Assembly: GCF_015533855.1 (NCBI RefSeq)
Contig: NZ_AP024154.1
Coordinates: forward strand, 2,362,501-2,426,500
From: Echinicola sp. 20G
GTDB lineage: Bacteria > Bacteroidota > Bacteroidia > Cytophagales > Cyclobacteriaceae
Reading direction: 5' to 3'
DNA: 64,000 bases
The notes below the pieces were generated by a model. The model had not been told where the DNA came from. It saw nothing but the letters and a program-made list of their open reading frames with translations, and searched no databases. Of the stretch, positions 1 to 64,000 are shown piece after piece; position 1 is the stretch's first letter; each line of letters begins with the position of its first letter. The position numbers were made by a program, and so were the translations under genes.

Positions 1-171
1 GAGTTCTTTCAATTGGGTGAGGTAGGAAATTATTTTATTCGGGTTTTTAAAAAACCGGATCCTAACCAGAAAAGCAATTATAACCTGCGCATGATGCATG
101 GGATCAACAAAATATCGATTTTGGTGTTTTTAGCGGCGTTGATTTTCTGGATTGTAAGAAGATTAATGTAG
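1..171 (+). CDS. C-terminal part of a small membrane protein (partial at the window edge)
   Basis: Frame 1 is open from the first base to a TAG at 169-171, giving 56 residues. The N-terminal half is soluble and basic, with a KKPDPNQKSN stretch. It ends in one hydrophobic helix (about residues 36-52) followed by the basic tail RRLM. This is the pattern of a tiny single-pass protein with a cytoplasmic or anchored end. The start lies upstream of the window, probably only a few codons away. It resembles the short DUF6728-type proteins of Cytophagales, but I recall that family only loosely, so function is unknown. It is followed in the same direction by the MmcQ/YjbR gene after 59 bases. Confidence 0.6.
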   Translation, partial: EFFQLGEVGNYFIRVFKKPDPNQKSNYNLRMMHGINKISILVFLAALIFWIVRRLM

Positions 172-230
172 GAACTCTAAATTGTTTGTCTTAACCGTAA
201 GACATCCTTTCTACAACAATAGGCAACAAT

Positions 231-581
231 ATGGATATCGTTTTTTTTAGGGATTATTGTTTGAGAAAGCCAGGAGTGTCCGAGGATACTCCTTTTGGCC
301 CCGATACACTTGTCTTTAAAGTTGGAGGAAAACTTTTTGCTTTGATTGATATTGAAAAATTCGAAAGTGTCAACCTTAAATGTGACCCTGAAAGGGCGGT
401 AGAGTTGAGAGAGAAATATAATGGGGTCATTCCGGGGTATCACATGAATAAAAAACATTGGAATACAGTGGCTTTCGGCGCAGACTTAGCCGATGCAGCT
501 ATTCTCGAGCTCGTGGATCATTCCTATGAACTGGTTTTCCAGAGTCTTTCCAAAAAGGTTCAAAACGAAATTACCACATGA
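231..581 (+). CDS. MmcQ/YjbR family protein
   Basis: This 116-residue protein has the hallmarks of the MmcQ/YjbR family: an N-terminal FRDYCLRKPGVSEDTPFGPDTLVFKV segment (in pieces), a central KCDPERA followed by a GYHMNKKHWNTV motif, and a C-terminal helix. The length is usual for the family. Members have a double-wing, CyaY-like fold and are often called DNA-binding, but their cellular role is not established. The stop overlaps the start of the ABC ATPase gene by ATGA (578-581), so the two are probably translationally coupled. No catalytic motif is visible. Confidence 0.85.
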   Translation: MDIVFFRDYCLRKPGVSEDTPFGPDTLVFKVGGKLFALIDIEKFESVNLKCDPERAVELREKYNGVIPGYHMNKKHWNTVAFGADLADAAILELVDHSYELVFQSLSKKVQNEITT

Positions 582-1540
582 GTTTTCTTAAGGTCAGTGA
601 AGTCACCAAGCAATATGATGAGGAGAATATTGCCTTGGAAAAATTCAGCTTGCAAATCAGCAAAGGTGGAGTCGTTTCCATGGTGGGAGAAAGTGGTTCT
701 GGTAAAAGCTCATTGTTGAGGATCATCGCCGGGCTGGAAGTCCAAAACTCTGGAGTGGTACACTTGGGTGACCAGAAGATCCTAAACCCTAAGCAAAAGC
801 TTGTGCCCGGATATGATGAGATTCAGCTGATCCATCAGGAATATAAGTTGTATCCCAATTCAACCGTTGAAGAAAATATTGCCAGGCCTTTGCTGCTGTA
901 TGATAAAACCTATCAGAAAGAAAGGGTGGAGGAGCTGCTGACCCTTTTGTCGCTTCAGGAGCACCGTTCCAAAAAGCCAAGGCAGCTATCCGGCGGACAA
1001 CAGCAGAAAGTGGCCATTGGAAGGGCTTTGAGTATTGAGCCAGAAGTGTTACTGTTGGATGAGCCCTTCAGTAGTTTGGATGCTATTCAGAAGCGTGAAT
1101 TGATCGAGGAGTTGAAGCTGATCTTTGATGAGCTGGATGTGACGGTTGTCTTTGTTACACATGAGGTGGATGATGCACTTCTCATGAGCGAAGAGCTATT
1201 GATTATCCAAAAGGGAAAGTTAGTGCAGCAAGGCAATGTTCGCGAGGTTTTTAGGAAGCCCAAGAATGAATATGTGGCCAAGCTTTTTGGAAACCTGAAT
1301 GAAATTCCTGGCGAGAAAAATACTTTTATCCGGCCTTCAGATTTGGAGATAGGAAAAAGTGGAGCTTATAAAGCTAAGGTCGATAAGCAGCAATACCTGC
1401 TTCATTATAATTTGTTGACTGTGGAGTTAGAAGGTGAAAAACTGAAGTGGAAGGTTGAAGATACCTCACGGAAATATCAAGTGGGAGATGTGCTGAACTT
1501 GAGCTTTGATCCAGCATATTTGATTCGATTTGAAGAATAA
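578..1540 (+). CDS. ABC transporter ATP-binding protein, PotA/FbpC-like
   Basis: A 320-residue ATPase subunit of an ABC importer-type transporter. Visible motifs are Walker A GESGSGKS (residues 37-44), the signature LSGGQQQK (about 138-145), Walker B LLLDEP followed by a D-loop SSLD, and the H-switch THEVDD. Roughly residues 235-320 form an extra C-terminal domain (FIRPSDLEIG onward) like the TOBE-type regulatory domain of spermidine, iron or sulfate importer ATPases. No permease or binding-protein gene is adjacent, so the substrate cannot be read from context and this may be an orphan ATPase. The start is fixed by the ATGA overlap with the upstream gene. Confidence 0.85.
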   Translation: MSFLKVSEVTKQYDEENIALEKFSLQISKGGVVSMVGESGSGKSSLLRIIAGLEVQNSGVVHLGDQKILNPKQKLVPGYDEIQLIHQEYKLYPNSTVEENIARPLLLYDKTYQKERVEELLTLLSLQEHRSKKPRQLSGGQQQKVAIGRALSIEPEVLLLDEPFSSLDAIQKRELIEELKLIFDELDVTVVFVTHEVDDALLMSEELLIIQKGKLVQQGNVREVFRKPKNEYVAKLFGNLNEIPGEKNTFIRPSDLEIGKSGAYKAKVDKQQYLLHYNLLTVELEGEKLKWKVEDTSRKYQVGDVLNLSFDPAYLIRFEE

Positions 1541-1565
1541 GGGTAGAGATGAGAATCAATATTGT

Positions 1566-1607
1566 AAAAAAAGCTGGGCCTAGTTTATAACTTGGCCCAG
1601 CTTTTTT
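1566..1607. terminator. Bidirectional rho-independent terminator
   Basis: A stem of AAGCTGGGCC and its complement GGCCCAGCTT, with a 13-base loop, is flanked by a run of A on the left and T on the right. It sits between the convergent ABC ATPase and FKBP genes and can serve both strands. Confidence 0.9.
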
Positions 1608-1641
1608 CTTTTATCTAGTGTGTAGCGTCTAATATCTAAAC

Positions 1642-2160
1642 TCAATGTTGGTGTCCATGTTCGCCATGAACGTGACCATGCGCGATTTCTTCCACGGTAG
1701 CCTCTCGGACTTCTTGCACTTCACCGTCAAAATGTAATTTGAAATCCACCAAAGGATGGTTAAAGTCCAATAAAAGATCATCCCCAAGATCCTTCAATAC
1801 TTTAGCTTGCATGGGATAACCCTCTTCATCTACCAAAGGCAAGAAATTACCTTCTTGAAGCATTTCAGGTTTGAAACCTCTTTCTTCGGTCAGTTGGGCC
1901 TTGGCAATATCCACGATCAATTCATCATCTGCGGCGCCGTAGGCTTCATTCACTTCCAAAACAAAGCTAAAACTTTCCCCTTCTTTTTTGTCGGCCAAGT
2001 AAGCTTCAAATTTCTCTGGTAATCCACTGTTACCAAAAATGAAATAGAACGGGTCTTCTTGGTCCCTGATTTCTACACTAAAAGGAGCTGATTCTTCTTC
2101 CTCTTTACTCACCTTTAGTTCATAAGTGAGTCCTACTACTTTGTTGTTGGATATTTGCAT
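1642..2160 (-). CDS. FKBP-type peptidyl-prolyl isomerase, SlyD-like
   Basis: This 172-residue protein has the SlyD architecture. A split FKBP domain begins with a TYELKV strand and carries the FGNSGLPEKFEAYLADKKEGESF segment (in pieces) and the ANEAYG-like turn (here VNEAYGAAD). A chaperone insert-in-flap domain follows (about residues 75-125), then the returning LDFNHPL strand and a short tail rich in histidine (HGHVHGEHGHQH). The family catalyses cis-trans isomerisation of Xaa-Pro bonds and acts as a cytosolic folding chaperone. The His tail suggests nickel or zinc binding, as in E. coli SlyD. There is no signal peptide. It is a monocistronic gene convergent with the ABC ATPase. Confidence 0.92.
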   Translation of the reverse strand: MQISNNKVVGLTYELKVSKEEEESAPFSVEIRDQEDPFYFIFGNSGLPEKFEAYLADKKEGESFSFVLEVNEAYGAADDELIVDIAKAQLTEERGFKPEMLQEGNFLPLVDEEGYPMQAKVLKDLGDDLLLDFNHPLVDFKLHFDGEVQEVREATVEEIAHGHVHGEHGHQH

Positions 2161-2274
2161 GTGTTCAATTTTACTTTAAAAGCAAAGATATAAATTTGGA
2201 TGAACTGTCAACGTGAATTGCTAATTAAGTGGATTACTGTTGCGTTTACGGTTGTGAATGATTTTTTAGATAAC

Positions 2275-2310
2275 AAAAAAGGTTTGCCCTGAATTAGGGG
2301 CAAACCTTTT
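2275..2310 (-). terminator. Terminator of leuS
   Basis: The stem AAAAGGTTTGCCC pairs with GGGCAAACCTTTT around a 7-base loop. On the minus strand it is followed by a U run, and it lies 23 bases past the leuS stop. Confidence 0.9.
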
Positions 2311-2332
2311 AGAATAATCTATTTGATGGTGT

Positions 2333-5107
2333 TTAAACCACAATGTTGACGATCTTTCCTGGTACCACAATGACTTTCTTCGGTGTCTTGCCGTCCAGCC
2401 ATTTGGAAACCGTATCATCAGCCAAAGCGGCTTTTTCAATTTCTTCTTTACTCAAGCTCAGAGAAAGTGGTAGCTTGGCCCTCATTTTACCATTGATAGA
2501 CACTGGGTATTCATGGTTGTTTTCAGCAAGGAATTCTTCCTTGTACTGAGGGAAGGCAGCTTCCACAATAGAGCGGTCATTGCCCAAAAGCGACCAAAGT
2601 TCTTCCGCGATATGAGGCGCAAAAGGAGAGACAATGATGGCCAATGGCTCAAGAATTGCCCGCTTATTACACTTCATGCCGCTAAGCTCATTGACACAAA
2701 TCATAAAACCTGACACAGAGGTGTTGAAAGAGTAATTGTTCATGTCCTCTTCTACTTTCTTAATGGTCTTATGCAAGGCTTTTAACTCTTCTTTGCTTGG
2801 TTCTGCATCAGAAACAGCAAAGTTTCCATTTTTGTCATGATAGAGTCTCCAGAGTTTCTTCAAGAATTTGGATACACCGTCGATGCCATTGGTGTTCCAA
2901 GGTTTAAACTGCTCCAGAGGCCCAAGGAACATTTCATAAAGCCTCAAGGTGTCAGCCCCATATCGGTTGATGATGTCATCTGGATTGACCACATTGTATT
3001 TGGACTTGGACATTTTTTCCACTTCCGCACCGCAGATGTACTTTCCATCTTCAAGGATAAATTCTGCATCGGCCAGATCTGGTCTCCATGCTTTGAATTT
3101 TTCCAGGTCCAATTGGTCATTGTAGACAATGTTGACATCGACATGCATCGCAGCGCTATCATAATCTTTTCTCAGTCCATGGCTGACAAACTGGTTGGTT
3201 CCCTTGATCCTGTATACAAAGTTAGATCTTCCTTGGATCATGCCTTGGTTGATCATCTTCTTGAATGGCTCCACAATATTGATCAAGCCTTTGTCAAAAA
3301 GGAACTTTGTCCAAAATCTGCTGTACAGCAAGTGACCAGTAGCATGCTCTGCTCCTCCGATGTAAAGATCCACTGCTTCCCAGTACTGCTGCGCTTCTTT
3401 ACTTACAAATTCCGTGTTGTTTTGCGGATCCATGTATCTCAGGAAATACCAAGAAGAACCGGCCCAACCCGGCATGGTGCTCAACTCAAGAGGGTATTCA
3501 CCATCAGCTGTCTTGTAAGTCCAGTTTTGAGCCCTGCCCAGTGGAGGTGCACCATCTTCAGTGGGTAGATATTTGTCGACTTCCGGCAATACGATAGGAA
3601 GGTCCTTTTCTTCTACCAGGTATGGGATTTCATCTTTGAAGTAAACCGGTAGTGGCTCACCCCAGTATCTTTGTCTGGTGAAGATGGCATCGCGCATCCT
3701 GAATTGGATTTTGCCTTTACCGATTTTGTTTTCTTCCAAAAAGGCGATGGCTTTGTCCATGGCATCCTGCATGACCAAGCCATTTAAGAAGTCGGAGTTC
3801 ATGGCTATGCCATCTCTTCCAGGAAAAGAGCCATTTTCCATGCTGCCTTCCAATACTTGACGAATTTCCAGCCCAAAATGCTTGGCGAAATTGTAATCTC
3901 TCTCATCATGTGCGGGAACAGCCATGACAGCACCAGTTCCATATCCAGCTAGCACATAGTCGGCTACCCAGACAGGGATTTCTTCTCCATTGAATGGATT
4001 GATGGCATAACTACCTGTGAAAGCACCGGAGATAGTTTTTACATCGCTCATGCGTTCTCTTTCAGAACGGTTTTTAGCAATTTGGATGTAGGCCTCAGCC
4101 TCTTCCCTTTGGTCTTCGGTGATCAGTTCGGCAGCCAACTCACTTTCAGGAGCCAGTGCCAAATAGGTTACCCCATAGATGGTGTCAATTCTAGTGGTGA
4201 AAACCTTGATTTTTTTATCTTGTCCTTTCACTTGGAAGACCATTTCAGCTCCTTTGGACCTACCGATCCAATTTCGCTGCATCTCTTTGATGGGTTCGTT
4301 CCAGTCTACTTTGTCCAAGTCATTGAGCAAGCGCTCTGCATAGGCAGTGATGCGCATGCTCCACTGCATCATTTTCTTTCTTTCTACTGGATGTCCACCT
4401 CTTTCAGAAAAACCATCCTTTACTTCATCATTCGAAAGTACAGTGCCCAAAGCCGCGCACCAGTTAACGGTAGTCTCAGCTAAGTAGGTCAATCGATACT
4501 GAAGCAATACTTGCTGTTGTTTCTTTTCAGAATAGCCTTTCCAGTCTTCTGCTGTAAATATTTCTACATCCTCGTCACTTACAGCATCTACCGTAGCATT
4601 TCCTTCTGTTTCGAATATTTTGATCAACTCACTGATGTCCTTGGCTTTGTCAGCAGTTTTGTCATAGTAGCTGTTGAATAGCTGCATGAAAATCCACTGT
4701 GTCCATTTATAGTAGTTGGGGTCAGAAGTCCTTACTTCCTTGTCCCAGTCAAAAGCAAAGCCAATGTTTTTCAGCTGCTCGGTGTATCTTTTAATGTTTT
4801 CCTCAGTGGTAATGGCTGGGTGTTGACCAGTTTGGATGGCGTATTGCTCAGCTGGTAAGCCAAAAGAATCATAACCCATTGGGTGGAGGACATTATATCC
4901 CTGAAGTCTTTTGAATCGTGTGACGATGTCCGAGGCAATATAGCCAAGAGGGTGTCCAACATGAAGCCCAGCGCCAGATGGGTAAGGGAACATGTCCAAG
5001 CTATAGAATTTAGGTTTTTGTGGGTCAACTTTGGCATTGAAAATTTGGGAAGCTTCCCATCTGTCCTGCCATTTTTTTTCTATTTCTTGAAAATTATAAT
5101 CAGCCAT
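2333..5107 (-). CDS. leuS: Leucyl-tRNA synthetase
   Basis: Charges tRNA-Leu with leucine in the cytoplasm. The class I signatures are present: the HIGH motif as HVGH in [15 protein letters not shown] and the KMSKS motif in [15 protein letters not shown]. The CP1 editing domain shows the TTRIDTIYG and [15 protein letters not shown] motifs. The length of 924 residues exceeds the E. coli enzyme. One visible extra stretch is an acidic insert around residues 130-200 ([16 protein letters not shown] region), as seen in other Bacteroidota. The frame extends nine bases upstream to a TTG at 5116, but the ATG at 5105-5107 gives the conserved N-terminus [13 protein letters not shown], so I use it. Monocistronic with its own terminator. 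Confidence 0.98.
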
Positions 5108-5143
5108 TTTTAGCAAAATTGTTACTTATAAAAGGATTGCTTG

Positions 5144-5151
5144 CAAAATTA
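5144..5151 (-). promoter_or_regulatory. Possible leuS promoter -7 element
   Basis: On the minus strand this reads TAATTTTG, which fits the Bacteroidota -7 consensus TAnnTTTG. It lies about 37 bases before the leuS ATG. No convincing -33 TTTG is visible at the expected spacing, so this is only a candidate. Confidence 0.35.
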
Positions 5152-5366
5152 TAAAAATAAATGGGATATGCCTTTGTATTTGTGTAGTAAGTAGGGAGCT
5201 ATGATAGGTAAGAGGGCAGGAAGTGTTGAATATGAATTGAAGTAAAACAGGAAAAAGAAGTAAGAGATACGAAAAGACCTTTTTAATCATGGCAAGACTA
5301 TAGATCATGCCCTGATTAAATGTGGAACCTTTAGTCTAATATTTAAAATCTAAAAAAGCCTAGGTA

Positions 5367-6332
5367 TTACCAGAATCTCCAGCCACGCTGCCTGGTTCGG
5401 CCTCTTCTCAGCCAGTTTTCCCATATGTCTTCGGAGAGGTAAATTTCTACGCCCACATTGAAAGTGAAGTAGCCATCAAACCGGTGTTCTAAACCACTGC
5501 CTCTTCTAATACGGTGTTGGAAATTTCCATACTTGTCGAAGTAAATGCCATTACGGATTTTTTCTACATCAGGCATGCCATTTTCATCCAACCAATCAGG
5601 ATTCCTTACAGCCAAGCGCAATCTTTCTGGCATAGGACCTTCTCCATACTCACCATAGCTTTCCAGAAGGTTAAGATAAAAATCTTTGATATTGTAGGCA
5701 CTGATGTCGTCCATGTAATCAGAAAGTGTAAAGCGGTAGTTCCCTTCAATGAACAAATCAGTGTAAACATTCAGTTTGTATTTCATGCCTAGTCCCATAG
5801 GGAAGACCATCACGATACCGGGATATTCTTCTCCTTCAAGCGCCAAGGGTCTTAAGCTAATCCATTCACCATCCAACTGTGCCTTAGGAGTGTTGGTACT
5901 TGCTCCCACCCCGGCAAAGATGTACCAATTGAGAAAGTGACGGGTTATGTTGTTCAGCCTTACAGGTTTCCAATGGTATTCTGCTAAAAAGGCTGCTTCA
6001 ATGTTTCTGGCCCTGAAGTGTAGGTTCCGTGGTGACCTATAGCTCCTTGGGTCAGAAGGAGGGTCCTGCCCTGAGATTTGAATGTACGAGCCTTCCAACC
6101 TAAGTCTTGTCTTGGTTCCAATGGTCCTGCGGACGTTGATGGAAAAATTATAATCAGGCTGTATGCCTTCTTCATATTTCCAAAGAGAGTAGAGTTCTCC
6201 AAAGTATTGGGAGACCCCTCCACCCATTCCCACTGACCATGGCTCTTCAAATCTGAAACGATAGAAGCTTTGTGCCTTCAGGCTGCTGGCCATCAGGAGC
6301 AGAATGAAAAAAAATAGTAATAATCGTTTCAT
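5367..6332 (-). CDS. Outer-membrane beta-barrel-like protein (DUF6089-like)
   Basis: A secreted protein of 321 residues. Starting at the ATG at 6332 gives a clean signal peptide, MKRLLLFFFILLLMASSLKAQ, cleaved after KAQ. The longer reading from 6359 puts nine residues in front of it and is less likely. The mature part is rich in alternating hydrophobic and aromatic strands with glycine turns (SVGMGGGVSQYFGEL, WYIFAGVGAS, DGYFTFNVGVEIYL), as in small outer-membrane barrels. It resembles DUF6089 proteins of Cytophagales. The C-terminus is basic (RRGRTRQRGWRFW). Function is unknown. No operon partner is evident on the same strand. Confidence 0.7.
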   Translation of the reverse strand: MKRLLLFFFILLLMASSLKAQSFYRFRFEEPWSVGMGGGVSQYFGELYSLWKYEEGIQPDYNFSINVRRTIGTKTRLRLEGSYIQISGQDPPSDPRSYRSPRNLHFRARNIEAAFLAEYHWKPVRLNNITRHFLNWYIFAGVGASTNTPKAQLDGEWISLRPLALEGEEYPGIVMVFPMGLGMKYKLNVYTDLFIEGNYRFTLSDYMDDISAYNIKDFYLNLLESYGEYGEGPMPERLRLAVRNPDWLDENGMPDVEKIRNGIYFDKYGNFQHRIRRGSGLEHRFDGYFTFNVGVEIYLSEDIWENWLRRGRTRQRGWRFW

Positions 6333-6432
6333 TTCGTGTTGAATAATGAAAATTAACAAGTGTGTTTAAGTTGCTAGTTTTTAGGGTGATTCAACTTATA
6401 ATTGTAAATAAACGATTATTATTTAAAATTTT

Positions 6433-6440
6433 CAAATTTA
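6433..6440 (-). promoter_or_regulatory. Possible -7 element upstream of the outer-membrane protein gene
   Basis: On the minus strand this reads TAAATTTG, matching TAnnTTTG, about 100 bases before the chosen start at 6332. The surrounding DNA is very AT-rich and I see no clear -33 element. Confidence 0.25.
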
Positions 6441-6527
6441 GTATTTAACAGCTAATTTGTTGATTTGAAGTACGATAAAATAGGTTTTACAGGGGTTCTG
6501 GTGTGGTTGTGTTATTTAAGCTTGTAC

Positions 6528-6571
6528 AAAAAAACACCCCAAGTTCCTATATGTTATTAGGACTTGGGGTG
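6528..6571 (-). terminator. Terminator of the mscS-family gene
   Basis: CACCCCAAGTTCCTA pairs with TTAGGACTTGGGGTG with one bulge. A run of seven A on its left becomes the U tract on the minus strand. It lies 23 bases past the stop of the MscS gene. Confidence 0.9.
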
Positions 6572-6593
6572 GTCAAATCTTAAGGAGTGTTTT

Positions 6594-7499
6594 TTACGCG
6601 TCTTTTAGGTTTTCGAAGCCTGACTTTAAGTGCAAATCTCTTTGCGGGAATGGGATCTCGACATTTTCTTCGTTGAACCTTCTGAAAATTTCATAATACA
6701 GTTGGCTTTTCAGCACTTGAGGACGGTTGATAAAGTCAGAAGTCCAAACCCTTAAGATGAAATTGATGCTGTTGTCTCCATATTCAACAAACAATACATC
6801 AGGTGGAGGGGTTTTCAAAACTCCTTCGTTTTTCTGGGCCACCTCCATAAGGATGGATTTTACCTTTTGAGGATCTTCTTTGTAGGAAACTCCTACAGGA
6901 AAGTTAAAGCGGATATTTCTGTCATTATGGGACCAGTTGATCACGGGATTATCGATAAATTGGCTGTTTGGAACAATAACAGAAATATTGTCATTGGTCA
7001 CTACCATCGTGGATCTGGCTGAGATTTTGATAACATCTCCGTTGACATCGGCAACCTCAATACGGTCTCCTACCTTGATGGGGCGTTCGAAAAGAATGAT
7101 CAGGCCACTGATAAAATTGTTGGTGATGTTTTGTAAACCGAAACCAATACCGACACCCAAAGCACCGGCCAAAATGCCTAATGCACTCAGGTCAATGCCG
7201 GTATTTTGAACAATAATCACAAAGCCACCGATCAATAACACGTAACGGATAATGGTCCCGACGGATTGTCTGGTGCCAAGATCCATGTGGTACCGAGTGA
7301 GCAGCTTATTGACAATGAACTTCTTGATCCATTCTGTGACAATAATCAGGACAAAAATGGAAAACACAAGGGCGATGATCAAGCCAATGGTTAGTTTGGA
7401 CTCTCCAAGAGTGATAATGGTGTATTGAAGGAATTCATTTATTTTATCTAAAAAAGCTCCAACGCCGTCTTCTTTAACATCTTGTAGAAGTTCTTCCAT
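6594..7499 (-). CDS. MscS family small-conductance mechanosensitive channel
   Basis: This 301-residue inner-membrane channel opens under membrane tension to release solutes. There are three transmembrane helices at about residues 36-58, 82-100 and 106-135. The last contains the pore-lining glycine/alanine pattern GILAGALGVGIGFGLQN followed by NNFISGLIILFERPI, diagnostic of MscS TM3. The cytoplasmic beta domain (VGDRIEVADVNGDVIKIS region) and the alpha/beta C-terminal vestibule follow. The length matches E. coli MscS. It is divergent from the GNAT-nitrilase gene across 163 bases and has its own terminator. Confidence 0.95.
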   Translation of the reverse strand: MEELLQDVKEDGVGAFLDKINEFLQYTIITLGESKLTIGLIIALVFSIFVLIIVTEWIKKFIVNKLLTRYHMDLGTRQSVGTIIRYVLLIGGFVIIVQNTGIDLSALGILAGALGVGIGFGLQNITNNFISGLIILFERPIKVGDRIEVADVNGDVIKISARSTMVVTNDNISVIVPNSQFIDNPVINWSHNDRNIRFNFPVGVSYKEDPQKVKSILMEVAQKNEGVLKTPPPDVLFVEYGDNSINFILRVWTSDFINRPQVLKSQLYYEIFRRFNEENVEIPFPQRDLHLKSGFENLKDA

Positions 7500-7662
7500 G
7501 TTTCTTCTTAATAGTTGATCAATAAATTCAAAGTATAACTTACAAATTAATAATATTTATATTGCCAAACCAGTTGATATTTGAATGATTTAATTACAAT
7601 TGACCATAAATGTTATGAGCATTATGGCAGATATTTGTTGTGTCATAAGATAACTTTGAAGC

Positions 7663-9207
7663 ATGAGCAAGCAAAAGGAAGAGCTAGAACATAGACTCAA
7701 ATTAAGGAATATTCATCTTTCTGATTACAACGACATCCGTGATATCATGATGTCCATTTATCAGACCCAAAGTATGGCCTATACCAAGCAAGAGTTTAAA
7801 AATCAGATCAATACATTTCCGGAAGGGCAGATCTGTATTGAGGACAATGGAAAGGTGGTGGCAGTTGCTTTGAGTCTGGTAGTAGAATACGCCAAATTCG
7901 GGGATAACCACACTTATGATGAAATTACAGGGTTTGGAAAGTTTGATACGCATGATTTGGAAAATGGCGATACCCTCTATGGAACGGACGTTTTTGTGGA
8001 CAGGGAATACAGAGGGCTAAGGCTAGGGAGAAGGTTGTATGATGCCCGTAAAGAGATTTGTGAAAACCTAAACCTTAGATCCATTATTGCAGGAGGAAGG
8101 ATTCCTGGTTATAATAAATATGCGGATCAGATGACACCAAGAAAATATATAGAATTGGTGAAAAACAAGGAGATTTATGATTCTGTGCTTTCATTTCAGC
8201 TGGCCAATGAGTTTCACGTCCGTAAAGTAATTACCAAGTACCTGCCAGAAGATAAGGATTCCCGTGCCTATGCCACCCTTCTGGAGTGGAATAATATATA
8301 TTATGAAAAAGAAGAAAAGCTCATAGGGAACCGGAAGTCCATTGTGAGGCTAGGCCTGGTGCAATGGAAAATGAGGCGTTTTCGGGATGTGGATGACTTG
8401 ATGCAACAAGTAGAATTCTTTGTTGATACTGTTTCAGGCTATAAGTCGGACTTTTGTCTGTTGCCAGAATTCTTCAATGCGCCACTTTTGGCTGACTTCA
8501 ATGACATGGATGCCTCTGAGGCTATCCGAAATCTTGCCGATTATACAGAAGAAGTGGTCGTTCGCATGCAGGACTTGGCCTTATCTTATAATGTGAACAT
8601 TATCGCAGGTAGTATGCCGGAATATGATGGGAAGAAGCTTAGGAATGTGAGTTATCTGTGTCGCCGTGATGGAACTACGGACAAGCAATATAAACTTCAC
8701 ATTACTCCAGATGAGCAGGCTTATTGGGGTTTGCAAGGAGGCAATGGGATCAGGGTGTTTGATACGGATGCGGGCCGAATAGGGATATTGATCTGTTTTG
8801 ATGTGGAGTTTCCAGAGCTAGGTAGAATATTGGCGGAACAGGAAATGGACATTTTGTTTATTCCTTTCTGGACTGATACCAAAAATGCCTACCTTCGCGT
8901 CAGTACCTGTGCAAAGGCCAGGGCAGTAGAAAACGAATGTTATGTGGCCATTACTGGTTCTGTAGGGAACTTGCCTAGGGTAGAGAATATGGATATTCAG
9001 CACTCCCAAGCGGCCATATATTCTCCTTCTGATTTTTCCTTTCCCCATGATGCTGTAGTTGCGGAAGCTTCTTTGAATACAGAGACTACCATTGTAGCAG
9101 ACGTGGACTTGGATTTGCTTACGAAGCTCAGAAAGCAGGGAAGTGTGAGGAATTTGGCCCAAAGAAGGCTGGATCTTTATTCTATCCAGTGGAAGAAAAA
9201 TAAATAG
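7663..9207 (+). CDS. Fused GNAT acetyltransferase and nitrilase-family amidohydrolase
   Basis: A two-domain protein of 514 residues. Residues about 13-180 are a GNAT acetyltransferase, with the acetyl-CoA binding loop EYRGLRLGRRLY at 115-126. Residues about 226-510 are a carbon-nitrogen hydrolase with the nitrilase triad visible: Glu269 in LLPEFF, Lys344 in QYKLH and Cys378 in LICFDVEFPE. Such fusions are widespread, but the substrate is not firmly known; an amide or omega-amide formed or removed together with acylation is a reasonable guess. Its stop lies two bases before the kdsC ATG, so it is co-transcribed with the Kdo genes. The protein is cytoplasmic. Confidence 0.92.
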   Translation: MSKQKEELEHRLKLRNIHLSDYNDIRDIMMSIYQTQSMAYTKQEFKNQINTFPEGQICIEDNGKVVAVALSLVVEYAKFGDNHTYDEITGFGKFDTHDLENGDTLYGTDVFVDREYRGLRLGRRLYDARKEICENLNLRSIIAGGRIPGYNKYADQMTPRKYIELVKNKEIYDSVLSFQLANEFHVRKVITKYLPEDKDSRAYATLLEWNNIYYEKEEKLIGNRKSIVRLGLVQWKMRRFRDVDDLMQQVEFFVDTVSGYKSDFCLLPEFFNAPLLADFNDMDASEAIRNLADYTEEVVVRMQDLALSYNVNIIAGSMPEYDGKKLRNVSYLCRRDGTTDKQYKLHITPDEQAYWGLQGGNGIRVFDTDAGRIGILICFDVEFPELGRILAEQEMDILFIPFWTDTKNAYLRVSTCAKARAVENECYVAITGSVGNLPRVENMDIQHSQAAIYSPSDFSFPHDAVVAEASLNTETTIVADVDLDLLTKLRKQGSVRNLAQRRLDLYSIQWKKNK

Positions 9208-9209
9208 AT

Positions 9210-9761
9210 ATGGAAAATTACCTAAAGGGTATAGACGATAAAATTTTAAAGAAAGCAGCAAAAATCAAACTACTGATCACCGATGTGGATGGTGTGCTTA
9301 CAGACGGAGGCGTGATTTATGATGACCATTACTTGGAGTTGAAAAAATTCAATGTCAAAGATGGTCTTATCGTGAAAGTCCTGCAAAAGCATGGAGTGAT
9401 GGTCGGGGCGATCACAGGAAGGAATTCTCCTGTGGTCAGGAGCCGTTGTAAAGAGCTGGGCTTTGATTTTCACCATCACGGCATCAAAGATAAAGGAGTT
9501 CAATTGAGGGAAGTATTGGACGAATATAACCTTTCCTTGGAAGAATGCGCCTATATCGGTGACGATTTGATTGATTTGCCTATCCTTTGCAAAGTGGGCT
9601 TGTCGGTTGCTCCATTGGATGCTTTACCTTATGTAAAGGAAGAAGTAGATATGGTTTCTTCTCTTCCAGGAGGCCGTGGGGTTTTCAGGGAAGTAGGGGA
9701 CTTGATATTGAGCTCCAAAGGATTGCTTAAGAAGATTATTAAAGAATTGACAGAGAAATAA
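9210..9761 (+). CDS. kdsC: 3-deoxy-D-manno-octulosonate 8-phosphate phosphatase
   Basis: A HAD-superfamily phosphatase of 183 residues, the usual length for KdsC. Motif I is TDVDGVLTDG, with the nucleophile Asp25 and Asp27. The conserved FNVKDG follows, then ITGRNSP (motif II), KDKG and YIGDDLIDLP (motif IV). It removes phosphate from Kdo-8-P to give Kdo for the lipopolysaccharide core. Six bases separate its stop from kdsA, which makes the preceding product, so this is a clear Kdo operon. Confidence 0.96.
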   Translation: MENYLKGIDDKILKKAAKIKLLITDVDGVLTDGGVIYDDHYLELKKFNVKDGLIVKVLQKHGVMVGAITGRNSPVVRSRCKELGFDFHHHGIKDKGVQLREVLDEYNLSLEECAYIGDDLIDLPILCKVGLSVAPLDALPYVKEEVDMVSSLPGGRGVFREVGDLILSSKGLLKKIIKELTEK

Positions 9762-9767
9762 TAAAAG

Positions 9768-10616
9768 ATGAAAAAATATACCCAAGCAATGAAAATCACT
9801 GAAGGAGTGGTTTTGGGAGAGGATAAGCCTGTGTTATTCTCTGGGCCTTGCGCGGTGGAAAGCTTTGATATTTGCATGGAAATCGGCAGTACAGTGAAGG
9901 CTGAAGCGGAGAAAAATGGATTTTCCTATGTGTTTAAAGCTTCTTTTGACAAGGCCAATAGAAGCTCTTCTGGATCATTTCGTGGAATTGGAATGGACAA
10001 GTCTCTAGAGGTGTTGCAGAGGGTAGGAAAGGAATTGGGCGTTCCATTGGTCACAGATATCCATGAAAGTTACCAAGCGGATGAAGTTGGAGCTGTGGTG
10101 GATGTTCTACAGATTCCTGCCTTTTTATGTCGACAAACAGATTTGTTACTAGCAGCAGGTAAGACAGGTAAGGCTGTCAAAGTGAAGAGAGGTCAGTTTA
10201 TGGCTCCAGAAGACATGCAGTATGCTGTGAGCAAAGTCAGGTCAACAGGTAATGACAATGTATGTTTAACCGAAAGAGGTTTTACCCTGGGGTATCACAA
10301 TTTGGTAGTGGATATGAGGGCTCTGCCTACCATGAGGCAGTTTGCACCTGTTGTGTTTGATATCACCCATTCTGTACAGCAGCCTGGAGGGCAAGGAGGA
10401 AGTAGTGGAGGACAAAGAGAGTTTGCTCCATTTTTGGCCAGGGCAGCGGCAGCCACAGGTGTGGATGGCTTTTTTATAGAGACACACCCTGAACCAGCCA
10501 AAGCCTTAAGTGATGGACCCAATATGATTCCGCTTGATCGAATGGCGGATTTTCTGGCCATGCTAAAAGCATCTTGGAGTTTGGGACAGGAATTTGCAGA
10601 TTTTAAAGTACAATAA
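9768..10616 (+). CDS. kdsA: 3-deoxy-8-phosphooctulonate synthase
   Basis: Condenses phosphoenolpyruvate with arabinose-5-phosphate to Kdo-8-phosphate. The 282 residues show the family motifs [49 protein letters not shown] and [16 protein letters not shown]. It is the last gene of the nitrilase-kdsC-kdsA operon and is followed immediately by a terminator. [10 protein letters not shown] begins only seven codons before the next Met, and either start leaves the core intact. Confidence 0.97.
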
Positions 10617-10620
10617 ATAT

Positions 10621-10648
10621 AAAGCCGGTTCGTCCGGCTTTTTTTTTA
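10621..10648 (+). terminator. Terminator after kdsA
   Basis: The stem AAAGCCGG pairs with CCGGCTTT around a five-base loop and is followed by an uninterrupted T run, four bases after the kdsA stop. Confidence 0.95.
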
Positions 10649-10687
10649 TGCTTTTATTTTTAAATTGATTGAAAGAAATCAATTTTT

Positions 10688-12340
10688 ATGAAAAAGGTAT
10701 TTTTATTATTCTGGTTAGCACTAATTATAGGACATGTTTTAGCTCAGTCAGCCTTGACAGCAAGTGATGTATCTGTTGAAATCAGGAATTTATTGGAGTC
10801 CCATATTACAAATGGAGTAAGTCATAATGATAAATTGAATTTGGACCAATATGACCTGTTGTTGAAGTTTTATACTGATAGGGATTTTCAGGAGGCATGG
10901 ACCCAAAAGGGAAGGTTGTCCGACAATGCTCAGAAATTGTTGGAGCAAATAGAAGAAGCCCGTTTTGATGGGTTGACCCCAGAAGAGTACCACCTTTCCG
11001 AGATCAATAATTTTATAAATGAGTTTTCTCAAAAAAATCAAAATGAGAGTTCTTTGCACCTTGCTTATATTGATTTGATCCTGTCAGATGCCTACTTGAA
11101 ATTGGCCACTGATCTTTACAGGGGAAAAGTGCCACAGGAAGCTTTGAAGACAGACTGGGAGATTCAACCCAAGAGAATGAAGTTGAAGTTTGAGGAAGAG
11201 TTGGGGACAGCTTTGAAAAGTGGGAGACTAACAGAAAGTCTTAAGGGATTTTGGCCAGTATTCAAGGTTTATCCCCGAATGCGTGAAAATTTAAGGGCTT
11301 ATCATGACATGGAACAGAATGATGGAATTGATTGGAGCAAGATTAGTGGAAATAAAGTGCTTAAGGTAGGGGAGTCTAGTAAAGCTGTTGCAGATGTTAG
11401 GGAAAGGCTTTGGTTTTGGAAGGATTTAAAACAATATACCCCTGAAGATGTGGAGTTGTATGATTCTACCATGATGGAAGGTATTTTACACTTTCAAAAA
11501 AGGAATGGCTTGACAGCCGATGGGGTAGTCGGTAAAGATACTTATAATGCTTTGAATGAAAGTCCTGCTGCTTTGATAAAGAAGGTAGCGGTTAATCTTG
11601 AGCGGATGAGATGGCTTCCAGATACAGTTATGGATAGCCGCTTTGTTGTGGTTAATATTGCCAATTTCCAGTTGGACCTTGTTCAGCAGAATGGTTTGGA
11701 TACTATTTTTTCATCTCCTGTGATAGTGGGGAGGCAGTATCATACAACACCAATTTTTAATGGGGAGATGTCCTACATCGTTTTGAGCCCAACTTGGACA
11801 GTGCCATCTTCTATTATTAGAAACGAAATGATCCCCAAAATCAAAAAAGATCCTAATTACTTAAATAGAAACCATTTGAAGATTTTGACTTATTCTGGTA
11901 AGGAGGTTGACCCCAGTGCAATAGATTGGTCAAAAACATCTTCCAAGAGTTTTCCCTATATGATCAGGCAAAGTCCAGGTCCTCATAATTCCCTAGGCTT
12001 GGCCAAGTTTATATTTCCGAATAAACACAATGTATATATTCATGATACTCCATCTAAATCCTTGTTTTCGAAAGACATCAGGGCATTTAGCCATGGCTGT
12101 ATTAGGGTACAAAACCCTGAACGGCTGGCAGAAGTGATACTAGAAGATAATAAAGATTGGGGGCATGAAGAGATTGAAGCAGTGATGCACTCAGGTAAAG
12201 AAACTACGGTCATGCTCAAGGAAAAAATTCCAGTTGTATTGCTTTACCTGACATTTTGGACGGATGAAAGTGGTAATCCACATATTCGAAAAGATATCTA
12301 TGAAAGGGATCGTCGAATATCTGATGCCTTGTTTGAATAA
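10688..12340 (+). CDS. Secreted L,D-transpeptidase, YcbB/LdtD-like
   Basis: A 550-residue envelope enzyme that would form 3-3 cross-links in peptidoglycan or attach proteins to it. A signal peptide (first about 19 residues, ending GHVLAQ) is followed by a helical scaffold region and a peptidoglycan-binding repeat (VELYDSTMMEGILHFQKRNG, GLTADGVVGKDTYNAL). The YkuD catalytic domain comes next, with His469 and Cys471 in SHGCIRVQ and an upstream YIHDTPSKSLF. The length fits the large YcbB subtype. The next gene is a paralogue with the same architecture after a 71-base gap, and a third transpeptidase lies downstream on the other strand. Confidence 0.93.
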   Translation: MKKVFLLFWLALIIGHVLAQSALTASDVSVEIRNLLESHITNGVSHNDKLNLDQYDLLLKFYTDRDFQEAWTQKGRLSDNAQKLLEQIEEARFDGLTPEEYHLSEINNFINEFSQKNQNESSLHLAYIDLILSDAYLKLATDLYRGKVPQEALKTDWEIQPKRMKLKFEEELGTALKSGRLTESLKGFWPVFKVYPRMRENLRAYHDMEQNDGIDWSKISGNKVLKVGESSKAVADVRERLWFWKDLKQYTPEDVELYDSTMMEGILHFQKRNGLTADGVVGKDTYNALNESPAALIKKVAVNLERMRWLPDTVMDSRFVVVNIANFQLDLVQQNGLDTIFSSPVIVGRQYHTTPIFNGEMSYIVLSPTWTVPSSIIRNEMIPKIKKDPNYLNRNHLKILTYSGKEVDPSAIDWSKTSSKSFPYMIRQSPGPHNSLGLAKFIFPNKHNVYIHDTPSKSLFSKDIRAFSHGCIRVQNPERLAEVILEDNKDWGHEEIEAVMHSGKETTVMLKEKIPVVLLYLTFWTDESGNPHIRKDIYERDRRISDALFE

Positions 12341-12411
12341 CGCTTAGTGAGATCCATGTTGCTGGGATGGCACAGTCATTGCGATGTCCATTATTAACCA
12401 ACAACAATTTT

Positions 12412-14022
12412 ATGGAAAGATACGCTAAATGGATTTTTTTGAGTTTTTTGTTTGTAGCAGCCTGTAAATCCAAGGTGGATGAAAATACACTAAAGGCAAT
12501 TCGGGTAAAAGCTAAAAGTGATGCTGTTTTGGACAGCATTTATTCATCTTTTGAGTATATGCCCATTTGGGTGGAGAGTGATGGGCTTACCAATAAAGGG
12601 GAACAATTTATGAAGGCTTTAGAAGATGTTGTATATGATGGGCTTCAGAAATCAGACTATTTTAATGAGGATATGCATGAACTTTTGGGGAAGATCCAAG
12701 AGGATGGTAAGTCCGAAGATATTGCCAATCTCGAAATTCTAATGAGTAATAAATTCTTGAAGCTTTCCAAGGATTTGCACTTGGGCAAAGTGGATCCTTC
12801 CCAATTTTCAGAAACATGGAAAATTGACCGGAAAGAATCAGCAGCCTCATTGGAAGTTCTTTTAAAAGAAATTGGGCAAGGCAAAAAAGGGTCGGTTGAA
12901 GATGTGTTGGAAGAGTTAAGGCCTGAAAATGCCTTGTACAGGCAACTGAGGGAAAGATTGAAAGTGGTTTTACAGGCTCGGCAAGAAAAAGAAGAAAATG
13001 TGGAGCCAATAGTTTATGAAGGGAAACTTGAAGTAGGTGATAGTAATGCTGTGATTACTCAAGTGCGTACAAAGTTGGCTTCGCTGGGGTATGAAGAAGT
13101 TTCCTCAGAAGAGACCAGTCGGTATGATGAAAAGTTGGAGAAGGTGGTGAAGTGTTTCCAGTCGAGACATGGATTAATGGATGATGGAGTGATGGGGCAA
13201 GACTTCTGGCACGCGATAAATCTCAGTGATCAAGACTTGGCCGTCAAGCTTAAAGTGAATATGGAACGTTTGAGATGGTTACCAGACTTTAGCAAAGATG
13301 ATGGCCCTAAAGTATTGGTGAATATCCCTAATTTTTATATGGATTATGTGGAAGGAAAAGACACGGTTTTTACTACCAGGGCTGTAGTGGGGAAAGAATA
13401 TCACCAAACCCCTGTTTTTACAGCCAAAATGAGTTATATAGTGTTTAGTCCAAACTGGACTTTACCCCAAGGGATTTTGTGGAATGAAGTAATTCCTGCG
13501 ATCAAAAAAGATGATAACTACCTTAAAGATCACGATATGATGGTGGTTGATCTGGATGGTAATGAGGTGGATTATCGAAAGATCAAATGGGGCAAGTTAA
13601 GCCAAGAGGATACATTTCCTTATTATATTAGACAAAGACCTAGTGATGAAAATGCGTTGGGAAGAGTGAAATTTATGTTTCCAAATCCATATAGTATCTA
13701 TATTCATGATTCTCCAGCAAAATCCTTATATGATAGGGATCAAAGAACTTTTAGCCATGGATGCATAAGAATTGAGAAGCCAGCGGATTTCGCTGCAAAA
13801 TTGCTGGAAGCAGAAAAGGACTGGGGAACAGATTCTATTGCCGCTGCCATGGGAAGGAATGAAGAAAAGCAAGTCAATTTAAAGCAAACTCCAGCAGTTT
13901 GGATTCTTTACCTCACTGCCTGGAACGGCAAGGGTGGTTTTCAGGTTAGAGAGGATATTTATGACAACGATATTAAATTGGCAAAATTAATGGGAGAACC
14001 CATTGGTAGAAATTATTTTTAA
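12412..14022 (+). CDS. Lipoprotein L,D-transpeptidase, YcbB/LdtD-like
   Basis: Paralogue of the preceding gene (536 residues) with the same order: helical scaffold, peptidoglycan-binding repeat (LEKVVKCFQSRHGLMDDGVMG) and YkuD domain with Cys451 in FSHGCIRIEKP. The frame is open back to 12367, but the ATG at 12412 gives the lipoprotein signal MERYAKWIFLSFLFVAAC with Cys18, so I start there. The residues after the cysteine (KSKVDEN) lack an early acidic cluster, so it probably faces the periplasm rather than the cell surface. The pair differs in anchoring: one soluble, one lipid-anchored. Confidence 0.92.
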   Translation: MERYAKWIFLSFLFVAACKSKVDENTLKAIRVKAKSDAVLDSIYSSFEYMPIWVESDGLTNKGEQFMKALEDVVYDGLQKSDYFNEDMHELLGKIQEDGKSEDIANLEILMSNKFLKLSKDLHLGKVDPSQFSETWKIDRKESAASLEVLLKEIGQGKKGSVEDVLEELRPENALYRQLRERLKVVLQARQEKEENVEPIVYEGKLEVGDSNAVITQVRTKLASLGYEEVSSEETSRYDEKLEKVVKCFQSRHGLMDDGVMGQDFWHAINLSDQDLAVKLKVNMERLRWLPDFSKDDGPKVLVNIPNFYMDYVEGKDTVFTTRAVVGKEYHQTPVFTAKMSYIVFSPNWTLPQGILWNEVIPAIKKDDNYLKDHDMMVVDLDGNEVDYRKIKWGKLSQEDTFPYYIRQRPSDENALGRVKFMFPNPYSIYIHDSPAKSLYDRDQRTFSHGCIRIEKPADFAAKLLEAEKDWGTDSIAAAMGRNEEKQVNLKQTPAVWILYLTAWNGKGGFQVREDIYDNDIKLAKLMGEPIGRNYF

Positions 14023-14037
14023 GATTAAATCCTATTG

Positions 14038-14763
14038 TTAGATGGTAGCAAGCAGCTGGCTATTTTCATGATAGGTTTTGTTAGGGGCGTAGATAAACAG
14101 GCAGCTGTTTTCTTTAATTGTGTCAATGATATCTTTAAAAACAGCCATAGGCAAAGCAGGGCATCCCAAGCTTCTTCCTAACCTTCCTGTCTTTGTAATG
14201 AAATCAGGATTGGCGTATTCAGCACCATGAATGACAATAGCTCTTTTTCGTGCATTGTCATTGAGTCCTTTTTCGATTCCGTCAAGTCTCAAAGAATAGC
14301 CATGTTTTCCATGATAAGTTTCGGCAGTTCGATAAAAGCCCAAGCTACTCATGTAACTGGAATTGGTGTTGGAGAATTTTGTGGCCATAAGGTTGCCGCT
14401 ATTTCTTCCGTGTGCCACAAAAGTATGGTGGAGTATATTTCCTGATATTGGATCAATTGTCCAAAGCCTTTTTATAGAAGAAGGAAGGCTAAAGTCTATA
14501 ATAGTCAATGGTTTGTCATTGGGTATTTCACCGGATTTGGCTAGTTTTAGATAACCTGAAACCCCCAATTGCAAAGCTTCTTCACTGAGTGTGCTCTCTT
14601 TTTTATCACTTTGAAGGTGTGCCTTTATTTTAGATAATAATACTTCTGCTGAATTTTCGGATAAGGAAGTAATAGGCAAGCCTTCAAGCTTATTTTCGGG
14701 TGTATAGGCAGAAAGGGCTGTACTAAGCACAAGGGCCAGAATAAGTCCGGTCTTTTTAAGCAT
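14038..14763 (-). CDS. Murein L,D-transpeptidase catalytic-domain protein (YkuD_2-like)
   Basis: A 241-residue protein with a signal peptide (MLKKTGLILALVLSTALSA). The catalytic core includes HTFVAHGRNSG, YSLRLDGIEKG, His179 in IVIHGAEY and Cys201 in GRSLGCPALP. The last replaces the SHGC motif of classical YkuD enzymes and marks the separate YkuD_2 group. It probably acts on periplasmic peptidoglycan. It converges with the lipoprotein transpeptidase with only 15 bases between the stops and no visible terminator, so the two transcripts may overlap. Confidence 0.88.
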   Translation of the reverse strand: MLKKTGLILALVLSTALSAYTPENKLEGLPITSLSENSAEVLLSKIKAHLQSDKKESTLSEEALQLGVSGYLKLAKSGEIPNDKPLTIIDFSLPSSIKRLWTIDPISGNILHHTFVAHGRNSGNLMATKFSNTNSSYMSSLGFYRTAETYHGKHGYSLRLDGIEKGLNDNARKRAIVIHGAEYANPDFITKTGRLGRSLGCPALPMAVFKDIIDTIKENSCLFIYAPNKTYHENSQLLATI

Positions 14764-15161
14764 AAATTATTTTTTTCAACTATGTTGGTAATCGGGTGAT
14801 GTAATGAATTGGAAACTAGTTGGTTGTAGTTTCTTGTTGATAACGCAAAAATAAAGTAAAGATTGTAAAAATGAACTGATTTCCTGTTTCATTTTGTTCT
14901 TAGGTTCTAAATTCTCTAAAAAATCCGCAAAAAAAGCAGACTTTAGGAGTATAATCACCAAATGGGGTGCATATGAAATTTTATTTGGTTAATTTTGCGC
15001 TCTTAAAAAGATCAAAGCGCTTGACAGTTAAGAGGTTGGTTGTGGGTTGTTAACCAAGTTGACAAATAGGTTAAACAATTCTTTGAAAAATATTGTTCTG
15101 ATTGAGGAAGTGAAAATAAATCACCCAATCAGATGGAATTCGTAAATGGTTAAAAGCTATA
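14764..15161. other. Intergenic region upstream of queD with promoter-like and dyad elements
   Basis: About 400 bases without a convincing gene. It holds a -7-like TAATTTTG at 14990-14997 and would give a leader of roughly 160 bases before queD. Within that leader, TTGGTT at about 15035 is followed ten bases on by AACCAA, and an 8-bp inverted repeat TCTGATTG/CAATCAGA spans 15097-15132. I see no known riboswitch consensus. Confidence 0.5.
14990..14997 (+). promoter_or_regulatory. Possible queD-folE promoter -7 element
   Basis: TAATTTTG matches the Bacteroidota -7 consensus TAnnTTTG in the only non-coding stretch upstream of queD. No clear -33 TTTG is present at 19-21 bases. Confidence 0.35.
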
Positions 15162-15572
15162 ATGAGAGTATCGGTTTTCCGTAAAGAGCATTTTAATGCA
15201 GCACATCGACTTTATAATCCAAATTGGACAGACGAAAGAAACGAAGAAGTGTTTGGGAAGTGTAGCAACCCGAGTTATCACGGGCATAATTATGAGCTCT
15301 TTGTAAAATTAGTAGGTCCTATTGATCCTGATACTGGCTATGTTTTTGATATGAAAGTATTGAGTGATCTCATTAAGGAAAAAATATTAAAGAAGTTTGA
15401 TCATAAAAATTTAAACCTTGATACCGATGAATTCAAACAACTTAACCCAACTGCAGAAAACATTGCTGTGGTTATTTGGAATATTTTAAGGAAAGAAATT
15501 GATAAGAAATACGATCTAACGGTTCGATTATATGAAACAGAAAGAAATTATGTTGAATACGACGGGGATTAA
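15162..15572 (+). CDS. queD: 6-pyruvoyl/6-carboxy-tetrahydropterin synthase family protein
   Basis: A 136-residue enzyme of the PTPS/QueD family, which converts dihydroneopterin triphosphate into a tetrahydropterin. The zinc ligands are His15 in NAAHRL and His40 and His42 in YHGHNY, with the active-site Cys34 in GKCSNPS and the C-terminal catalytic Glu in YETERNYVEY. Whether it serves queuosine (QueD) or a biopterin-like cofactor cannot be decided from sequence alone; the QueD symbol is the commoner assignment. Its 3' end overlaps folE, which supplies its substrate, so the pair is a coupled pathway unit. Confidence 0.88.
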   Translation: MRVSVFRKEHFNAAHRLYNPNWTDERNEEVFGKCSNPSYHGHNYELFVKLVGPIDPDTGYVFDMKVLSDLIKEKILKKFDHKNLNLDTDEFKQLNPTAENIAVVIWNILRKEIDKKYDLTVRLYETERNYVEYDGD

Positions 15573-16230
15573 TCTGGATAGATCCATTGATGAAATTGGG
15601 GATGAGCATATTGGGACCTCCCACGAGACACCTTTGAGAGAAGATGCCTTTGAAATGGATGATGAGCTCAAAATGGAACTTATCGAAAAGCATTTTAAAG
15701 AAATCATGCATGTGCTTGGGTTGGACTTGACAGATGATAGCCTCAGTGGAACCCCTAGAAGGGTGGCCAAGATGTTCATCCAAGAAGTTTTTAGTGGTTT
15801 GGATCCAAAGAACAAACCTGATGTAAAACTTTTTGAAAATAAATACAAATACAGTGAGATGCTGGTGGAAAAGGACATTACGTTTTTTTCTCATTGTGAG
15901 CATCATTTTGTGCCAATATATGGTAAAGCCCATGTTGCTTATATTTCTAATGGACATGTAATCGGACTTTCCAAGATCAATAGAATAGTTCAGTATTTTG
16001 CGAAGCGTCCACAGGTACAGGAAAGGTTGACTATGCAGATTGGTAATGAGCTAAAAGAAATTTTAGGAACCGAGGATGTAGCAGTAGTGATTGATGCACA
16101 CCATATGTGTGTGTCCTCTAGAGGAGTTAAGGATATAAGTAGTAAAACTGTTACTTCTTTTTATAGTGGTAAATTTGATAAGGAAGAAACAACTAGAAAA
16201 GAGTTTATGCAGTATGTAAGTATGAAATAA
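15550..16230 (+). CDS. folE: GTP cyclohydrolase I
   Basis: Converts GTP to dihydroneopterin triphosphate, the entry to folate, pterin and queuosine synthesis. The motifs HCEHHFVPIYGKAHVAY, KINRIVQYFAKRPQVQERLT (in part) and DAHHMCVSSRGVK contain the zinc-binding Cys and His residues. From the ATG at 15550 the protein has 226 residues. An in-frame ATG at 15532 would add six, but 15550 has the better purine-rich upstream sequence. It overlaps the end of queD by 23 bases in another frame, implying coupled translation. A terminator follows. Confidence 0.96.
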   Translation: MLNTTGINLDRSIDEIGDEHIGTSHETPLREDAFEMDDELKMELIEKHFKEIMHVLGLDLTDDSLSGTPRRVAKMFIQEVFSGLDPKNKPDVKLFENKYKYSEMLVEKDITFFSHCEHHFVPIYGKAHVAYISNGHVIGLSKINRIVQYFAKRPQVQERLTMQIGNELKEILGTEDVAVVIDAHHMCVSSRGVKDISSKTVTSFYSGKFDKEETTRKEFMQYVSMK

Positions 16231-16254
16231 TTCACAAACTCTTTTCGGAAGTGT

Positions 16255-16285
16255 AAAAAAACCGGTGCAAAGCTCCGGTTTTTTT
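16255..16285 (+). terminator. Terminator after folE
   Basis: A perfect 11-bp stem with ACCGG and CCGGT cores has a nine-base loop and ends in a T run, 25 bases past the folE stop. Confidence 0.95.
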
Positions 16286-16501
16286 GTTATTGAATAGTGA
16301 GTGTTCAAAAGCTTTTTTAAGTCATTTTCTTCATAATATTATAATTGTTTTGTCATTACGGGTATAAGTGTTGGTTTTTTGTGGTATTCTGCATATCTTC
16401 CCAATGTTGCCAAATACGCTCTTGCTAAAACCATTTAGATGTTAGGTTTTGAATGGATATATCTTTTGGTAACATCGATAAAAAACCCAATTAACCCACA
16501 T

Positions 16502-17083
16502 ATGTCCCTTTTAAAACTTTTAAATAAAGAAGAGGATGATTTCCATTTATGGCAAAGGATGAAGGAAGGTGATCAAGATGCTTTTGATCAAATTTATGCC
16601 AAAAACATTAACCATTTGGTAAGGTATGGACATAGTTTTACCCAAGACGCTTCCATTATAGATGACAATATCCAAGAAGTTTTTTGCCGGGTCTGGCAAA
16701 GAAGGTCCGAACTGAAGCAAACAAGTAGCATTAGGTATTATCTCTTGGCCTCATTTAGAAATGAATTGTTAAAGGATATTAGAAAAAGAAAAAGAAGGGT
16801 TTTAATTTGGGAAATTTTTTCAGAATCTTCGGTGAACTTCAATGCTTCTTTGGAAGCAACCATTATTCAGAAGGAATCTCAGGAACAGTTACAGAAGAAG
16901 TTAAGCCATACTTTTGGAAAGCTAAGCTCCAGGCAGAAGGAAATTGTTTATTTGAAATATTATAATGAATTGACCTTTGATGAAATTGGTGAAATAATGG
17001 ACTTGGAAAAAAAGGCTGTGTATAATGCTATGTCAAAGGCCATGATAATTCTAAGAAAAGAATTGGATAGTGGATTGGAATGA
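16502..17083 (+). CDS. ECF sigma factor of module 1
   Basis: A 193-residue group IV sigma-70 factor. Region 2 is visible as DAFDQIYAKNINHLVRYG followed by IDDNIQEVFCRVWQRR. Region 4 is LSSRQKEIVYLKYYNELTFDEIGEIM plus a recognition helix (KKAVYNAMSKAMIILRKEL). The frame is open to 16439, but the ATG at 16502 (MSLLKLLNKEEDD) gives the usual length and N-terminus. It heads the order sigma, anti-sigma, SusC, SusD, and by analogy with FecI/FecR systems would be released when the STN-type SusC senses its ligand. Unlike the other three sigma factors here it lacks a hydrophobic C-terminal tail. Confidence 0.93.
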   Translation: MSLLKLLNKEEDDFHLWQRMKEGDQDAFDQIYAKNINHLVRYGHSFTQDASIIDDNIQEVFCRVWQRRSELKQTSSIRYYLLASFRNELLKDIRKRKRRVLIWEIFSESSVNFNASLEATIIQKESQEQLQKKLSHTFGKLSSRQKEIVYLKYYNELTFDEIGEIMDLEKKAVYNAMSKAMIILRKELDSGLE

Positions 17084-17255
17084 CTACGTGCCTGTGTTTT
17101 TTCATCTCGACTATTAAATTAGATCGCAATTATTTTTTTGGGAAGCTGAGCATGTCCTAATTTACCCAAAAAGTGTTTTTTGAATTTATTTTTATAATCA
17201 AGGAGTAATTTGACAAGTCCCAGTATTTATAAGTAAAGATCAGTAGGTATTTACT

Positions 17256-18335
17256 TTGAAGGACAAGAGAAAAACATATCAAGATTATCGGGTTGAGGAT
17301 TTTTTGACTGATGAATCATTTATCAGCTGGGCAAAAGGAGCAAAAAACGACATTGATTGGGAAGATATTTTTGATCGGTATCCTCATCTTATTCCCTTAG
17401 CAGAAGAAGCGAAAGGCACTATTTTCCAACTAAACTTTTCTGAAACTAAAATTAGCAAGCAGAGAACTTCTGACCTTCTGCAGAAGATCAACAAACGAAT
17501 AGAGAAGCAGGAAATGGGAGATAAAGAAGCCAATGTAGTGGCTTTGCATGGAGGGTATAAGCAATACAAGCCTCAGAGAAACAATGGGTGGAAATGGGTA
17601 GCCGCATTGATAGCAGGTATTGGTTTATTCATAAGCCTTTTATTTTTACAGCATTCCAATCAACCGTCTTCCACCATTCCCCAAATAGCATTTCTTACTA
17701 AGTCTACGCAAAAGGGACAAAAATTGACGACCCGATTGAGTGACGGAACCATTGTCATGCTCAATGCAGGGAGTAGTATAAAATGCGAAGAGGTATTTAA
17801 TGATACGGTCAGATACGTGACTTTGGAAGGAGAAGCATTTTTTGATGTAGCCAAAGATAGCCGTCCATTCAGGGTGAAAACAAACGGTACCCTTACAACT
17901 GCCCTAGGAACGTCATTTAATATCCATCAAGATGGTGATAAGGTCAGTATATCCTTGGTCACTGGTAAAGTTGGGGTAAATATGCTAAGTACTGCGGGGA
18001 TGGAGGAATCAACACTTTTGCTTCCTGGCGAGCAGGTTGCAGTGGAAATTAAAGAGGAAATCAGGTTTGTAAAAGGGAAGTTTAATGTGTCTGAAGTGTT
18101 GGCTTGGAAAAGAGGGGTTTTGACTTTTCGTCATGTAAGTAGTGAAGAAGTATGGCAAGAATTGGAGCAGTGGTACGGAGTGGAAGTCATTGTAAAAAAC
18201 AATAAGATCCCGAAGCAAGGCTGGGACTATTCAGGGAGTTTTGACAACGAGAGCCTGGAAAATGTTCTAGGGAGCATTGGTTTTGTTAAGGACTTTGAGT
18301 TTAAAATCGAAGATGATAAAGTGATTATTTACTAA
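17256..18335 (+). CDS. FecR-type anti-sigma factor of module 1
   Basis: A 359-residue single-pass inner-membrane regulator. The N-terminal cytoplasmic part (residues 1-107) would bind the sigma factor. The membrane helix WKWVAALIAGIGLFISLLF (about 111-130) leads to a periplasmic FecR domain (LSDGTIVMLNAGSSIK, LEGEAFFDVAKD, ALGTSFNI, VTGKVGV) and a C-terminal DUF4974 domain (FRHVSSEEVWQELEQWYGVEV, GSFDNESLENVLGSIGF) that resembles the STN domain. The start is TTG: an in-frame TAG lies only four codons upstream, and the first in-frame ATG would delete the conserved N-terminus. Confidence 0.92.
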   Translation: MKDKRKTYQDYRVEDFLTDESFISWAKGAKNDIDWEDIFDRYPHLIPLAEEAKGTIFQLNFSETKISKQRTSDLLQKINKRIEKQEMGDKEANVVALHGGYKQYKPQRNNGWKWVAALIAGIGLFISLLFLQHSNQPSSTIPQIAFLTKSTQKGQKLTTRLSDGTIVMLNAGSSIKCEEVFNDTVRYVTLEGEAFFDVAKDSRPFRVKTNGTLTTALGTSFNIHQDGDKVSISLVTGKVGVNMLSTAGMEESTLLLPGEQVAVEIKEEIRFVKGKFNVSEVLAWKRGVLTFRHVSSEEVWQELEQWYGVEVIVKNNKIPKQGWDYSGSFDNESLENVLGSIGFVKDFEFKIEDDKVIIY

Positions 18336-18583
18336 ACCCAAAATAAATCGAATATGAAAAATATCAACAGCTCTTAAGAAGAATAGGAGGTGCCTCAAAA
18401 GTAAAACGTCATCGTAAATATAGCGTAGTTTGAATTGGCTTGGAAGACCATTTTACTCTATTTCTACTGGTGATGTATTTTCTGATGAAGCACTTTCCTT
18501 TAAAGTCAATACCAAGCATGGGGATGTATTGGTATTGATGAATCTGTTTTAACACTTCTTAATTATTAAAACCTAGTAAAAAT
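18336..18583. other. fecR-susC gap of module 1 with a decayed-looking coding fragment
   Basis: A gap of 248 bases, longer than in the other modules (82-142 bases). It starts with a very short ORF (MKNINSS) at 18354-18377. It also contains 42 open codons at 18424-18552 without an early start, described separately. AAAACCTA at 18568-18575 lies just before the susC ATG. Confidence 0.6.
18424..18552 (+). pseudogene. Possible gene remnant between fecR and susC
   Basis: An open frame of 42 codons begins after a TAG and ends at TAA. It lacks any ATG until four codons before the stop. The peptide (RPFYSISTGDVFSDEALSF, then KVNTKHGDVLVLMNLF) has balanced, protein-like composition and looks like the C-terminal end of a secreted beta-rich protein. 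I cannot name the parent family. It may be what is left of a gene lost when modules 1 and 2 were duplicated or rearranged, or it may be chance. Confidence 0.3.
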
Positions 18584-21500
18584 ATGAAAAAACTATTACT
18601 TAAACTCGGTAGTACCCCTGCTATTATACTTGTGGTGCTACTGTGTATAGGGAAGATAGGCGAGTTGTATGGCCGGGGAGTAGGTGAGCTCAAACAAAAG
18701 AATGGAAAAGAAGAGGCAATTCTACTGAATGTAGCATTCAAAAACCATAGTTTGGAAGCTGCTTTTGGATTAATTGAAAAATCGGCTCCTATTAAATTTT
18801 CTTATGACAGTGAAGATTTGGATCCAGCGATTAGACTTACCAAGACATTCAAAAATGTGCAGTTGAATGATGTATTGGGCTATATCGCAAATCAATCCTT
18901 ATTAGATTTTAAAAGAATTAATAATACAGTTAATGTTGTCAAGTCCAAACGGACAAATCCTGAAGTTAAAAAAGAGAAGGTAGAAGAAAGGACTATTACT
19001 GGTATAGTCAAAGACAGTGAGGGAGTGACGATTCCGGGAGCTAATGTGACAGAAGTAGGTACGACGAATGGCGTTGCGACCAATGTGGATGGAGAGTTTT
19101 CATTAAAGTTGATTACAGCTAGCCCAAAGATTTTAGTGTCATTTGTTGGCTTTGAGCCTATAGAGGTGGAAATAGGGGCGTCTAGCCGATATGAGGTTGT
19201 ACTTCATGAAGATACTGAAGCTTTGGAAGAAGTCGTGGTGGTGGGCTTTGGAGAGCAGAAGAAAGTAAGTTTGGTAGGATCCCAATCAACTATAAAAGCC
19301 CGGGAACTTAAGTTGCCAAACAGAAGCTTGACCAATTCCCTAGGTGGTAGATTAGCAGGTGTTGTTTCAGTACAGAGAAGTGGGGAGCCTGGATATGATG
19401 GTGCGGATATATTTATTCGAGGCATTGCTACATTTGGATCAAGTCCGCGTAGTCCTTTGCTAATAGTGGACGGTGTACCGGATAGAGGGATCAATAATAT
19501 TAACCCGGAAGACATAGAGAGTTTTACAGTTTTGAAGGATGCTTCTGCTACCGCAGTATACGGTGCAAGAGGAGCCAATGGGGTGATCATTATCAATACA
19601 AAATCCGGTCAAGCGGGAAAACCTCAAATCAATGTGGAAATCAATCATGCTGTCACACAATTTACTCAGCTGCCAGAATTTGTAGAAGCAGCAGATTTCA
19701 TGCGACTTTATAACGAAGGATTAGAAGTTAGGGGTAGAAACCCACAGTATTCTGAAGAACAAATCCTTAAGCATATTTCAGGAGAAGATCCTGATTTGTA
19801 TCCTGATGTGAATTGGTATGATGAGCTTTTTAATAAATATGGGTACAACAGAAGTGCCAATGTGAATGTTAGGGGAGGGTCGGATTTCGCCAACTACTAT
19901 GTGTCTGCAGGATACTTCTCTGAAACGGGCATGTTGAAGAACGATGAGGTGCAGTCTTATAATTCCCAGTTAAAAGTCGATCGATTCAATTTCCTGACAA
20001 ATGTGGATGTAAAGGTGACCAAGACCACTAAACTGGAATTGGGGATTAGCGGTTTTATCATCAATGGGAATTATCCTGGTGTGGGAACCGGAGATCTATT
20101 TGATCAGGCCACCCAAACACCACCCCATGTTATTCCTCCAAGGTATTCTAATGGGCTGTGGCCGCAAGGATCCGGAGGCGGAAATATCCCTAATCCCTAC
20201 AAAAACTTGACGCAGTCCGGCTATGCTACCGAATTCAGAAATACTATCCGGTCAAATATTCGCCTCAGGCAGGAACTTGATGTTATAACAGAAGGGCTCA
20301 GTGCAAACACCATGTTTTCTTTTGATGCCTATGGTTGGAATAACCTGAACAGAACAAGAAGTGTACAGACCTATTTTGCTACAGGAAGAGATGAAAATGG
20401 TGAACTGATAACTCAAGTAGTTAATGCTGGGTCAGACGTACTTGGATTTGAAAATTCCCGTGGGGGAAACAGAAAATTTTATACGCAAACGGACATCAAT
20501 TATAACCGTTCATTTGGCAAACACGATGTTTCAGGCCTATTGTTGTATTATCAGTCCGATTATGTTAATGGTGACGCAGGTGACTTAATAGCCTCAATCC
20601 CTTTTAGGCATAGAGGGATTTCAGGAAGAGGAACCTATGGTTATGATGATAGGTATTTTACAGAAGTCAATTTTGGGTATTCAGGTTCAGAAAACTTCTC
20701 TCCGAAGAAAAGATTTGGTTTTTTTCCTTCCTTTGGTATAGGGTGGATGGTATCTAATGAAGAGTTTTTTCAGCCCATTAAAAATGTAATCAGTCATTTG
20801 AAATTCCGGTATACCTATGGGCTGACCGGAAATAGTGATACAGGCTCAAGGTTCCTTTTCCAAACAAGAATTGATGATGCTGATGGCTATACTTTTGGTG
20901 TTCCGGGTAATACCAGAAGTTGGGATGGCCTTCAAGAAGGCCAAGTAGGGTCAGACGTAACTTGGGAAACAGGTAAGCGCCATAATCTAGGGATAGAAAT
21001 CAATTCATTGGATGACGACCTTTCCTTGATCGTGGAGCTTTTTAAAGAACGTCGTACAGGGATTTTGTTGATACAAAATGATATTCCGGGAGCCTCAGGA
21101 TTCACATCCAATATCCCCTATGGCAATATAGGGATTACAGAAAATAGAGGAATTGATGTCACACTCAATTATAATAAATATTTCCCGACAAGCTCTCTTT
21201 TTGACTTCGTATCGTTTAGGGGAACATTTAATTACAACCAAAATAAAAATGTATATGATGGACTTCCTCCTTGGCAACATCCTTGGGAAAATAGAGTGGG
21301 GCATCGCATAGACCAGCGATTTGGCTATGTAGCCTTGGGCTTATTTGAAGATGAGGAAGATATCCTGAATTCTCCTGAGCAGGCTGGAGATATCCGTCCC
21401 GGGGATATTAAATACCAGGATTTAAATGGTGATGGTATGATCAATAGTTATGACCAGAAAGCCATTGGTTATGGATCGATTCCTCAGATTTTGTATGGGC

Positions 21501-21976
21501 TTAATTTGGGAGTAGGGATCAAACGCTTTGAATTTGTGGTGTTTTTCCAAGGAGCTGGAAAATCTGATTTTATGTATTCAGGAGGAACAGGTACCACTCC
21601 TTTTTCAGAAGGCCCAACAAGGGGAAATCTATATAATAAAGTGCTGGATCGGTGGACTCCGGAAAATCCGAACCCTAATGCCTTTTACCCCAGGTTGTCC
21701 ACCAGGCAGGATGTGACTACAAACTATTATGGAAGTACTTGGTGGCTGTACCGGTCAGATTATATCAGGCTGAAAAATGCTGAGGTAGCTTATAATTTCA
21801 GCATGGATGCCTTGGGGAAATTTGGCATGAAAAACCTTAGGGTGTATGTGAATGGGACTAATCTCTTGACCTTCTCTCCCTGGAAAATATGGGATCCTGA
21901 ATTGGGTGATGGCAGAGGAACAGCATACCCCAATACGACCGCCATTAACCTTGGTGTACGAGCTAGCTTTCAATAA
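18584..21976 (+). CDS. SusC/RagA-type TonB-linked outer-membrane transporter, module 1
   Basis: A 1130-residue TonB-dependent importer for an oligosaccharide or glycopeptide. After an N-terminal hydrophobic export signal (about residues 10-30) comes an STN signalling domain (about 47-120), a carboxypeptidase-regulatory-like domain (about 137-212: TGIVKDSEGVTIPGANV), the link motif EEVVVVGFGEQKK, the plug (IFIRGIATFG, LLIVDGVPDRGI, LKDASATAVYGARGANGVI) and a C-terminal beta barrel ending in an aromatic strand. The STN domain pairs it with the FecR protein upstream. It is closely similar to the SusC of module 2 over the plug. SusD follows after 13 bases. Confidence 0.96.
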   Translation: MKKLLLKLGSTPAIILVVLLCIGKIGELYGRGVGELKQKNGKEEAILLNVAFKNHSLEAAFGLIEKSAPIKFSYDSEDLDPAIRLTKTFKNVQLNDVLGYIANQSLLDFKRINNTVNVVKSKRTNPEVKKEKVEERTITGIVKDSEGVTIPGANVTEVGTTNGVATNVDGEFSLKLITASPKILVSFVGFEPIEVEIGASSRYEVVLHEDTEALEEVVVVGFGEQKKVSLVGSQSTIKARELKLPNRSLTNSLGGRLAGVVSVQRSGEPGYDGADIFIRGIATFGSSPRSPLLIVDGVPDRGINNINPEDIESFTVLKDASATAVYGARGANGVIIINTKSGQAGKPQINVEINHAVTQFTQLPEFVEAADFMRLYNEGLEVRGRNPQYSEEQILKHISGEDPDLYPDVNWYDELFNKYGYNRSANVNVRGGSDFANYYVSAGYFSETGMLKNDEVQSYNSQLKVDRFNFLTNVDVKVTKTTKLELGISGFIINGNYPGVGTGDLFDQATQTPPHVIPPRYSNGLWPQGSGGGNIPNPYKNLTQSGYATEFRNTIRSNIRLRQELDVITEGLSANTMFSFDAYGWNNLNRTRSVQTYFATGRDENGELITQVVNAGSDVLGFENSRGGNRKFYTQTDINYNRSFGKHDVSGLLLYYQSDYVNGDAGDLIASIPFRHRGISGRGTYGYDDRYFTEVNFGYSGSENFSPKKRFGFFPSFGIGWMVSNEEFFQPIKNVISHLKFRYTYGLTGNSDTGSRFLFQTRIDDADGYTFGVPGNTRSWDGLQEGQVGSDVTWETGKRHNLGIEINSLDDDLSLIVELFKERRTGILLIQNDIPGASGFTSNIPYGNIGITENRGIDVTLNYNKYFPTSSLFDFVSFRGTFNYNQNKNVYDGLPPWQHPWENRVGHRIDQRFGYVALGLFEDEEDILNSPEQAGDIRPGDIKYQDLNGDGMINSYDQKAIGYGSIPQILYGLNLGVGIKRFEFVVFFQGAGKSDFMYSGGTGTTPFSEGPTRGNLYNKVLDRWTPENPNPNAFYPRLSTRQDVTTNYYGSTWWLYRSDYIRLKNAEVAYNFSMDALGKFGMKNLRVYVNGTNLLTFSPWKIWDPELGDGRGTAYPNTTAINLGVRASFQ

Positions 21977-21989
21977 AACCTAGAGGAAA

Positions 21990-23822
21990 ATGATGAACTT
22001 TAAAGAAAAAAAATATAGATTAATTGCTTTGGCCTTAATAGGGCAGCTACTTTTCTCTTCAAGTTGTAATGAGGACTTTTTGAACACTGTTCCAGATAAT
22101 ATCACTACACTAGAAGACGTGTTTACCAACAAAAACATGACTGAGGAATGGCTGGCAAGGATATATAATCCAATTCCCCAAATGTGGGATCAGCCTTACG
22201 GTACGCCATGGAGTGGGCAGTCTGATGAAGTAAACTATGCTTGGTCACAACCAGCTATCAATTCCGGGGCGCTTACACCAGTAAATACTAGCCCCAATCA
22301 TTGGGATTGGTATTATCAAACCATTAGGTCAGCAGGTATTTTTCTCGAAAATATTGATATGAACCAGGAAATATTGGAGCAACCAGGGGGACAGCAGTTG
22401 ATTGCGCAATACAAAGGAGAAGCCAGGTTTTTGAGAGCATATTTCTATTGGTTGATGATGAAGCAGTATGGACCAATAGTGATTATGGGTGAAAGTACAT
22501 TGTCGCCAGACGCCGATTATCAAATCCCTAGAAGTACTTGGGATGAATGTGTAAGTTATGTGCTCTCTGAAATGGATAAGGCCCATGAGCTGGTTCCTGA
22601 AAAGCACTTAAACCCTAACAATCCCAATCAAGAGGATTTGCAGCAAACAGGTAGAATGACCAAACCAATCATCAAAGCAGTACAATCACAAATTTTGCTG
22701 TATCATGCCAGTCCTTTGTTTAATGGAAATACAAGCTTGGCCAACTTCAAAAACCAAGATGGGACAGTTCTATTTAACCAGACTTATGAAGAGGCAAGAT
22801 GGAAAAATGCAGCAGATGCAGCAAAAGAAGTGATCGATATGGGATTATGGGGGCTTTATGAAGTAGATCATGAAGATCCTTTTGTGAAAGGATACCTTTC
22901 CTGCAAAGAATTGATGTACAATGGTTGGGATACCGAGGGTATTTGGTTGAGACCGGACAATAATGTTAATGGTTCTTGGGAAAGACATTGTTCTCCAAGA
23001 AATGCCAATGGCCAAGCCTGGAATGGAATTGCCGTTACCCAAGAGATGGTGGATGATTTTAGAATGGCTAATGGTAAAAGTATAGATAACCCGACAAGTG
23101 GATATACTGAAACAGGGTTTACTTCAGAGGCGAGTGAATATTATGCGTCGGGTACTTATAATATGTATGTTGGAAGGGAACCTAGGTTTTATGTTAATGT
23201 AACATTTAATGGGGCGACAGTGCCAGTGGTGTCAGTACCAGGATCTGATTATGTGGAATTCTATTTAAGTGGCAATAGTGGTAAGCAAGGGGCTCCAAGA
23301 GACTGGCCAATTACAGGGTATACCGCAAGGAAGAACATCCACCCTAACACGGACTTCAGGAGTGGAACAAGTTTTACCAGACCTGCCATGATGATCCGTC
23401 TGGGAGAGATCTACCTGAACTATATTGAGGCACTCAATGAATATTCTCCAGGCCACCCTGATATATTGATTTATCTCAACAAAATCAGGAACCGAGGGGG
23501 ACTGGAAGATTATGAAGGAGATACTGATCAGGTTACTATGCGAAAAGAAATCCGCTTGGAAAGACAGATAGAATTGATGTATGAGGGACATCGCTACTGG
23601 GATGTCAGAAGATGGAAAATCCCTGAAAATGAAGAAGATCATCAAGGTGGTGCTTTCCATGGGATGAATATAGAGGAAGGGAGTTATTTGTCAGATCCAG
23701 CTTTTCATCAAAGAGTGGTTGCGTTTACGCGAGCTGACTGGAGAGATAAATTCTATTTTTATCCAATTCCTCAGCGGGAAATAGATCGAAATAAGGTCTT
23801 GGTGCAATTTCCCGGTTACTAA
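21990..23822 (+). CDS. SusD/RagB-type surface glycan-binding lipoprotein, module 1
   Basis: A 610-residue lipoprotein that caps the SusC barrel and binds substrate at the cell surface. The signal peptide ends LLFSSSC with acidic residues after the cysteine (NEDF), a typical surface export signal. SusD hallmarks are the helical TPR-like core (EARFLRAYFYWLMMKQYGPIVI) and the C-terminal region (RLGEIYLNYIEALNEY, RKEIRLERQIELMYEGHRYWDVRRWK, YPIPQREIDRN). ATG codons at 21990 and 21993 are both possible; TAGAGGAAA lies just upstream. Confidence 0.96.
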   Translation: MMNFKEKKYRLIALALIGQLLFSSSCNEDFLNTVPDNITTLEDVFTNKNMTEEWLARIYNPIPQMWDQPYGTPWSGQSDEVNYAWSQPAINSGALTPVNTSPNHWDWYYQTIRSAGIFLENIDMNQEILEQPGGQQLIAQYKGEARFLRAYFYWLMMKQYGPIVIMGESTLSPDADYQIPRSTWDECVSYVLSEMDKAHELVPEKHLNPNNPNQEDLQQTGRMTKPIIKAVQSQILLYHASPLFNGNTSLANFKNQDGTVLFNQTYEEARWKNAADAAKEVIDMGLWGLYEVDHEDPFVKGYLSCKELMYNGWDTEGIWLRPDNNVNGSWERHCSPRNANGQAWNGIAVTQEMVDDFRMANGKSIDNPTSGYTETGFTSEASEYYASGTYNMYVGREPRFYVNVTFNGATVPVVSVPGSDYVEFYLSGNSGKQGAPRDWPITGYTARKNIHPNTDFRSGTSFTRPAMMIRLGEIYLNYIEALNEYSPGHPDILIYLNKIRNRGGLEDYEGDTDQVTMRKEIRLERQIELMYEGHRYWDVRRWKIPENEEDHQGGAFHGMNIEEGSYLSDPAFHQRVVAFTRADWRDKFYFYPIPQREIDRNKVLVQFPGY

Positions 23823-23864
23823 TTGAGTGGCTGTTTTATCCCACAATTAAACTTGTAGAATAAT

Positions 23865-24827
23865 ATGAAAAGACATAATATATTGTATTGGACGCTTGCA
23901 GCTATCCTTAGTATGGCTGCATTGTCCTCTTGCGAAAATGACGAGGCTGAAATCAGCCCTTATGCGCAAATTTATATGCCTCAGGCCATTGATAAGCCTT
24001 ATCAACATACTTTGGTGCTGAAAGATAGTGCACAGGCTTTGGTTTTTGGAGCTGCTTATGGCTCTCCTGATATTCTGAATACAACTATGGGGGTTCAGTT
24101 TGCGGTAGCTCCTGAAATGGTAGATACCTATAATCAGGAAAATGGGACCAATTATGATATGGCTCCAGAAGGGAGCTATGAGTTGTCAGGTAATCAGGTG
24201 TCGATAGATGGAGAACAAATGCGATCAGAAGCCTTGAAGGTATGGGTTACTCCAACTAATGGCTTTGATTTTGAGACCAAATACTTACTGCCTGTGACAA
24301 TTAAGTCTGTGCAAAGTGAATTGCCTATAAATGAGTCCTTGCGGACTACTTATTTCTTGATAGATGCAGAGCCTCCTGTTTATGAAGCGTTTAGTAGAGC
24401 CTCTTGGACTGTTTTATCCGTGTCCTCTGAAGAGGTGTCAGGAGAAGGTGAAAACAATGGGCATGCAAAGCATACCTTGGATGATAATATTGATACATTT
24501 TGGCATACGCAGTGGCAAGGGGCATTACCTGGCTTGCCGCACGACATAGCAGTTGATATGGGAGAAAGTAAGTTGGTAAATGGGTTTTCATTTATCCAAA
24601 GGCAAAATAGAGGAACCGGAAATGTGAATGCAATATTTGTGGAACTAAGTGAAGATGGAACAAACTGGGAACAAGTAGAGATTTTTCCAGGAAATCTTCC
24701 AGACGATAATAACAATAACCCAGTGTTCTTAAAGAGTCCCCAAAACGCCAGGTATTTTAGGGTGACGATCACGAGCACTCATGGTAATACACAATTTACG
24801 CACCTAGCTGAGATATACGGATTCTAA
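23865..24827 (+). CDS. Surface lipoprotein with DUF1735-like and discoidin domains
   Basis: A 320-residue lipoprotein (lipobox AALSSC, then ENDEAE). Residues about 25-170 look like the DUF1735 or BT_3987-type N-terminal domain found in SusD-linked glycan-binding proteins. Residues about 184-320 are an F5/8 type C (discoidin, CBM32-like) domain with VSSEEVSGEGENNGHA and TFWHTQW. It is the last gene of module 1, ends 31 bases before a terminator, and probably binds the same glycan as the SusCD pair (a SusE/F-like role). The discoidin tail is shared with three proteins of module 2. Confidence 0.88.
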   Translation: MKRHNILYWTLAAILSMAALSSCENDEAEISPYAQIYMPQAIDKPYQHTLVLKDSAQALVFGAAYGSPDILNTTMGVQFAVAPEMVDTYNQENGTNYDMAPEGSYELSGNQVSIDGEQMRSEALKVWVTPTNGFDFETKYLLPVTIKSVQSELPINESLRTTYFLIDAEPPVYEAFSRASWTVLSVSSEEVSGEGENNGHAKHTLDDNIDTFWHTQWQGALPGLPHDIAVDMGESKLVNGFSFIQRQNRGTGNVNAIFVELSEDGTNWEQVEIFPGNLPDDNNNNPVFLKSPQNARYFRVTITSTHGNTQFTHLAEIYGF

Positions 24828-24857
24828 TAGGAATTTCAGATCGGTAAATAGAAGTTA

Positions 24858-24895
24858 AATCAGCTCCAATTTTTTTGGAGCTGATTTTGTTTTTT
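24858..24895 (+). terminator. Terminator at the end of module 1
   Basis: A perfect 12-bp stem (AATCAGCTCCAA with its complement) has a five-T loop and is followed by TTGTTTTTT. Confidence 0.93.
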
Positions 24896-25274
24896 ATGGA
24901 GGAGGTAGAATATAAATACTTTATTAGACTTTGAAGAGGCAAATAAAGTATTTGGTTGTTTTAAAAAGTAGTTAGTCAGAGTATTGTGATTGGTTTGGCG
25001 CTGTGAAGCTTTTTGTTAAAAAGGTATTCAGTGAAATAGTATCATCCTAATCCAATATGAAGGATATAAATCTAAAGTCAGATGAATTTGAAATAAAGGT
25101 TTACAAACCTCATAATGGAGCGGTAAAGATTTTAAATTTCCCTAAAGTATTGATATGAAGTTTTTTGTATGGTAAAGGAAATAAAATGAAAAAAATTAAT
25201 AATGTTATGATTATTAATTTTTTATGTTAATATTGTGAGTGCTTCAAAAAGCAAAAACCCGTCCCACCCATTAT
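24896..25274. other. Intergenic region between modules 1 and 2
   Basis: AT-rich DNA upstream of the second sigma gene. It contains a 33-codon ORF at 25057-25158 (MKDINLKSDEFEIKVYKPHN and so on) with no recognisable family, and a perfect 13-bp AT-only palindrome at 25190-25223. I see no other gene. Confidence 0.5.
25190..25223. repeat. 13-bp perfect inverted repeat upstream of the module 2 sigma gene
   Basis: AAAAAATTAATAA (25190-25202) and TTATTAATTTTTT (25211-25223) are exact complements separated by eight bases. The dyad ends 51 bases before the sigma ATG. It could be an operator, an AT-only hairpin in the leader, or a weak terminator for a short upstream transcript. Confidence 0.6.
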
Positions 25275-25844
25275 ATGATAGAAAGAAGCCTCGATATTGA
25301 ACTTATTAATCGAATGCGACATGATGATACTGCCGCTTTTAGAGAAGTTTTTGAAAAGTATTGGGAACAATTGTATGCTGCTACTTTTAAAAGGCTGGCG
25401 TCTCAGCCACTATCAGAGGATATTGTCCAAGAGGTTTTTGCAGATATATGGAAAAGAAGAAAAACGCTCAGGATAAAGACCAACTTTCAGAGTTACTTAC
25501 ATACTGCAGTCAAGTATCACGTTTATAAAGCCATAGAGCAAAGAAAATGGGATGGTAGTTTGGAAAGAATCCATCAGTCGCATCTTGGATCAAAATCCAA
25601 TGAGGTTGAATTTGATGAGTTATTTGATCAGCTGGAAGTAGCCTTGGAAAAATTACCGGAGAGACAGCAACTGATTTTTAAGATGAGCAGGTTTGAAGGA
25701 CTCAAATGTAAAGAAATAGCAGAGAAGCTTCAGTTGTCTCAACAGACCGTTCATAACAACCTCCACAAATCGCTCAGCTCATTACGAGTGGAGTTAAAGG
25801 ACTATGCTCCTTTGTTTTTTTTAATGCTTGTTGCTGCAAATTGA
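25275..25844 (+). CDS. ECF sigma factor of module 2
   Basis: A 189-residue ECF sigma factor. Region 2 is FREVFEKYWEQLYAATFKRL followed by EDIVQEVFADIWKRRKTL. Region 4 is LPERQQLIFKMSRFEGLKCKE plus IAEKLQLSQQTVHNNLHKSLSSLR. The frame reaches a GTG at 25239, but the ATG at 25275 (MIERSLDIELI) is the better start by family N-terminus. The C-terminus is hydrophobic (PLFFLMLVAAN). It should direct RNA polymerase to the SusC operon downstream under control of the FecR protein at 26303. Confidence 0.93.
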   Translation: MIERSLDIELINRMRHDDTAAFREVFEKYWEQLYAATFKRLASQPLSEDIVQEVFADIWKRRKTLRIKTNFQSYLHTAVKYHVYKAIEQRKWDGSLERIHQSHLGSKSNEVEFDELFDQLEVALEKLPERQQLIFKMSRFEGLKCKEIAEKLQLSQQTVHNNLHKSLSSLRVELKDYAPLFFLMLVAAN

Positions 25845-26302
25845 TTTTACCAAGCTGCTAACTTGAATAATCGTAGGCCTATTATAAAGCTTCTATAATT
25901 GTTGTGGAAAGATTTTTCCAAATAGGAACACTTTTTAAAGAGCTTCAGACATAATTTCCCTTCTTCATATTTATCCCGTAGGTTTTCAGAGAATAGATAA
26001 TCTTTTGAACTGTTATTGACTGATTTTGATATTAATTCAGATGAAATTATGGCGAGTATCTATTGGGTAATTCATTTGTTTCGTTAATTAAATGAATTTT
26101 AGTAATAATTATATTTTTTGAGTTAAATGTATGTTATTTTTTTTATAAACATAATATTAAAGGGGTTGTGTTGGTTTTTTCGTAATTAACAACTAACTAT
26201 TGAATGATTTTATGAATTAAGATTGGTGTTTTTTAAATGTTTTTGATAATAAATATTGAATCTTAGAGGTAGTAAAATGGAGTTTTCATCACTTAGAGAT
26301 AT
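25845..26302. other. Long AT-rich gap between sigma and fecR genes of module 2
   Basis: 458 bases with no supported gene. The other sigma-fecR gaps here are only about 66-172 bases. I see no strong hairpin with a U tract and no clear promoter; a small imperfect dyad (ATGTTAT and ATAAACAT) lies near 26130-26152. Confidence 0.5.
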
Positions 26303-27265
26303 ATGAATGATGAAAACCTAAATAAGAAGCGACTCAGACAGTTGGTCAATAAGCTTTTCAAAGCTCAGATAACCGAAGAAGAAAAGCAGTTGCTGGATGA
26401 CTGGTACCTTTCCAAAGAGAAGGAGGAGCCAGTTGTTTATACAGATCTTTCTAAAGAGGAGTATAAAGAAAAGCTCTATCAAGCTACTTTGGATAAGATC
26501 AAAAAAGGAGATACCAAACGAAAAGGGGGCTTGACTTTTTTGACCAAGTTGGCCGCATCTGTCAGTATCATCTGTGTAGCCGCTACTGTATTGTTTTATT
26601 TTTTAACAAGAACTGAACATCAAGAATTTTTGACTTATAAAAGTGAGAAAGGAGAGAGGAAGAAAATTGAGCTTCAGGATGGGTCACAAGTTTATCTTAA
26701 TGGTAATAGTGTGTTGAAAGTGAATAAGGAGTTTGATGAGGCCCGACAAGTCATGCTTGAAGGAGAGGCATTTTTTGAAGTGAAAAGAAACGAATCATTA
26801 CCATTTCAGATAAAAACTCATCAGTTGACAACAACTGTCTTGGGTACTTCATTCAATATCAATGCAAGGTATGAGGCTAATGAATCCGTAGCGGTAAAGT
26901 CAGGTAAAGTTATGGTGGCCTCAAATAGAAAAGAAGATGAAGTCATAATAGAAAAAGGTGAGCAGGCCATTTTTGACGAAAGTAATCTATCTAGTTCTCC
27001 AATCGAGAATGAGGACCTTGTATTTGGATGGCAATCCGAAAAACTGGTGTTTTTCAATGAAACCATAAACGGGGTAGCTAAAAGGTTGGAAAACTGGTAT
27101 GGTGTGGAAGTGGAAGTACTTAGCAAAACTTCAAAAGAATGTTTGATTACCGGGACTTACAATAACCTGACCATTGATCAGCTGTTAGAGATTATCCAAT
27201 ATTCAACCAATATAAATTATACCATCAATGAGAAAAAAGTAATCATTATTAATGAAGGATGTTAA
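26303..27265 (+). CDS. FecR-type anti-sigma factor of module 2
   Basis: A 320-residue inner-membrane anti-sigma factor. A cytoplasmic N-terminal helical part (residues 1-73, QLVNKLFKAQITEEEKQLLDDW) is followed by one membrane helix (about 76-99), the periplasmic FecR domain (ELQDGSQVYLNGNSVLKV, LEGEAFFEVKRN, VLGTSFNINA, VKSGKVMV) and a C-terminal DUF4974 domain (FFNETINGVAKRLENWYGVEV, GTYNNLTIDQLLEIIQYST). Its TAA overlaps the ATG of a 28-codon ORF (TAATG), which in turn overlaps the susC start. Confidence 0.94.
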   Translation: MNDENLNKKRLRQLVNKLFKAQITEEEKQLLDDWYLSKEKEEPVVYTDLSKEEYKEKLYQATLDKIKKGDTKRKGGLTFLTKLAASVSIICVAATVLFYFLTRTEHQEFLTYKSEKGERKKIELQDGSQVYLNGNSVLKVNKEFDEARQVMLEGEAFFEVKRNESLPFQIKTHQLTTTVLGTSFNINARYEANESVAVKSGKVMVASNRKEDEVIIEKGEQAIFDESNLSSSPIENEDLVFGWQSEKLVFFNETINGVAKRLENWYGVEVEVLSKTSKECLITGTYNNLTIDQLLEIIQYSTNINYTINEKKVIIINEGC

Positions 27266-27351
27266 TGGCAAAGCTGCTGGCACAGCCTTGCCTTAACTGG
27301 AGTAAAGCAATTCGAAAATCACTTAAACTCTTCACAACAATAAAATTATGA
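27265..27351 (+). CDS. Putative 28-residue leader ORF between fecR and susC, module 2
   Basis: An uninterrupted ORF whose ATG overlaps the fecR stop (TAATG, 27263-27267) and whose TGA overlaps the susC start (ATGA, 27348-27351). The peptide (MAKLLAQPCLNWSKAIRKSL, then KLFTTIKL) is basic and matches no family I know. Its first third is also a hairpin, GGCAAAGCTG with CAGCCTTGCC (27267-27292, one mismatch). The exact tiling suggests translational coupling, but a 29-codon ORF can arise by chance. Confidence 0.4.
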   Translation: MAKLLAQPCLNWSKAIRKSLKLFTTIKL

Positions 27352-30300
27352 AAAAAAATCTACTTATCCTGCTTATGAGGGTAACCACAAGAATGCTATG
27401 TCTCGCTGCAATCATTGGACTTTCGATGACCGTCAGCTTAGCGGGGAACCTAAGTGCTCAAAACCTGAAAGACACTTTTGTGAAGGTGGACAGCCGACAG
27501 TATACCCTGCAGTCTTTGATCAGGCTGATCGAAGAACAAACTGATTTTAATTTCTCTTATAAAGGGGATTTTGACCTGAGCTATCAGATTAGCCTAAATC
27601 AAAAAAGCAATGATTTAAGGTCGATACTAGGAGAAGTGAAAAAACAATCTCCTTACAGCTACAAACAAATCAATAATTCGATAGGCTTAAGCTTAAAACA
27701 GCAAGGTGCTACACCATCTATAATACAAGATGAGCGAAAGATTCGTGGTGTAGTGATGGATAAAAGCGGAGTAACTATTCCGGGAGCAAACATCATAGAA
27801 GTCGGTACTACAAATGGTACAGCCACGGATATAGATGGAAACTTTGAAATTACCTTGACCACCACCAGTCCTGTTATTAAAGTTTCATTTGTTGGATACC
27901 AATCACTTGAGGTAAACATTGGAGCTTCCAGTGTTTATGAAATTGTTTTAGAAGAAGATCAGGAAGCTTTGGATGAAGTGGTCGTGGTAGGTTTTGGCGA
28001 GCAGAAGAAAGTATCTGTGGTAGGATCTGTAACGACTATCAAACCTAAAGAGCTAAAAATACCTACCTCGAACCTTTCCCAATCATTTGCGGGAAGACTT
28101 TCAGGGGTAGTTGCCGTACAGCGTTCTGGTGAACCAGGTAGAGATGCTGCCCAGTTTTGGATCAGAGGTCTGGCCACTTTTGGAAATACCAATCCTTTGG
28201 TGTTTATGGACGGAATAGAGATTTCCATTGGAGATATGAACAGTATTGATCCCATGAATATTGAAAACTTCTCTATCCTTAAAGATGCTTCTGCGACGGC
28301 TATCTATGGTGCCAGAGGTGCCAATGGTGTGATTTTGATCGAAACCAAAAGAGGGGAGATTTTAGATAAGCCTCAGGTGAATATCATGATGGAAAACTCA
28401 TTTATGAGTCCTACCAAATTGCCAGAGTTTGCGGATGCAGTGACTTTTATGGAGATGTACAATACCGCAAGAAGAAATCAAAACCCTTTTCAGCCGGCCA
28501 AATACACCGAAGAAAAAATTCAAGGTACAAGGGACGGTTTGGATCCATATGTTTTTCCTAATGTGGACTGGATGGATGAACTGTTCAAAGATTACTCTAC
28601 CCGCCAGTATGCCAATGTGAATGTTCGTGGTGGAGGTACGATGGCTAAATACTACATGGCAGTATCCTATTATAAAGACCAAGGGATTTTACGTAAAACT
28701 GATGTCAATGATTTCAATAATAACATTGACCAGAACCGCTATAATTTTGTCAATAACATCACTGTCAACGTTTCTCCAACAACAGAACTGGAGCTGAACC
28801 TCAATGCAGATATCATTGACTACAATGGTCCGGCGGTAGATGCTTCTGGGATTTTTGGAAATGTGATGAATTCAAACCCTGTTCGTTTTCCAGTAACCTA
28901 TCCAGCTCAAGAAGAAACGGGGTATATCTGGTTTGGAAATAAGACTGGTGGTTTTGTAAACAATGCATTTTATAACCCTTACGCTGATTTGGTAAAAGGG
29001 TATAAGGAAAGAAACAATTCAACCTTGCTTTCGACAGTCCGAATCAGACAAAACCTAGATGTGGTGACCAAGGGGCTTTCATTTGCTGGGTTGGCTTCTT
29101 TTAAAAATTGGACTTCTTCACAAATCACCAGATCGTACGAACCTTATTTCTATGAAATGACTGGTTATGAGTTTGATGAAGCAACTGGTCAATATACTTA
29201 TGATTTGGGACTGATCGGACAGGGCGGACGTGAAGCTTTGGCACAGTCGGGTTCAAATAATGGGGACAGATCACTTTTTTTCCAAGCTTCTTTAAACTAC
29301 AACCGTTCTTTTGAGAAGCATGATGTGGGAGGCCTTTTGGTGTATTTACAAAGGCAATATAATACCAACATTGTAGGAGGTGATTTGACAGCTTCTCTTC
29401 CAAGTAGAAACCAAGGGATCTCAGGGAGGGTAACTTATGCTTATGACGAAAGATATTTGCTAGAGGCCAACTTTGGTTATAATGGATCGGAAAACTTTAT
29501 AGAGGGAAAACGCTTTGGTTTCTTTCCATCTGTAGCTTTTGGGTATGTGCTGAGCAATGAAGCGTTTTTTGCAGGCCTGACCAATACTTTTAGTTTGTTG
29601 AAAATAAGAGGTTCCTTTGGTATTTCAGGTAATGATCGTATTGGTGACGAGAGATTCCCATATCTAAGTAATGTAAACTTGAGCGCCGGTGATGGAGCAG
29701 GATATACCTTTGGGGAGAACTTTAATAATTCGAGAAATGGGGTGGTTATCAATCGTTATGCTAATCCTGATATCACTTGGGAAGAAGGCAAGAAGCTAAA
29801 CCTCGGAATGGACTTGGAACTTTTCAGTAAGTTGATGTTGAATGTTGATGTCTTCAAAGAGATCAGAAGCGGGATTTTTATGCAAAGAAATACTGTGCCT
29901 GGTACTATCGGGGTGGGTGATGCGAAGCCTTATGCCAATTTGGGTAAGGTTGAAAACAAGGGCATTGACCTTACTTTAGCTTATAATCAGTCTTTCAGCC
30001 AAGACCTAATGGTTTCGACAAGAGGTACCTTTACTTTTGCCAGAAACAAAATTCTTGAAATCGACGAACCTAATAGGTTATATCCATACTTGTCAAGAGT
30101 AGGGCAACCCATCAACCAATTGTGGGGATTGCAGGCAGAGAGGTTGTTTATTGACCAAGCTGAAATAGATGCCTCCTCCACCCAGACTTTTAGTGGACAG
30201 TACTACCCTGGAGATATCAAGTACACTGATGTTTCTAAAGAGTATGATGGTTTTGATCAAATTGATGCCAATGACCGGGTTCCAATGGGGCACCCTTCAG

Positions 30301-30752
30301 TGCCGGAGATCACTTATGGTTTTGGTGTAAACGTAATCTATAAGAAATTTGACTTTGGAGTGCTTTTCCAAGGTGTGGCCAATACCTCTTTCTTTATCAA
30401 TAATATTCAGCCTTTTGCTCAAAACGAAAGAAATGTGCTGAAAGCGATAGCTGATGACTATTGGACTGAGGAAAACCAGAATTTCAATGCTTTCTATCCT
30501 CGACTTTCAGAATTTGATAATCCAAACAATACCCAAAATTCTTCTTGGTGGTTGCGTGATGGCGCTTTTGTCAGATTGAAAAATGCAGAAATAGGTTACC
30601 AATATAATCCGAAAGTTAGGTTCTATTCCAATGGTGTGAATTTAATGACCTTTAGCAAGTTCAAACTATGGGATCCAGAGCAAGGTGGAGGAAATGGTTT
30701 GGGATACCCACCACAGCGAGTGATCAATATTGGTGTTCAAATTAACCTTTAA
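27348..30752 (+). CDS. SusC/RagA-type TonB-linked outer-membrane transporter, module 2
   Basis: A 1134-residue importer. The signal region (about 1-37, ending LSAQN) is followed by an STN domain (about 43-117), a carboxypeptidase-regulatory-like domain (RGVVMDKSGVTIPGANI to LEEDQEAL), the link DEVVVVGFGEQKK, a plug (FWIRGLATFG, LVFMDGIEISIGDM, LKDASATAIYGARGANGVI) and the barrel. It is strongly similar to module 1 SusC over the linker, plug and parts of the barrel (for example VAVQRSGEPG and FEKHDVGGLLVY), so the two arose by duplication. The STN domain implies direct signalling to the FecR protein upstream. SusD follows after 20 bases. Confidence 0.96.
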   Translation: MKKNLLILLMRVTTRMLCLAAIIGLSMTVSLAGNLSAQNLKDTFVKVDSRQYTLQSLIRLIEEQTDFNFSYKGDFDLSYQISLNQKSNDLRSILGEVKKQSPYSYKQINNSIGLSLKQQGATPSIIQDERKIRGVVMDKSGVTIPGANIIEVGTTNGTATDIDGNFEITLTTTSPVIKVSFVGYQSLEVNIGASSVYEIVLEEDQEALDEVVVVGFGEQKKVSVVGSVTTIKPKELKIPTSNLSQSFAGRLSGVVAVQRSGEPGRDAAQFWIRGLATFGNTNPLVFMDGIEISIGDMNSIDPMNIENFSILKDASATAIYGARGANGVILIETKRGEILDKPQVNIMMENSFMSPTKLPEFADAVTFMEMYNTARRNQNPFQPAKYTEEKIQGTRDGLDPYVFPNVDWMDELFKDYSTRQYANVNVRGGGTMAKYYMAVSYYKDQGILRKTDVNDFNNNIDQNRYNFVNNITVNVSPTTELELNLNADIIDYNGPAVDASGIFGNVMNSNPVRFPVTYPAQEETGYIWFGNKTGGFVNNAFYNPYADLVKGYKERNNSTLLSTVRIRQNLDVVTKGLSFAGLASFKNWTSSQITRSYEPYFYEMTGYEFDEATGQYTYDLGLIGQGGREALAQSGSNNGDRSLFFQASLNYNRSFEKHDVGGLLVYLQRQYNTNIVGGDLTASLPSRNQGISGRVTYAYDERYLLEANFGYNGSENFIEGKRFGFFPSVAFGYVLSNEAFFAGLTNTFSLLKIRGSFGISGNDRIGDERFPYLSNVNLSAGDGAGYTFGENFNNSRNGVVINRYANPDITWEEGKKLNLGMDLELFSKLMLNVDVFKEIRSGIFMQRNTVPGTIGVGDAKPYANLGKVENKGIDLTLAYNQSFSQDLMVSTRGTFTFARNKILEIDEPNRLYPYLSRVGQPINQLWGLQAERLFIDQAEIDASSTQTFSGQYYPGDIKYTDVSKEYDGFDQIDANDRVPMGHPSVPEITYGFGVNVIYKKFDFGVLFQGVANTSFFINNIQPFAQNERNVLKAIADDYWTEENQNFNAFYPRLSEFDNPNNTQNSSWWLRDGAFVRLKNAEIGYQYNPKVRFYSNGVNLMTFSKFKLWDPEQGGGNGLGYPPQRVINIGVQINL

Positions 30753-30772
30753 AATTGCAAGAAATGATATCA

Positions 30773-32593
30773 ATGAAAAATAAGATAAATAAAGTTGTTT
30801 TGGGTCTTTCCATGGCTGGCGCTTTGACAGTGAGTTCATGTAACTATTTGGATATTGTCCCTGATGATGTAAGTACTGTTGAGGATGCCTTTAAGCGTCC
30901 CAATGAAGCGATGAATTTTCTTTACTCGCTCTATGGATTTATGCCTGCTGAGAATGATATGTTCAGTGCGATTGCTTTGTGGGGTACTGATGAGATGGTG
31001 ACTCCGTGGGACCGCTCTCATTACTATGCCAAAAGGATGATGAGAGGAGAGTTAAATGCAACAGATCCATTTTTTGACTATTGGACTCCTAGTGGTGAAA
31101 TCGATATGTATGATGGGATCAGACAGTGCTATATTTTCCTTAATAACATTGACGATACCCCAGGTTTTACAGCTTCTGAGATTACCAGAATGAAAGGAGA
31201 GGCTACATTTTTGATCGCTTATTACCATTTCAATCTATTGAGACAGTATGGGCCAATTGTTCTTATGGAAAATGAGGTTCCATTTGATGCTCCTGAGGAA
31301 GTTTATTTTGCAGCAAGAAAACCATATGATGTTTGTGTGGATTTTATCGCAGGTAAATTTGATGAGGCGGTAGACTTATTGCCAAATAATGTCGCTTCAT
31401 CCAGTGAAGCTGGAAGGGTGACCAAGGTAATTGCCCAGTCCATAAAAGCTAGAATGCTATTGTATGCGGCCAGTCCTTTGTTCAATGGAAATTCAGAGTT
31501 TTACGATGGTTTCACAAACAAAGACGGAACGCCTTTGATGAACACCAGTTATTCGGAAGAGAAATGGTTGCGAGCTGCGGAAGAAATAAAAAAAGCAATA
31601 GACCAGGCAGAAGCCATGGGGATCAAGCTGTATGAACATACTGCAGTAGAAGGAGGAACAGACGAGCAAGGTAAGTACAACTACCGTTATTCAATGGTTG
31701 AGCCTTGGAATGAGGAATTGATTTGGGGGTACAGCATACCAGAGGGATATTATGGTTGGCAGCGTCACAGCATGCCTAGGGTAGCTGGTGCAGCTTATAA
31801 TGGTCAAGCTCCTTCTATTTCTATGGTTGAAAAATACTACACCAAAAACGGGCTACCAATAGATGTCGATCCGGAGTTTGATTATGAGGATCGCTATGAT
31901 ATGGCTGATAGTACCATTGCATTGCATCGAAACAGAGAGCCTAGGTTTTATGCTTCCATAGCCTTTGATAGAGGAACTTTTATGGCCAACAGTGATGAAG
32001 TGGTGATGTACTTGAGAGAAGGAGAGCAGCATGGTTGGAGCAGTGGACAAAATAATTATTCTCCAACAGGCTATTTGGTTCAAAAAGGAGTTCATCCTGA
32101 AACCATTATTACAGCAAGTCAAAACCAAGTGGTCAACTATCCTTGGCCATTGGTGAGGTTGGGTGAACTTTATTTGGACTATGCAGAAGCATTGAATGAA
32201 TATTATGGGTCAGCTAGACACACCGAGGTAACTAGTTATTTGGATGACATCCGAACCCGTTCGGGTGTACCAACCATTGCTGAATCATGGGCTTTAGTAG
32301 GTAAATCCAGTTTTAGCAAAGAAGAAATGCGAGAGATCATCAAGCAAGAAAGAAATATTGAACTCGCATTTGAAGGACACAGGGCTTGGGATGTAAGAAG
32401 GTGGAAAGAAGGGGTAGAAGAATTTGATGTTGCTGCACAAGGCTTGAATATTACTGCCAATTCTTCTGAGGAGTTTTATAAGGTAGTCAACACAGAAAAT
32501 AGGGTGTTCAATTCACCTTCTTATTACCTGTTTCCAATTAGAATTTCCGAGTTGGAGATCAACCAAAGTTTAGTTCAAAATCCGGGATGGTAA
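30773..32593 (+). CDS. SusD/RagB-type surface glycan-binding lipoprotein, module 2
   Basis: A 606-residue partner of the preceding SusC. The ATG at 30773 gives the lipoprotein signal MKNKINKVVLGLSMAGALTV followed by SSC; ATG at 30764 or TTG at 30755 would only lengthen the N-terminus. Typical SusD segments are GEATFLIAYYHFNLLRQYGP, RLGELYLDYAEALNEYYG and KQERNIELAFEGHRAWDVRRWK, with the C-terminal YLFPIRISELEIN. An acidic residue follows the lipid-anchor cysteine (CNYLD), in line with surface export. Confidence 0.96.
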   Translation: MKNKINKVVLGLSMAGALTVSSCNYLDIVPDDVSTVEDAFKRPNEAMNFLYSLYGFMPAENDMFSAIALWGTDEMVTPWDRSHYYAKRMMRGELNATDPFFDYWTPSGEIDMYDGIRQCYIFLNNIDDTPGFTASEITRMKGEATFLIAYYHFNLLRQYGPIVLMENEVPFDAPEEVYFAARKPYDVCVDFIAGKFDEAVDLLPNNVASSSEAGRVTKVIAQSIKARMLLYAASPLFNGNSEFYDGFTNKDGTPLMNTSYSEEKWLRAAEEIKKAIDQAEAMGIKLYEHTAVEGGTDEQGKYNYRYSMVEPWNEELIWGYSIPEGYYGWQRHSMPRVAGAAYNGQAPSISMVEKYYTKNGLPIDVDPEFDYEDRYDMADSTIALHRNREPRFYASIAFDRGTFMANSDEVVMYLREGEQHGWSSGQNNYSPTGYLVQKGVHPETIITASQNQVVNYPWPLVRLGELYLDYAEALNEYYGSARHTEVTSYLDDIRTRSGVPTIAESWALVGKSSFSKEEMREIIKQERNIELAFEGHRAWDVRRWKEGVEEFDVAAQGLNITANSSEEFYKVVNTENRVFNSPSYYLFPIRISELEINQSLVQNPGW

Positions 32594-32605
32594 AATTAAG
32601 CATTT

Positions 32606-33679
32606 ATGAAAAAGAGCATGATTAAATATATATATGGGTTATTGATTTTGGGCTTAGCCACTTCTTGTATGGAAGATGATGAGGTGAAACTGCCAGATGG
32701 CCCAAATAATATTCAAGCGGAAGCTGGATATGGAGAAGTGGTTTTTAGCTGGGATTTTCCACAAGACCCAAATGTGGTATTTGTGAAAGTGGCCTATCAA
32801 AACTCTGCTGGGGAAAACAAACACCAAAAGTTTAGTCAGTATGCAGAGAATGCAGTGATTGCAGGTTTGGAGGAGCGAGCGTATGATTTTGAAATTAGTC
32901 TGGGAGATAAAAGTGGTAATCTATCGAATTCGACGATAGTCTCCGTTACTCCCAACAAGCCGCCTCACCTTTTTGTGGCAGAAACTGTGGAGCTTATACC
33001 AGATTTTGGTAGCGTGAAAGTGCTTTGGGAAAATGTTACCGAGAGAGAAGTGGCGGTAAATATAAGTTATACTGATGTTAATGGTCAGCCACAGACAGAG
33101 GTGTTTAACTCCAGTGCAGTGGAAGGTATAGGTGAAATTTCGGATGTTGCAGTTGAGGAGCAGAGTTTTGTAGTTTATGTGGCTAATTCCGAAGGTGCAC
33201 GTTCCGAAGAGGTTTCCATGACATTAGCACCTTATGAAGAGGAGATCTTCGATAAAAGCGACTGGGAAATAGTTGACTTTTCTTCCGAGGAAGCTGTTGG
33301 AGAAGGATCCGCAAATGGACAAGCCATTTTTGTGTTAGATGGCGATGTAAGTACTTTCTGGCATTCCCAATGGTATGGTGCTTCTCCCGCATTTCCCCAT
33401 CATTTCACCATCGATATGAAAGAGGTGAAAGTGGTGAGTAGAGTAGAATTGTTTAGAAGACAAAACAATGGAACGGGAATGACTAAGTTCAGGATCGAAG
33501 GAAGTTTGGATAATGAAAGTTGGGAAGTATTGGGAGAGTTTGATTTCGATAATCAGACCAATGATGGTCAAAGGTATCGTTTACCATCGAATCCGGAAAT
33601 TCGCTATATCAAAATGGTGGCTACCGAAGGTCCTAATAATTATACACATTTAGGCGAATTCAATGTTTTTGGACAGTAA
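32606..33679 (+). CDS. Surface lipoprotein with two Ig/FN3-like domains and a discoidin domain
   Basis: A 357-residue lipoprotein (lipobox LATSC, then MEDDE). Residues about 30-115 and 120-210 are two fibronectin- or Ig-like beta domains resembling the DUF4959/DUF4998 class of SusD-linked proteins (FSWDFPQDPNVVFVKV, KVLWENVTEREVAVNI). Residues about 217-357 are a discoidin domain with DFSSEEAVGEG and TFWHSQWYGASPAFPHH. It follows SusD by 12 bases and is closed by a terminator, so it is the third subunit of the surface uptake complex, probably a glycan-binding spacer protein. Confidence 0.85.
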   Translation: MKKSMIKYIYGLLILGLATSCMEDDEVKLPDGPNNIQAEAGYGEVVFSWDFPQDPNVVFVKVAYQNSAGENKHQKFSQYAENAVIAGLEERAYDFEISLGDKSGNLSNSTIVSVTPNKPPHLFVAETVELIPDFGSVKVLWENVTEREVAVNISYTDVNGQPQTEVFNSSAVEGIGEISDVAVEEQSFVVYVANSEGARSEEVSMTLAPYEEEIFDKSDWEIVDFSSEEAVGEGSANGQAIFVLDGDVSTFWHSQWYGASPAFPHHFTIDMKEVKVVSRVELFRRQNNGTGMTKFRIEGSLDNESWEVLGEFDFDNQTNDGQRYRLPSNPEIRYIKMVATEGPNNYTHLGEFNVFGQ

Positions 33680-33699
33680 ATAATTTGTTTTACCAACCT

Positions 33700-33731
33700 G
33701 TAGGGCCAACTTTCATTGGCCCTACTTTTTT
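33700..33731 (+). terminator. Terminator inside module 2
   Basis: A perfect 10-bp stem GTAGGGCCAA/TTGGCCCTAC with a six-base loop is followed by six T. It separates the SusC-SusD-discoidin genes from the DUF3472 and metzincin genes and may lower their expression by partial read-through. Confidence 0.93.
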
Positions 33732-33743
33732 AACTAAATTTTC

Positions 33744-35573
33744 ATGAAACGATTCAATTATACAGTTATTCCAATATTTGTTTTAATTTTTTGTACTTCC
33801 TGTGCAGCAGAGGATGTCAGTCCTATTATTGATGAGCCGGACTCCACTGAAACTGAGACGGTATATGCTAATAGGCAATTGATTCCTGCCAATAAGTCGT
33901 ATATGGAACCTTGGGATGGTCAAAACCCTGCGATGAGTTATAACCCTGATGCAGATCAGGACATAGTAGAGGATTGGATATCCGTTGACCATAATTTGGT
34001 AGGGTATTATGAATTGACCCCTGGGAAATACATTACGGGCATATCGTTAAAGATTGCTGATGGGGGAGAGACTGATTTCCAATTGAAAATTACTTCACCA
34101 AACGATGAGAGTTTTCAGGAAATTTCCAATGCAGTAGTAAGTGGTTCCGGAAGTTTTCAGGAAACGCTATTTGACACTATCCAAATCAGTCAAAAAGGTT
34201 TTTATAGGTTTGAGTTAGACCCTATCTCCAAGACAGGTGTCCAAGTGGCAGAGGTGGATGACTTTATTTTTCTAACTGATAAGGGATCGGCTAGGTATGC
34301 CAAATGGTTGTCCTCTCCTTCAGTTCATTTGAGTTTTAAGCCGGGTGATCAAGTTGCTAGGGAGTATGATTGGTTGTATGGAGAAATTAATGTTCCCCAA
34401 AATGCTGATCCAATGTACACTTTTTACATGTGCCTGGGATTTTATAGAGGATACTTTGGGATTCAAGTCAATAGTGCCTCAGAAAGAAGGGTGCTTTTTT
34501 CTGTTTGGGATAGCTCGGATGTGCCAGATGATCGTGAGGATGTGAACCCTGAGGATTTGGTGACTTTGATTGACAAAGGTGAGGAGGTTTACGCAGGTGG
34601 CTTTGGAAATGAAGGAACTGGAGGGCAGTCTTATTGGAAGTATCCCTGGGAAACGGCCGTTCCTGTCAAATTTATCATGAATGTGAGAAGAAACAATGAC
34701 AACACAGTGTTGTTGTCTGCTTGGTTTAAGGATGTAGAGGCTGAAGGCTGGAAATACATGGCCACGTGGAAAGCCCCTAAAGAGCAGCGGTATTTTGATG
34801 GATTCTATTCTTTCTTAGAAAACTTCGGAAACAGAAATGGACAAGAACTCCGTATGGCTGAATATTACAATATGTGGGGAAAGGAAGTAGATGGAAACTG
34901 GATCAACTTCAATAAAGCCAGTATGACACATACAGACGGAGTGCCAGAGGGTAGAGATGATTATGCAGGAGGGCTTTTACAAGGATCATCCAGTAAGTTT
35001 TATATGAGCTCTGGAGGTTACACTCATGCTGATGAGCAATCTGTCAGCTTTGCAAATATACAAACCAATACACCGGGTGCTGATCTTTCCGTTTTGACAG
35101 CTCGAGTAGATGAAGCACTGGACAATCAAGTTGTTCCTTTTGATAAAGATAATTGGTCTGTAATTGATTTTTCTTCAGAAGAGACATCTGGAGAAGGGGC
35201 TGATAATGGTCGTGCAGCGGACGCCATTGATGAAAACCCAGCTACTTTTTGGCACAGTCAATGGGCAGGAGGTAACCCAGGGTATCCCCATTATATCACT
35301 TTGGATTTAGGAGCTTCAAGGGAAGCAAAAGGACTGGTTATACAAAATAGGTCCAAACAGAATGGAAGGCCTAAAACTATTGAAGTAGAAGTAAGTGCAG
35401 ATAATTCCACGTGGACTTCTTTGGAAACCCTTAGTATCCCATTGGATGGAGGTGCTGTTAATTTTAACGCTCCCGCTACCTTCCAATACATCAAGTTGAC
35501 AATTACAGAAGGTCATCATGATGGAACAGAAAGTGAATTCTTTGTGCACGTTGCTGAAATAGGACTTTACTAA
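33744..35573 (+). CDS. DUF5077-DUF3472-discoidin surface lipoprotein
   Basis: A 609-residue lipoprotein (lipobox ending IFCTSC, then AAEDVSP). It has an N-terminal DUF5077 beta domain (about residues 40-170), a DUF3472 domain (about 180-430: ARYAKWLSSPSVHLSF, YGEINVPQNADPMYTFYMCL, GYFGIQVNSASERRVLFSVW, GNEGTGGQSYWKYPW, FYSFLENFGNRNG) and a C-terminal discoidin domain (about 468-609) with DFSSEETSGEG and TFWHSQW. DUF3472 has no established activity that I know. Its place in polysaccharide utilisation loci suggests a glycan-binding or glycan-active jelly-roll. A related protein without the discoidin tail is encoded at 54626. Confidence 0.88.
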   Translation: MKRFNYTVIPIFVLIFCTSCAAEDVSPIIDEPDSTETETVYANRQLIPANKSYMEPWDGQNPAMSYNPDADQDIVEDWISVDHNLVGYYELTPGKYITGISLKIADGGETDFQLKITSPNDESFQEISNAVVSGSGSFQETLFDTIQISQKGFYRFELDPISKTGVQVAEVDDFIFLTDKGSARYAKWLSSPSVHLSFKPGDQVAREYDWLYGEINVPQNADPMYTFYMCLGFYRGYFGIQVNSASERRVLFSVWDSSDVPDDREDVNPEDLVTLIDKGEEVYAGGFGNEGTGGQSYWKYPWETAVPVKFIMNVRRNNDNTVLLSAWFKDVEAEGWKYMATWKAPKEQRYFDGFYSFLENFGNRNGQELRMAEYYNMWGKEVDGNWINFNKASMTHTDGVPEGRDDYAGGLLQGSSSKFYMSSGGYTHADEQSVSFANIQTNTPGADLSVLTARVDEALDNQVVPFDKDNWSVIDFSSEETSGEGADNGRAADAIDENPATFWHSQWAGGNPGYPHYITLDLGASREAKGLVIQNRSKQNGRPKTIEVEVSADNSTWTSLETLSIPLDGGAVNFNAPATFQYIKLTITEGHHDGTESEFFVHVAEIGLY

Positions 35574-35602
35574 ACCAATTTTTAATACCAAAACTAACCA
35601 CA

Positions 35603-37228
35603 ATGAAAAAAAGTCAAATTTTGTGTTTTCTATTGTTTGCGGGACTCTACGGTTGTTCTATGGAGAATGTTGAGCCAGATCCTCCCGTGGTGGATGATGA
35701 AGAGGAGGAAGAAGAAGTAGTGGATCTGGGCAATTATGACTCAGATTATAACTACAATTTGAACGTTGTATATTTCGTTCCTGCGGACATCGAGCCATTA
35801 GAAAACTATCACGAGCGGTTATCGGGGATCATGCTGTTCATGCAGGATTGGTTCCAGGATGAAATGACCGAATTAGGCTTTCCCGGCAAAACCTTTGGAC
35901 TACTAAAGAGTGAAGTGGACCCTGACTATGTAAAAGTGATTGTTGTTCGAGGACAAGGGGGACAAGAGGATTATCCGTATGAGGGAGGAGGAAATGCAGC
36001 AGGAAATGAGATCAGATCGTACTTTAATGCACATCCTGACGAGGAGGCAGGAGCACACACTTTGGTGTTTATGCCTAGTCGTACCGGTGAAAATGGTTGG
36101 GATGCTGGAGGTGTACCTTTTTATGGACTCGGAAAGTGGTGCTACGCGCTGGATTACTTAAACTATGATATGCGATATTGGCAGGATGGTAGCAGGCAGG
36201 GTGATGAGCTATGGATTGGGGGAACCATTCATGAGTTGGGGCATGGGTTGAATTTACCCCACAACAAGCATAAAGCAACAGATGGTTGGACTTCCATGAT
36301 GTCTTGGGGAAACCATGAGTTCAATGATACCCCTGATCAGGTAAAGTTGACTTTTGCGGACGCTTTGATCCTTAATAACAATCAAATCATGAACAAAGAT
36401 GCGGGCAGTGATCACTACCAGGGTGATTTAGGCTTTAACCTGAAATCAATGCGGATTTACGCGGATGGGGAAAATTTATACCTGAAGAGTCGTTTTGAAT
36501 CTGAGATAGATATTAACGGTGTGATCGTTTATAATGACCCAAAAACGAGTGAGGGAGATGGGAATTACAATGCCATCACTTGGGCTACCAAAAACATCAT
36601 TGATGGAGATAGTATTTCCCTCACAATGCCCTTGGCTGGAATTGACCAAGATTTTAAACAATATCCGTTTGAGATGAGGGTAAGGTTCTGCCATGTAAAT
36701 GGCAATTTTACAGAGCTTAAATATGCTTATGCCTATGAAGGAGGTAAACCCAATATCGATGAGAAACTCAAGGAAGTAAATGAAATTTCCAAGGAGAATT
36801 GGGAAGTAGTTGGTGTATCCTCTGAAGAGTTGGTAGGTGGTGGTACCAACAAGGGTGCTGCCTCTAATATGTTAGATGGGAAGGATGATACATTTTGGCA
36901 TTCCCAGTGGTATCAAGCTAGTCCTCCTTTTCCTCACCATTTTATTTTAGACCTGGAAAAGGCCGAGGTTGTTCAAGGAATGGTGTTTGGCCAGCGATTG
37001 GATAAGTATAATGGTAGGGTAAAAACCGTCAATGTGGAAATCAGCAATGACGCCAATAGCTGGATTGACTTGGGTCAGTTTTCAGTTGGTGATACAACTA
37101 AGGAAATGGTTGAGTTTACTTCGTCCCAATCTTTCCGATATATTAAGGTCACGGTTACGGAAGGTCATGATAATGGAAGTGGTGAAAATGTATACTTCAC
37201 CCACTTGGCTGAGTTTGGTCTTTACTAA
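35603..37228 (+). CDS. Metzincin-like metalloprotease lipoprotein with discoidin domain
   Basis: A 541-residue surface lipoprotein (Cys18 in LYGC) with an acidic linker (DDEEEEEE) after the anchor. The catalytic region contains H210-E-L-G-H214-G-L-N-L-P-H220, an HExxHxxxxxH zinc site with Asn where most metzincins have Gly, and a likely Met-turn SMMSWG at 231-236. A beta-rich middle domain (about 270-385) precedes a discoidin domain (about 396-541, VSSEELVGGG, TFWHSQW). It may cleave the protein part of a glycoprotein whose sugar is recognised by the discoidin domain. It lies 29 bases after the DUF3472 gene and is the last gene of module 2. Confidence 0.85.
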   Translation: MKKSQILCFLLFAGLYGCSMENVEPDPPVVDDEEEEEEVVDLGNYDSDYNYNLNVVYFVPADIEPLENYHERLSGIMLFMQDWFQDEMTELGFPGKTFGLLKSEVDPDYVKVIVVRGQGGQEDYPYEGGGNAAGNEIRSYFNAHPDEEAGAHTLVFMPSRTGENGWDAGGVPFYGLGKWCYALDYLNYDMRYWQDGSRQGDELWIGGTIHELGHGLNLPHNKHKATDGWTSMMSWGNHEFNDTPDQVKLTFADALILNNNQIMNKDAGSDHYQGDLGFNLKSMRIYADGENLYLKSRFESEIDINGVIVYNDPKTSEGDGNYNAITWATKNIIDGDSISLTMPLAGIDQDFKQYPFEMRVRFCHVNGNFTELKYAYAYEGGKPNIDEKLKEVNEISKENWEVVGVSSEELVGGGTNKGAASNMLDGKDDTFWHSQWYQASPPFPHHFILDLEKAEVVQGMVFGQRLDKYNGRVKTVNVEISNDANSWIDLGQFSVGDTTKEMVEFTSSQSFRYIKVTVTEGHDNGSGENVYFTHLAEFGLY

Positions 37229-37250
37229 CTGTTATTTTAATTATTAGCGG

Positions 37251-37288
37251 GTAGGCTGCTTCGAAATTTCGAGGCAGCCTATTTTGTA
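37251..37288 (+). terminator. Terminator at the end of module 2
   Basis: TAGGCTGC pairs with GCAGCCTA, with a further inner CGAAA/TTTCG pairing, followed by a short T-rich stretch (ATTTTGTATT). Confidence 0.8.
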
Positions 37289-37361
37289 TTGATATAGATT
37301 GATAATGAGGAAGGATATAATGCTAATGTTAGTAAATTAAAGGGCACTAACCTTATTTTCG

Positions 37362-38468
37362 ATGATGCCCGAAATACCTAAAACCTCAAATGATCGATTA
37401 TTGTCTCTCGATTTTTATCGAGGACTGACCATGTTTCTTTTGATCGCTGAATTTTCCCAGCTGTTTTCCTATCTGGTGTCCCCTGACTTGGAAGGGACTT
37501 TTATTTACACATTGGGCGAACAGTTTCATCATGTCGAATGGGAAGGCTTACATTTTTGGGATTTGATCCAGCCCTTTTTTATGTTTATTGTAGGTGTAGC
37601 CATGCCCCTGTCTTTTACCAAAAGAATGGAGAAAGGGGATTCATATGCTCAACTTAGCAAGCATGCTTATTGGAGGGCCTTTTGGTTATTGATTTTGGGA
37701 TGGGCTTTGTATTGTATCGGTCCAGGAAGGATAGTTTTCCGTTTTCAGAATGTATTGGCTCAATTGGGGGTTACTTATATTTTAGCTTTTTGGGTTCTTC
37801 GTAAATCTCCTGCGATTCAGATTGGTTTTTCTATTTTGTTGATATTGATCAGTGAGTTGCTGTATAGGTTTTTTCCTGTAGTGGGATTTGATCAAGCTTT
37901 TGTCGCAGGGGAGAATTTTGGAGCTTGGTTCAATATATTGATTTCTGGTAAGGAAGATGGAGGTCACTGGGCGATGTTCAACGCCATTCCTACAGCGGCT
38001 CATACCATTTGGGGTGTTTGCGCTGGACAATTGCTACTCAGAAAAAGCTCAGATAAGAAAAAGCTCCAGGTGTTATTGTTGGCGGGGCTATTGGCTTTGA
38101 TATTTGGTTATGGAATTAGCCCGTTTACTCCGATTATTAAACGGATCTCAACGAGTAGCTTTGTGTTTGCTTCTGGAGGTTGGTCCTTGATTGCTTTGGT
38201 TATATGTTATTGGTGGATAGATGTTCGTAAAAATCAGAGAGGCGTGTGGTTCTTTGCTATCGTTGGATTGAACCCATTGTTCATCTACCTCTTTGCCCAT
38301 GTGGGTGGAGCGGACCTGATCCGGGATATTTTACTTCCTTTTTCTAACGCCCTGTTTGCTTGGATGGGAGAGTTGAGCGCTGCTATTGTGCTCAGTCTTT
38401 TGGTGCTTTTTGCGATGTGGTACATCTGCTTTTGGCTATATAAAAAGAAGATATTCTTCCGAATATAG
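37362..38468 (+). CDS. HGSNAT/NagX-like multi-pass acyltransferase (DUF5009-like)
   Basis: A 368-residue membrane protein with about ten hydrophobic helices. The N-terminus RLLSLDFYRGLTMFLLIAE contains the DxxRG-like signature (DFYRG) of the heparan-alpha-glucosaminide N-acetyltransferase family. It is followed by WDLIQPFFMFIVGVAMPLSF, FNAIPTAAHTIWGVCAGQLL and a C-terminal GLNPLFIYLFAHVG. Bacterial members (NagX) sit in N-acetylglucosamine utilisation loci and either acetylate glucosamine or move amino sugars. Next to PNGase and SusCD genes this fits processing of GlcNAc-containing glycans. It converges with the PNGase gene. Confidence 0.87.
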   Translation: MMPEIPKTSNDRLLSLDFYRGLTMFLLIAEFSQLFSYLVSPDLEGTFIYTLGEQFHHVEWEGLHFWDLIQPFFMFIVGVAMPLSFTKRMEKGDSYAQLSKHAYWRAFWLLILGWALYCIGPGRIVFRFQNVLAQLGVTYILAFWVLRKSPAIQIGFSILLILISELLYRFFPVVGFDQAFVAGENFGAWFNILISGKEDGGHWAMFNAIPTAAHTIWGVCAGQLLLRKSSDKKKLQVLLLAGLLALIFGYGISPFTPIIKRISTSSFVFASGGWSLIALVICYWWIDVRKNQRGVWFFAIVGLNPLFIYLFAHVGGADLIRDILLPFSNALFAWMGELSAAIVLSLLVLFAMWYICFWLYKKKIFFRI

Positions 38469-38493
38469 ACAAGGGAGATTATATGGATAGAAC

Positions 38494-38530
38494 AAAAAAA
38501 CTCCGGGTTAAATCCAGCCCGGAGTTTTTT
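38494..38530. terminator. Bidirectional terminator
   Basis: The stem CTCCGGG/CCCGGAG has a ten-base loop and is flanked by A7 on the left and T6 on the right. It lies between the convergent acyltransferase and PNGase genes. Confidence 0.93.
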
Positions 38531-38537
38531 GTTTCAT

Positions 38538-40457
38538 TTACTCTTTGACGCGTACCCGTTTATTGTACACCACCTTTCCTTTGACATAGACGCGGAAGTA
38601 GTACCGGCTTTTGGGGTACCTACTCAGGTCAAAGGTAAGTCTTCCTTCCTTGAAGTCCAGGTAATGATGTTCTTCGACTACTTCTCCGCCAGGATCCTTT
38701 ATCAATCTGATAAAAACTTCTTCAGGGTTGTTGGAAAGGTAATCAAAATAGGTGAAGTCATTGGTTCGGGTAGGAAACACACCCAAGGAGATTTCGTCTT
38801 CTTTGATAGGGTCAGTGTTTTCTCCGACAGTAAAATTATAGGTAATGCTGCTGCCAAAGTCAGAATCGAAACTTTTGAGGATTTTACCTTCTTGGTTGAG
38901 TAAAATGGCCTTTCCTCGTCCAGCTTTTGTTTTGTACCAAAATTCCAGACCATCCCCTCCTTTATCGGTCAGTACCAACCGATATGCTCCAGAAGGTAAG
39001 TTAAGCGAATCTTTATAAGTGGTGTCTGCAGCCAAAGTGCCTAGCACTCTATCAAAAATAATATTCCCTTTAGCATTAATAATTTTATAAGCATTCTCCT
39101 CGGCTGCATGATTGGTTTCCAAATGGAAAATCAAGTTTGGTTCGTGAACAGGAGTACGGGAATAGCTAGAAGTCATTTGGTTGTCTTCAGTGTACCCGTC
39201 TCTTTTTCCATTTGGTTTGCTCAGTTCAAAATTGTATTGCAGTTTTCCCTCTTGTGGGATGACTCCATCCATTCTGATAGTATCTGTTGCTCCTGGTTTT
39301 AAGTTGCCCTTCCATTGAAATTTGATCGGTTTTTGGCTTTCACCTCCATGATCAATTTGTAGGCTATTTAAGGTGTTGGCTCCATTGTTTTTGACAATGA
39401 TGGTGGGGCCAAAAGCAGCTGGGTTTACTCGGCTGTGGATGGCTTTATTAGAAGGAATAATCACGTCTTCAATGGAGACATCATTCTTTTCTACATAAGG
39501 CTTGTACTGGATCACATAAGCAGAAATCAGTTCGTTGGCGCTTGGCTTGGGAGAGGCATAGTTTTCCATTTGCAGCTGAACCGTTCTAGAAGCTTGGCTG
39601 AATTCAAAATCATAAATGTCCGGCTGGATCAAATCACCAGGACACCAGTTCGCGCGATCAAAAATCCAAGTGCCTGCCTGAGGATAAAGTGGATTTTCTC
39701 CACATTGTTTCCAGATTTGTCTGCTGGCCATTACTTTTCCATCCAAAAGAAAATCCCTGAACTTGTTACAGAATTCTCCACAGCCATCAGGTCTGTCCAT
39801 GCCATGACCTGTCTGGATGATCCTAAATCGTCCCAAAGAAGTTCCTTCTTCTTTAGATACATTTATCGGTTTTAATACATTTTCAATAGGATTTTCTTCA
39901 TCACCATACCGGTAATGTCCTTGGTATATTTTAGTGATGGAAACAGGCTCCATGGTAGGTTGGCCCTTGATTAGGTCGAACGCGACGGTTACCTTCCAGC
40001 CACGGTCCTTGTTAGGCTCATAGCCAGTGTGCTTGTACTCTATTTCTACACTGTCTCGAAGTAATAAGCTAAAGTCTGTCACATCTACTGCCCAGTCGAA
40101 TTCCCAATCTTCACCAAAAGCACCACCGTAAGGTGTTAGCATCCGGCCGATCTCATAATCCATCATTTCCCCATCTTTCCCACCGATTCGCTTCAAGGTA
40201 ATATGATCCACATAATCCCAATCAGCACAGCGCATGTTGTCAGGACAGGCGAATTTGATCTTCATGATGATTTTTCTAATCGCTTCTTTTTGATCCGGAA
40301 ATACGGCCCAATGGGTATAGGATTTTTCTCCCTTAGAAGGATCTGTCACGACTGTGATGGCATCATGACTGATAACTTGAATGGTGTCATTTGAGTCAGC
40401 AAAGCTTACTGTCTGGACAATTAGTAAACACAGCAATGTGAGTTGAAATTGCTTCAT
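38538..40457 (-). CDS. PNGase F-like peptide-N-glycosidase, probably T9SS-secreted
   Basis: A 639-residue secreted enzyme that should cut the amide bond between asparagine and the first GlcNAc of N-glycans. The ATG at 40457 gives a signal peptide (MKQFQLTLLCLLIVQTVSFA); the frame is open to 40493. Residues about 25-340 follow PNGase F: CADWDYVDH with Asp81 at the place of catalytic Asp60, YEIGRMLTPYGG, DVTDFSLLL, GCGEFC with Glu228 at the place of Glu206, and FDRANWCPG. An equivalent of Glu118 is not obvious. A long C-terminal extension ends like a type IX secretion domain (LGVFPTR, FDLSRYPKSRYYFRVYVKGK). It shares direction with the sulfatase gene upstream. Confidence 0.88.
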   Translation of the reverse strand: MKQFQLTLLCLLIVQTVSFADSNDTIQVISHDAITVVTDPSKGEKSYTHWAVFPDQKEAIRKIIMKIKFACPDNMRCADWDYVDHITLKRIGGKDGEMMDYEIGRMLTPYGGAFGEDWEFDWAVDVTDFSLLLRDSVEIEYKHTGYEPNKDRGWKVTVAFDLIKGQPTMEPVSITKIYQGHYRYGDEENPIENVLKPINVSKEEGTSLGRFRIIQTGHGMDRPDGCGEFCNKFRDFLLDGKVMASRQIWKQCGENPLYPQAGTWIFDRANWCPGDLIQPDIYDFEFSQASRTVQLQMENYASPKPSANELISAYVIQYKPYVEKNDVSIEDVIIPSNKAIHSRVNPAAFGPTIIVKNNGANTLNSLQIDHGGESQKPIKFQWKGNLKPGATDTIRMDGVIPQEGKLQYNFELSKPNGKRDGYTEDNQMTSSYSRTPVHEPNLIFHLETNHAAEENAYKIINAKGNIIFDRVLGTLAADTTYKDSLNLPSGAYRLVLTDKGGDGLEFWYKTKAGRGKAILLNQEGKILKSFDSDFGSSITYNFTVGENTDPIKEDEISLGVFPTRTNDFTYFDYLSNNPEEVFIRLIKDPGGEVVEEHHYLDFKEGRLTFDLSRYPKSRYYFRVYVKGKVVYNKRVRVKE

Positions 40458-40477
40458 TAAGGTATTAGATTTTAAGT

Positions 40478-40513
40478 AAACAAAGCCTTCCATTTTGGAG
40501 AAGGCTTTGTTTT
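40478..40513 (-). terminator. Terminator-like hairpin after the sulfatase gene
   Basis: AAACAAAGCCTTC pairs with GAAGGCTTTGTTT around a nine-base loop. It lies just past the sulfatase stop and 21 bases before the PNGase ATG. The U tract on the minus strand is short, so read-through into the PNGase gene is possible. Confidence 0.75.
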
Positions 40514-40527
40514 AAAGTGATCTTAAA

Positions 40528-41946
40528 TTATTTGTTTTTGAGATTGATCATCTCTTGATTCCAGTCATTATGAATTTTAAGAAGTTCCTTGACTTTATCA
40601 GGACGCTGCTTCGCAAGGTTGGTGGTCTCTGTAGAGTCCGTAGCCATGTTGACCAAGTATAATTTATCGTCTTCACCAAACTCCAGCTCTTTTTCAGAAT
40701 CCCAAGGGTTGCCATGAAGTTTCCAATCTCCTTTTCGCACAGCCCATGAATTAGTGGTGATTTCAGGGTCACCAGTAGCCCAGTGTAAAACATCATGTTG
40801 GGAAGGTGTATTTTTATCTTTGATGATTGGCATCAAGCTCTTTCCGTCTATATCATCCTTATTTGGAATTTCAGTATTGGTCAGTTCGGCCAAAGTAGGC
40901 AACCAGTCTATGCTGTTGGCCATTTGGTTTCTGAGTTCATTGGCCGGTATTGCTTTCGGGTAGCGAATCATGGCAGGTACACGAATCCCTCCTTCCAGCA
41001 TACAGAACTTGGCACCATGGAATGGACCATTGTCACCACCACCATAGAAAGCTCGTTCCTCAGTGCTATGACCATGGTCAGACTGGTAAACTATAATGGT
41101 ATTGTCCAGTTGTCCAGTAGCTTCCAAATGATTCAATACCTCACCTATCATTTCGTCAAAAGTACTGATAAATGCCGCGTATTCTTTTCTTGGGCTAGGG
41201 GTGTCCTTATAATGATCTAGCCACTTTTTTCTGCCTTGATAAGGGTAGTGAGGCATGTTGATGGCCCAATAGATAAAGAATGGGTCTTCTTTTTCAGGTG
41301 CAGTGAATTTTTTGACTTCATCGACCATAAGGTCACCAAAGAATTCTCCTTGGTAATACACCTCTTCTTCGTTTCTGTAAAGGTCATGCATATTGGGGCC
41401 ATGCCAAAAAAAGAAATGGGAGAAGTTGTCGATACATCCTCTTTGGTGACCAAAGAAATAATCAAAGCCTTGGCCATTTGGTAGTTTTTCCGGACTGTGT
41501 CCCAAGTGCCACTTTCCGATCAATGCTGTATTATATCCTCCCTTCTTGAAAACCTCTGCCATGGTGATCTCATCCGTTGGAAGGCCAGACTTGAACTCCG
41601 GGTCAGCATGTGGCGGTGCTACATTGCCAAACAAGCGAGCATGAAAGTTGAATTTTCCTGTAAGCAAACTGGCTCTGGATGGGGAGCATACTGGTGCAGC
41701 CGCATAGAATTGAGTGAACCGGGTTCCTTCGTGTGCGATTCGGTCTAGATTCGGCGTTTCCAGGTCCTCAGAACCAAAAGCATTGATATCAAAGGTGCCT
41801 TGGTCATCTGTTAAAATAACCAACACATTAGGTTTACTTTTTGGTTTGGCTTGCTGAGTGCTTTGTTCATTGCTTTCTTGACTTTGGCAGGAAAGTAGAA
41901 GTATAGTTCCAGCAAGTCCTAGAAGGAAGTTTTTGAAATTTCTCAT
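40528..41946 (-). CDS. Lipoprotein sulfatase (family S1 type)
   Basis: A 472-residue sulfatase that hydrolyses sulfate esters on carbohydrates. The lipoprotein signal ends ILLLSC (Cys20). The catalytic motif is C87-S-P-S-R91 in VCSPSRASLLTG, whose cysteine must be converted to formylglycine by an anaerobic- or aerobic-type sulfatase maturase encoded elsewhere. Metal ligands are visible as LTDDQG (Asp47, Asp48) and YQSDHGHS, with GKWHLGHS and the HGAKFCMLEGGIRVPAMIRY region (in part) also typical. No cytosolic gene for sulfate or sugar catabolism is adjacent. It lies between modules 2 and 3 in the same direction as the PNGase gene. Confidence 0.95.
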   Translation of the reverse strand: MRNFKNFLLGLAGTILLLSCQSQESNEQSTQQAKPKSKPNVLVILTDDQGTFDINAFGSEDLETPNLDRIAHEGTRFTQFYAAAPVCSPSRASLLTGKFNFHARLFGNVAPPHADPEFKSGLPTDEITMAEVFKKGGYNTALIGKWHLGHSPEKLPNGQGFDYFFGHQRGCIDNFSHFFFWHGPNMHDLYRNEEEVYYQGEFFGDLMVDEVKKFTAPEKEDPFFIYWAINMPHYPYQGRKKWLDHYKDTPSPRKEYAAFISTFDEMIGEVLNHLEATGQLDNTIIVYQSDHGHSTEERAFYGGGDNGPFHGAKFCMLEGGIRVPAMIRYPKAIPANELRNQMANSIDWLPTLAELTNTEIPNKDDIDGKSLMPIIKDKNTPSQHDVLHWATGDPEITTNSWAVRKGDWKLHGNPWDSEKELEFGEDDKLYLVNMATDSTETTNLAKQRPDKVKELLKIHNDWNQEMINLKNK

Positions 41947-42271
41947 GGATATGGAAATAGGTTATGGCTTTGAGATTTAGTCAGCTTAATGAAGGTTACT
42001 AAATTTTTTTACTGATTTAAAATCAAATATATTAAATTTTGACATAAGGTAGTGGCATGTAATACTATGAATTGTATCAATGGCTCTTAATTAATGTCTA
42101 AGGTATAAACCCTAAAAGAAGATTTAGGAAAGCACTCAATCTTTCGTATCATTTTTTATTAATTTTATTTAGTTTCATTTTTTCTATAATTCGTTATTAT
42201 TATATTTAAAGGTGATTCAGTTTTGGGAAATTTGTTCAGAATGTGTTTCGAAGCAAGAATAGTATATATGA
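41947..42271. other. Divergent intergenic region between sulfatase and module 3 sigma genes
   Basis: 325 AT-rich bases that must hold divergent promoters. The only consensus-like site I can point to is a minus-strand TATATTTG at 42024-42031. No gene or strong hairpin is visible. Confidence 0.5.
42024..42031 (-). promoter_or_regulatory. Possible sulfatase promoter -7 element
   Basis: On the minus strand this reads TATATTTG, matching TAnnTTTG, about 78 bases upstream of the sulfatase ATG. No -33 element is evident. Confidence 0.3.
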
Positions 42272-42883
42272 ATGTTTAAAGCAGGGAAAGATATAGATAG
42301 AGAAAAGGTGGAGGCCTTGAAAAAGGGTGATGAATTTGCTTATAATAGCCTATTTAGGAAATACGCCAAGAAAATCTATCATGTTTCCCGAAAAATGCGA
42401 TTGGGTCATGAGGATGCTGAAGGAGTGGTTCAGGAAGTGTTTATCAAAATTTGGAGAAACCGAGAAAACCTGGATCCTTCATTATCATTTAATGCATACT
42501 TAATTACCATTACACGGTCTATAGTCATTAGGCAAATAGAAAGACAAGTGAAGCTTTCTATTTACAAGGATCATTTATTCATGACAACCGATAAAGGACA
42601 TAATCATACGGAAGACTATGTGATTTTTTCAGACTTGATGGATGAGTCATGTAAGGTGATGGACAGTCTTCCTCCTCAACAAAAGCAAGTCTTTATGATG
42701 AAAAATTTTGATCATCTAAGTCTTGATGAAATAGCTGATCAACTTCAGGTTTCAAAAAAGACTGTAAAGAATCATTTTTTCAGGGCTAACAAATCCCTTA
42801 AAGAAAAGCTTCTTGATTCAAAAATAATTTCACTGGTTTTCCTTATTGCAAGCTGTCTGATAGTGAGTGTGAATTTTTTGTAA
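42272..42883 (+). CDS. ECF sigma factor of module 3
   Basis: A 203-residue ECF sigma factor. Region 2 is AYNSLFRKYAKKIYHVSRKM followed by EGVVQEVFIKIWRNRENL. Region 4 is LPPQQKQVFMMKNFDHLSLDE and IADQLQVSKKTVKNHFFRANKSLK. The last about 20 residues are strongly hydrophobic (IISLVFLIASCLIVSVNFL), suggesting membrane association or a clip for the anti-sigma factor. The FecR gene follows after 66 bases. Confidence 0.94.
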   Translation: MFKAGKDIDREKVEALKKGDEFAYNSLFRKYAKKIYHVSRKMRLGHEDAEGVVQEVFIKIWRNRENLDPSLSFNAYLITITRSIVIRQIERQVKLSIYKDHLFMTTDKGHNHTEDYVIFSDLMDESCKVMDSLPPQQKQVFMMKNFDHLSLDEIADQLQVSKKTVKNHFFRANKSLKEKLLDSKIISLVFLIASCLIVSVNFL

Positions 42884-42949
42884 AAATATTTTAATCCTAC
42901 TGGGTCTTTTGTCTACCTCGCGTCTATATAATATTATAAGGCGAGATAA

Positions 42950-43978
42950 ATGGATAGGTACAAACAATTAAAAGACTTTTTGGAACACAAACTTTCTGAA
43001 CAGGAATCGAAAGAGTTTGTGGAATGGTTTTTATCCGAAGGGGGGAGAGAAAAACTGTCTGCTGCCATAGATGATGCTTGGGATCAGCCCCATAAAAATG
43101 AAAATTATGCAGAGTTAGACATTGAAACATTACTAAAGAAGACTCATCAAAAGAAAAATGATGAGGTAATACTAACTCATTCGAAATCCCATAAGAAGGA
43201 AGTTAGGTTAATAGATAGTAAGAAAAGGTTGTCTTCTTGGAAAATAGCTGCTTCAATAACCATTGTTTTTTTATTGTCTCTTTTAACTTTTCAATTGTTT
43301 AAAAAAGTGCCTAAAGAGGATGTAATTCAGGAGAAAATTTTTGTAACAAAATCCAATCCATCTGGTATGAAGACAAAAATTAGACTTCCTGATGGATCTA
43401 TGGTGTATCTAAATTCTGAGAGCAGCATCACCTACCCAAAGGACTTTATTAGTGACCGGAAAATAACTTTAATTGGAGAAGCATTTTTTGAAGTGAAGAA
43501 GGATAGTTTGCATCCGTTTGAGGTGAAAAGTCATAGGCTAATTACTCAAGCTTTAGGTACGTCATTCAACATTAAAGCTTTTGAGAAAGAAAAGATTGAG
43601 GTGGCACTTTTAACTGGAAAAGTGAGTGTCAGTGATAAAGTGACAGATCAGGTCTTGTTTTTAGATCCAGGTGAAGGAGCAGTGGTAAAGGGGAATTCTC
43701 CTTCATTGAAAAAGCAAAAGATAGATATCAAATTTATTACCCAGTGGATGTATGGAGTTTTGGAGTTTAAGAAGACTCCATTTCCTGAAATTATCAAAGA
43801 GCTAGAAAGATGGTATGGTGTGACCATAACTGTAAAAGGAGATGCGAGCGCTATTAAAGGTTCAGGTAGGTTTAGGGATGGAGAATCCCTTGATAATGTG
43901 CTTGATGTGTTAAGCTATTCGATGAGCTTTGATTATGCAATAAGTAAAAATGAAGTAACAATTAACCTAACCCAATAA
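42950..43978 (+). CDS. FecR-type anti-sigma factor of module 3
   Basis: A 342-residue inner-membrane regulator. A cytoplasmic part (about 1-92) is followed by a membrane helix (WKIAASITIVFLLSLLTFQL, about 93-112), the FecR domain (RLPDGSMVYLNSESSITYPK, LIGEAFFEVKKD, ALGTSFNIKAF, LLTGKVSV) and a DUF4974 domain (FKKTPFPEIIKELERWYGVTI, GRFRDGESLDNVLDVLSYS). The stop is followed by two perfect hairpins before susC. Confidence 0.94.
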   Translation: MDRYKQLKDFLEHKLSEQESKEFVEWFLSEGGREKLSAAIDDAWDQPHKNENYAELDIETLLKKTHQKKNDEVILTHSKSHKKEVRLIDSKKRLSSWKIAASITIVFLLSLLTFQLFKKVPKEDVIQEKIFVTKSNPSGMKTKIRLPDGSMVYLNSESSITYPKDFISDRKITLIGEAFFEVKKDSLHPFEVKSHRLITQALGTSFNIKAFEKEKIEVALLTGKVSVSDKVTDQVLFLDPGEGAVVKGNSPSLKKQKIDIKFITQWMYGVLEFKKTPFPEIIKELERWYGVTITVKGDASAIKGSGRFRDGESLDNVLDVLSYSMSFDYAISKNEVTINLTQ

Positions 43979-43998
43979 TGCCTATGTATTGAAGATGT

Positions 43999-44049
43999 AT
44001 GAAAAAAACCGGAAAGTACGCCAATACTTTCCGGAACACTGAATTCTAA
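43999..44049 (+). CDS. Putative 16-residue leader ORF in the fecR-susC gap, module 3
   Basis: ATG to TAA encoding MKKTGKYANTFRNTEF. Its codons 4-12 form the first perfect hairpin of the gap (44009-44034). Unlike the leader ORFs of modules 2 and 4 it ends well before the susC start. It may not be translated. Confidence 0.25.
   Translation: MKKTGKYANTFRNTEF
44009..44034 (+). promoter_or_regulatory. First leader hairpin in the fecR-susC gap, module 3
   Basis: CCGGAAAGTA and TACTTTCCGG form a perfect 10-bp stem with a six-base loop. No U tract follows on the plus strand, so it is not a simple terminator for fecR. An mRNA processing or stability element is more likely. Confidence 0.65.
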
Positions 44050-44085
44050 TATCAACTGCCAACGGTCAATTGAAGAGTTGATATT
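44048..44085 (+). promoter_or_regulatory. Second leader hairpin in the fecR-susC gap, module 3
   Basis: AATATCAACT and AGTTGATATT form a perfect 10-bp stem with an 18-base loop, ending 35 bases before the susC ATG. Confidence 0.6.
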
Positions 44086-44120
44086 TATTAAAAAACAATG
44101 TTTTAATCAAAACCTAAAAT

Positions 44121-47100
44121 ATGAATAATTACTTACGAATTTTAATCATGTCAACAAAGTATGCTATTTGTGGCTGCTTGATCATGATTTTAGCTATGTC
44201 TTCCTTGGCTGCAGTTTCTGCTAGTGCGCAAGCGAAAGACATAGAAGAAGTGATGATTGAGCTCAGTACTTCCGAAACATCGTTGAAACGATTGTTTGAT
44301 AAAATTGAGCAAAAGACCGATTTCAGCTTCTTCTTTACAGATAAAGGAGTGGATTTGAAATTGAAAGTGCAGCTGAGCAAAGAAGAAGCCTCAGTAGAGG
44401 AATACCTTAGAGAAATATCCATTCAGTCAGACTTAAGGTTCAGACAAGTAAATGAAACAATTAGTGTAAGTCGGATCCAAAGAGAGGAGTCATTGATTTT
44501 GACTAATGAAGTTAGGGACAAGGAAGTGTCAGGAACAATTACCTCAGAAAATGAACCGCAGGGAATACCAGGGGTTAATGTATTACTAAAAGGTACAACT
44601 AGAGGGACTGTTACTGATATAGATGGGAAATACACACTTAGTGTGCCTGAAGAAGGGGCTGTATTGGTTTTTTCTTCAATTGGATATGTTTCCCAAGAAG
44701 TCACTGTAGGAGCCAGGACCATTGTTAATGTAGTGATGGAAGAAGAAGTGTCTGCTCTCAATGAGGTTGTAGTAGTAGGCTTTGGCTCAAAAGAGCGTGA
44801 GGACATTACTGGTGCTGTAACTACGGTGAAGATGGATAAAGTATTAGGGGATCGACCAGTAACTGATGCGGCTAAAGCCCTTCAAGGGTCAGTGCCAGGG
44901 CTTCAGATTACATATGGAAGCGGTCAGCCAGGATCAGGAACATCTATTAATATCAGAGGGTTTGAATCAATTAATGGTGGTGCTCCATTGGTATTAGTAG
45001 ATAATGTTCCAATGAATTTGGATGATGTAAACCCTCGAGATATTGAAAGTGTCAATGTGTTGAAGGACGCTTCAGCGGCTTCAATATATGGTGCAGAAGC
45101 TGCTTTTGGGGTGATTTTGATCACTACTAAATCTGGAGGCAAAAATCAACCTTTGAAATTGGAATATTCCAATAATTTTGGTTTTACCAGGCCAAGTACC
45201 CTGCCTGAAAAAGCTTCCCCTCTGGAATTTACTACAGCCCTTAAAGATTGGGGCCAGCAGACCTATTGGACAGGCCAAGATGTGGATACATGGATTGGTT
45301 ACGTAAATGAGTACAACGCTAACCCAGGTGCTTATCCAGATGGGTATATTACGGATGATAACGGTCTTAGGTATTACGTACGAGAAAATGATCTGTATGG
45401 GGAGTTTTTAGGTACGAGTGGTTTTGAACAAATTCACAATTTGTCAGTGACAGGAGGGTCTGAAAAGACCACTTACAGAGCTTCATTAGGTTATAATGAT
45501 GAAGACGGAATTATGGTGACTGATAAGGATAGTTATACGCGTTATAATGTTAACCTTAACTTGACCACACAAATTACTCCAAAACTAAGCACAACTTTCA
45601 ACTCTTTCTACAAGAATGGTCTTCGTACTGGTCCGGTTAGTGGAGATTGGAGTAGCATGTATTACAGTGCCATCAATTTCCATTCGGCCACTCCAATCGG
45701 TGAAGGAGTTATCGATGGTGAACAACTTCCTTTTGCGACTCCAGCCAATTTAATCAAGCTTTCTCCAATGCGAGAGAATTATGATGAGTTGATCCGTTTT
45801 TTTGGAAGAGCTAGCTTGAAGCCTGTTGAGGGAATGGAATTGAATGCAGAGTATACTTTTGAAAAGAAAAGAACAGAAGTACAGGACCCTTCCTATACCC
45901 CTACCATGATTAATCCTGCTACTTTGGCGGTTAGTCCATACCAGGCAAGTCAATCTTCCTATTTTACGAATAGCTGGAAAAGAAACTATCATGCTGTAAA
46001 CTTGTATGGTAAGTATGATAAACAGCTGGGTGATAATGATTTTCATTTTATGTTGGGGATGAACCAACAGGTATCTGTTGCGGAGTCATTTAGTGCTTCA
46101 CGTCAAATGTTAATATCTCCAGATAACCCTGGGCTTTCTACTTCTACTGGTGTTATTAATGTCAATGATAGTTACACTGACTATGGAATTATCGGGTTCT
46201 TTGGGAGAGTAGATTATGCTTTGAAAGATCGGTACTTGTTGGAGCTTAACGGTCGATATGATGGTTCTTCGAGATTTCCAGAAGGAGATCGTTTTGGATT
46301 CTTCCCTTCAGTGGCGGCTGCTTGGAAAGTAAGTAGTGAGCCTTTTATGGCAGGTATAGCCCAGTCGATTACCAACCTGAAACTTAGAGCGTCTTGGGGA
46401 GAGATTGGAAACCAGGCCATTCAAGATACGTGGGGGAATTATCCTTATCTACCAACTATGTCTACTTATAACGCTGCTTGGATTGATGTAGATGCTGGAA
46501 CAAGAGCGGTGAGCTTAAGTGCACCAGATCTAGTAAGTGCGAGTTATACTTGGGAAAGAGTGAGGACATTGAACCTTGGAGTTGATTTTGGTTTGTTTGA
46601 CAATAAATTGTATACCGCTTTTGATTGGTACAATAGACAGACTTTGGATATGCTTGCCCCAGGATCACAACTACCTAACGTGTTAGGTGCATCGGCTCCA
46701 TTGCAAAATGTGGCTGATTTGAAAACAGTAGGTTGGGAGCTAGATATCAAATGGAGAGAAAACCATGGCGCTTTTGATTATAGCCTAGGCTTTAATCTTT
46801 ATGACAATTCAACAGAGATCACAAAGTTTAAAAACGAAGCTGGGCTATTGAGTCAGTATTATGTTGGACGAATGGCTGGTGAGATTTGGGGCTTTACTAC
46901 AGATGGTTATTATACAGTTGATGATTTTGTGGAAGGGTCGTTGGATGCCAATCTGATGAATGGACAGTTAGTAGAGGGAGTGCCTGCATATAATGGGGTG
47001 AATCCAAACCCTGGAGATGTTAAATATGCTGATTTAAATGGTGATGGAGAAATCTTTACGGGTAACAGCACTCTTTCAGATCCAGGTGACCGTTCCATTA

Positions 47101-47603
47101 TTGGTAACAATACCAGACGATTTGAATTTGGATTAAATGGATCGGCTTCCTATAAGAACTTTGATTTTTCCTTGTTTATCCGAGGGATAGGTAAGAGAGA
47201 TTTGTGGATCAGTAATCCAGTTGTCTTCCCATATACCTTTGAATTTACAACTATTTATAAACACCAGTTAGATTACTGGACTCCAGAAAATACTGATGCT
47301 TTCTATCCTAGAAACTATCCTAATGGTGGAGGAAATTACGGTGGTAACTTAAGGACACAGACGAAGTATCTATCCAATGGAGCGTATTTGAGGGTTCAAA
47401 ATATCACATTAGGTTACTCATTTGACAGGGACTTATTGGATAAGTTGAGGATTAATCGACTTAGGTTGTATGTGTCAGGAGAAAACCTGTTCAATTTTGA
47501 TCATTTACCTGATGGCTTGAATGCAGAGCTGACCAATGTCAGCCAAGGGGGGAATTATCCTTTTATCAAAAAGGTATCTGTTGGACTTAATGTGACACTT
47601 TAA
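44121..47603 (+). CDS. SusC/RagA-type TonB-linked outer-membrane transporter, module 3
   Basis: A 1160-residue importer. The signal region ends near SASAQ (about residue 38). An STN domain (about 45-115) is followed by a carboxypeptidase-regulatory-like domain (GTITSENEPQGIPGVNVLLK to VVMEEEVSAL), the link NEVVVVGFGSKERED, a plug (INIRGFESINGG, LVLVDNVPMNLDDV, LKDASAASIYGAEAAFGVI) and the barrel. The plug reads YGAEAAFGV where modules 1 and 2 have YGARGANGV, placing it in a different SusC subfamily and probably on a different substrate. AAAACCTA precedes the ATG. SusD follows after 12 bases. Confidence 0.96.
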   Translation: MNNYLRILIMSTKYAICGCLIMILAMSSLAAVSASAQAKDIEEVMIELSTSETSLKRLFDKIEQKTDFSFFFTDKGVDLKLKVQLSKEEASVEEYLREISIQSDLRFRQVNETISVSRIQREESLILTNEVRDKEVSGTITSENEPQGIPGVNVLLKGTTRGTVTDIDGKYTLSVPEEGAVLVFSSIGYVSQEVTVGARTIVNVVMEEEVSALNEVVVVGFGSKEREDITGAVTTVKMDKVLGDRPVTDAAKALQGSVPGLQITYGSGQPGSGTSINIRGFESINGGAPLVLVDNVPMNLDDVNPRDIESVNVLKDASAASIYGAEAAFGVILITTKSGGKNQPLKLEYSNNFGFTRPSTLPEKASPLEFTTALKDWGQQTYWTGQDVDTWIGYVNEYNANPGAYPDGYITDDNGLRYYVRENDLYGEFLGTSGFEQIHNLSVTGGSEKTTYRASLGYNDEDGIMVTDKDSYTRYNVNLNLTTQITPKLSTTFNSFYKNGLRTGPVSGDWSSMYYSAINFHSATPIGEGVIDGEQLPFATPANLIKLSPMRENYDELIRFFGRASLKPVEGMELNAEYTFEKKRTEVQDPSYTPTMINPATLAVSPYQASQSSYFTNSWKRNYHAVNLYGKYDKQLGDNDFHFMLGMNQQVSVAESFSASRQMLISPDNPGLSTSTGVINVNDSYTDYGIIGFFGRVDYALKDRYLLELNGRYDGSSRFPEGDRFGFFPSVAAAWKVSSEPFMAGIAQSITNLKLRASWGEIGNQAIQDTWGNYPYLPTMSTYNAAWIDVDAGTRAVSLSAPDLVSASYTWERVRTLNLGVDFGLFDNKLYTAFDWYNRQTLDMLAPGSQLPNVLGASAPLQNVADLKTVGWELDIKWRENHGAFDYSLGFNLYDNSTEITKFKNEAGLLSQYYVGRMAGEIWGFTTDGYYTVDDFVEGSLDANLMNGQLVEGVPAYNGVNPNPGDVKYADLNGDGEIFTGNSTLSDPGDRSIIGNNTRRFEFGLNGSASYKNFDFSLFIRGIGKRDLWISNPVVFPYTFEFTTIYKHQLDYWTPENTDAFYPRNYPNGGGNYGGNLRTQTKYLSNGAYLRVQNITLGYSFDRDLLDKLRINRLRLYVSGENLFNFDHLPDGLNAELTNVSQGGNYPFIKKVSVGLNVTL

Positions 47604-47615
47604 ATCAGGAATTAA

Positions 47616-49397
47616 ATGAAAAAGATAAAAAATATAGTCTTAGGCCTTTCATTATTAGGGATGACAGCAAGTTGTGTGGAGAGCACTTTAGATAAAACTC
47701 CCGAATTGGCCTTTTCAGAAGATAATGCTTTTGCTAACTTTCAAGTAACGCAAACTTACGCATTTGGTTTCTATACCATATTTCCCGGTTTTGACCTGAG
47801 CGTTCCAAATAGTGAATGGGATGGAGACCTGATGATGCATAATAATAGCAATCAAGGTTCAAGTTGGATTTGGGGGAGACAAATCATTCCTACTACGTCT
47901 GGAATTTGGGATTTTTCCTTTGTAAGAAGAGTGAATATTATGCTTCAAAACTTAGATGCTTCAGATATGTCTGAAGCTGAAAAGAACCACTGGAGAGCAG
48001 TTGGCTATTTCTTTAGGGCTTATGATTACTATGACAAGATTGCAGCATATGGGGATGTGCCATGGATAGATAGGGTTTTGACTGATGATGATGAATTGCT
48101 TTATGCTCCAAGGACCCCAAGGGCTGAAGTGGCTCAGCATATACTTGATGACTTGTTATTCGCTGAGGAAAACATCATGGAACCAGGTACCAATGGTATT
48201 CCATCAAATTCGATCAGTAGTGATGTGGTAAGGGCCATGATTTCCAGATTTGGTTTGTTTGAAGGGACTTGGAGAAAATATCATGGTCTTCAAGGAGCTG
48301 AAGCTTTTCTTAGAGCAAGTGCAGATGCTGGTGAAGTGTTGATAGCCAATAATCCCACATTGCACTCTAATTATAATGAGCTTTTTAATAGTGCAGATTT
48401 GGCAGGAGTTCCTGGTGTCTTGTTGTATAAAAGTTATGAGAACGGAGTTTTGACACATGTACTTACTTCTAGACATAGGAACTCAGCTGGTAATTGGGAT
48501 ATAACAAAAAGAGGTGCCGACTCTTACTTGATGAAAGATGGACAAACTCGCTGGAATAGCGATTTATTTGAAACGGATAGAGATCCTTATGCAGAGTTTA
48601 GAAATAGGGATTTAAGAATGCTTTATACTATCACGCCTCCTTTCAGGGTGAAGCCGGTATCTGGTAATCGCTTGGCTTGGGACTATTCTGATGATCCAAA
48701 AGACCGTGAATATATTGACTTTATGCAAGGAATAAGTGATGCTACTCAAAAGCAATTACCAAGTAGAAATCATGCTGGTTATATTTTGAGGGTTTCTCCA
48801 CATTTCAGGGACTTTAATGAGGGTGATCCCTATAATGTTTCAAGAACAGGTTACAAATTATTTAAATACTATAACAGGCTTCATGATATTCAGAATAATG
48901 ATTTCAATGATGCCCCTATTTTCAGAATGGGAGAAGTAATGGTGAATTATGCCGAAGCTAAATGGGAACTGGGTGAATTTGACCAAACTGTTGCAGATGC
49001 TACCATCAATATGTTGAGGGAACGAGGTGAAGTAGCACCTATGGAGATTTCAGCGGTTGGCGCTGAATTTGATCCAACAAGGGATCCAGAAGTGGACCCG
49101 ATACTTTGGGAGATAAGAAGAGAAAGAGGAATTGAGTTAATGGCGGAAGGATATAGGTTCAATGACTTGAGAAGATGGAAGAAAATGGACTATACCAACG
49201 ATCCTAAATTAGGTAGATGGATTGTAGGAGCTGATGTAAATAATCGTATCCCAATCCAAGGAGGAGCTGCTGAAGGTTATATCCAGTTTTTTCCTGGAAC
49301 CCCACCAGCTTGGGAAGATTATCAATATCTTTACCCAGTACCATCTCAGGAAATAGCTCTGAATCCTAATTTGGAACAAAACCCCGGTTGGGAATAG
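47616..49397 (+). CDS. SusD/RagB-type surface glycan-binding lipoprotein, module 3
   Basis: A 593-residue lipoprotein (signal MKKIKNIVLGLSLLGMTASC). SusD features are HWRAVGYFFRAYDYYDKIAA (the TPR-like core), FRMGEVMVNYAEAKWELGEF, RRERGIELMAEGYRFNDLRR and YLYPVPSQEIALNPNLEQNPG. It works with the preceding SusC in uptake. The gene is closed by a long terminator hairpin, so module 3 ends here. Confidence 0.95.
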   Translation: MKKIKNIVLGLSLLGMTASCVESTLDKTPELAFSEDNAFANFQVTQTYAFGFYTIFPGFDLSVPNSEWDGDLMMHNNSNQGSSWIWGRQIIPTTSGIWDFSFVRRVNIMLQNLDASDMSEAEKNHWRAVGYFFRAYDYYDKIAAYGDVPWIDRVLTDDDELLYAPRTPRAEVAQHILDDLLFAEENIMEPGTNGIPSNSISSDVVRAMISRFGLFEGTWRKYHGLQGAEAFLRASADAGEVLIANNPTLHSNYNELFNSADLAGVPGVLLYKSYENGVLTHVLTSRHRNSAGNWDITKRGADSYLMKDGQTRWNSDLFETDRDPYAEFRNRDLRMLYTITPPFRVKPVSGNRLAWDYSDDPKDREYIDFMQGISDATQKQLPSRNHAGYILRVSPHFRDFNEGDPYNVSRTGYKLFKYYNRLHDIQNNDFNDAPIFRMGEVMVNYAEAKWELGEFDQTVADATINMLRERGEVAPMEISAVGAEFDPTRDPEVDPILWEIRRERGIELMAEGYRFNDLRRWKKMDYTNDPKLGRWIVGADVNNRIPIQGGAAEGYIQFFPGTPPAWEDYQYLYPVPSQEIALNPNLEQNPGWE

Positions 49398-49422
49398 AAA
49401 ACCATAAGATTTAAGCTATTTT

Positions 49423-49470
49423 AACCCCTTGATGTGTCTGTTTTCAGATGTATCAAGGGGTTTCTGTTTA
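49423..49470 (+). terminator. Terminator at the end of module 3
   Basis: An 11-bp outer stem AACCCCTTGAT/ATCAAGGGGTT continues with an inner TCTG/CAGA pairing and a TTTT loop, and is followed by TTTCTGTTT. Confidence 0.9.
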
Positions 49471-49542
49471 ATAATAATAGCATCCTATTACCGTGTGATT
49501 TCGGTTCTATCTTTTGAAAATTAGTATAAATTAATTTATGTT

Positions 49543-51132
49543 ATGACTAGAGCACTTTCATTAGCCTTCCTTGTTTTAATTAGCTTTTCCTGTTCTAAAA
49601 GTGCTCAAGATAGTACTTATTGGCCTCAGCCGGCGGGTCCAAATGGGGATTGGGTTGTGGAGACTGATGAACAAGTTCCAGAAAGTTTTAGTGTGACTAC
49701 TGGCGAAAACATCCTTTGGAAGACTCCTTTGCCTGAAGGGGGACAAAGTGGGATTGCAGTATGGGAAGATCGAATTTTTCTTTCGGTGATGAAGCCAGTT
49801 GCTGCTGTCAACGAAAAAAGTGATTTGTTGGGAGCTGATATTTTGGCCTTATGTGTGGATGCTAAAGATGGGAAGGTTTTATGGGAAAAGGAGCTGAGTG
49901 GAAGTGTGAAAAGTGAATATATGTATGGGTTTTCTGATTCCAGCACGCCAGGGCCCGTGACAGATGGGGAATATGTTTGGTTTTACAATGCCAGTGGCAA
50001 CCTCAGCTGTTATGATTTTGAAGGAAATAGACAATGGGAAAGGACTTGGAAGCCTGTAGAAGAGCTGGATGGAGTTCATTTTCCTTTCAACAAACAGTTT
50101 GAGCCAATTGTCCATGGCGATGTAGTTTTGAATATGGAACCTTATTGGGAGAAGGGTGGCGACCGTGTTTATGGTTGGAATTATATTTATGCCATTGACA
50201 AGCATACTGGGAAAGTAAAATGGATTTCTGAAGATGGATTGACGCATTATAATACTCCCCAATATGGTTGTATGAAGGATGGAACTCCGGCCGTTTTGAT
50301 AGGGCGTGGAGGACATCATGGTGTCCCAGAGTCGCCTAAAGGGTATTCAATGGTTGATCTTAAAGAGGGCAAACGGTTATGGCAATATCAAACTGCTGAA
50401 GGTATGGCCCTTTACAATGCTACTTGGAATGAGGATCAGGCCATCTGGTATACCGAAAGTGAGAATGAAATCCATGTTTTAAATTCCCAGAATGGAAAGT
50501 TGGAAAAGAAAATATCTCTGGTGGATAATGTCGATGTTAGGTTGTGGAATTCAGAAAAGAAGCAATATGATTTGTTTGAAAATATTGACATGGATGAGAA
50601 GTTAAACCCAGTGGTTTTTCCAGCATGGTATTCCAATATTAAAGTGGGTGAAAAGCTTTTTTTTATGTGTTTTAAAAAAGGAAACTATAGAGACAATATT
50701 GGGCCTGATTATTCTTTTGGAAAAGTGGATTTGCAAACAGGCAAGGTGGAGTATCTCCAAGTTCCTGTTCAGGTCAGTCATGAAAGAGGTACGAAAAATT
50801 ATCTTTGGAATCAAGATTTGAAGACCCAAACCAACAATGTTAGAGGGCTTGATGTAGCTCATGATAAAAGGTCTCAAAGGGATGGGTGGCATTGGAATTT
50901 TAATGGAAATCCTATTTGCGTTAACAATAAGGTGTTTTTTACAACAATGTTGGGGGTTGTTTATTGTGTGCGCACAGATACAGAATATTTTGATAAGCGT
51001 GCTTTGGTTAGTGTAAATGACCTTGGCCCATTTGGGGAGACTTGGTCTGTCAATACGCCTTCATTTGCTAATGGAAAGTTGTACCATAGGACTTTAAAGG
51101 AGCTTATCTGTATTGAAGCAATTCATAAATAG
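49543..51132 (+). CDS. PQQ-like beta-propeller lipoprotein
   Basis: A 529-residue lipoprotein (lipobox ISFSC, Cys in SFSCSKS). Repeated beta-propeller blades of the PQQ/BamB type are visible, for example ILALCVDAKDGKVLWEKEL, YIYAIDKHTGKVKWISEDG and YSMVDLKEGKRLWQYQT. There are no methanol-dehydrogenase catalytic residues, so it is a scaffold or ligand-binding propeller rather than a quinoprotein enzyme. Such proteins often accompany sulfatases and glycosidases in marine Bacteroidota loci. Its partner is unknown. It has its own upstream region after the module 3 terminator. Confidence 0.8.
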   Translation: MTRALSLAFLVLISFSCSKSAQDSTYWPQPAGPNGDWVVETDEQVPESFSVTTGENILWKTPLPEGGQSGIAVWEDRIFLSVMKPVAAVNEKSDLLGADILALCVDAKDGKVLWEKELSGSVKSEYMYGFSDSSTPGPVTDGEYVWFYNASGNLSCYDFEGNRQWERTWKPVEELDGVHFPFNKQFEPIVHGDVVLNMEPYWEKGGDRVYGWNYIYAIDKHTGKVKWISEDGLTHYNTPQYGCMKDGTPAVLIGRGGHHGVPESPKGYSMVDLKEGKRLWQYQTAEGMALYNATWNEDQAIWYTESENEIHVLNSQNGKLEKKISLVDNVDVRLWNSEKKQYDLFENIDMDEKLNPVVFPAWYSNIKVGEKLFFMCFKKGNYRDNIGPDYSFGKVDLQTGKVEYLQVPVQVSHERGTKNYLWNQDLKTQTNNVRGLDVAHDKRSQRDGWHWNFNGNPICVNNKVFFTTMLGVVYCVRTDTEYFDKRALVSVNDLGPFGETWSVNTPSFANGKLYHRTLKELICIEAIHK

Positions 51133-51498
51133 TCTTAAAACTAGGGTAAGTATTTATCTTTATTGTTTTATTTGTTTTATTGAATCAACTTAAGTGTTTA
51201 TATTTGATAACTATTTGTGGTTAATTTATTTTTTGTAAAAACTGTTTTGCTTCCTGTTTTTTTGCTGAATTAACGATTTTTTATTGAACGGACTCAAATA
51301 GATATGAGTGGTAAAACTTTTTAATTTTCATAAATAATCATGTTTTTATTTCAAATTATTTCATATTAAAGTATAATTAATTCGTTTTATTTCTTTTTTT
51401 TGTAAATAGTTAAGTTTCAAAAGAAAAATCCATTTGCTTGGTCAAGACAAAATGAAACTCTGACTACCTAAGATTCAATCACTAAAATTTTATACTTC
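51133..51498. other. AT-rich intergenic region upstream of the GH2 gene
   Basis: 366 bases, rich in T runs, with no gene, strong hairpin or clear promoter consensus. It probably carries the promoter for the GH2-DUF3472 pair. Confidence 0.5.
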
Positions 51499-54400
51499 AT
51501 GAAGTCCTTTTTTACCACAGCTTTGTGCGTAATGGCGCTAGTGCATAACACTTTTGCACAGGAAAAAAAAGCTGACCCCATATTCGAAAATCCTAATGTT
51601 CAGGAGGAGAATAGGCTCCCCATGAGATCTTCTTATTTTCCTTTTGAAAATGAGCAATTAGCAGAGGCTAATGATAAGGCGGCATCTGAGAGATTTTTAG
51701 ACCTGAATGGAACCTGGAAGTTCTTTTGGACAGATCATTATGAAAAATTGCCTGAAGATTTTGAGACAATTGGTTTTGATGATCAGGCTTGGGACGATTT
51801 TAAAGTACCAGCCAACTGGGAGTTTAATGGTTATGGTACTCCGATTTACGTAAACCATCCGTTTGAATTTGCAGTCAAAAACCCAAATCCCCCTTATATA
51901 GAAAACAAGGATAATCCTGCAGGTGTATACCGAAGAACAATTTCTTTACCAACTGCTTGGGAGAATGAGCAGGTTTTTATCCATTTGGGAGCGGTAAAGT
52001 CAGCTTTTAGACTTTATGTAAATGGTGAGTACGTAGGCCTTGGGGAAGACAGTAAGCTGGAGTCCGAATATGAACTTACCGATTATGTAAAATCAGGTGA
52101 CAACTTGATCACGATCGAAGTAAGAAGATGGCATGATGGTTCTTATCTGGAGGCGCAGGACTTTTGGAGGATTTCTGGTATTGAGCGTGATGTTTATTTG
52201 TACAGCAGACCAAAGGTGCATTTCTATGATCTTTTTGTGAAGAGTCCTTTGGTGAATAACTATAGAGATGGAAAGCTAAATGTGACCGTTGATCTGTGGA
52301 ACAGGACAGAAGAGCAGCAGGGTGAGAACACGGTAACTGCCAAGCTTTTTGACCCTCAGGGTAATTTGATTTTCGAAAAGTCTCAAAAGACAGTTGGGCT
52401 GAAAAGGGTGTTAGGAAAGACTGTTTTGAATTTTGCGGCAGAAATCCCAAGTGTGTTAGCATGGTCTGCCGAAATCCCTACTTTATATGAATTGGAATTG
52501 ATTTTGGCTGATGAGTCTGGAGATACAAAGGAAGTGATTCGCCAGAATGTAGGTTTTAGAACCTATGAAATCGTAGCCAATCAGTTTTTGGTGAATGGAA
52601 AACCAGTATTGTTTAAAGGGGTGAACAGACACGAGTCTCATCCTGAGACGCACCACGTCATGACACGTGAGCAAATGGAAACAGATGTGCGCATCATGAA
52701 GGAGTTGAACATGAATGCGGTGAGACTTTCCCACTATCCAAATGATCCTTACTGGTATGAGCTATGTGATAAATATGGTTTTTATGTGATAGATGAGGCA
52801 AATATTGAGTCACATGGAATGTACTATAGCCCGGAAAAATCTTTGGGTAATGCCCCAGAATGGCTAAATGCTCATATGTTGAGAATCAAGAGAATGATTT
52901 TCAGAGATAAAAACCATCCATCGGTAGTAGCTTGGAGTATGGGGAATGAAGCTGGAAATGGTTACAATTTCTACAAAGCTTATGAGTGGATCAAGGCATA
53001 TGATCCTTCCCGTCCGGTTCAGTATGAAAGATCTACTTTTGAATGGAATACAGACATTATCGTACCACAATATCCGCATCCAAAAACAATGGAGAGGTAT
53101 GCAGAGAGTAATCCTCCAAGACCATATATTATGAGTGAATATGCCCATGCCATGGGAAATAGTATGGGGAACTTCAAGGAGTATTGGGAAGTGATTAAAA
53201 AGTACCCTATGCTCCAGGGAGGTTATATCTGGGACTGGGTGGACCAAGGTATATATCTCGAAAAAGATGGTAAGACAGTGTTTGGTTATGGTGGAGACTG
53301 GGGTCCAGAAGGAACTCCTAGTGACAACAACTTCTTGATCAATGGTGTGATCATGCCTGATAGAAGATGGAATCCTCATGCTTATGAAGTAAGAAGGGCC
53401 CATCAGGATGTTTCTTTCAAACTGACCAAAGAAGATAAACTGGAAATTTTTAATGAGTACTTCTTCCGTGATATCGCTAACTATGAATTTGAAGCGATTT
53501 TACTGAAAGATGGAGTAGAAGTGAAAAGAGCAAAGGTGGGTTCTTTTGGTCTTGCTCCAAGACAGAAGTCTGTTGTGGAATTGCCTTTTGAGCTTGTAAG
53601 AGATGAGGCTGCTGAGTATAGACTTCAGATTGAAGGCAAAATTATTGAAGAGGAAGGGAGAATGTCTCCAGGTACCTTGTTAGCTGAAGCTGAGTTTGGA
53701 CTGACAGAACCTGTTTTAACGACTTTTTCTCCAGAAACAGCTGAAGTAGAAGTGTCAGAAGAAGGAAATACATTAAGCATTAAAAACAAACTGTTCTCCG
53801 TCAACTTTGATAAGACAACAGGCCAGTTCCATGATTATAAAGTGAAAAATAAGGAACTGATCATTGATGGTCCTTCTTTGTCTTTGTTTAGACCATTGGT
53901 AGACAATGACTTTGGTGGCGGTCGTGGTCAGAAGTTAGATTACTTGCATGGGAATGTGACTAAGCTGAAAAGTATATCTCACAAAAAAGCAACTGATGGT
54001 GCCTATCAGGTGACAGTATTGTATGATGTGCTAGGTGGAGATGCCTCTTTTACACAAGTATATAGTTTCTCCAATGATGGCAAGATCAAAGTAGATAATG
54101 ATTTTAAAGCGATCAAGGGAGAACATGATTATCTTCTCAAGTTAGGAACGGATTTGAAATTGCCAGGTGAATTGGATCATTTCAAATGGTATGGAAGAGG
54201 TCCTTGGGAAAGTTATGTTGACCGTAAGTTCAGTGCTCAGGTGGGATTGTATGAAGGAAGTGTCATGGAACAATACCACCCTTACGTTAGGCCTCAGGAA
54301 TCAGGAAACAAGACTGACGTTCGCTGGGCTACAGTAAGAAAAGAAGGTAAAGAAGGGGTAAGGATTTTAGCTGTTGATCATTTACTAAATGTAAGTGCAC

Positions 54401-54615
54401 TACCTTATGGTATTGATCAGCTTTACCCAGGCAAAGAAAAGCAGAATATTCATAGCGGTGAGTTGGAGCCAAATGGCTTTACGAATTTGCATGTGGACCT
54501 GATCCAAACAGGTGTGGCTGGCATTAATAGCTGGGGTTCCATTGCTTTAGAAGAGTATAGGGTTCCATTTGCAGACCATTCCTATAGCTATATCATTGCG
54601 CCTGTTCAAAAATAA
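51499..54615 (+). CDS. Secreted GH2 beta-galactosidase (LacZ-type)
   Basis: A 1038-residue glycosidase that hydrolyses terminal beta-galactosides. A signal peptide (first 20 residues, HNTFAQ) shows it is exported. The domain order matches E. coli LacZ: sugar-binding (about 40-230), Ig-like (about 245-355), TIM barrel (about 357-650) with acid/base Glu484 in MGNEAG and nucleophile Glu547 in IMSEYAH, and the C-terminal small chain (about 760-1035). Residues RHESHPETHHV and RLSHYPND are also typical. Ten bases separate its stop from the DUF3472 lipoprotein gene, so the two form an operon. It may remove galactose from N-glycan antennae or algal galactans. Confidence 0.95.
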   Translation: MKSFFTTALCVMALVHNTFAQEKKADPIFENPNVQEENRLPMRSSYFPFENEQLAEANDKAASERFLDLNGTWKFFWTDHYEKLPEDFETIGFDDQAWDDFKVPANWEFNGYGTPIYVNHPFEFAVKNPNPPYIENKDNPAGVYRRTISLPTAWENEQVFIHLGAVKSAFRLYVNGEYVGLGEDSKLESEYELTDYVKSGDNLITIEVRRWHDGSYLEAQDFWRISGIERDVYLYSRPKVHFYDLFVKSPLVNNYRDGKLNVTVDLWNRTEEQQGENTVTAKLFDPQGNLIFEKSQKTVGLKRVLGKTVLNFAAEIPSVLAWSAEIPTLYELELILADESGDTKEVIRQNVGFRTYEIVANQFLVNGKPVLFKGVNRHESHPETHHVMTREQMETDVRIMKELNMNAVRLSHYPNDPYWYELCDKYGFYVIDEANIESHGMYYSPEKSLGNAPEWLNAHMLRIKRMIFRDKNHPSVVAWSMGNEAGNGYNFYKAYEWIKAYDPSRPVQYERSTFEWNTDIIVPQYPHPKTMERYAESNPPRPYIMSEYAHAMGNSMGNFKEYWEVIKKYPMLQGGYIWDWVDQGIYLEKDGKTVFGYGGDWGPEGTPSDNNFLINGVIMPDRRWNPHAYEVRRAHQDVSFKLTKEDKLEIFNEYFFRDIANYEFEAILLKDGVEVKRAKVGSFGLAPRQKSVVELPFELVRDEAAEYRLQIEGKIIEEEGRMSPGTLLAEAEFGLTEPVLTTFSPETAEVEVSEEGNTLSIKNKLFSVNFDKTTGQFHDYKVKNKELIIDGPSLSLFRPLVDNDFGGGRGQKLDYLHGNVTKLKSISHKKATDGAYQVTVLYDVLGGDASFTQVYSFSNDGKIKVDNDFKAIKGEHDYLLKLGTDLKLPGELDHFKWYGRGPWESYVDRKFSAQVGLYEGSVMEQYHPYVRPQESGNKTDVRWATVRKEGKEGVRILAVDHLLNVSALPYGIDQLYPGKEKQNIHSGELEPNGFTNLHVDLIQTGVAGINSWGSIALEEYRVPFADHSYSYIIAPVQK

Positions 54616-54625
54616 ACTCAAAAAA

Positions 54626-55930
54626 ATGGGATTTAAAACGTTGTTGACATTGTCGTTATTTGCAGGCCTTCTGGCCTGCAATAATGACTCTTTAGAAGAT
54701 TTAGAAAAGGAATATTTGTCCCAGTTGTCCATTCCTGTAGGAGGAAATACTTATGTGACATCAGGTGGTGAAGGTGCCAAGGTCAGCAGGAAAGGTACTG
54801 TGATAGACTGGACAAAAGAAGAGGCTGTATTGAGTACTTATTTTAAATTGCCTCAAGCAGAGAAGGCTTTGTTGCAACTGATTGTAGATAGCAGAGAATC
54901 TTCCAGTGAGATAAAAGTATCAGTTGGAGAAAATGCTGAAGTAGTCAGTTTAGAGGCAGGGACTGAGGATACGGTGAGTGTAGGCTTGTTTGATTTGCCT
55001 GCAGGGTATGTGCAAGTAGATGTTCAGGGTGTGTCCAAATCAGGAGAATCCTACCCTTCGCTTAAGTCACTTATGGTTCTTACAAAGAGTGAAGTGGACA
55101 TTACTTATGTCAAGGACAATGAGAGTAATCGCTTTTATTGGGGTAGAAGAGGTCCTTCAGTGCATTTGAGCTATACCTTGCCGGAAGATAAAAACTTCAA
55201 ATGGTTTTACAACGAAATCACTGTTCCTGAGGGAGAAGATCCAAATGGTTCATATTATATGGCCAATGGCTTTGGTGAAGGTTATTTTGGAATACAGGCC
55301 AATTCTGATACAGAAAGAAGGGTGCTGTTTTCAGTTTGGAGCCCGTTTCATACCAATAACCCTGATGAGATACCTGAAGATCAGCGCATCAAATTGCTGA
55401 AAAAAGGGGAGGGAGTGAATACAGGTGAGTTTGGCAATGAAGGTTCTGGGGGACAGAGCTTTTTTCGCTACAATTGGATTACGGGAAATACCTATCGATT
55501 TTTGAATTCCGTGGAGCCTGATGGCAAAGGAAATACAATTTATACAGCTTATTTTTATGCTCCAGAAGTAGGTAAGTGGAAATTGATAGCCAGTTTCTTG
55601 AGGCCTCAGACAGATACTTGGTATAAGCGTCCCCACTCATTTCTAGAGAATTTTATTGATAGAAATGGTTATATAGGTCGAAAGGCTTTTTATCATAATC
55701 AGTGGGTCATGGACACGGAAGGAAATTGGGAAGAGTTGACTGAAGCAAAATTTACGGGAGATGATATTGCGCGTAGAGGATACAGGCTTGATTATGCAGG
55801 AGGAGAAGAAAGCGGTATGTTCTTTTTAAGAAATGGAGGATACTTCAATGACTTTGTTGAGTTGAACAGTATGCATGGCCGCAGTCCAAAAGGAAAAGCT
55901 CCTGAGATTGATTTTGAGAACTTGGATTGA
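54626..55930 (+). CDS. DUF5077-DUF3472 surface lipoprotein
   Basis: A 434-residue lipoprotein. The ATG at 54626 gives the signal MGFKTLLTLSLFAGLLAC; the frame is open to 54569 inside the GH2 gene. Residues about 35-165 are a DUF5077-like beta domain, and about 175-420 a DUF3472 domain (SVHLSYTLPEDKNFKWFYNE, EGYFGIQANSDTERRVLFSVW, GNEGSGGQSFFRYNW, HSFLENFIDRNG). It matches the protein at 33744 domain for domain but lacks the discoidin tail. The acidic residues after the cysteine (NNDSLEDLE) suggest surface display. It shares an operon with the beta-galactosidase. Confidence 0.87.
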   Translation: MGFKTLLTLSLFAGLLACNNDSLEDLEKEYLSQLSIPVGGNTYVTSGGEGAKVSRKGTVIDWTKEEAVLSTYFKLPQAEKALLQLIVDSRESSSEIKVSVGENAEVVSLEAGTEDTVSVGLFDLPAGYVQVDVQGVSKSGESYPSLKSLMVLTKSEVDITYVKDNESNRFYWGRRGPSVHLSYTLPEDKNFKWFYNEITVPEGEDPNGSYYMANGFGEGYFGIQANSDTERRVLFSVWSPFHTNNPDEIPEDQRIKLLKKGEGVNTGEFGNEGSGGQSFFRYNWITGNTYRFLNSVEPDGKGNTIYTAYFYAPEVGKWKLIASFLRPQTDTWYKRPHSFLENFIDRNGYIGRKAFYHNQWVMDTEGNWEELTEAKFTGDDIARRGYRLDYAGGEESGMFFLRNGGYFNDFVELNSMHGRSPKGKAPEIDFENLD

Positions 55931-55946
55931 TAAAAAAATCAGATTA

Positions 55947-55985
55947 AGAAAAGCCTCTGTTATCTAGCAGGGGCTTTTCTTTTGC
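55947..55985 (+). terminator. Terminator after the GH2-DUF3472 operon
   Basis: AGAAAAGCCTCTG pairs with CAGGGGCTTTTCT, with one G-U pair and an eight-base loop, and runs into TTTTCTTTT. Confidence 0.9.
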
Positions 55986-56136
55986 CAAATCAAATTTTAT
56001 TTGAAAGGATTCAAAAGTTAAAATCTATTGTTTTTTGATTTCAATGCGTTTTAATTCTGATAAGAAATTGATTCGAAATGTTTTTTTATTACATTTAGCC
56101 TTGTTATTTGTTTTTAAATAAGAAAACGAAGCTGTA

Positions 56137-56805
56137 ATGCCTTTATTAAATCGGCTCCAAGCAAATCAAGCTGATCAATTAGATCATAAAGTAAACATTG
56201 AAAGTAACTCTTCAGAAACAAGCCTTTGGCTCGAATTTCTGAAAGGGAGTGATGCTGCCTTGGCAAAGATTTATAGGATGTATTCCAACAAATTATATTC
56301 TTATGGAAGACAGTTTACCTCCAATGAGGTTTTGATTCAAGATGCCATTCAGGATGTTTTTTTTAAGCTAGTCGATAACAAGGATAAACTTGGAGTAGCC
56401 CAATCTGTTAAATTTTATCTTTTTTCAAGCTTTCGCCGGGTGTTGCTGAGATCTTTGAAAAGAGAAAGGAAATATGTTGATGAAGAAGAGGAAGGTGCAG
56501 CTTTTAATTTTTTGGTTGACGAAGACCACATTTCTATGGATGCTTTATTGGATAAAAAGCAGAAAAAAATTATCCAGAATGCATGCAATGAGCTAACCGT
56601 AAGGCAAAGGGAGATACTTAATTTGAGATTTTTTGAAAACCTCAACTATGTTGAGATTGCTGAAATGCTTGGTCTGGCCAATGCCAAAACAGTAAGGACA
56701 ATGCTTTACCGTGTTTTGAGTAAGTTATCAGACAAGTTAGCTCCTTACAAAAGCAGCCTCTTTACTATTTCATTAACTGTTTTGATGTACCTGCTGTTTA
56801 TTTAA
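56137..56805 (+). CDS. ECF sigma factor of module 4
   Basis: A 222-residue ECF sigma factor. Region 2 is AKIYRMYSNKLYSYGRQFTS and IQDAIQDVFFKLVDNKDKLG. Region 4 is LTVRQREILNLRFFENLNYVE with the helix NAKTVRTMLYRVLSKLSDKL. An N-terminal extension of about 30 residues precedes the core, and the C-terminal about 16 residues are hydrophobic (SLFTISLTVLMYLLFI). A FecR gene follows after 127 bases. Confidence 0.93.
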   Translation: MPLLNRLQANQADQLDHKVNIESNSSETSLWLEFLKGSDAALAKIYRMYSNKLYSYGRQFTSNEVLIQDAIQDVFFKLVDNKDKLGVAQSVKFYLFSSFRRVLLRSLKRERKYVDEEEEGAAFNFLVDEDHISMDALLDKKQKKIIQNACNELTVRQREILNLRFFENLNYVEIAEMLGLANAKTVRTMLYRVLSKLSDKLAPYKSSLFTISLTVLMYLLFI

Positions 56806-56932
56806 TAATTAGTTAACGAAATTATTGCATGCAGTTAAAGTAATTTTTTGTAAAAAAATATTTTCAATTAGTGGTTGTTTGATAAAGTGATGTCTCTTTA
56901 ATAGTAGAAGACAGAAAATAACATTTTATCGA

Positions 56933-57970
56933 ATGCAATTTAATCCCAGTACAGAAGAAGATTTTTTATTAAATGAGCACTTTGTGCAATGGGTGATGGA
57001 CCCCAATGAGGAGTCTAATCGCTATTGGACAAAATGGGCAAAAGAGAATCCTGATAAGACTTTGATGATGAGGAGGTCCAAAGAGGTGTTCTTGTCTCTG
57101 CATCAGGAAACTTTTGAGATGGGGGAGCCTGATAATGAGCGAATACTGGATAGTTTGTTGAAACATCACCAGCAATCGAAAGAAGGTTTAGGAAGAAGAG
57201 GTGGTTTTCAGGTGTTTATAGATTTTCTTTTGTCAAACAGAGTGGCTGCGGTGATTGTATTTTTTGTCGCTTTTTTGGGGTCTATGACATATTTACTCCA
57301 GCCTTCTGCAGAACAAAAGGATTCAAAAGAAATCATATGGTTAAGTAAATCCAGTAAGCCTGGAACCAAAATGTCATTCCATTTGCCAGATGGTTCATTG
57401 GTAAAACTCAATGCAAACAGTACTATTGAGTTCCCCGAGCATTTTTCAGATAGTATCCGAGAGGTGAGGCTTGTCGGTCAGGCTTTTTTTGATGTAGAGC
57501 ATGATGAAGCGGTTCCTTTTATTGTATCGGCGGGGGAGCTTAAGGTGAAAGTATTAGGCACATCATTCGACGTGAGCAGTCATCCCGATAGAGAAGACCA
57601 AAAGGTAGCACTAGTAAACGGAAAAGTGGAAGTGTATACCCTTGAGGGAATCAGAGAAAGGTTAAGCCCCATGGAAATGATCACTTATTCCAAAGAAAAG
57701 AAGGAGATGATAAAGGGGAACTTTGATCTAGAGGCGATAACTGGATGGAAAGATGGCATTATCAAGTTTGAGAACATGGGTTTTAAGGATGTTTTTGATG
57801 TCCTGGAGGAGTGGTATGATGTGGAAATTACGGTGAGTGAAAGTGTGAAGTTCAAAGGAGGATTGAATGGCCGATATGAAAATGAAATGCTAGATAATGT
57901 CCTACAGGGATTAGCCTATACCGAAGGCTTTCAATATAAGATCGATAATAAAAAAGTGACCATTTTCTAA
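56933..57970 (+). CDS. FecR-type anti-sigma factor of module 4
   Basis: A 345-residue inner-membrane regulator. The cytoplasmic part is residues 1-98 (EEDFLLNEHFVQWVMDPNEE). The membrane helix (NRVAAVIVFFVAFLGSMTYL, about 106-125) leads to the FecR domain (HLPDGSLVKLNANSTIEFPE, LVGQAFFDVEHD, VLGTSFDVSSH, LVNGKVEV) and a DUF4974 domain (FENMGFKDVFDVLEEWYDVEI, GRYENEMLDNVLQGLAYTE). It pairs with the STN-type SusC downstream. Confidence 0.94.
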   Translation: MQFNPSTEEDFLLNEHFVQWVMDPNEESNRYWTKWAKENPDKTLMMRRSKEVFLSLHQETFEMGEPDNERILDSLLKHHQQSKEGLGRRGGFQVFIDFLLSNRVAAVIVFFVAFLGSMTYLLQPSAEQKDSKEIIWLSKSSKPGTKMSFHLPDGSLVKLNANSTIEFPEHFSDSIREVRLVGQAFFDVEHDEAVPFIVSAGELKVKVLGTSFDVSSHPDREDQKVALVNGKVEVYTLEGIRERLSPMEMITYSKEKKEMIKGNFDLEAITGWKDGIIKFENMGFKDVFDVLEEWYDVEITVSESVKFKGGLNGRYENEMLDNVLQGLAYTEGFQYKIDNKKVTIF

Positions 57971-57981
57971 TTATAAACCCA

Positions 57982-58074
57982 ATGAAATTAAAACCCAAAA
58001 TGTGTAAGCCTCTCCGGAAAAATATTGGCCGGAATGTAAAATGTATACCAACCATAAACTTAATAACGCTATGA
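57982..58074 (+). CDS. Putative 30-residue leader ORF between fecR and susC, module 4
   Basis: An ORF from an ATG 11 bases after the fecR stop to a TGA that overlaps the preferred susC start by ATGA (58071-58074). The peptide (MKLKPKMCKPLRKNIGRNVK, then CIPTINLITL) is very basic and has two cysteines. Its middle holds a weak TCCGG/CCGGA hairpin (58013-58033). It mirrors the arrangement in module 2. Translation is unproven. Confidence 0.4.
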   Translation: MKLKPKMCKPLRKNIGRNVKCIPTINLITL

Positions 58075-61000
58075 AGAAAAAATTACTAATGCGGTTGGGA
58101 TTTGTGACTATGTGGACTTTGTCCATGCTGTTTCAAGTATCCCCATTAAGTGCAAATCAGTACGCCTACAATGGTTCAGCTGTTTGGCAAAATGATATGG
58201 ATAAGATGATTTTGTCTGTTGATTTTGTGAATGAGCCGTTTAAGAATGTAGTAGAGGAAATTGAAAGAAAGACGGGGTTTCACTTTACTTATAATGATCA
58301 GATAGAAACCAAGCGAGTGACTTTGGAAGTAAAGAAAGAAAGCTTGGAAAAAGTACTTCAGAAACTTGGTCAGGAATATGGCTTTAGATTCAAGCAAATC
58401 AATAAGACCGTCCATGTGATGGTTCCACAGGAAGTTGATAATACTGATCAGGTTTTCAAAGATGTGAGCGGAAAGGTAATTGATATTACTGGAGAGCCTC
58501 TTTTGGGAGTAAGCATCTTGGTTAAAGGTACGACTACCGGTACAGTGACTGACCTCGACGGTTCGTTTTCTCTTACAGGAATTGATGAAAATGCGGTACT
58601 TCAGTTTTCTTTCATTGGCTTTAAAAGCAAGGAAGTTTCTGTCAGTGGATTGAGTGAATTGGAAGTGGTGCTGGAAGAAGATGCCCAGGGCTTAGAGGAA
58701 GTTGTTGTGACTGGCTACACCTCACAAAAACGAGAGAATCTAACAGGGTCCATTGCGGTAGTGGATGGAGACAAATTGAAAGACATTACATCTCCAAACG
58801 TAGGAAATATGCTCCAAGGCAAAATGGCTGGGGTAGACATCGTGACTTCTTCAGGTACTCCAGGAGCACTTCCGACGATAAGAATTAGAGGTAAGAACTC
58901 CATACGTTCATCTGTTGATCCTATTTGGGTTGTGGATGGGGTCATCTGGCATGGAACGCCTAACTTGAACCCTTCAGATGTGGAAAGTATTTCAGTATTA
59001 AAGGATGCTGCTTCAGCTGCGCTTTATGGTTCTAGAGGAGCCAACGGTGTGGTTGTGGTGACCACTAAATCTGCAAAAGGTGCTGATGTGAGTTCTTTCA
59101 ACTTAAGTGCAAAAACTGGGGTTTCTTTGTTTAACACAGGTGGCTTTAAAATTTCCAATTCCCAGGAAATGTATGACCTCTGGGGACAGTTTCCTAATCA
59201 AAATGCTGTTCCAGACTATTATACAGAAGATTTGTTGAATACAGATACTGACTGGCTGGACGTAGGTACCCAGGCTGGGACTGTGCAGGACTATAACCTT
59301 TCCTACTCAGGAACTTCCGGCAAAGCGAGAATATATACCACAGGAAATTATTTCAAAGAGGAAGGGTCTGTAAAAGGATATACCTATGAACGTCTTTCTG
59401 GAAGATTTAATGTGGACTATGATGTGTCTGAGAAGTTTACTTTCAAACCAAAACTTGCAGCAACCTATACTACTACAGAAAATAGACAGCACAGTATCTA
59501 TGATATGTACAGAAACCTGCCTTGGGACAATCCATATGATGAAGCAGGGAATGTAGTAAATCCTCAAAGTGGGGATGTGACCTGGTATGGTAGGGACAAT
59601 AGAAATTACCTTTATGACCTACAGTGGAATTACAGTGATAATGCGACATTTAATATCCTGGCCAACATGGATTTTCAATATGATATCACCGATAACTTGT
59701 CATTTATCTCCACCAACAACATCACATACTATAATTCTGAAGGATTTAGCTACACTGATCCTCGATCCAATGGCGGTTTAGCTGATAATGGTAGGATTTC
59801 CAATAGCATGGCGAAAAGAATCACCAGATTTACCAACCAAATGCTTTCCTATACCAAAAGTTTTGATGACCACTTTATCAATGCCTTGGTTGCTTATGAA
59901 TACAGTGATTATGTGTACAATGACCTTAGTGCTACGGGTAAAGGGATAGTTCCAGGTGCCACAATCATCAGCAGCACTTCCGAGCCAACGACCATTGGTG
60001 GAACCAAAAATGACTACGCATTCCAATCTTATTTACTAAATGCCAACTATGGCTTTAAGAGTAAGTACAATGCGCAGATTTCATTCAGAAGAGATGGTGC
60101 ATCGAGGTTCGGGGAGAATAAAAAATATGGTAACTTTTTTGCCATCAGTGGTTCATGGAATATTCACCGTGAAAGCTTCTTCAGTAGCAAGGCTTTCAGT
60201 TATTTGAGATTGAAAGCCGCATATGGTGGAGTGGGAAATACCCCATCTTCTTTGTATCCTCAATATGAACTTTATTCTTTGGATGCCCAGTATAATGGAG
60301 ACCCTGCAGCAATCCCAACTACTTTAGGGAATGATAACTTGACTTGGGAAAAGACTTACGATAGCAATATCGGCGTTGAGTTTGGCCTATGGAACAGGCT
60401 GGATGGTGTACTTGAGGTCTACAATAAAAGCACAAGTGGCCTGTTACACTTTGTGCCATTGCCAAATATTTCAGGTTACGATGGGTATTATGATAATATC
60501 GGTGGTGTAAGAAACAGCGGTATTGAATTTACATTAGGAGCCGATGTGTTGCAGACAGCTTCTGGCTTCAACTGGAGATTGGATTTTAATATTGGTAAGA
60601 ACATCAATGAGATTACTGAGTTGTATGAAGGCAGAAGCCAAGTTTCTGGTCAAACCATTATTGAAGAAGGAGAGAATATTGATACTTGGTACATGAGAAA
60701 ATGGGCTGGAGTAAACCCTGAAGATGGCACACCTCAGTGGGAAACAGTTGATCCTAGTACTGGAGAGGTAAGCATAACTGGTAGCTACTCTGCGGCAAGT
60801 TTACAAAAGGTAGGTACCAGCACTCCTGATTTCTTTGGAGGTCTAAGCTCATACATGCAGTTCAAAAACTTTTATTTAAATGCTACTATGGCTTACTCTC
60901 ATGGGGCAATGGTTTACCATAGCGCTAGGGAATTGTTTGATAGTGATGGAGCTTACCCTACTTATAATTTTATGCAGTTACAAGATGGGTGGTCAAGATG

Positions 61001-61316
61001 GACTCCTGAAAATCCTAACGCAACTCATCCACAACCTATTTATGGCGGTAACAATAATGCGCATAAGGCTTCTTCTAGGTATTTGGAAGATGCAAGTTTT
61101 ATTAGAATGAGAAATGTGACTTTGGGATATACCATACCTACCCATATTACCAATGCCTGGAAGATCAATGGTTTAAGTGCTTACATTTCTGCAGATAACC
61201 TGTTTACAATTACAGATTATTCAGGACTTGATCCTGAGGCAGCTGTTAATGGAGATAACTCTTCTCCTTATCCGCTTCCAAGAAGGATATCTTTTGGTGT
61301 AAACCTTTCTTTCTAA
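58071..61316 (+). CDS. SusC/RagA-type TonB-linked outer-membrane transporter, module 4
   Basis: A 1081-residue importer from the ATG at 58071, which gives the signal peptide MKKKLLMRLGFVTMW and so on to LSANQ; the frame is open to 58041. An STN domain (about 43-115) is followed by a carboxypeptidase-regulatory-like domain (GKVIDITGEPLLGVSILVKG), the link EEVVVTGYTSQKREN, a plug (IRIRGKNSIRSS, IWVVDGVIWHG, LKDAASAALYGSRGANGVV) and the barrel. It is distinct from modules 1-3 in the plug and linker, so it probably imports another ligand. SusD follows after 18 bases. Confidence 0.95.
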   Translation: MKKKLLMRLGFVTMWTLSMLFQVSPLSANQYAYNGSAVWQNDMDKMILSVDFVNEPFKNVVEEIERKTGFHFTYNDQIETKRVTLEVKKESLEKVLQKLGQEYGFRFKQINKTVHVMVPQEVDNTDQVFKDVSGKVIDITGEPLLGVSILVKGTTTGTVTDLDGSFSLTGIDENAVLQFSFIGFKSKEVSVSGLSELEVVLEEDAQGLEEVVVTGYTSQKRENLTGSIAVVDGDKLKDITSPNVGNMLQGKMAGVDIVTSSGTPGALPTIRIRGKNSIRSSVDPIWVVDGVIWHGTPNLNPSDVESISVLKDAASAALYGSRGANGVVVVTTKSAKGADVSSFNLSAKTGVSLFNTGGFKISNSQEMYDLWGQFPNQNAVPDYYTEDLLNTDTDWLDVGTQAGTVQDYNLSYSGTSGKARIYTTGNYFKEEGSVKGYTYERLSGRFNVDYDVSEKFTFKPKLAATYTTTENRQHSIYDMYRNLPWDNPYDEAGNVVNPQSGDVTWYGRDNRNYLYDLQWNYSDNATFNILANMDFQYDITDNLSFISTNNITYYNSEGFSYTDPRSNGGLADNGRISNSMAKRITRFTNQMLSYTKSFDDHFINALVAYEYSDYVYNDLSATGKGIVPGATIISSTSEPTTIGGTKNDYAFQSYLLNANYGFKSKYNAQISFRRDGASRFGENKKYGNFFAISGSWNIHRESFFSSKAFSYLRLKAAYGGVGNTPSSLYPQYELYSLDAQYNGDPAAIPTTLGNDNLTWEKTYDSNIGVEFGLWNRLDGVLEVYNKSTSGLLHFVPLPNISGYDGYYDNIGGVRNSGIEFTLGADVLQTASGFNWRLDFNIGKNINEITELYEGRSQVSGQTIIEEGENIDTWYMRKWAGVNPEDGTPQWETVDPSTGEVSITGSYSAASLQKVGTSTPDFFGGLSSYMQFKNFYLNATMAYSHGAMVYHSARELFDSDGAYPTYNFMQLQDGWSRWTPENPNATHPQPIYGGNNNAHKASSRYLEDASFIRMRNVTLGYTIPTHITNAWKINGLSAYISADNLFTITDYSGLDPEAAVNGDNSSPYPLPRRISFGVNLSF

Positions 61317-61334
61317 CCTCAAAAGCAAACAACA

Positions 61335-62969
61335 ATGAAATATCTAAATAATAAATATTGGGTTGGATTAGTTATGTTGATCCTTGCTGCCTGTGATATT
61401 GACAGGAGCCCTTATGATTCCATTACTGCAGATGATTTGCAAAGTTCAGAATCCAGTGCGCAGTCTGTGACACTGGGTACTTATAGTAGGATGAAGGCTT
61501 GGAGTGATAACTGGCATAGGCTTTATGAATATCCCTCTGACAATCTGGCTCTAAGTGGTACTACCACGGACCCTCTTTTCTTCACTTATAATTATCAAAG
61601 AATTCCAAACGGTTCTCGTGTGGCTGGTTTTTGGAGAAGTTCATACCAGATAATTGTTGGTGCCAATAAAACTATTGAGGCACTTGAAGAAGGAGCTTCC
61701 GACGCTAATGACCAACTCTTGGCCGAAAATTATTACATCAGGGCATTGATGCATTTTCAACTGGTGAATATTTTTGGTAGACCTTATGGGCAGGGCAGAG
61801 ACAATCCTGGAGTTCCTTTAAAGCTTGATGGAGATCATTTGAATCACCCTACCCGGTCAACGGTAGGGGAGGTTTATGATCAGGTAGAGGCTGATTTGCT
61901 CAAGGCTGCTTCTCTTTTCAAAGAGGACAAGTCCAATGTTTATGCAACCAAAGAGGCTGTATGGGCGCTTTTGTCAAGGGTTTATCTCTATGAGGAAGAA
62001 AACGCCAAGGCGATCGAATATGCTGATATGGTGATTGATTCTGGTAAGTTTAGTTTGCTAGCCACGGAAAAGTTGGCTGACTATACCAAGTTGGCTCCAG
62101 AGTCAAATTCTGAAACAATTTTTGCCATTAAGTTTATTCCTGATGCGGATTATGCATCCAATGGGTGGTATACAGTAGGTTCATTGTATGCAAATATTCA
62201 AGGAACGGGCTGGGGTGAAATGTACGCATCAAGGCCATATTTAGAAATGGTTAGAGAATATCCTGAGGATGAGCGATACAAGTTTATCAAGCCTGTTGTG
62301 GTAGATGAGAGCATCACTTGGGCTCTGTACGTTGATAATGCTAATACGTATAAGTGGAAAGAGGTGACTCAATCAGGGGAGGACTATACTTATTCAGAAA
62401 ACGGTCAAGCCAAGATGTTGGAGAAAGTTTCTAATGGGCATGGAGGATATGATTATTTCGTAGAAACTTCAGAAGGAAGTAAAAAAGTCTTGATAGATAA
62501 AAAGCTTGATTTAAGAAATGGCTTCCCTAAATATTATGTGTTGAAATGTTCTGGTCAAGAAGATCAAGTGCACCTTTGGTCTCCCGTAATATCAAGACTG
62601 GCAGAGATGTATTTGAACAGAGCAGAAGCTAACGCTAAACTGGGTAATACCACATTGGCATTGGATGATGTTAATTTGATCAGAGAGCGTGCAGGAATAC
62701 CAGAGGTTGGTTTATATACGATGGCAAACTTGGGTGATAAGTCGGTACTGGATGCGGTATTGGAAGAGCGGCAACTCGAATTGGCTTTTGAAGGGCACAG
62801 AAAAATAGATGTATTTAGGAATGACAGGACAATGGATAGGGCTTATCCTGGGACTCATTTGGCTGGGAATAGTCCGGTTTCATCAGTGTCTCCAGATGAC
62901 AATGCTGTAATTGAATACATTCCTGAAGCACAATTGTTGGTTCATGAGGGCTTGACCCAAAATCCTTGA
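61335..62969 (+). CDS. SusD/RagB-type surface glycan-binding lipoprotein, module 4
   Basis: A 544-residue lipoprotein (signal MKYLNNKYWVGLVMLILAAC, then DIDRS). SusD features are AENYYIRALMHFQLVNIFGR, SRLAEMYLNRAEANAKLGNT, LEERQLELAFEGHRKIDVFR and the C-terminal EYIPEAQLLVHEGLTQNP. It forms the uptake pair with the preceding SusC. No enzyme gene follows before the terminator, so module 4 is a bare regulator-transporter unit. Confidence 0.95.
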   Translation: MKYLNNKYWVGLVMLILAACDIDRSPYDSITADDLQSSESSAQSVTLGTYSRMKAWSDNWHRLYEYPSDNLALSGTTTDPLFFTYNYQRIPNGSRVAGFWRSSYQIIVGANKTIEALEEGASDANDQLLAENYYIRALMHFQLVNIFGRPYGQGRDNPGVPLKLDGDHLNHPTRSTVGEVYDQVEADLLKAASLFKEDKSNVYATKEAVWALLSRVYLYEEENAKAIEYADMVIDSGKFSLLATEKLADYTKLAPESNSETIFAIKFIPDADYASNGWYTVGSLYANIQGTGWGEMYASRPYLEMVREYPEDERYKFIKPVVVDESITWALYVDNANTYKWKEVTQSGEDYTYSENGQAKMLEKVSNGHGGYDYFVETSEGSKKVLIDKKLDLRNGFPKYYVLKCSGQEDQVHLWSPVISRLAEMYLNRAEANAKLGNTTLALDDVNLIRERAGIPEVGLYTMANLGDKSVLDAVLEERQLELAFEGHRKIDVFRNDRTMDRAYPGTHLAGNSPVSSVSPDDNAVIEYIPEAQLLVHEGLTQNP

Positions 62970-62992
62970 TATATAAAACATAGTACTTTGTT

Positions 62993-63025
62993 TAAAGGTC
63001 ACTTTCTTTTGAAGGTGGCCTTTTT
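62993..63025 (+). terminator. Terminator at the end of module 4
   Basis: AAAGGTCAC pairs with GTGGCCTTT (one G-U pair) around a 12-base loop, followed by TTTTTG. Confidence 0.88.
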
Positions 63026-63558
63026 GTTTGAATTGGCTTTTTTATATCAATTTTCTAAGGGTTTTGTCCTTTGTGTTTTTGATTTTGCATTTTATAATTT
63101 CATAAATGTTCTTTAAGTATGGGTATAGGTTTTTTGCCCAATTTTAGTGAAGAATGACTAAAAATAACAGAAAATGTCACTATCCTAGCAAATAGCGACA
63201 CTGTTGTAGCATATAATTATTTTTAATAATAATTGATCTTTTTGTAGTTAATTTTGATTTCAGGTAGGTGGGGACAATAATATCCTCGATAGAAAACTAT
63301 TGGATTGAAATGAGTGATTATCGGAGTTTTTTTGATGTTCAAATAGTTGATTAGTATAATTATTTACAACAAAAAGGCAATCTCATAATTACTAATTGTT
63401 CTAAATAGGTATATAATTTATTTGTATAGTTATATTTTAGTTGTTTTATATCACCCTGTTGTTTAAAGAATATACTTGTTGGTCATATCAGTTGGGCCAA
63501 TGAGGGAAATGGCAATATAAGCTTAGGATCAATACCAATTATTTAAAGATTTTGATGT
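63026..63558. other. Long AT-rich intergenic region with an operator-like dyad
   Basis: More than 500 bases without a supported gene. The clearest element is the imperfect inverted repeat TGTCACTAT/ATAGCGACA at 63175-63200. The rest is T-rich with many short AT tracts, and I could not settle a promoter. Confidence 0.5.
63175..63200. promoter_or_regulatory. Operator-like dyad upstream of the secreted protein gene
   Basis: TGTCACTAT and ATAGCGACA are complementary at eight of nine positions with an eight-base spacer. Half-sites and spacing are typical of a dimeric regulator site. It lies about 360 bases before the next start. Confidence 0.35.
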
Positions 63559-64000
63559 ATGGAATCAATTTTTACCAAATCTAAGTGGGGGAAACTTTCA
63601 CTGGTTTTTACGATTTTACTGGTGCTTCACTCATTTATGTCTTTTGGGCAGGGTACCAAAACTTTAGCTAATGAAGTTACTTACTCCAGCCCAAATGTGC
63701 CTGCCAATTTAGCGGAAAGTTTGGGCCCTTCATCAGGGTACTCGTTAGTGACCGTTGAAAATCCAGATAATGCCTTAGTTGATGATGAGAATTTTGCACG
63801 TCTACTAGCAAGTCCAGGGGTTTTACTGGGCTTAGGTTCGTACAATGGAGAGATAGAATTAAAGTTTCCTTCGACACTTGATGCCAATACAACGGTATAT
63901 GTAAGAGCTGAGGGAAGCGATGATCTTTTTAGGTTACTTTTAGGTGGGAGTTTGGGAGAACTTTTAGGAGATGTTCTAAGCTTGGTTGCCTTGGGGCAAC
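63559..64000 (+). CDS. Secreted protein, N-terminal part (runs off the window)
   Basis: Open from the ATG at 63559 to the window end (147 residues). The start is chosen because it gives a signal peptide (KLSLVFTILLVLHSFMSFGQ). The mature part is beta-rich with low-complexity leucine/glycine stretches (LLASPGVLLGLGSYNG, RLLLGGSLGELLGDVLSLVA) and a VYVRAEGSDD segment. This resembles the N-terminus of the very large repetitive surface proteins of Bacteroidota that carry Ig-like repeats and a T9SS or gliding-type C-terminus. The family cannot be settled from this fragment. A short out-of-frame ATG at 63555 is a decoy. Confidence 0.75.
   Translation, partial: MESIFTKSKWGKLSLVFTILLVLHSFMSFGQGTKTLANEVTYSSPNVPANLAESLGPSSGYSLVTVENPDNALVDDENFARLLASPGVLLGLGSYNGEIELKFPSTLDANTTVYVRAEGSDDLFRLLLGGSLGELLGDVLSLVALGQ

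Follow-up and report, generated by a model that had tools for sequence, protein, structure and literature searches.

We propose, as a reasonably probable reading, that the Echinicola sp. 20G locus described here is a multi-module, sigma/FecR-controlled island for sulfated, mucin-like animal glycoproteins with both O- and N-glycans. Its core lies at positions 33744–55930 of the window, i.e., the whole 64,000-nucleotide stretch of DNA that was analysed. Judged from the sequences, the island appears to combine an N-glycan-releasing enzyme with three proteases that are candidates for cutting O-glycoproteins; two of these belong to a family of hitherto unknown function. The substrate is probably sulfated, and the island perhaps imports glycopeptides. 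As one protease is an OgpA homologue and the DUF3472 proteins look like mucinases, mucin-type O-glycoproteins would account for half or more of the predicted substrate.

Gene content and module layout

The sequence-only reading had described a candidate gene set for the degradation of sulfated N-glycoproteins at 33744–55930. The ORF list and the Pfam/NCBIfam scans confirmed every gene it named at these coordinates. It also described the genes as interleaved with SusCD modules. Four such modules were found, each with its own sigma/FecR pair, but only one SusCD pair lies within 33744–55930; the other three flank it between 16439 and 62969. The adjacent SusC and SusD genes, together with regulators and enzymes, identify a Sus-like PUL. 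With separate sigma/FecR pairs, the four modules may respond to different glycans.

Features are on the plus strand unless stated otherwise, and those of the modules were assigned with Pfam. Module 1 starts with an ECF sigma factor (16439–17083) and a FecR anti-sigma factor (17256–18335). They are followed by SusC (18584–21976), SusD (21990–23822), and a surface binding lipoprotein (23865–24827) with BT_3987-like_N/DUF1735 and CBM32-like domains. A gene-by-gene comparison showed this module in all three genomes covered (G047, E. shivajiensis, and E. arenosa). Module 2 consists of ECF sigma and FecR (25239–27265), and of SusC, SusD, and a DUF4959-DUF5126-F5/8C binding lipoprotein (27348–33679); 64 bp separate it from the DUF3472/OgpA genes. 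In the same comparison, it was missing from G047 and represented in E. shivajiensis only by a divergent SusCD. Module 3 comprises ECF sigma and FecR (42272–43978) with SusC and SusD (44121–49397). Module 4 (56137–62969) contains ECF sigma, FecR, SusC, and SusD, with the SusC at 58041 recognised by homology only.

Downstream of module 3, a PQQ_2 beta-propeller lipoprotein (49543–51132; Pfam, homologues) precedes a LacZ-type GH2 beta-galactosidase (51499–54615; Pfam; NF052611 958 bits, under the cut-off of 999). A homologue of the propeller protein adjoins the sulfatase in G047, E. shivajiensis, and E. salinicaeni. A NagX/HGSNAT-like inner-membrane acyltransferase family protein (DUF5009-like) is encoded at 37362–38468; it scored 124 bits with NF046061 (cut-off 480) and 24.7 bits with PF16401, just under the cut-off of 25. 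Its gene is present in G047 and E. arenosa, and an unrelated 441-aa PAP2-like protein takes its place in E. shivajiensis and E. salinicaeni. No substrate clue was found in either the propeller lipoprotein or the 441-aa protein.

In the case of glycosidases, all 12 main proteins of the interval were scanned with Pfam, and none belonged to GH29, GH33, GH92, GH18, or GH20. The earlier statement that no fucosidase is visible is true inside the window, but two relatives carry two GH29 genes inside the locus itself, and in Echinicola sp. 20G a GH29/GH2/OgpA2 block lies 63–68 kb beyond the window end. GH20, GH92, and BNR (sialidase-like) genes are found elsewhere in this genome. A GH109 in the locus was rejected, as the only PF21252 (GH109_C) match of the genome is about 2.2 Mb away; a sialidase was likewise rejected, all six BNR_2 matches being elsewhere in the genome. 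Neither GH18 nor GH92 was present among the scanned interval and module proteins, in agreement with the earlier view that the locus is distinct from the gut high-mannose and complex N-glycan loci.

Enzymes predicted to act on glycoproteins

The protein encoded at 35603–37228, which also carries a CBM32-like domain and is a lipoprotein, had been called a metzincin protease. The gene is present, but that description was incomplete: by sequence, the protein is homologous to the O-glycopeptidase OgpA of Akkermansia (PDB 6z2d, E = 1.1e-49). The OgpA-like zinc site HELGHGLNLPH, with the HExxHxxxxxH pattern, and the Met-turn are kept (H210, E211, H214, H220, and M233). The Gal-GalNAc pocket of OgpA is formed by Y116, F166, K198, W199, N235, and Y236, as given in the excerpted text of PMC7518263. 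Four of these six residues are kept; K198 is replaced by L203 and Y236 by H238. The OgpA-type class is defined by cleavage N-terminal to core-1 O-glycosylated Ser/Thr.

The product of 38538–40493 (minus strand; PF09113, E = 1.3e-13; PDB 3pms, E = 4e-17) is a PNGase F superfamily amidase in which the double jelly-roll fold and the catalytic acids are kept. An alignment of 28 sequences (24 subgroup members and 4 outside the subgroup) revealed that Asp93 and Glu240 are invariant in all of them. By PDB alignment, they correspond to the residues that we take to be the catalytic D60 and E206 of PNGase F. In the subgroup, H(T/S/A)G(Y/W)E replaces the Glu118 loop; all 24 members have H(T/S/A)G, with T, S, or A at position 118, a placement made by eye within an indel region. 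Because the acidic residue at position 118 is absent, the enzyme was not filed as type I. It has extra C-terminal beta domains, and the N-domain PF09112 had no match in the protein, the genome, or the control genomes. Tolerance of core alpha-1,3-fucose is a possibility for this candidate PNGase subgroup. The same subfamily also occurs in genera such as Flavihumibacter, Pedobacter, and Mucilaginibacter, whose members live mainly in soil or freshwater; the earlier proposal of a marine substrate is therefore unsupported and was set aside.

On the minus strand, like the PNGase gene and at a distance of 34 bp from it, is a sulfatase gene (40528–41946; PF00884, E = 1.3e-64). Its product is an S1-type lipoprotein with CSPSRASLLTG in the translation, C-x-P-S-R presumably being the formylglycine site of S1 sulfatases. 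The scores of solved relatives labelled S1-19, S1_16, and GalNAc-6-sulfatase were close together, so the assignment of a subfamily (S1_19, S1_16, or S1_20) from the best PDB matches was dropped.

Two lipoproteins contain DUF3472, one with a CBM32-like domain (33744–35573; PF11958, E = 6.5e-76) and one with a CBM-like DUF5077 domain (54626–55930; Pfam). The latter ORF was listed as 54569–55930, and its likely ATG start is at 54626. Both look like candidate di-glutamate (HC7-like) mucinases. The catalytic domain, modelled for the DUF5077-DUF3472 paralogue only, has an HC7-like fold, a likeness at the level of fold. Only two Glu residues, E272 and E341 (Glu290 and Glu359 in the CBM32-like paralogue's own numbering), are invariant in 25 of 25 members, as are D205 and D389. 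Profiles of 9 and 25 members listed 4qhw, the solved DUF3472 structure, and not HC7, up to E = 10. A search of 296 genomes across the phylum detected the family in 27, and it was horizontally acquired by centipedes, according to the excerpt of PMC7864903. Of the other 26 genomes with a match, 20 were used to analyse its context. GH109-like, GH123, and AgaS-like genes were all absent from 11 of the 20 neighbourhoods. GH109-like genes occurred in five cases, three from one genus, and three AgaS-like genes were located 5–6 kb away on the opposite strand. GH109-like and AgaS-like genes were assigned by phmmer to one example each, with Pfam/NCBIfam applied mainly to the examples: the AgaS example reached 361 bits, under the TIGR02815 cut-off of 529, and the GH109-like protein of G427 had weak NCBIfam matches to dehydrogenase models. 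No report of DUF3472 as a protease, or of any other activity of the domain, was among the matches listed by an open-licence full-text search, outside which the HC7-defining Nature Catalysis paper falls.

We regard as evenly balanced the proposal that DUF3472 (PF11958) is a widespread di-glutamate mucin-type O-glycoprotease family. Under this proposal, the Echinicola island would combine it with an H(T/S)GYE-type PNGase and a protease of the OgpA type, take up mucin glycopeptides, and strip N- and O-glycans from them intracellularly. As CBM-bearing surface lipoproteins, the OgpA-like metalloprotease and the di-glutamate-type DUF3472 proteases would bind O-glycosylated stretches and cut the backbone, and the resulting glycopeptides would enter through the SusCD pairs. 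In the periplasm, PNGase may remove the N-glycans and the sulfatase the sulfate, and the chains may be trimmed by GH2 and by GH29/GH20 encoded near the locus. The NagX-like membrane protein might aid the uptake or acetylation of amino sugars. DUF3472 and its centipede-venom relatives gain a testable function, that of a glutamic O-glycoprotease, and new O-glycoproteases and PNGases would be useful as glycoproteomics tools.

Conservation and competing explanations

PNGase was seen in six Echinicola genomes, each with the sulfatase beside it; these genomes were selected for having PNGase, and PNGase-less Echinicola are not part of the count. Outside Echinicola, 48 representative loci were chosen from 80, leaving out 32 (4 Echinicola and 28 judged lineage repeats or incomplete), and 106 operon-like genes were compared with 516 other genes. 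GH29 and GH20 were enriched beside the same PNGase subfamily in these other Bacteroidota (P values post hoc and uncorrected for relatedness), and GH125 genes also occurred nearby. GH2 accounted for 2/106 versus 1/516 genes, NagX for 0/106 versus 3/516, and OgpA, DUF3472, and PQQ for 0/106 versus 0/516. The adjacency in the Echinicola genomes supports the link to desulfation drawn earlier, but this link is not general: elsewhere the sulfatase was unenriched (1/106 versus 8/516). No operon-like neighbour was present in 11 of the 48 loci. The Pfam scan took in 105 of these neighbours, one gene at a locus edge being omitted; RecJ accounted for nine of them, as read from the first 25 of 163 families.

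The alternative that survives best, although we consider it unlikely, is a row of independent PULs in which every SusCD pair has its own sigma/FecR and substrate, and PNGase and sulfatase serve one of them. The four separate sigma/FecR pairs would fit it, as would the absence of module 2 from G047 and the GH29/GH2 block, which is part of the locus in two relatives and distant here. However, much of the gene order is common to the genomes compared, which allowed us to conclude that the grouping is not due to chance. CBM32-like modules (about 33–44% identity) are shared by the SGBP, DUF3472, and OgpA proteins, and every predicted enzyme is compatible with the sugars of animal-type glycoproteins.

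Slightly less likely again is the original proposal of a locus for sulfated N-glycoproteins only, with glycans freed by PNGase, trimmed by sulfatase and GH2, and the protease and DUF3472 as accessories. The releasing role of PNGase agrees with its fold, its catalytic acids, and the GH29/GH20 (and GH125) genes near its subfamily. E. pacifica and G047 also keep the sulfatase-PNGase-LacZ-DUF3472 set in the absence of OgpA, which was found neither in G047 nor within 10 kb around the E. pacifica PNGase. The N-glycan-only scope nevertheless seems too narrow, as O-glycoproteins are indicated by the homology to OgpA, most of whose glycan pocket is kept, and by the HC7-like fold and two invariant Glu of DUF3472, which is present even in the smaller OgpA-less loci.

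A PUL for sulfated galactan of the carrageenan or agar type, with sulfatase and LacZ desulfating and trimming oligosaccharides, is very doubtful. GH2 and sulfatase are a usual pair in such loci, and among solved structures the sulfatase is closest mostly to carrageenan sulfatases (6prm, E = 1.6e-66; 9fo1), but 7ana, named N-acetylgalactosamine-6-sulfatase, scores nearly as well (E = 4.9e-59), and the PNGase and protease genes would be left unexplained. This reading was set aside because no endo-galactanase was among the scanned interval proteins. The least credible reading is that the bacterium turns over or processes O-/N-linked glycoproteins of its own surface: PNGase does stand outside glycan loci in many Bacteroidota, beside RecJ (Flavobacteriia) or alone, but in Echinicola it sits among SusCD importers, sigma/FecR, and surface binding proteins, a feeding architecture.

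Comparison with known systems

The combination of PNGase, O-glycoprotease, and sulfatase had no report among the matches listed by the open-licence full-text search. The island suggests that integrated N- plus O-glycoprotein loci occur in free-living marine Bacteroidota; mucin degradation would then reach beyond gut symbionts. HC7 is a di-glutamate mucinase of Bacillus cereus K8 (structures 8pmu, 8pn3, and 8pn5; excerpt of PMC13003899). It shares only 18–20% identity with DUF3472, without a sequence-profile match, and carries CBM5 in the excerpted text, whereas the DUF3472 proteins carry DUF5077 or CBM32 modules.

The B. theta high-mannose and complex N-glycan loci resemble the Echinicola locus in having SusCD and a BT_3987-like_N-domain surface protein; sigma/FecR is present, as in the Echinicola island. 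Glycan release there depends on a GH18 endoglycosidase (PMC9522356, in excerpt), whereas neither GH18 nor GH92 was found among the scanned Echinicola proteins. The Group 1/2 PNGase loci of gut Bacteroides contain GH29, GH2, GH20, and even a sulfatase (Crouch 2022; excerpt of PMC9522356), and the PNGase F fold is common to both. Group 1/2 enzymes have Asp or Gly at position 118, where Echinicola has T/S/A. Compared with them, the Echinicola PNGase is without the N-terminal bowl domain, has extra C-terminal domains, and adjoins an O-glycoprotease homologue.

In the A. muciniphila ogpA region, OgpA adjoins GH95 Amuc_1120 and the predicted sulfatase Amuc_1118 (PMC7518263, in part). Each system places a sulfatase and a fucosidase-type gene near its O-glycopeptidase gene, and the two peptidases are homologous. 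The excerpted text mentions no Sus-like system or PNGase for that region, and Echinicola adds CBM32 and sigma/FecR.

BT4244 is an M60 protease. It is the O-glycopeptidase of the Bacteroides thetaiotaomicron mucin PUL78, where it occurs with GH2 and GH109 (PMC7518263, in part). PUL78 and the Echinicola island are alike in being SusCD-type loci where a mucin-cutting protease, a predicted one in Echinicola, is combined with GH2 and enzymes directed at GalNAc. The candidate proteases of Echinicola are of the OgpA and DUF3472/HC7 types rather than M60, and PNGase and sulfatase are built into the island.

Gene organization of the island and its conservation in Echinicola

The genome holding the window consists of a single contig of 5.79 Mb. 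The ORF listing and the Pfam/NCBIfam scans bore out, in place, all the genes from which the sequence-only reading had proposed a locus for N-glycoprotein degradation (33744..55930). These genes are surrounded by four SusCD modules at 16.4-63.0 kb, each with one ECF sigma/FecR pair. The SusCD-SGBP genes of module 2 are followed by the first DUF3472 gene (33744-35573; gap of 64 bp) and then by the OgpA-like gene (35603-37228; gap of 29 bp). On the minus strand, the PNGase (38538-40493) and the sulfatase form a separate two-gene unit with a 34-bp gap. Three adjacent L,D-transpeptidase genes at 10688-14763 (two Scaffold-YkuD, one YkuD_2) are unrelated to the island.

The sulfatase adjoins the PNGase in all six genomes of the genus where the PNGase was seen: the window genome, E. 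arenosa, the same-genus relative G047, E. shivajiensis, E. salinicaeni, and E. pacifica. The DUF3472-CBM32 and OgpA genes lie next to this pair in four of the six, the exceptions being G047 and E. pacifica; in the latter, GH20, sulfatase, PNGase, DUF3472, and LacZ remain grouped. In the same locus of G047 and E. shivajiensis, a second GH2 and two GH29 genes are placed between SusCD and LacZ, as is OgpA2 in E. shivajiensis. The NagX slot of E. shivajiensis (L082 12106-13431) and E. salinicaeni (L080 12029-13354) is occupied by an unrelated 441-aa protein, which is PAP2-like in E. shivajiensis. A 1148-aa FG-GAP/UnbV_ASPIC protein adjoins the DUF3472 gene of E. shivajiensis (L082 17256-20702), and a 1123-aa protein takes this position in E. 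salinicaeni.

The PNGase belongs, with homologues at loci L078-L157, to a subgroup, spanning Bacteroidota and a few other phyla, in which H(T/S/A)G(Y/W)E replaces the Glu118 loop. RecJ accounted for 9 of the 105 sampled neighbour genes of this subgroup.

The window genome carries its OgpA2-GH2-GH29 block at 2489423-2494478, 63-68 kb beyond the window end. Three sulfatases (one called by Pfam, two by homology) lie in the stretch before it, along with GH20, PL8, and a heparinase-II/III-like protein. GH20 and GH92 were also found elsewhere in the genome. A 3228-aa ORF (2426059-2435745) starts at window position 63559 and extends beyond the window end. A glycosaminoglycan-like cluster at 2449967-2479984 (window ~87467-117484, beyond the end) combines two sigma/FecR/SusCD modules with genes for three S1 sulfatases, two of them in tandem and 72% identical, and for a PL8 lyase carrying CBM96. 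It also encodes a heparinase II/III-like, a GH43-like, and a beta-helix protein.

The OgpA-like protease

The catalytic domain of the metzincin matches the O-glycan protease PDB 6z2d across 280 residues (E 1.1e-49). We take this structure to be the Akkermansia OgpA treated in PMC7518263. Judged from its sequence, the window metzincin is an OgpA homologue. Compared with the residues given in the available text of PMC7518263, it retains the catalytic Glu, the three zinc histidines, and the Met-turn Met. In the Gal-GalNAc pocket, Y116, F166, W199, and N235 are retained, K198 is changed to Leu, and Y236 to His.

The domain is rare: of the 395 genomes sampled from the phylum, five, including the window genome, gave a match (E up to 0.001), and in only three of the five was it strong. 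The window genome carries four copies. One paralogue outside the island (1172362-1173975) has an S9 peptidase and an SSF symporter nearby and sulfatase-like genes at a distance of 12-14 kb; another is at 5640242-5641882. G427, from another family of the phylum, has three homologues amid sigma/FecR/SusCD genes; GH29, GH20, a sulfatase, and a GH109-like gene accompany them. In G499, homologues stand alongside SusCD, with a GH29 gene ~6 kb from one of them.

Predicted location and mechanism

A lipoprotein-type cysteine followed by acidic residues was seen by eye at the N-termini of the OgpA-like and first DUF3472 proteins, which the pattern search did not pick up, and by pattern search in the second DUF3472 protein (54626-55930) and the two binding proteins. 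These N-termini resemble, in sequence, the Bacteroidetes surface-export signals described in the accessible part of PMC5080379. The sulfatase lipoprotein is less acidic in this stretch. Inspection of the N-termini of the PNGase and LacZ revealed no lipoprotein-type cysteine.

In the simplest model, glycoproteins would be bound at the surface and their backbone cut at O-glycosylated stretches, SusCD would take in the glycopeptides, and N-glycans, sulfate, galactose, fucose, and hexosamine would be stripped in the periplasm. The preference of a gut PNGase for glycopeptides, reported in the available text of PMC9522356, fits this model.

DUF3472 proteins, many with DUF5077, also occur in centipede venoms following transfer from bacteria, according to the accessible part of PMC7864903. 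The fold match predicts that these venom proteins would be glutamic peptidases.

Comparison with known systems

The N-glycoprotein reading was right as far as it went, yet a more fitting description of the locus is an island for N- and O-glycoproteins combined, in which the candidate mucinases are of the OgpA and DUF3472 types. Neither this combination of genes nor a link between DUF3472 and HC7, the di-glutamate mucinase of Bacillus cereus K8, was found in the literature searched, as far as its text was available. Among known systems, BT4244 PUL78 and the ogpA region of Akkermansia, both as presented in the available text of PMC7518263, come nearest, together with the gut PNGase loci.
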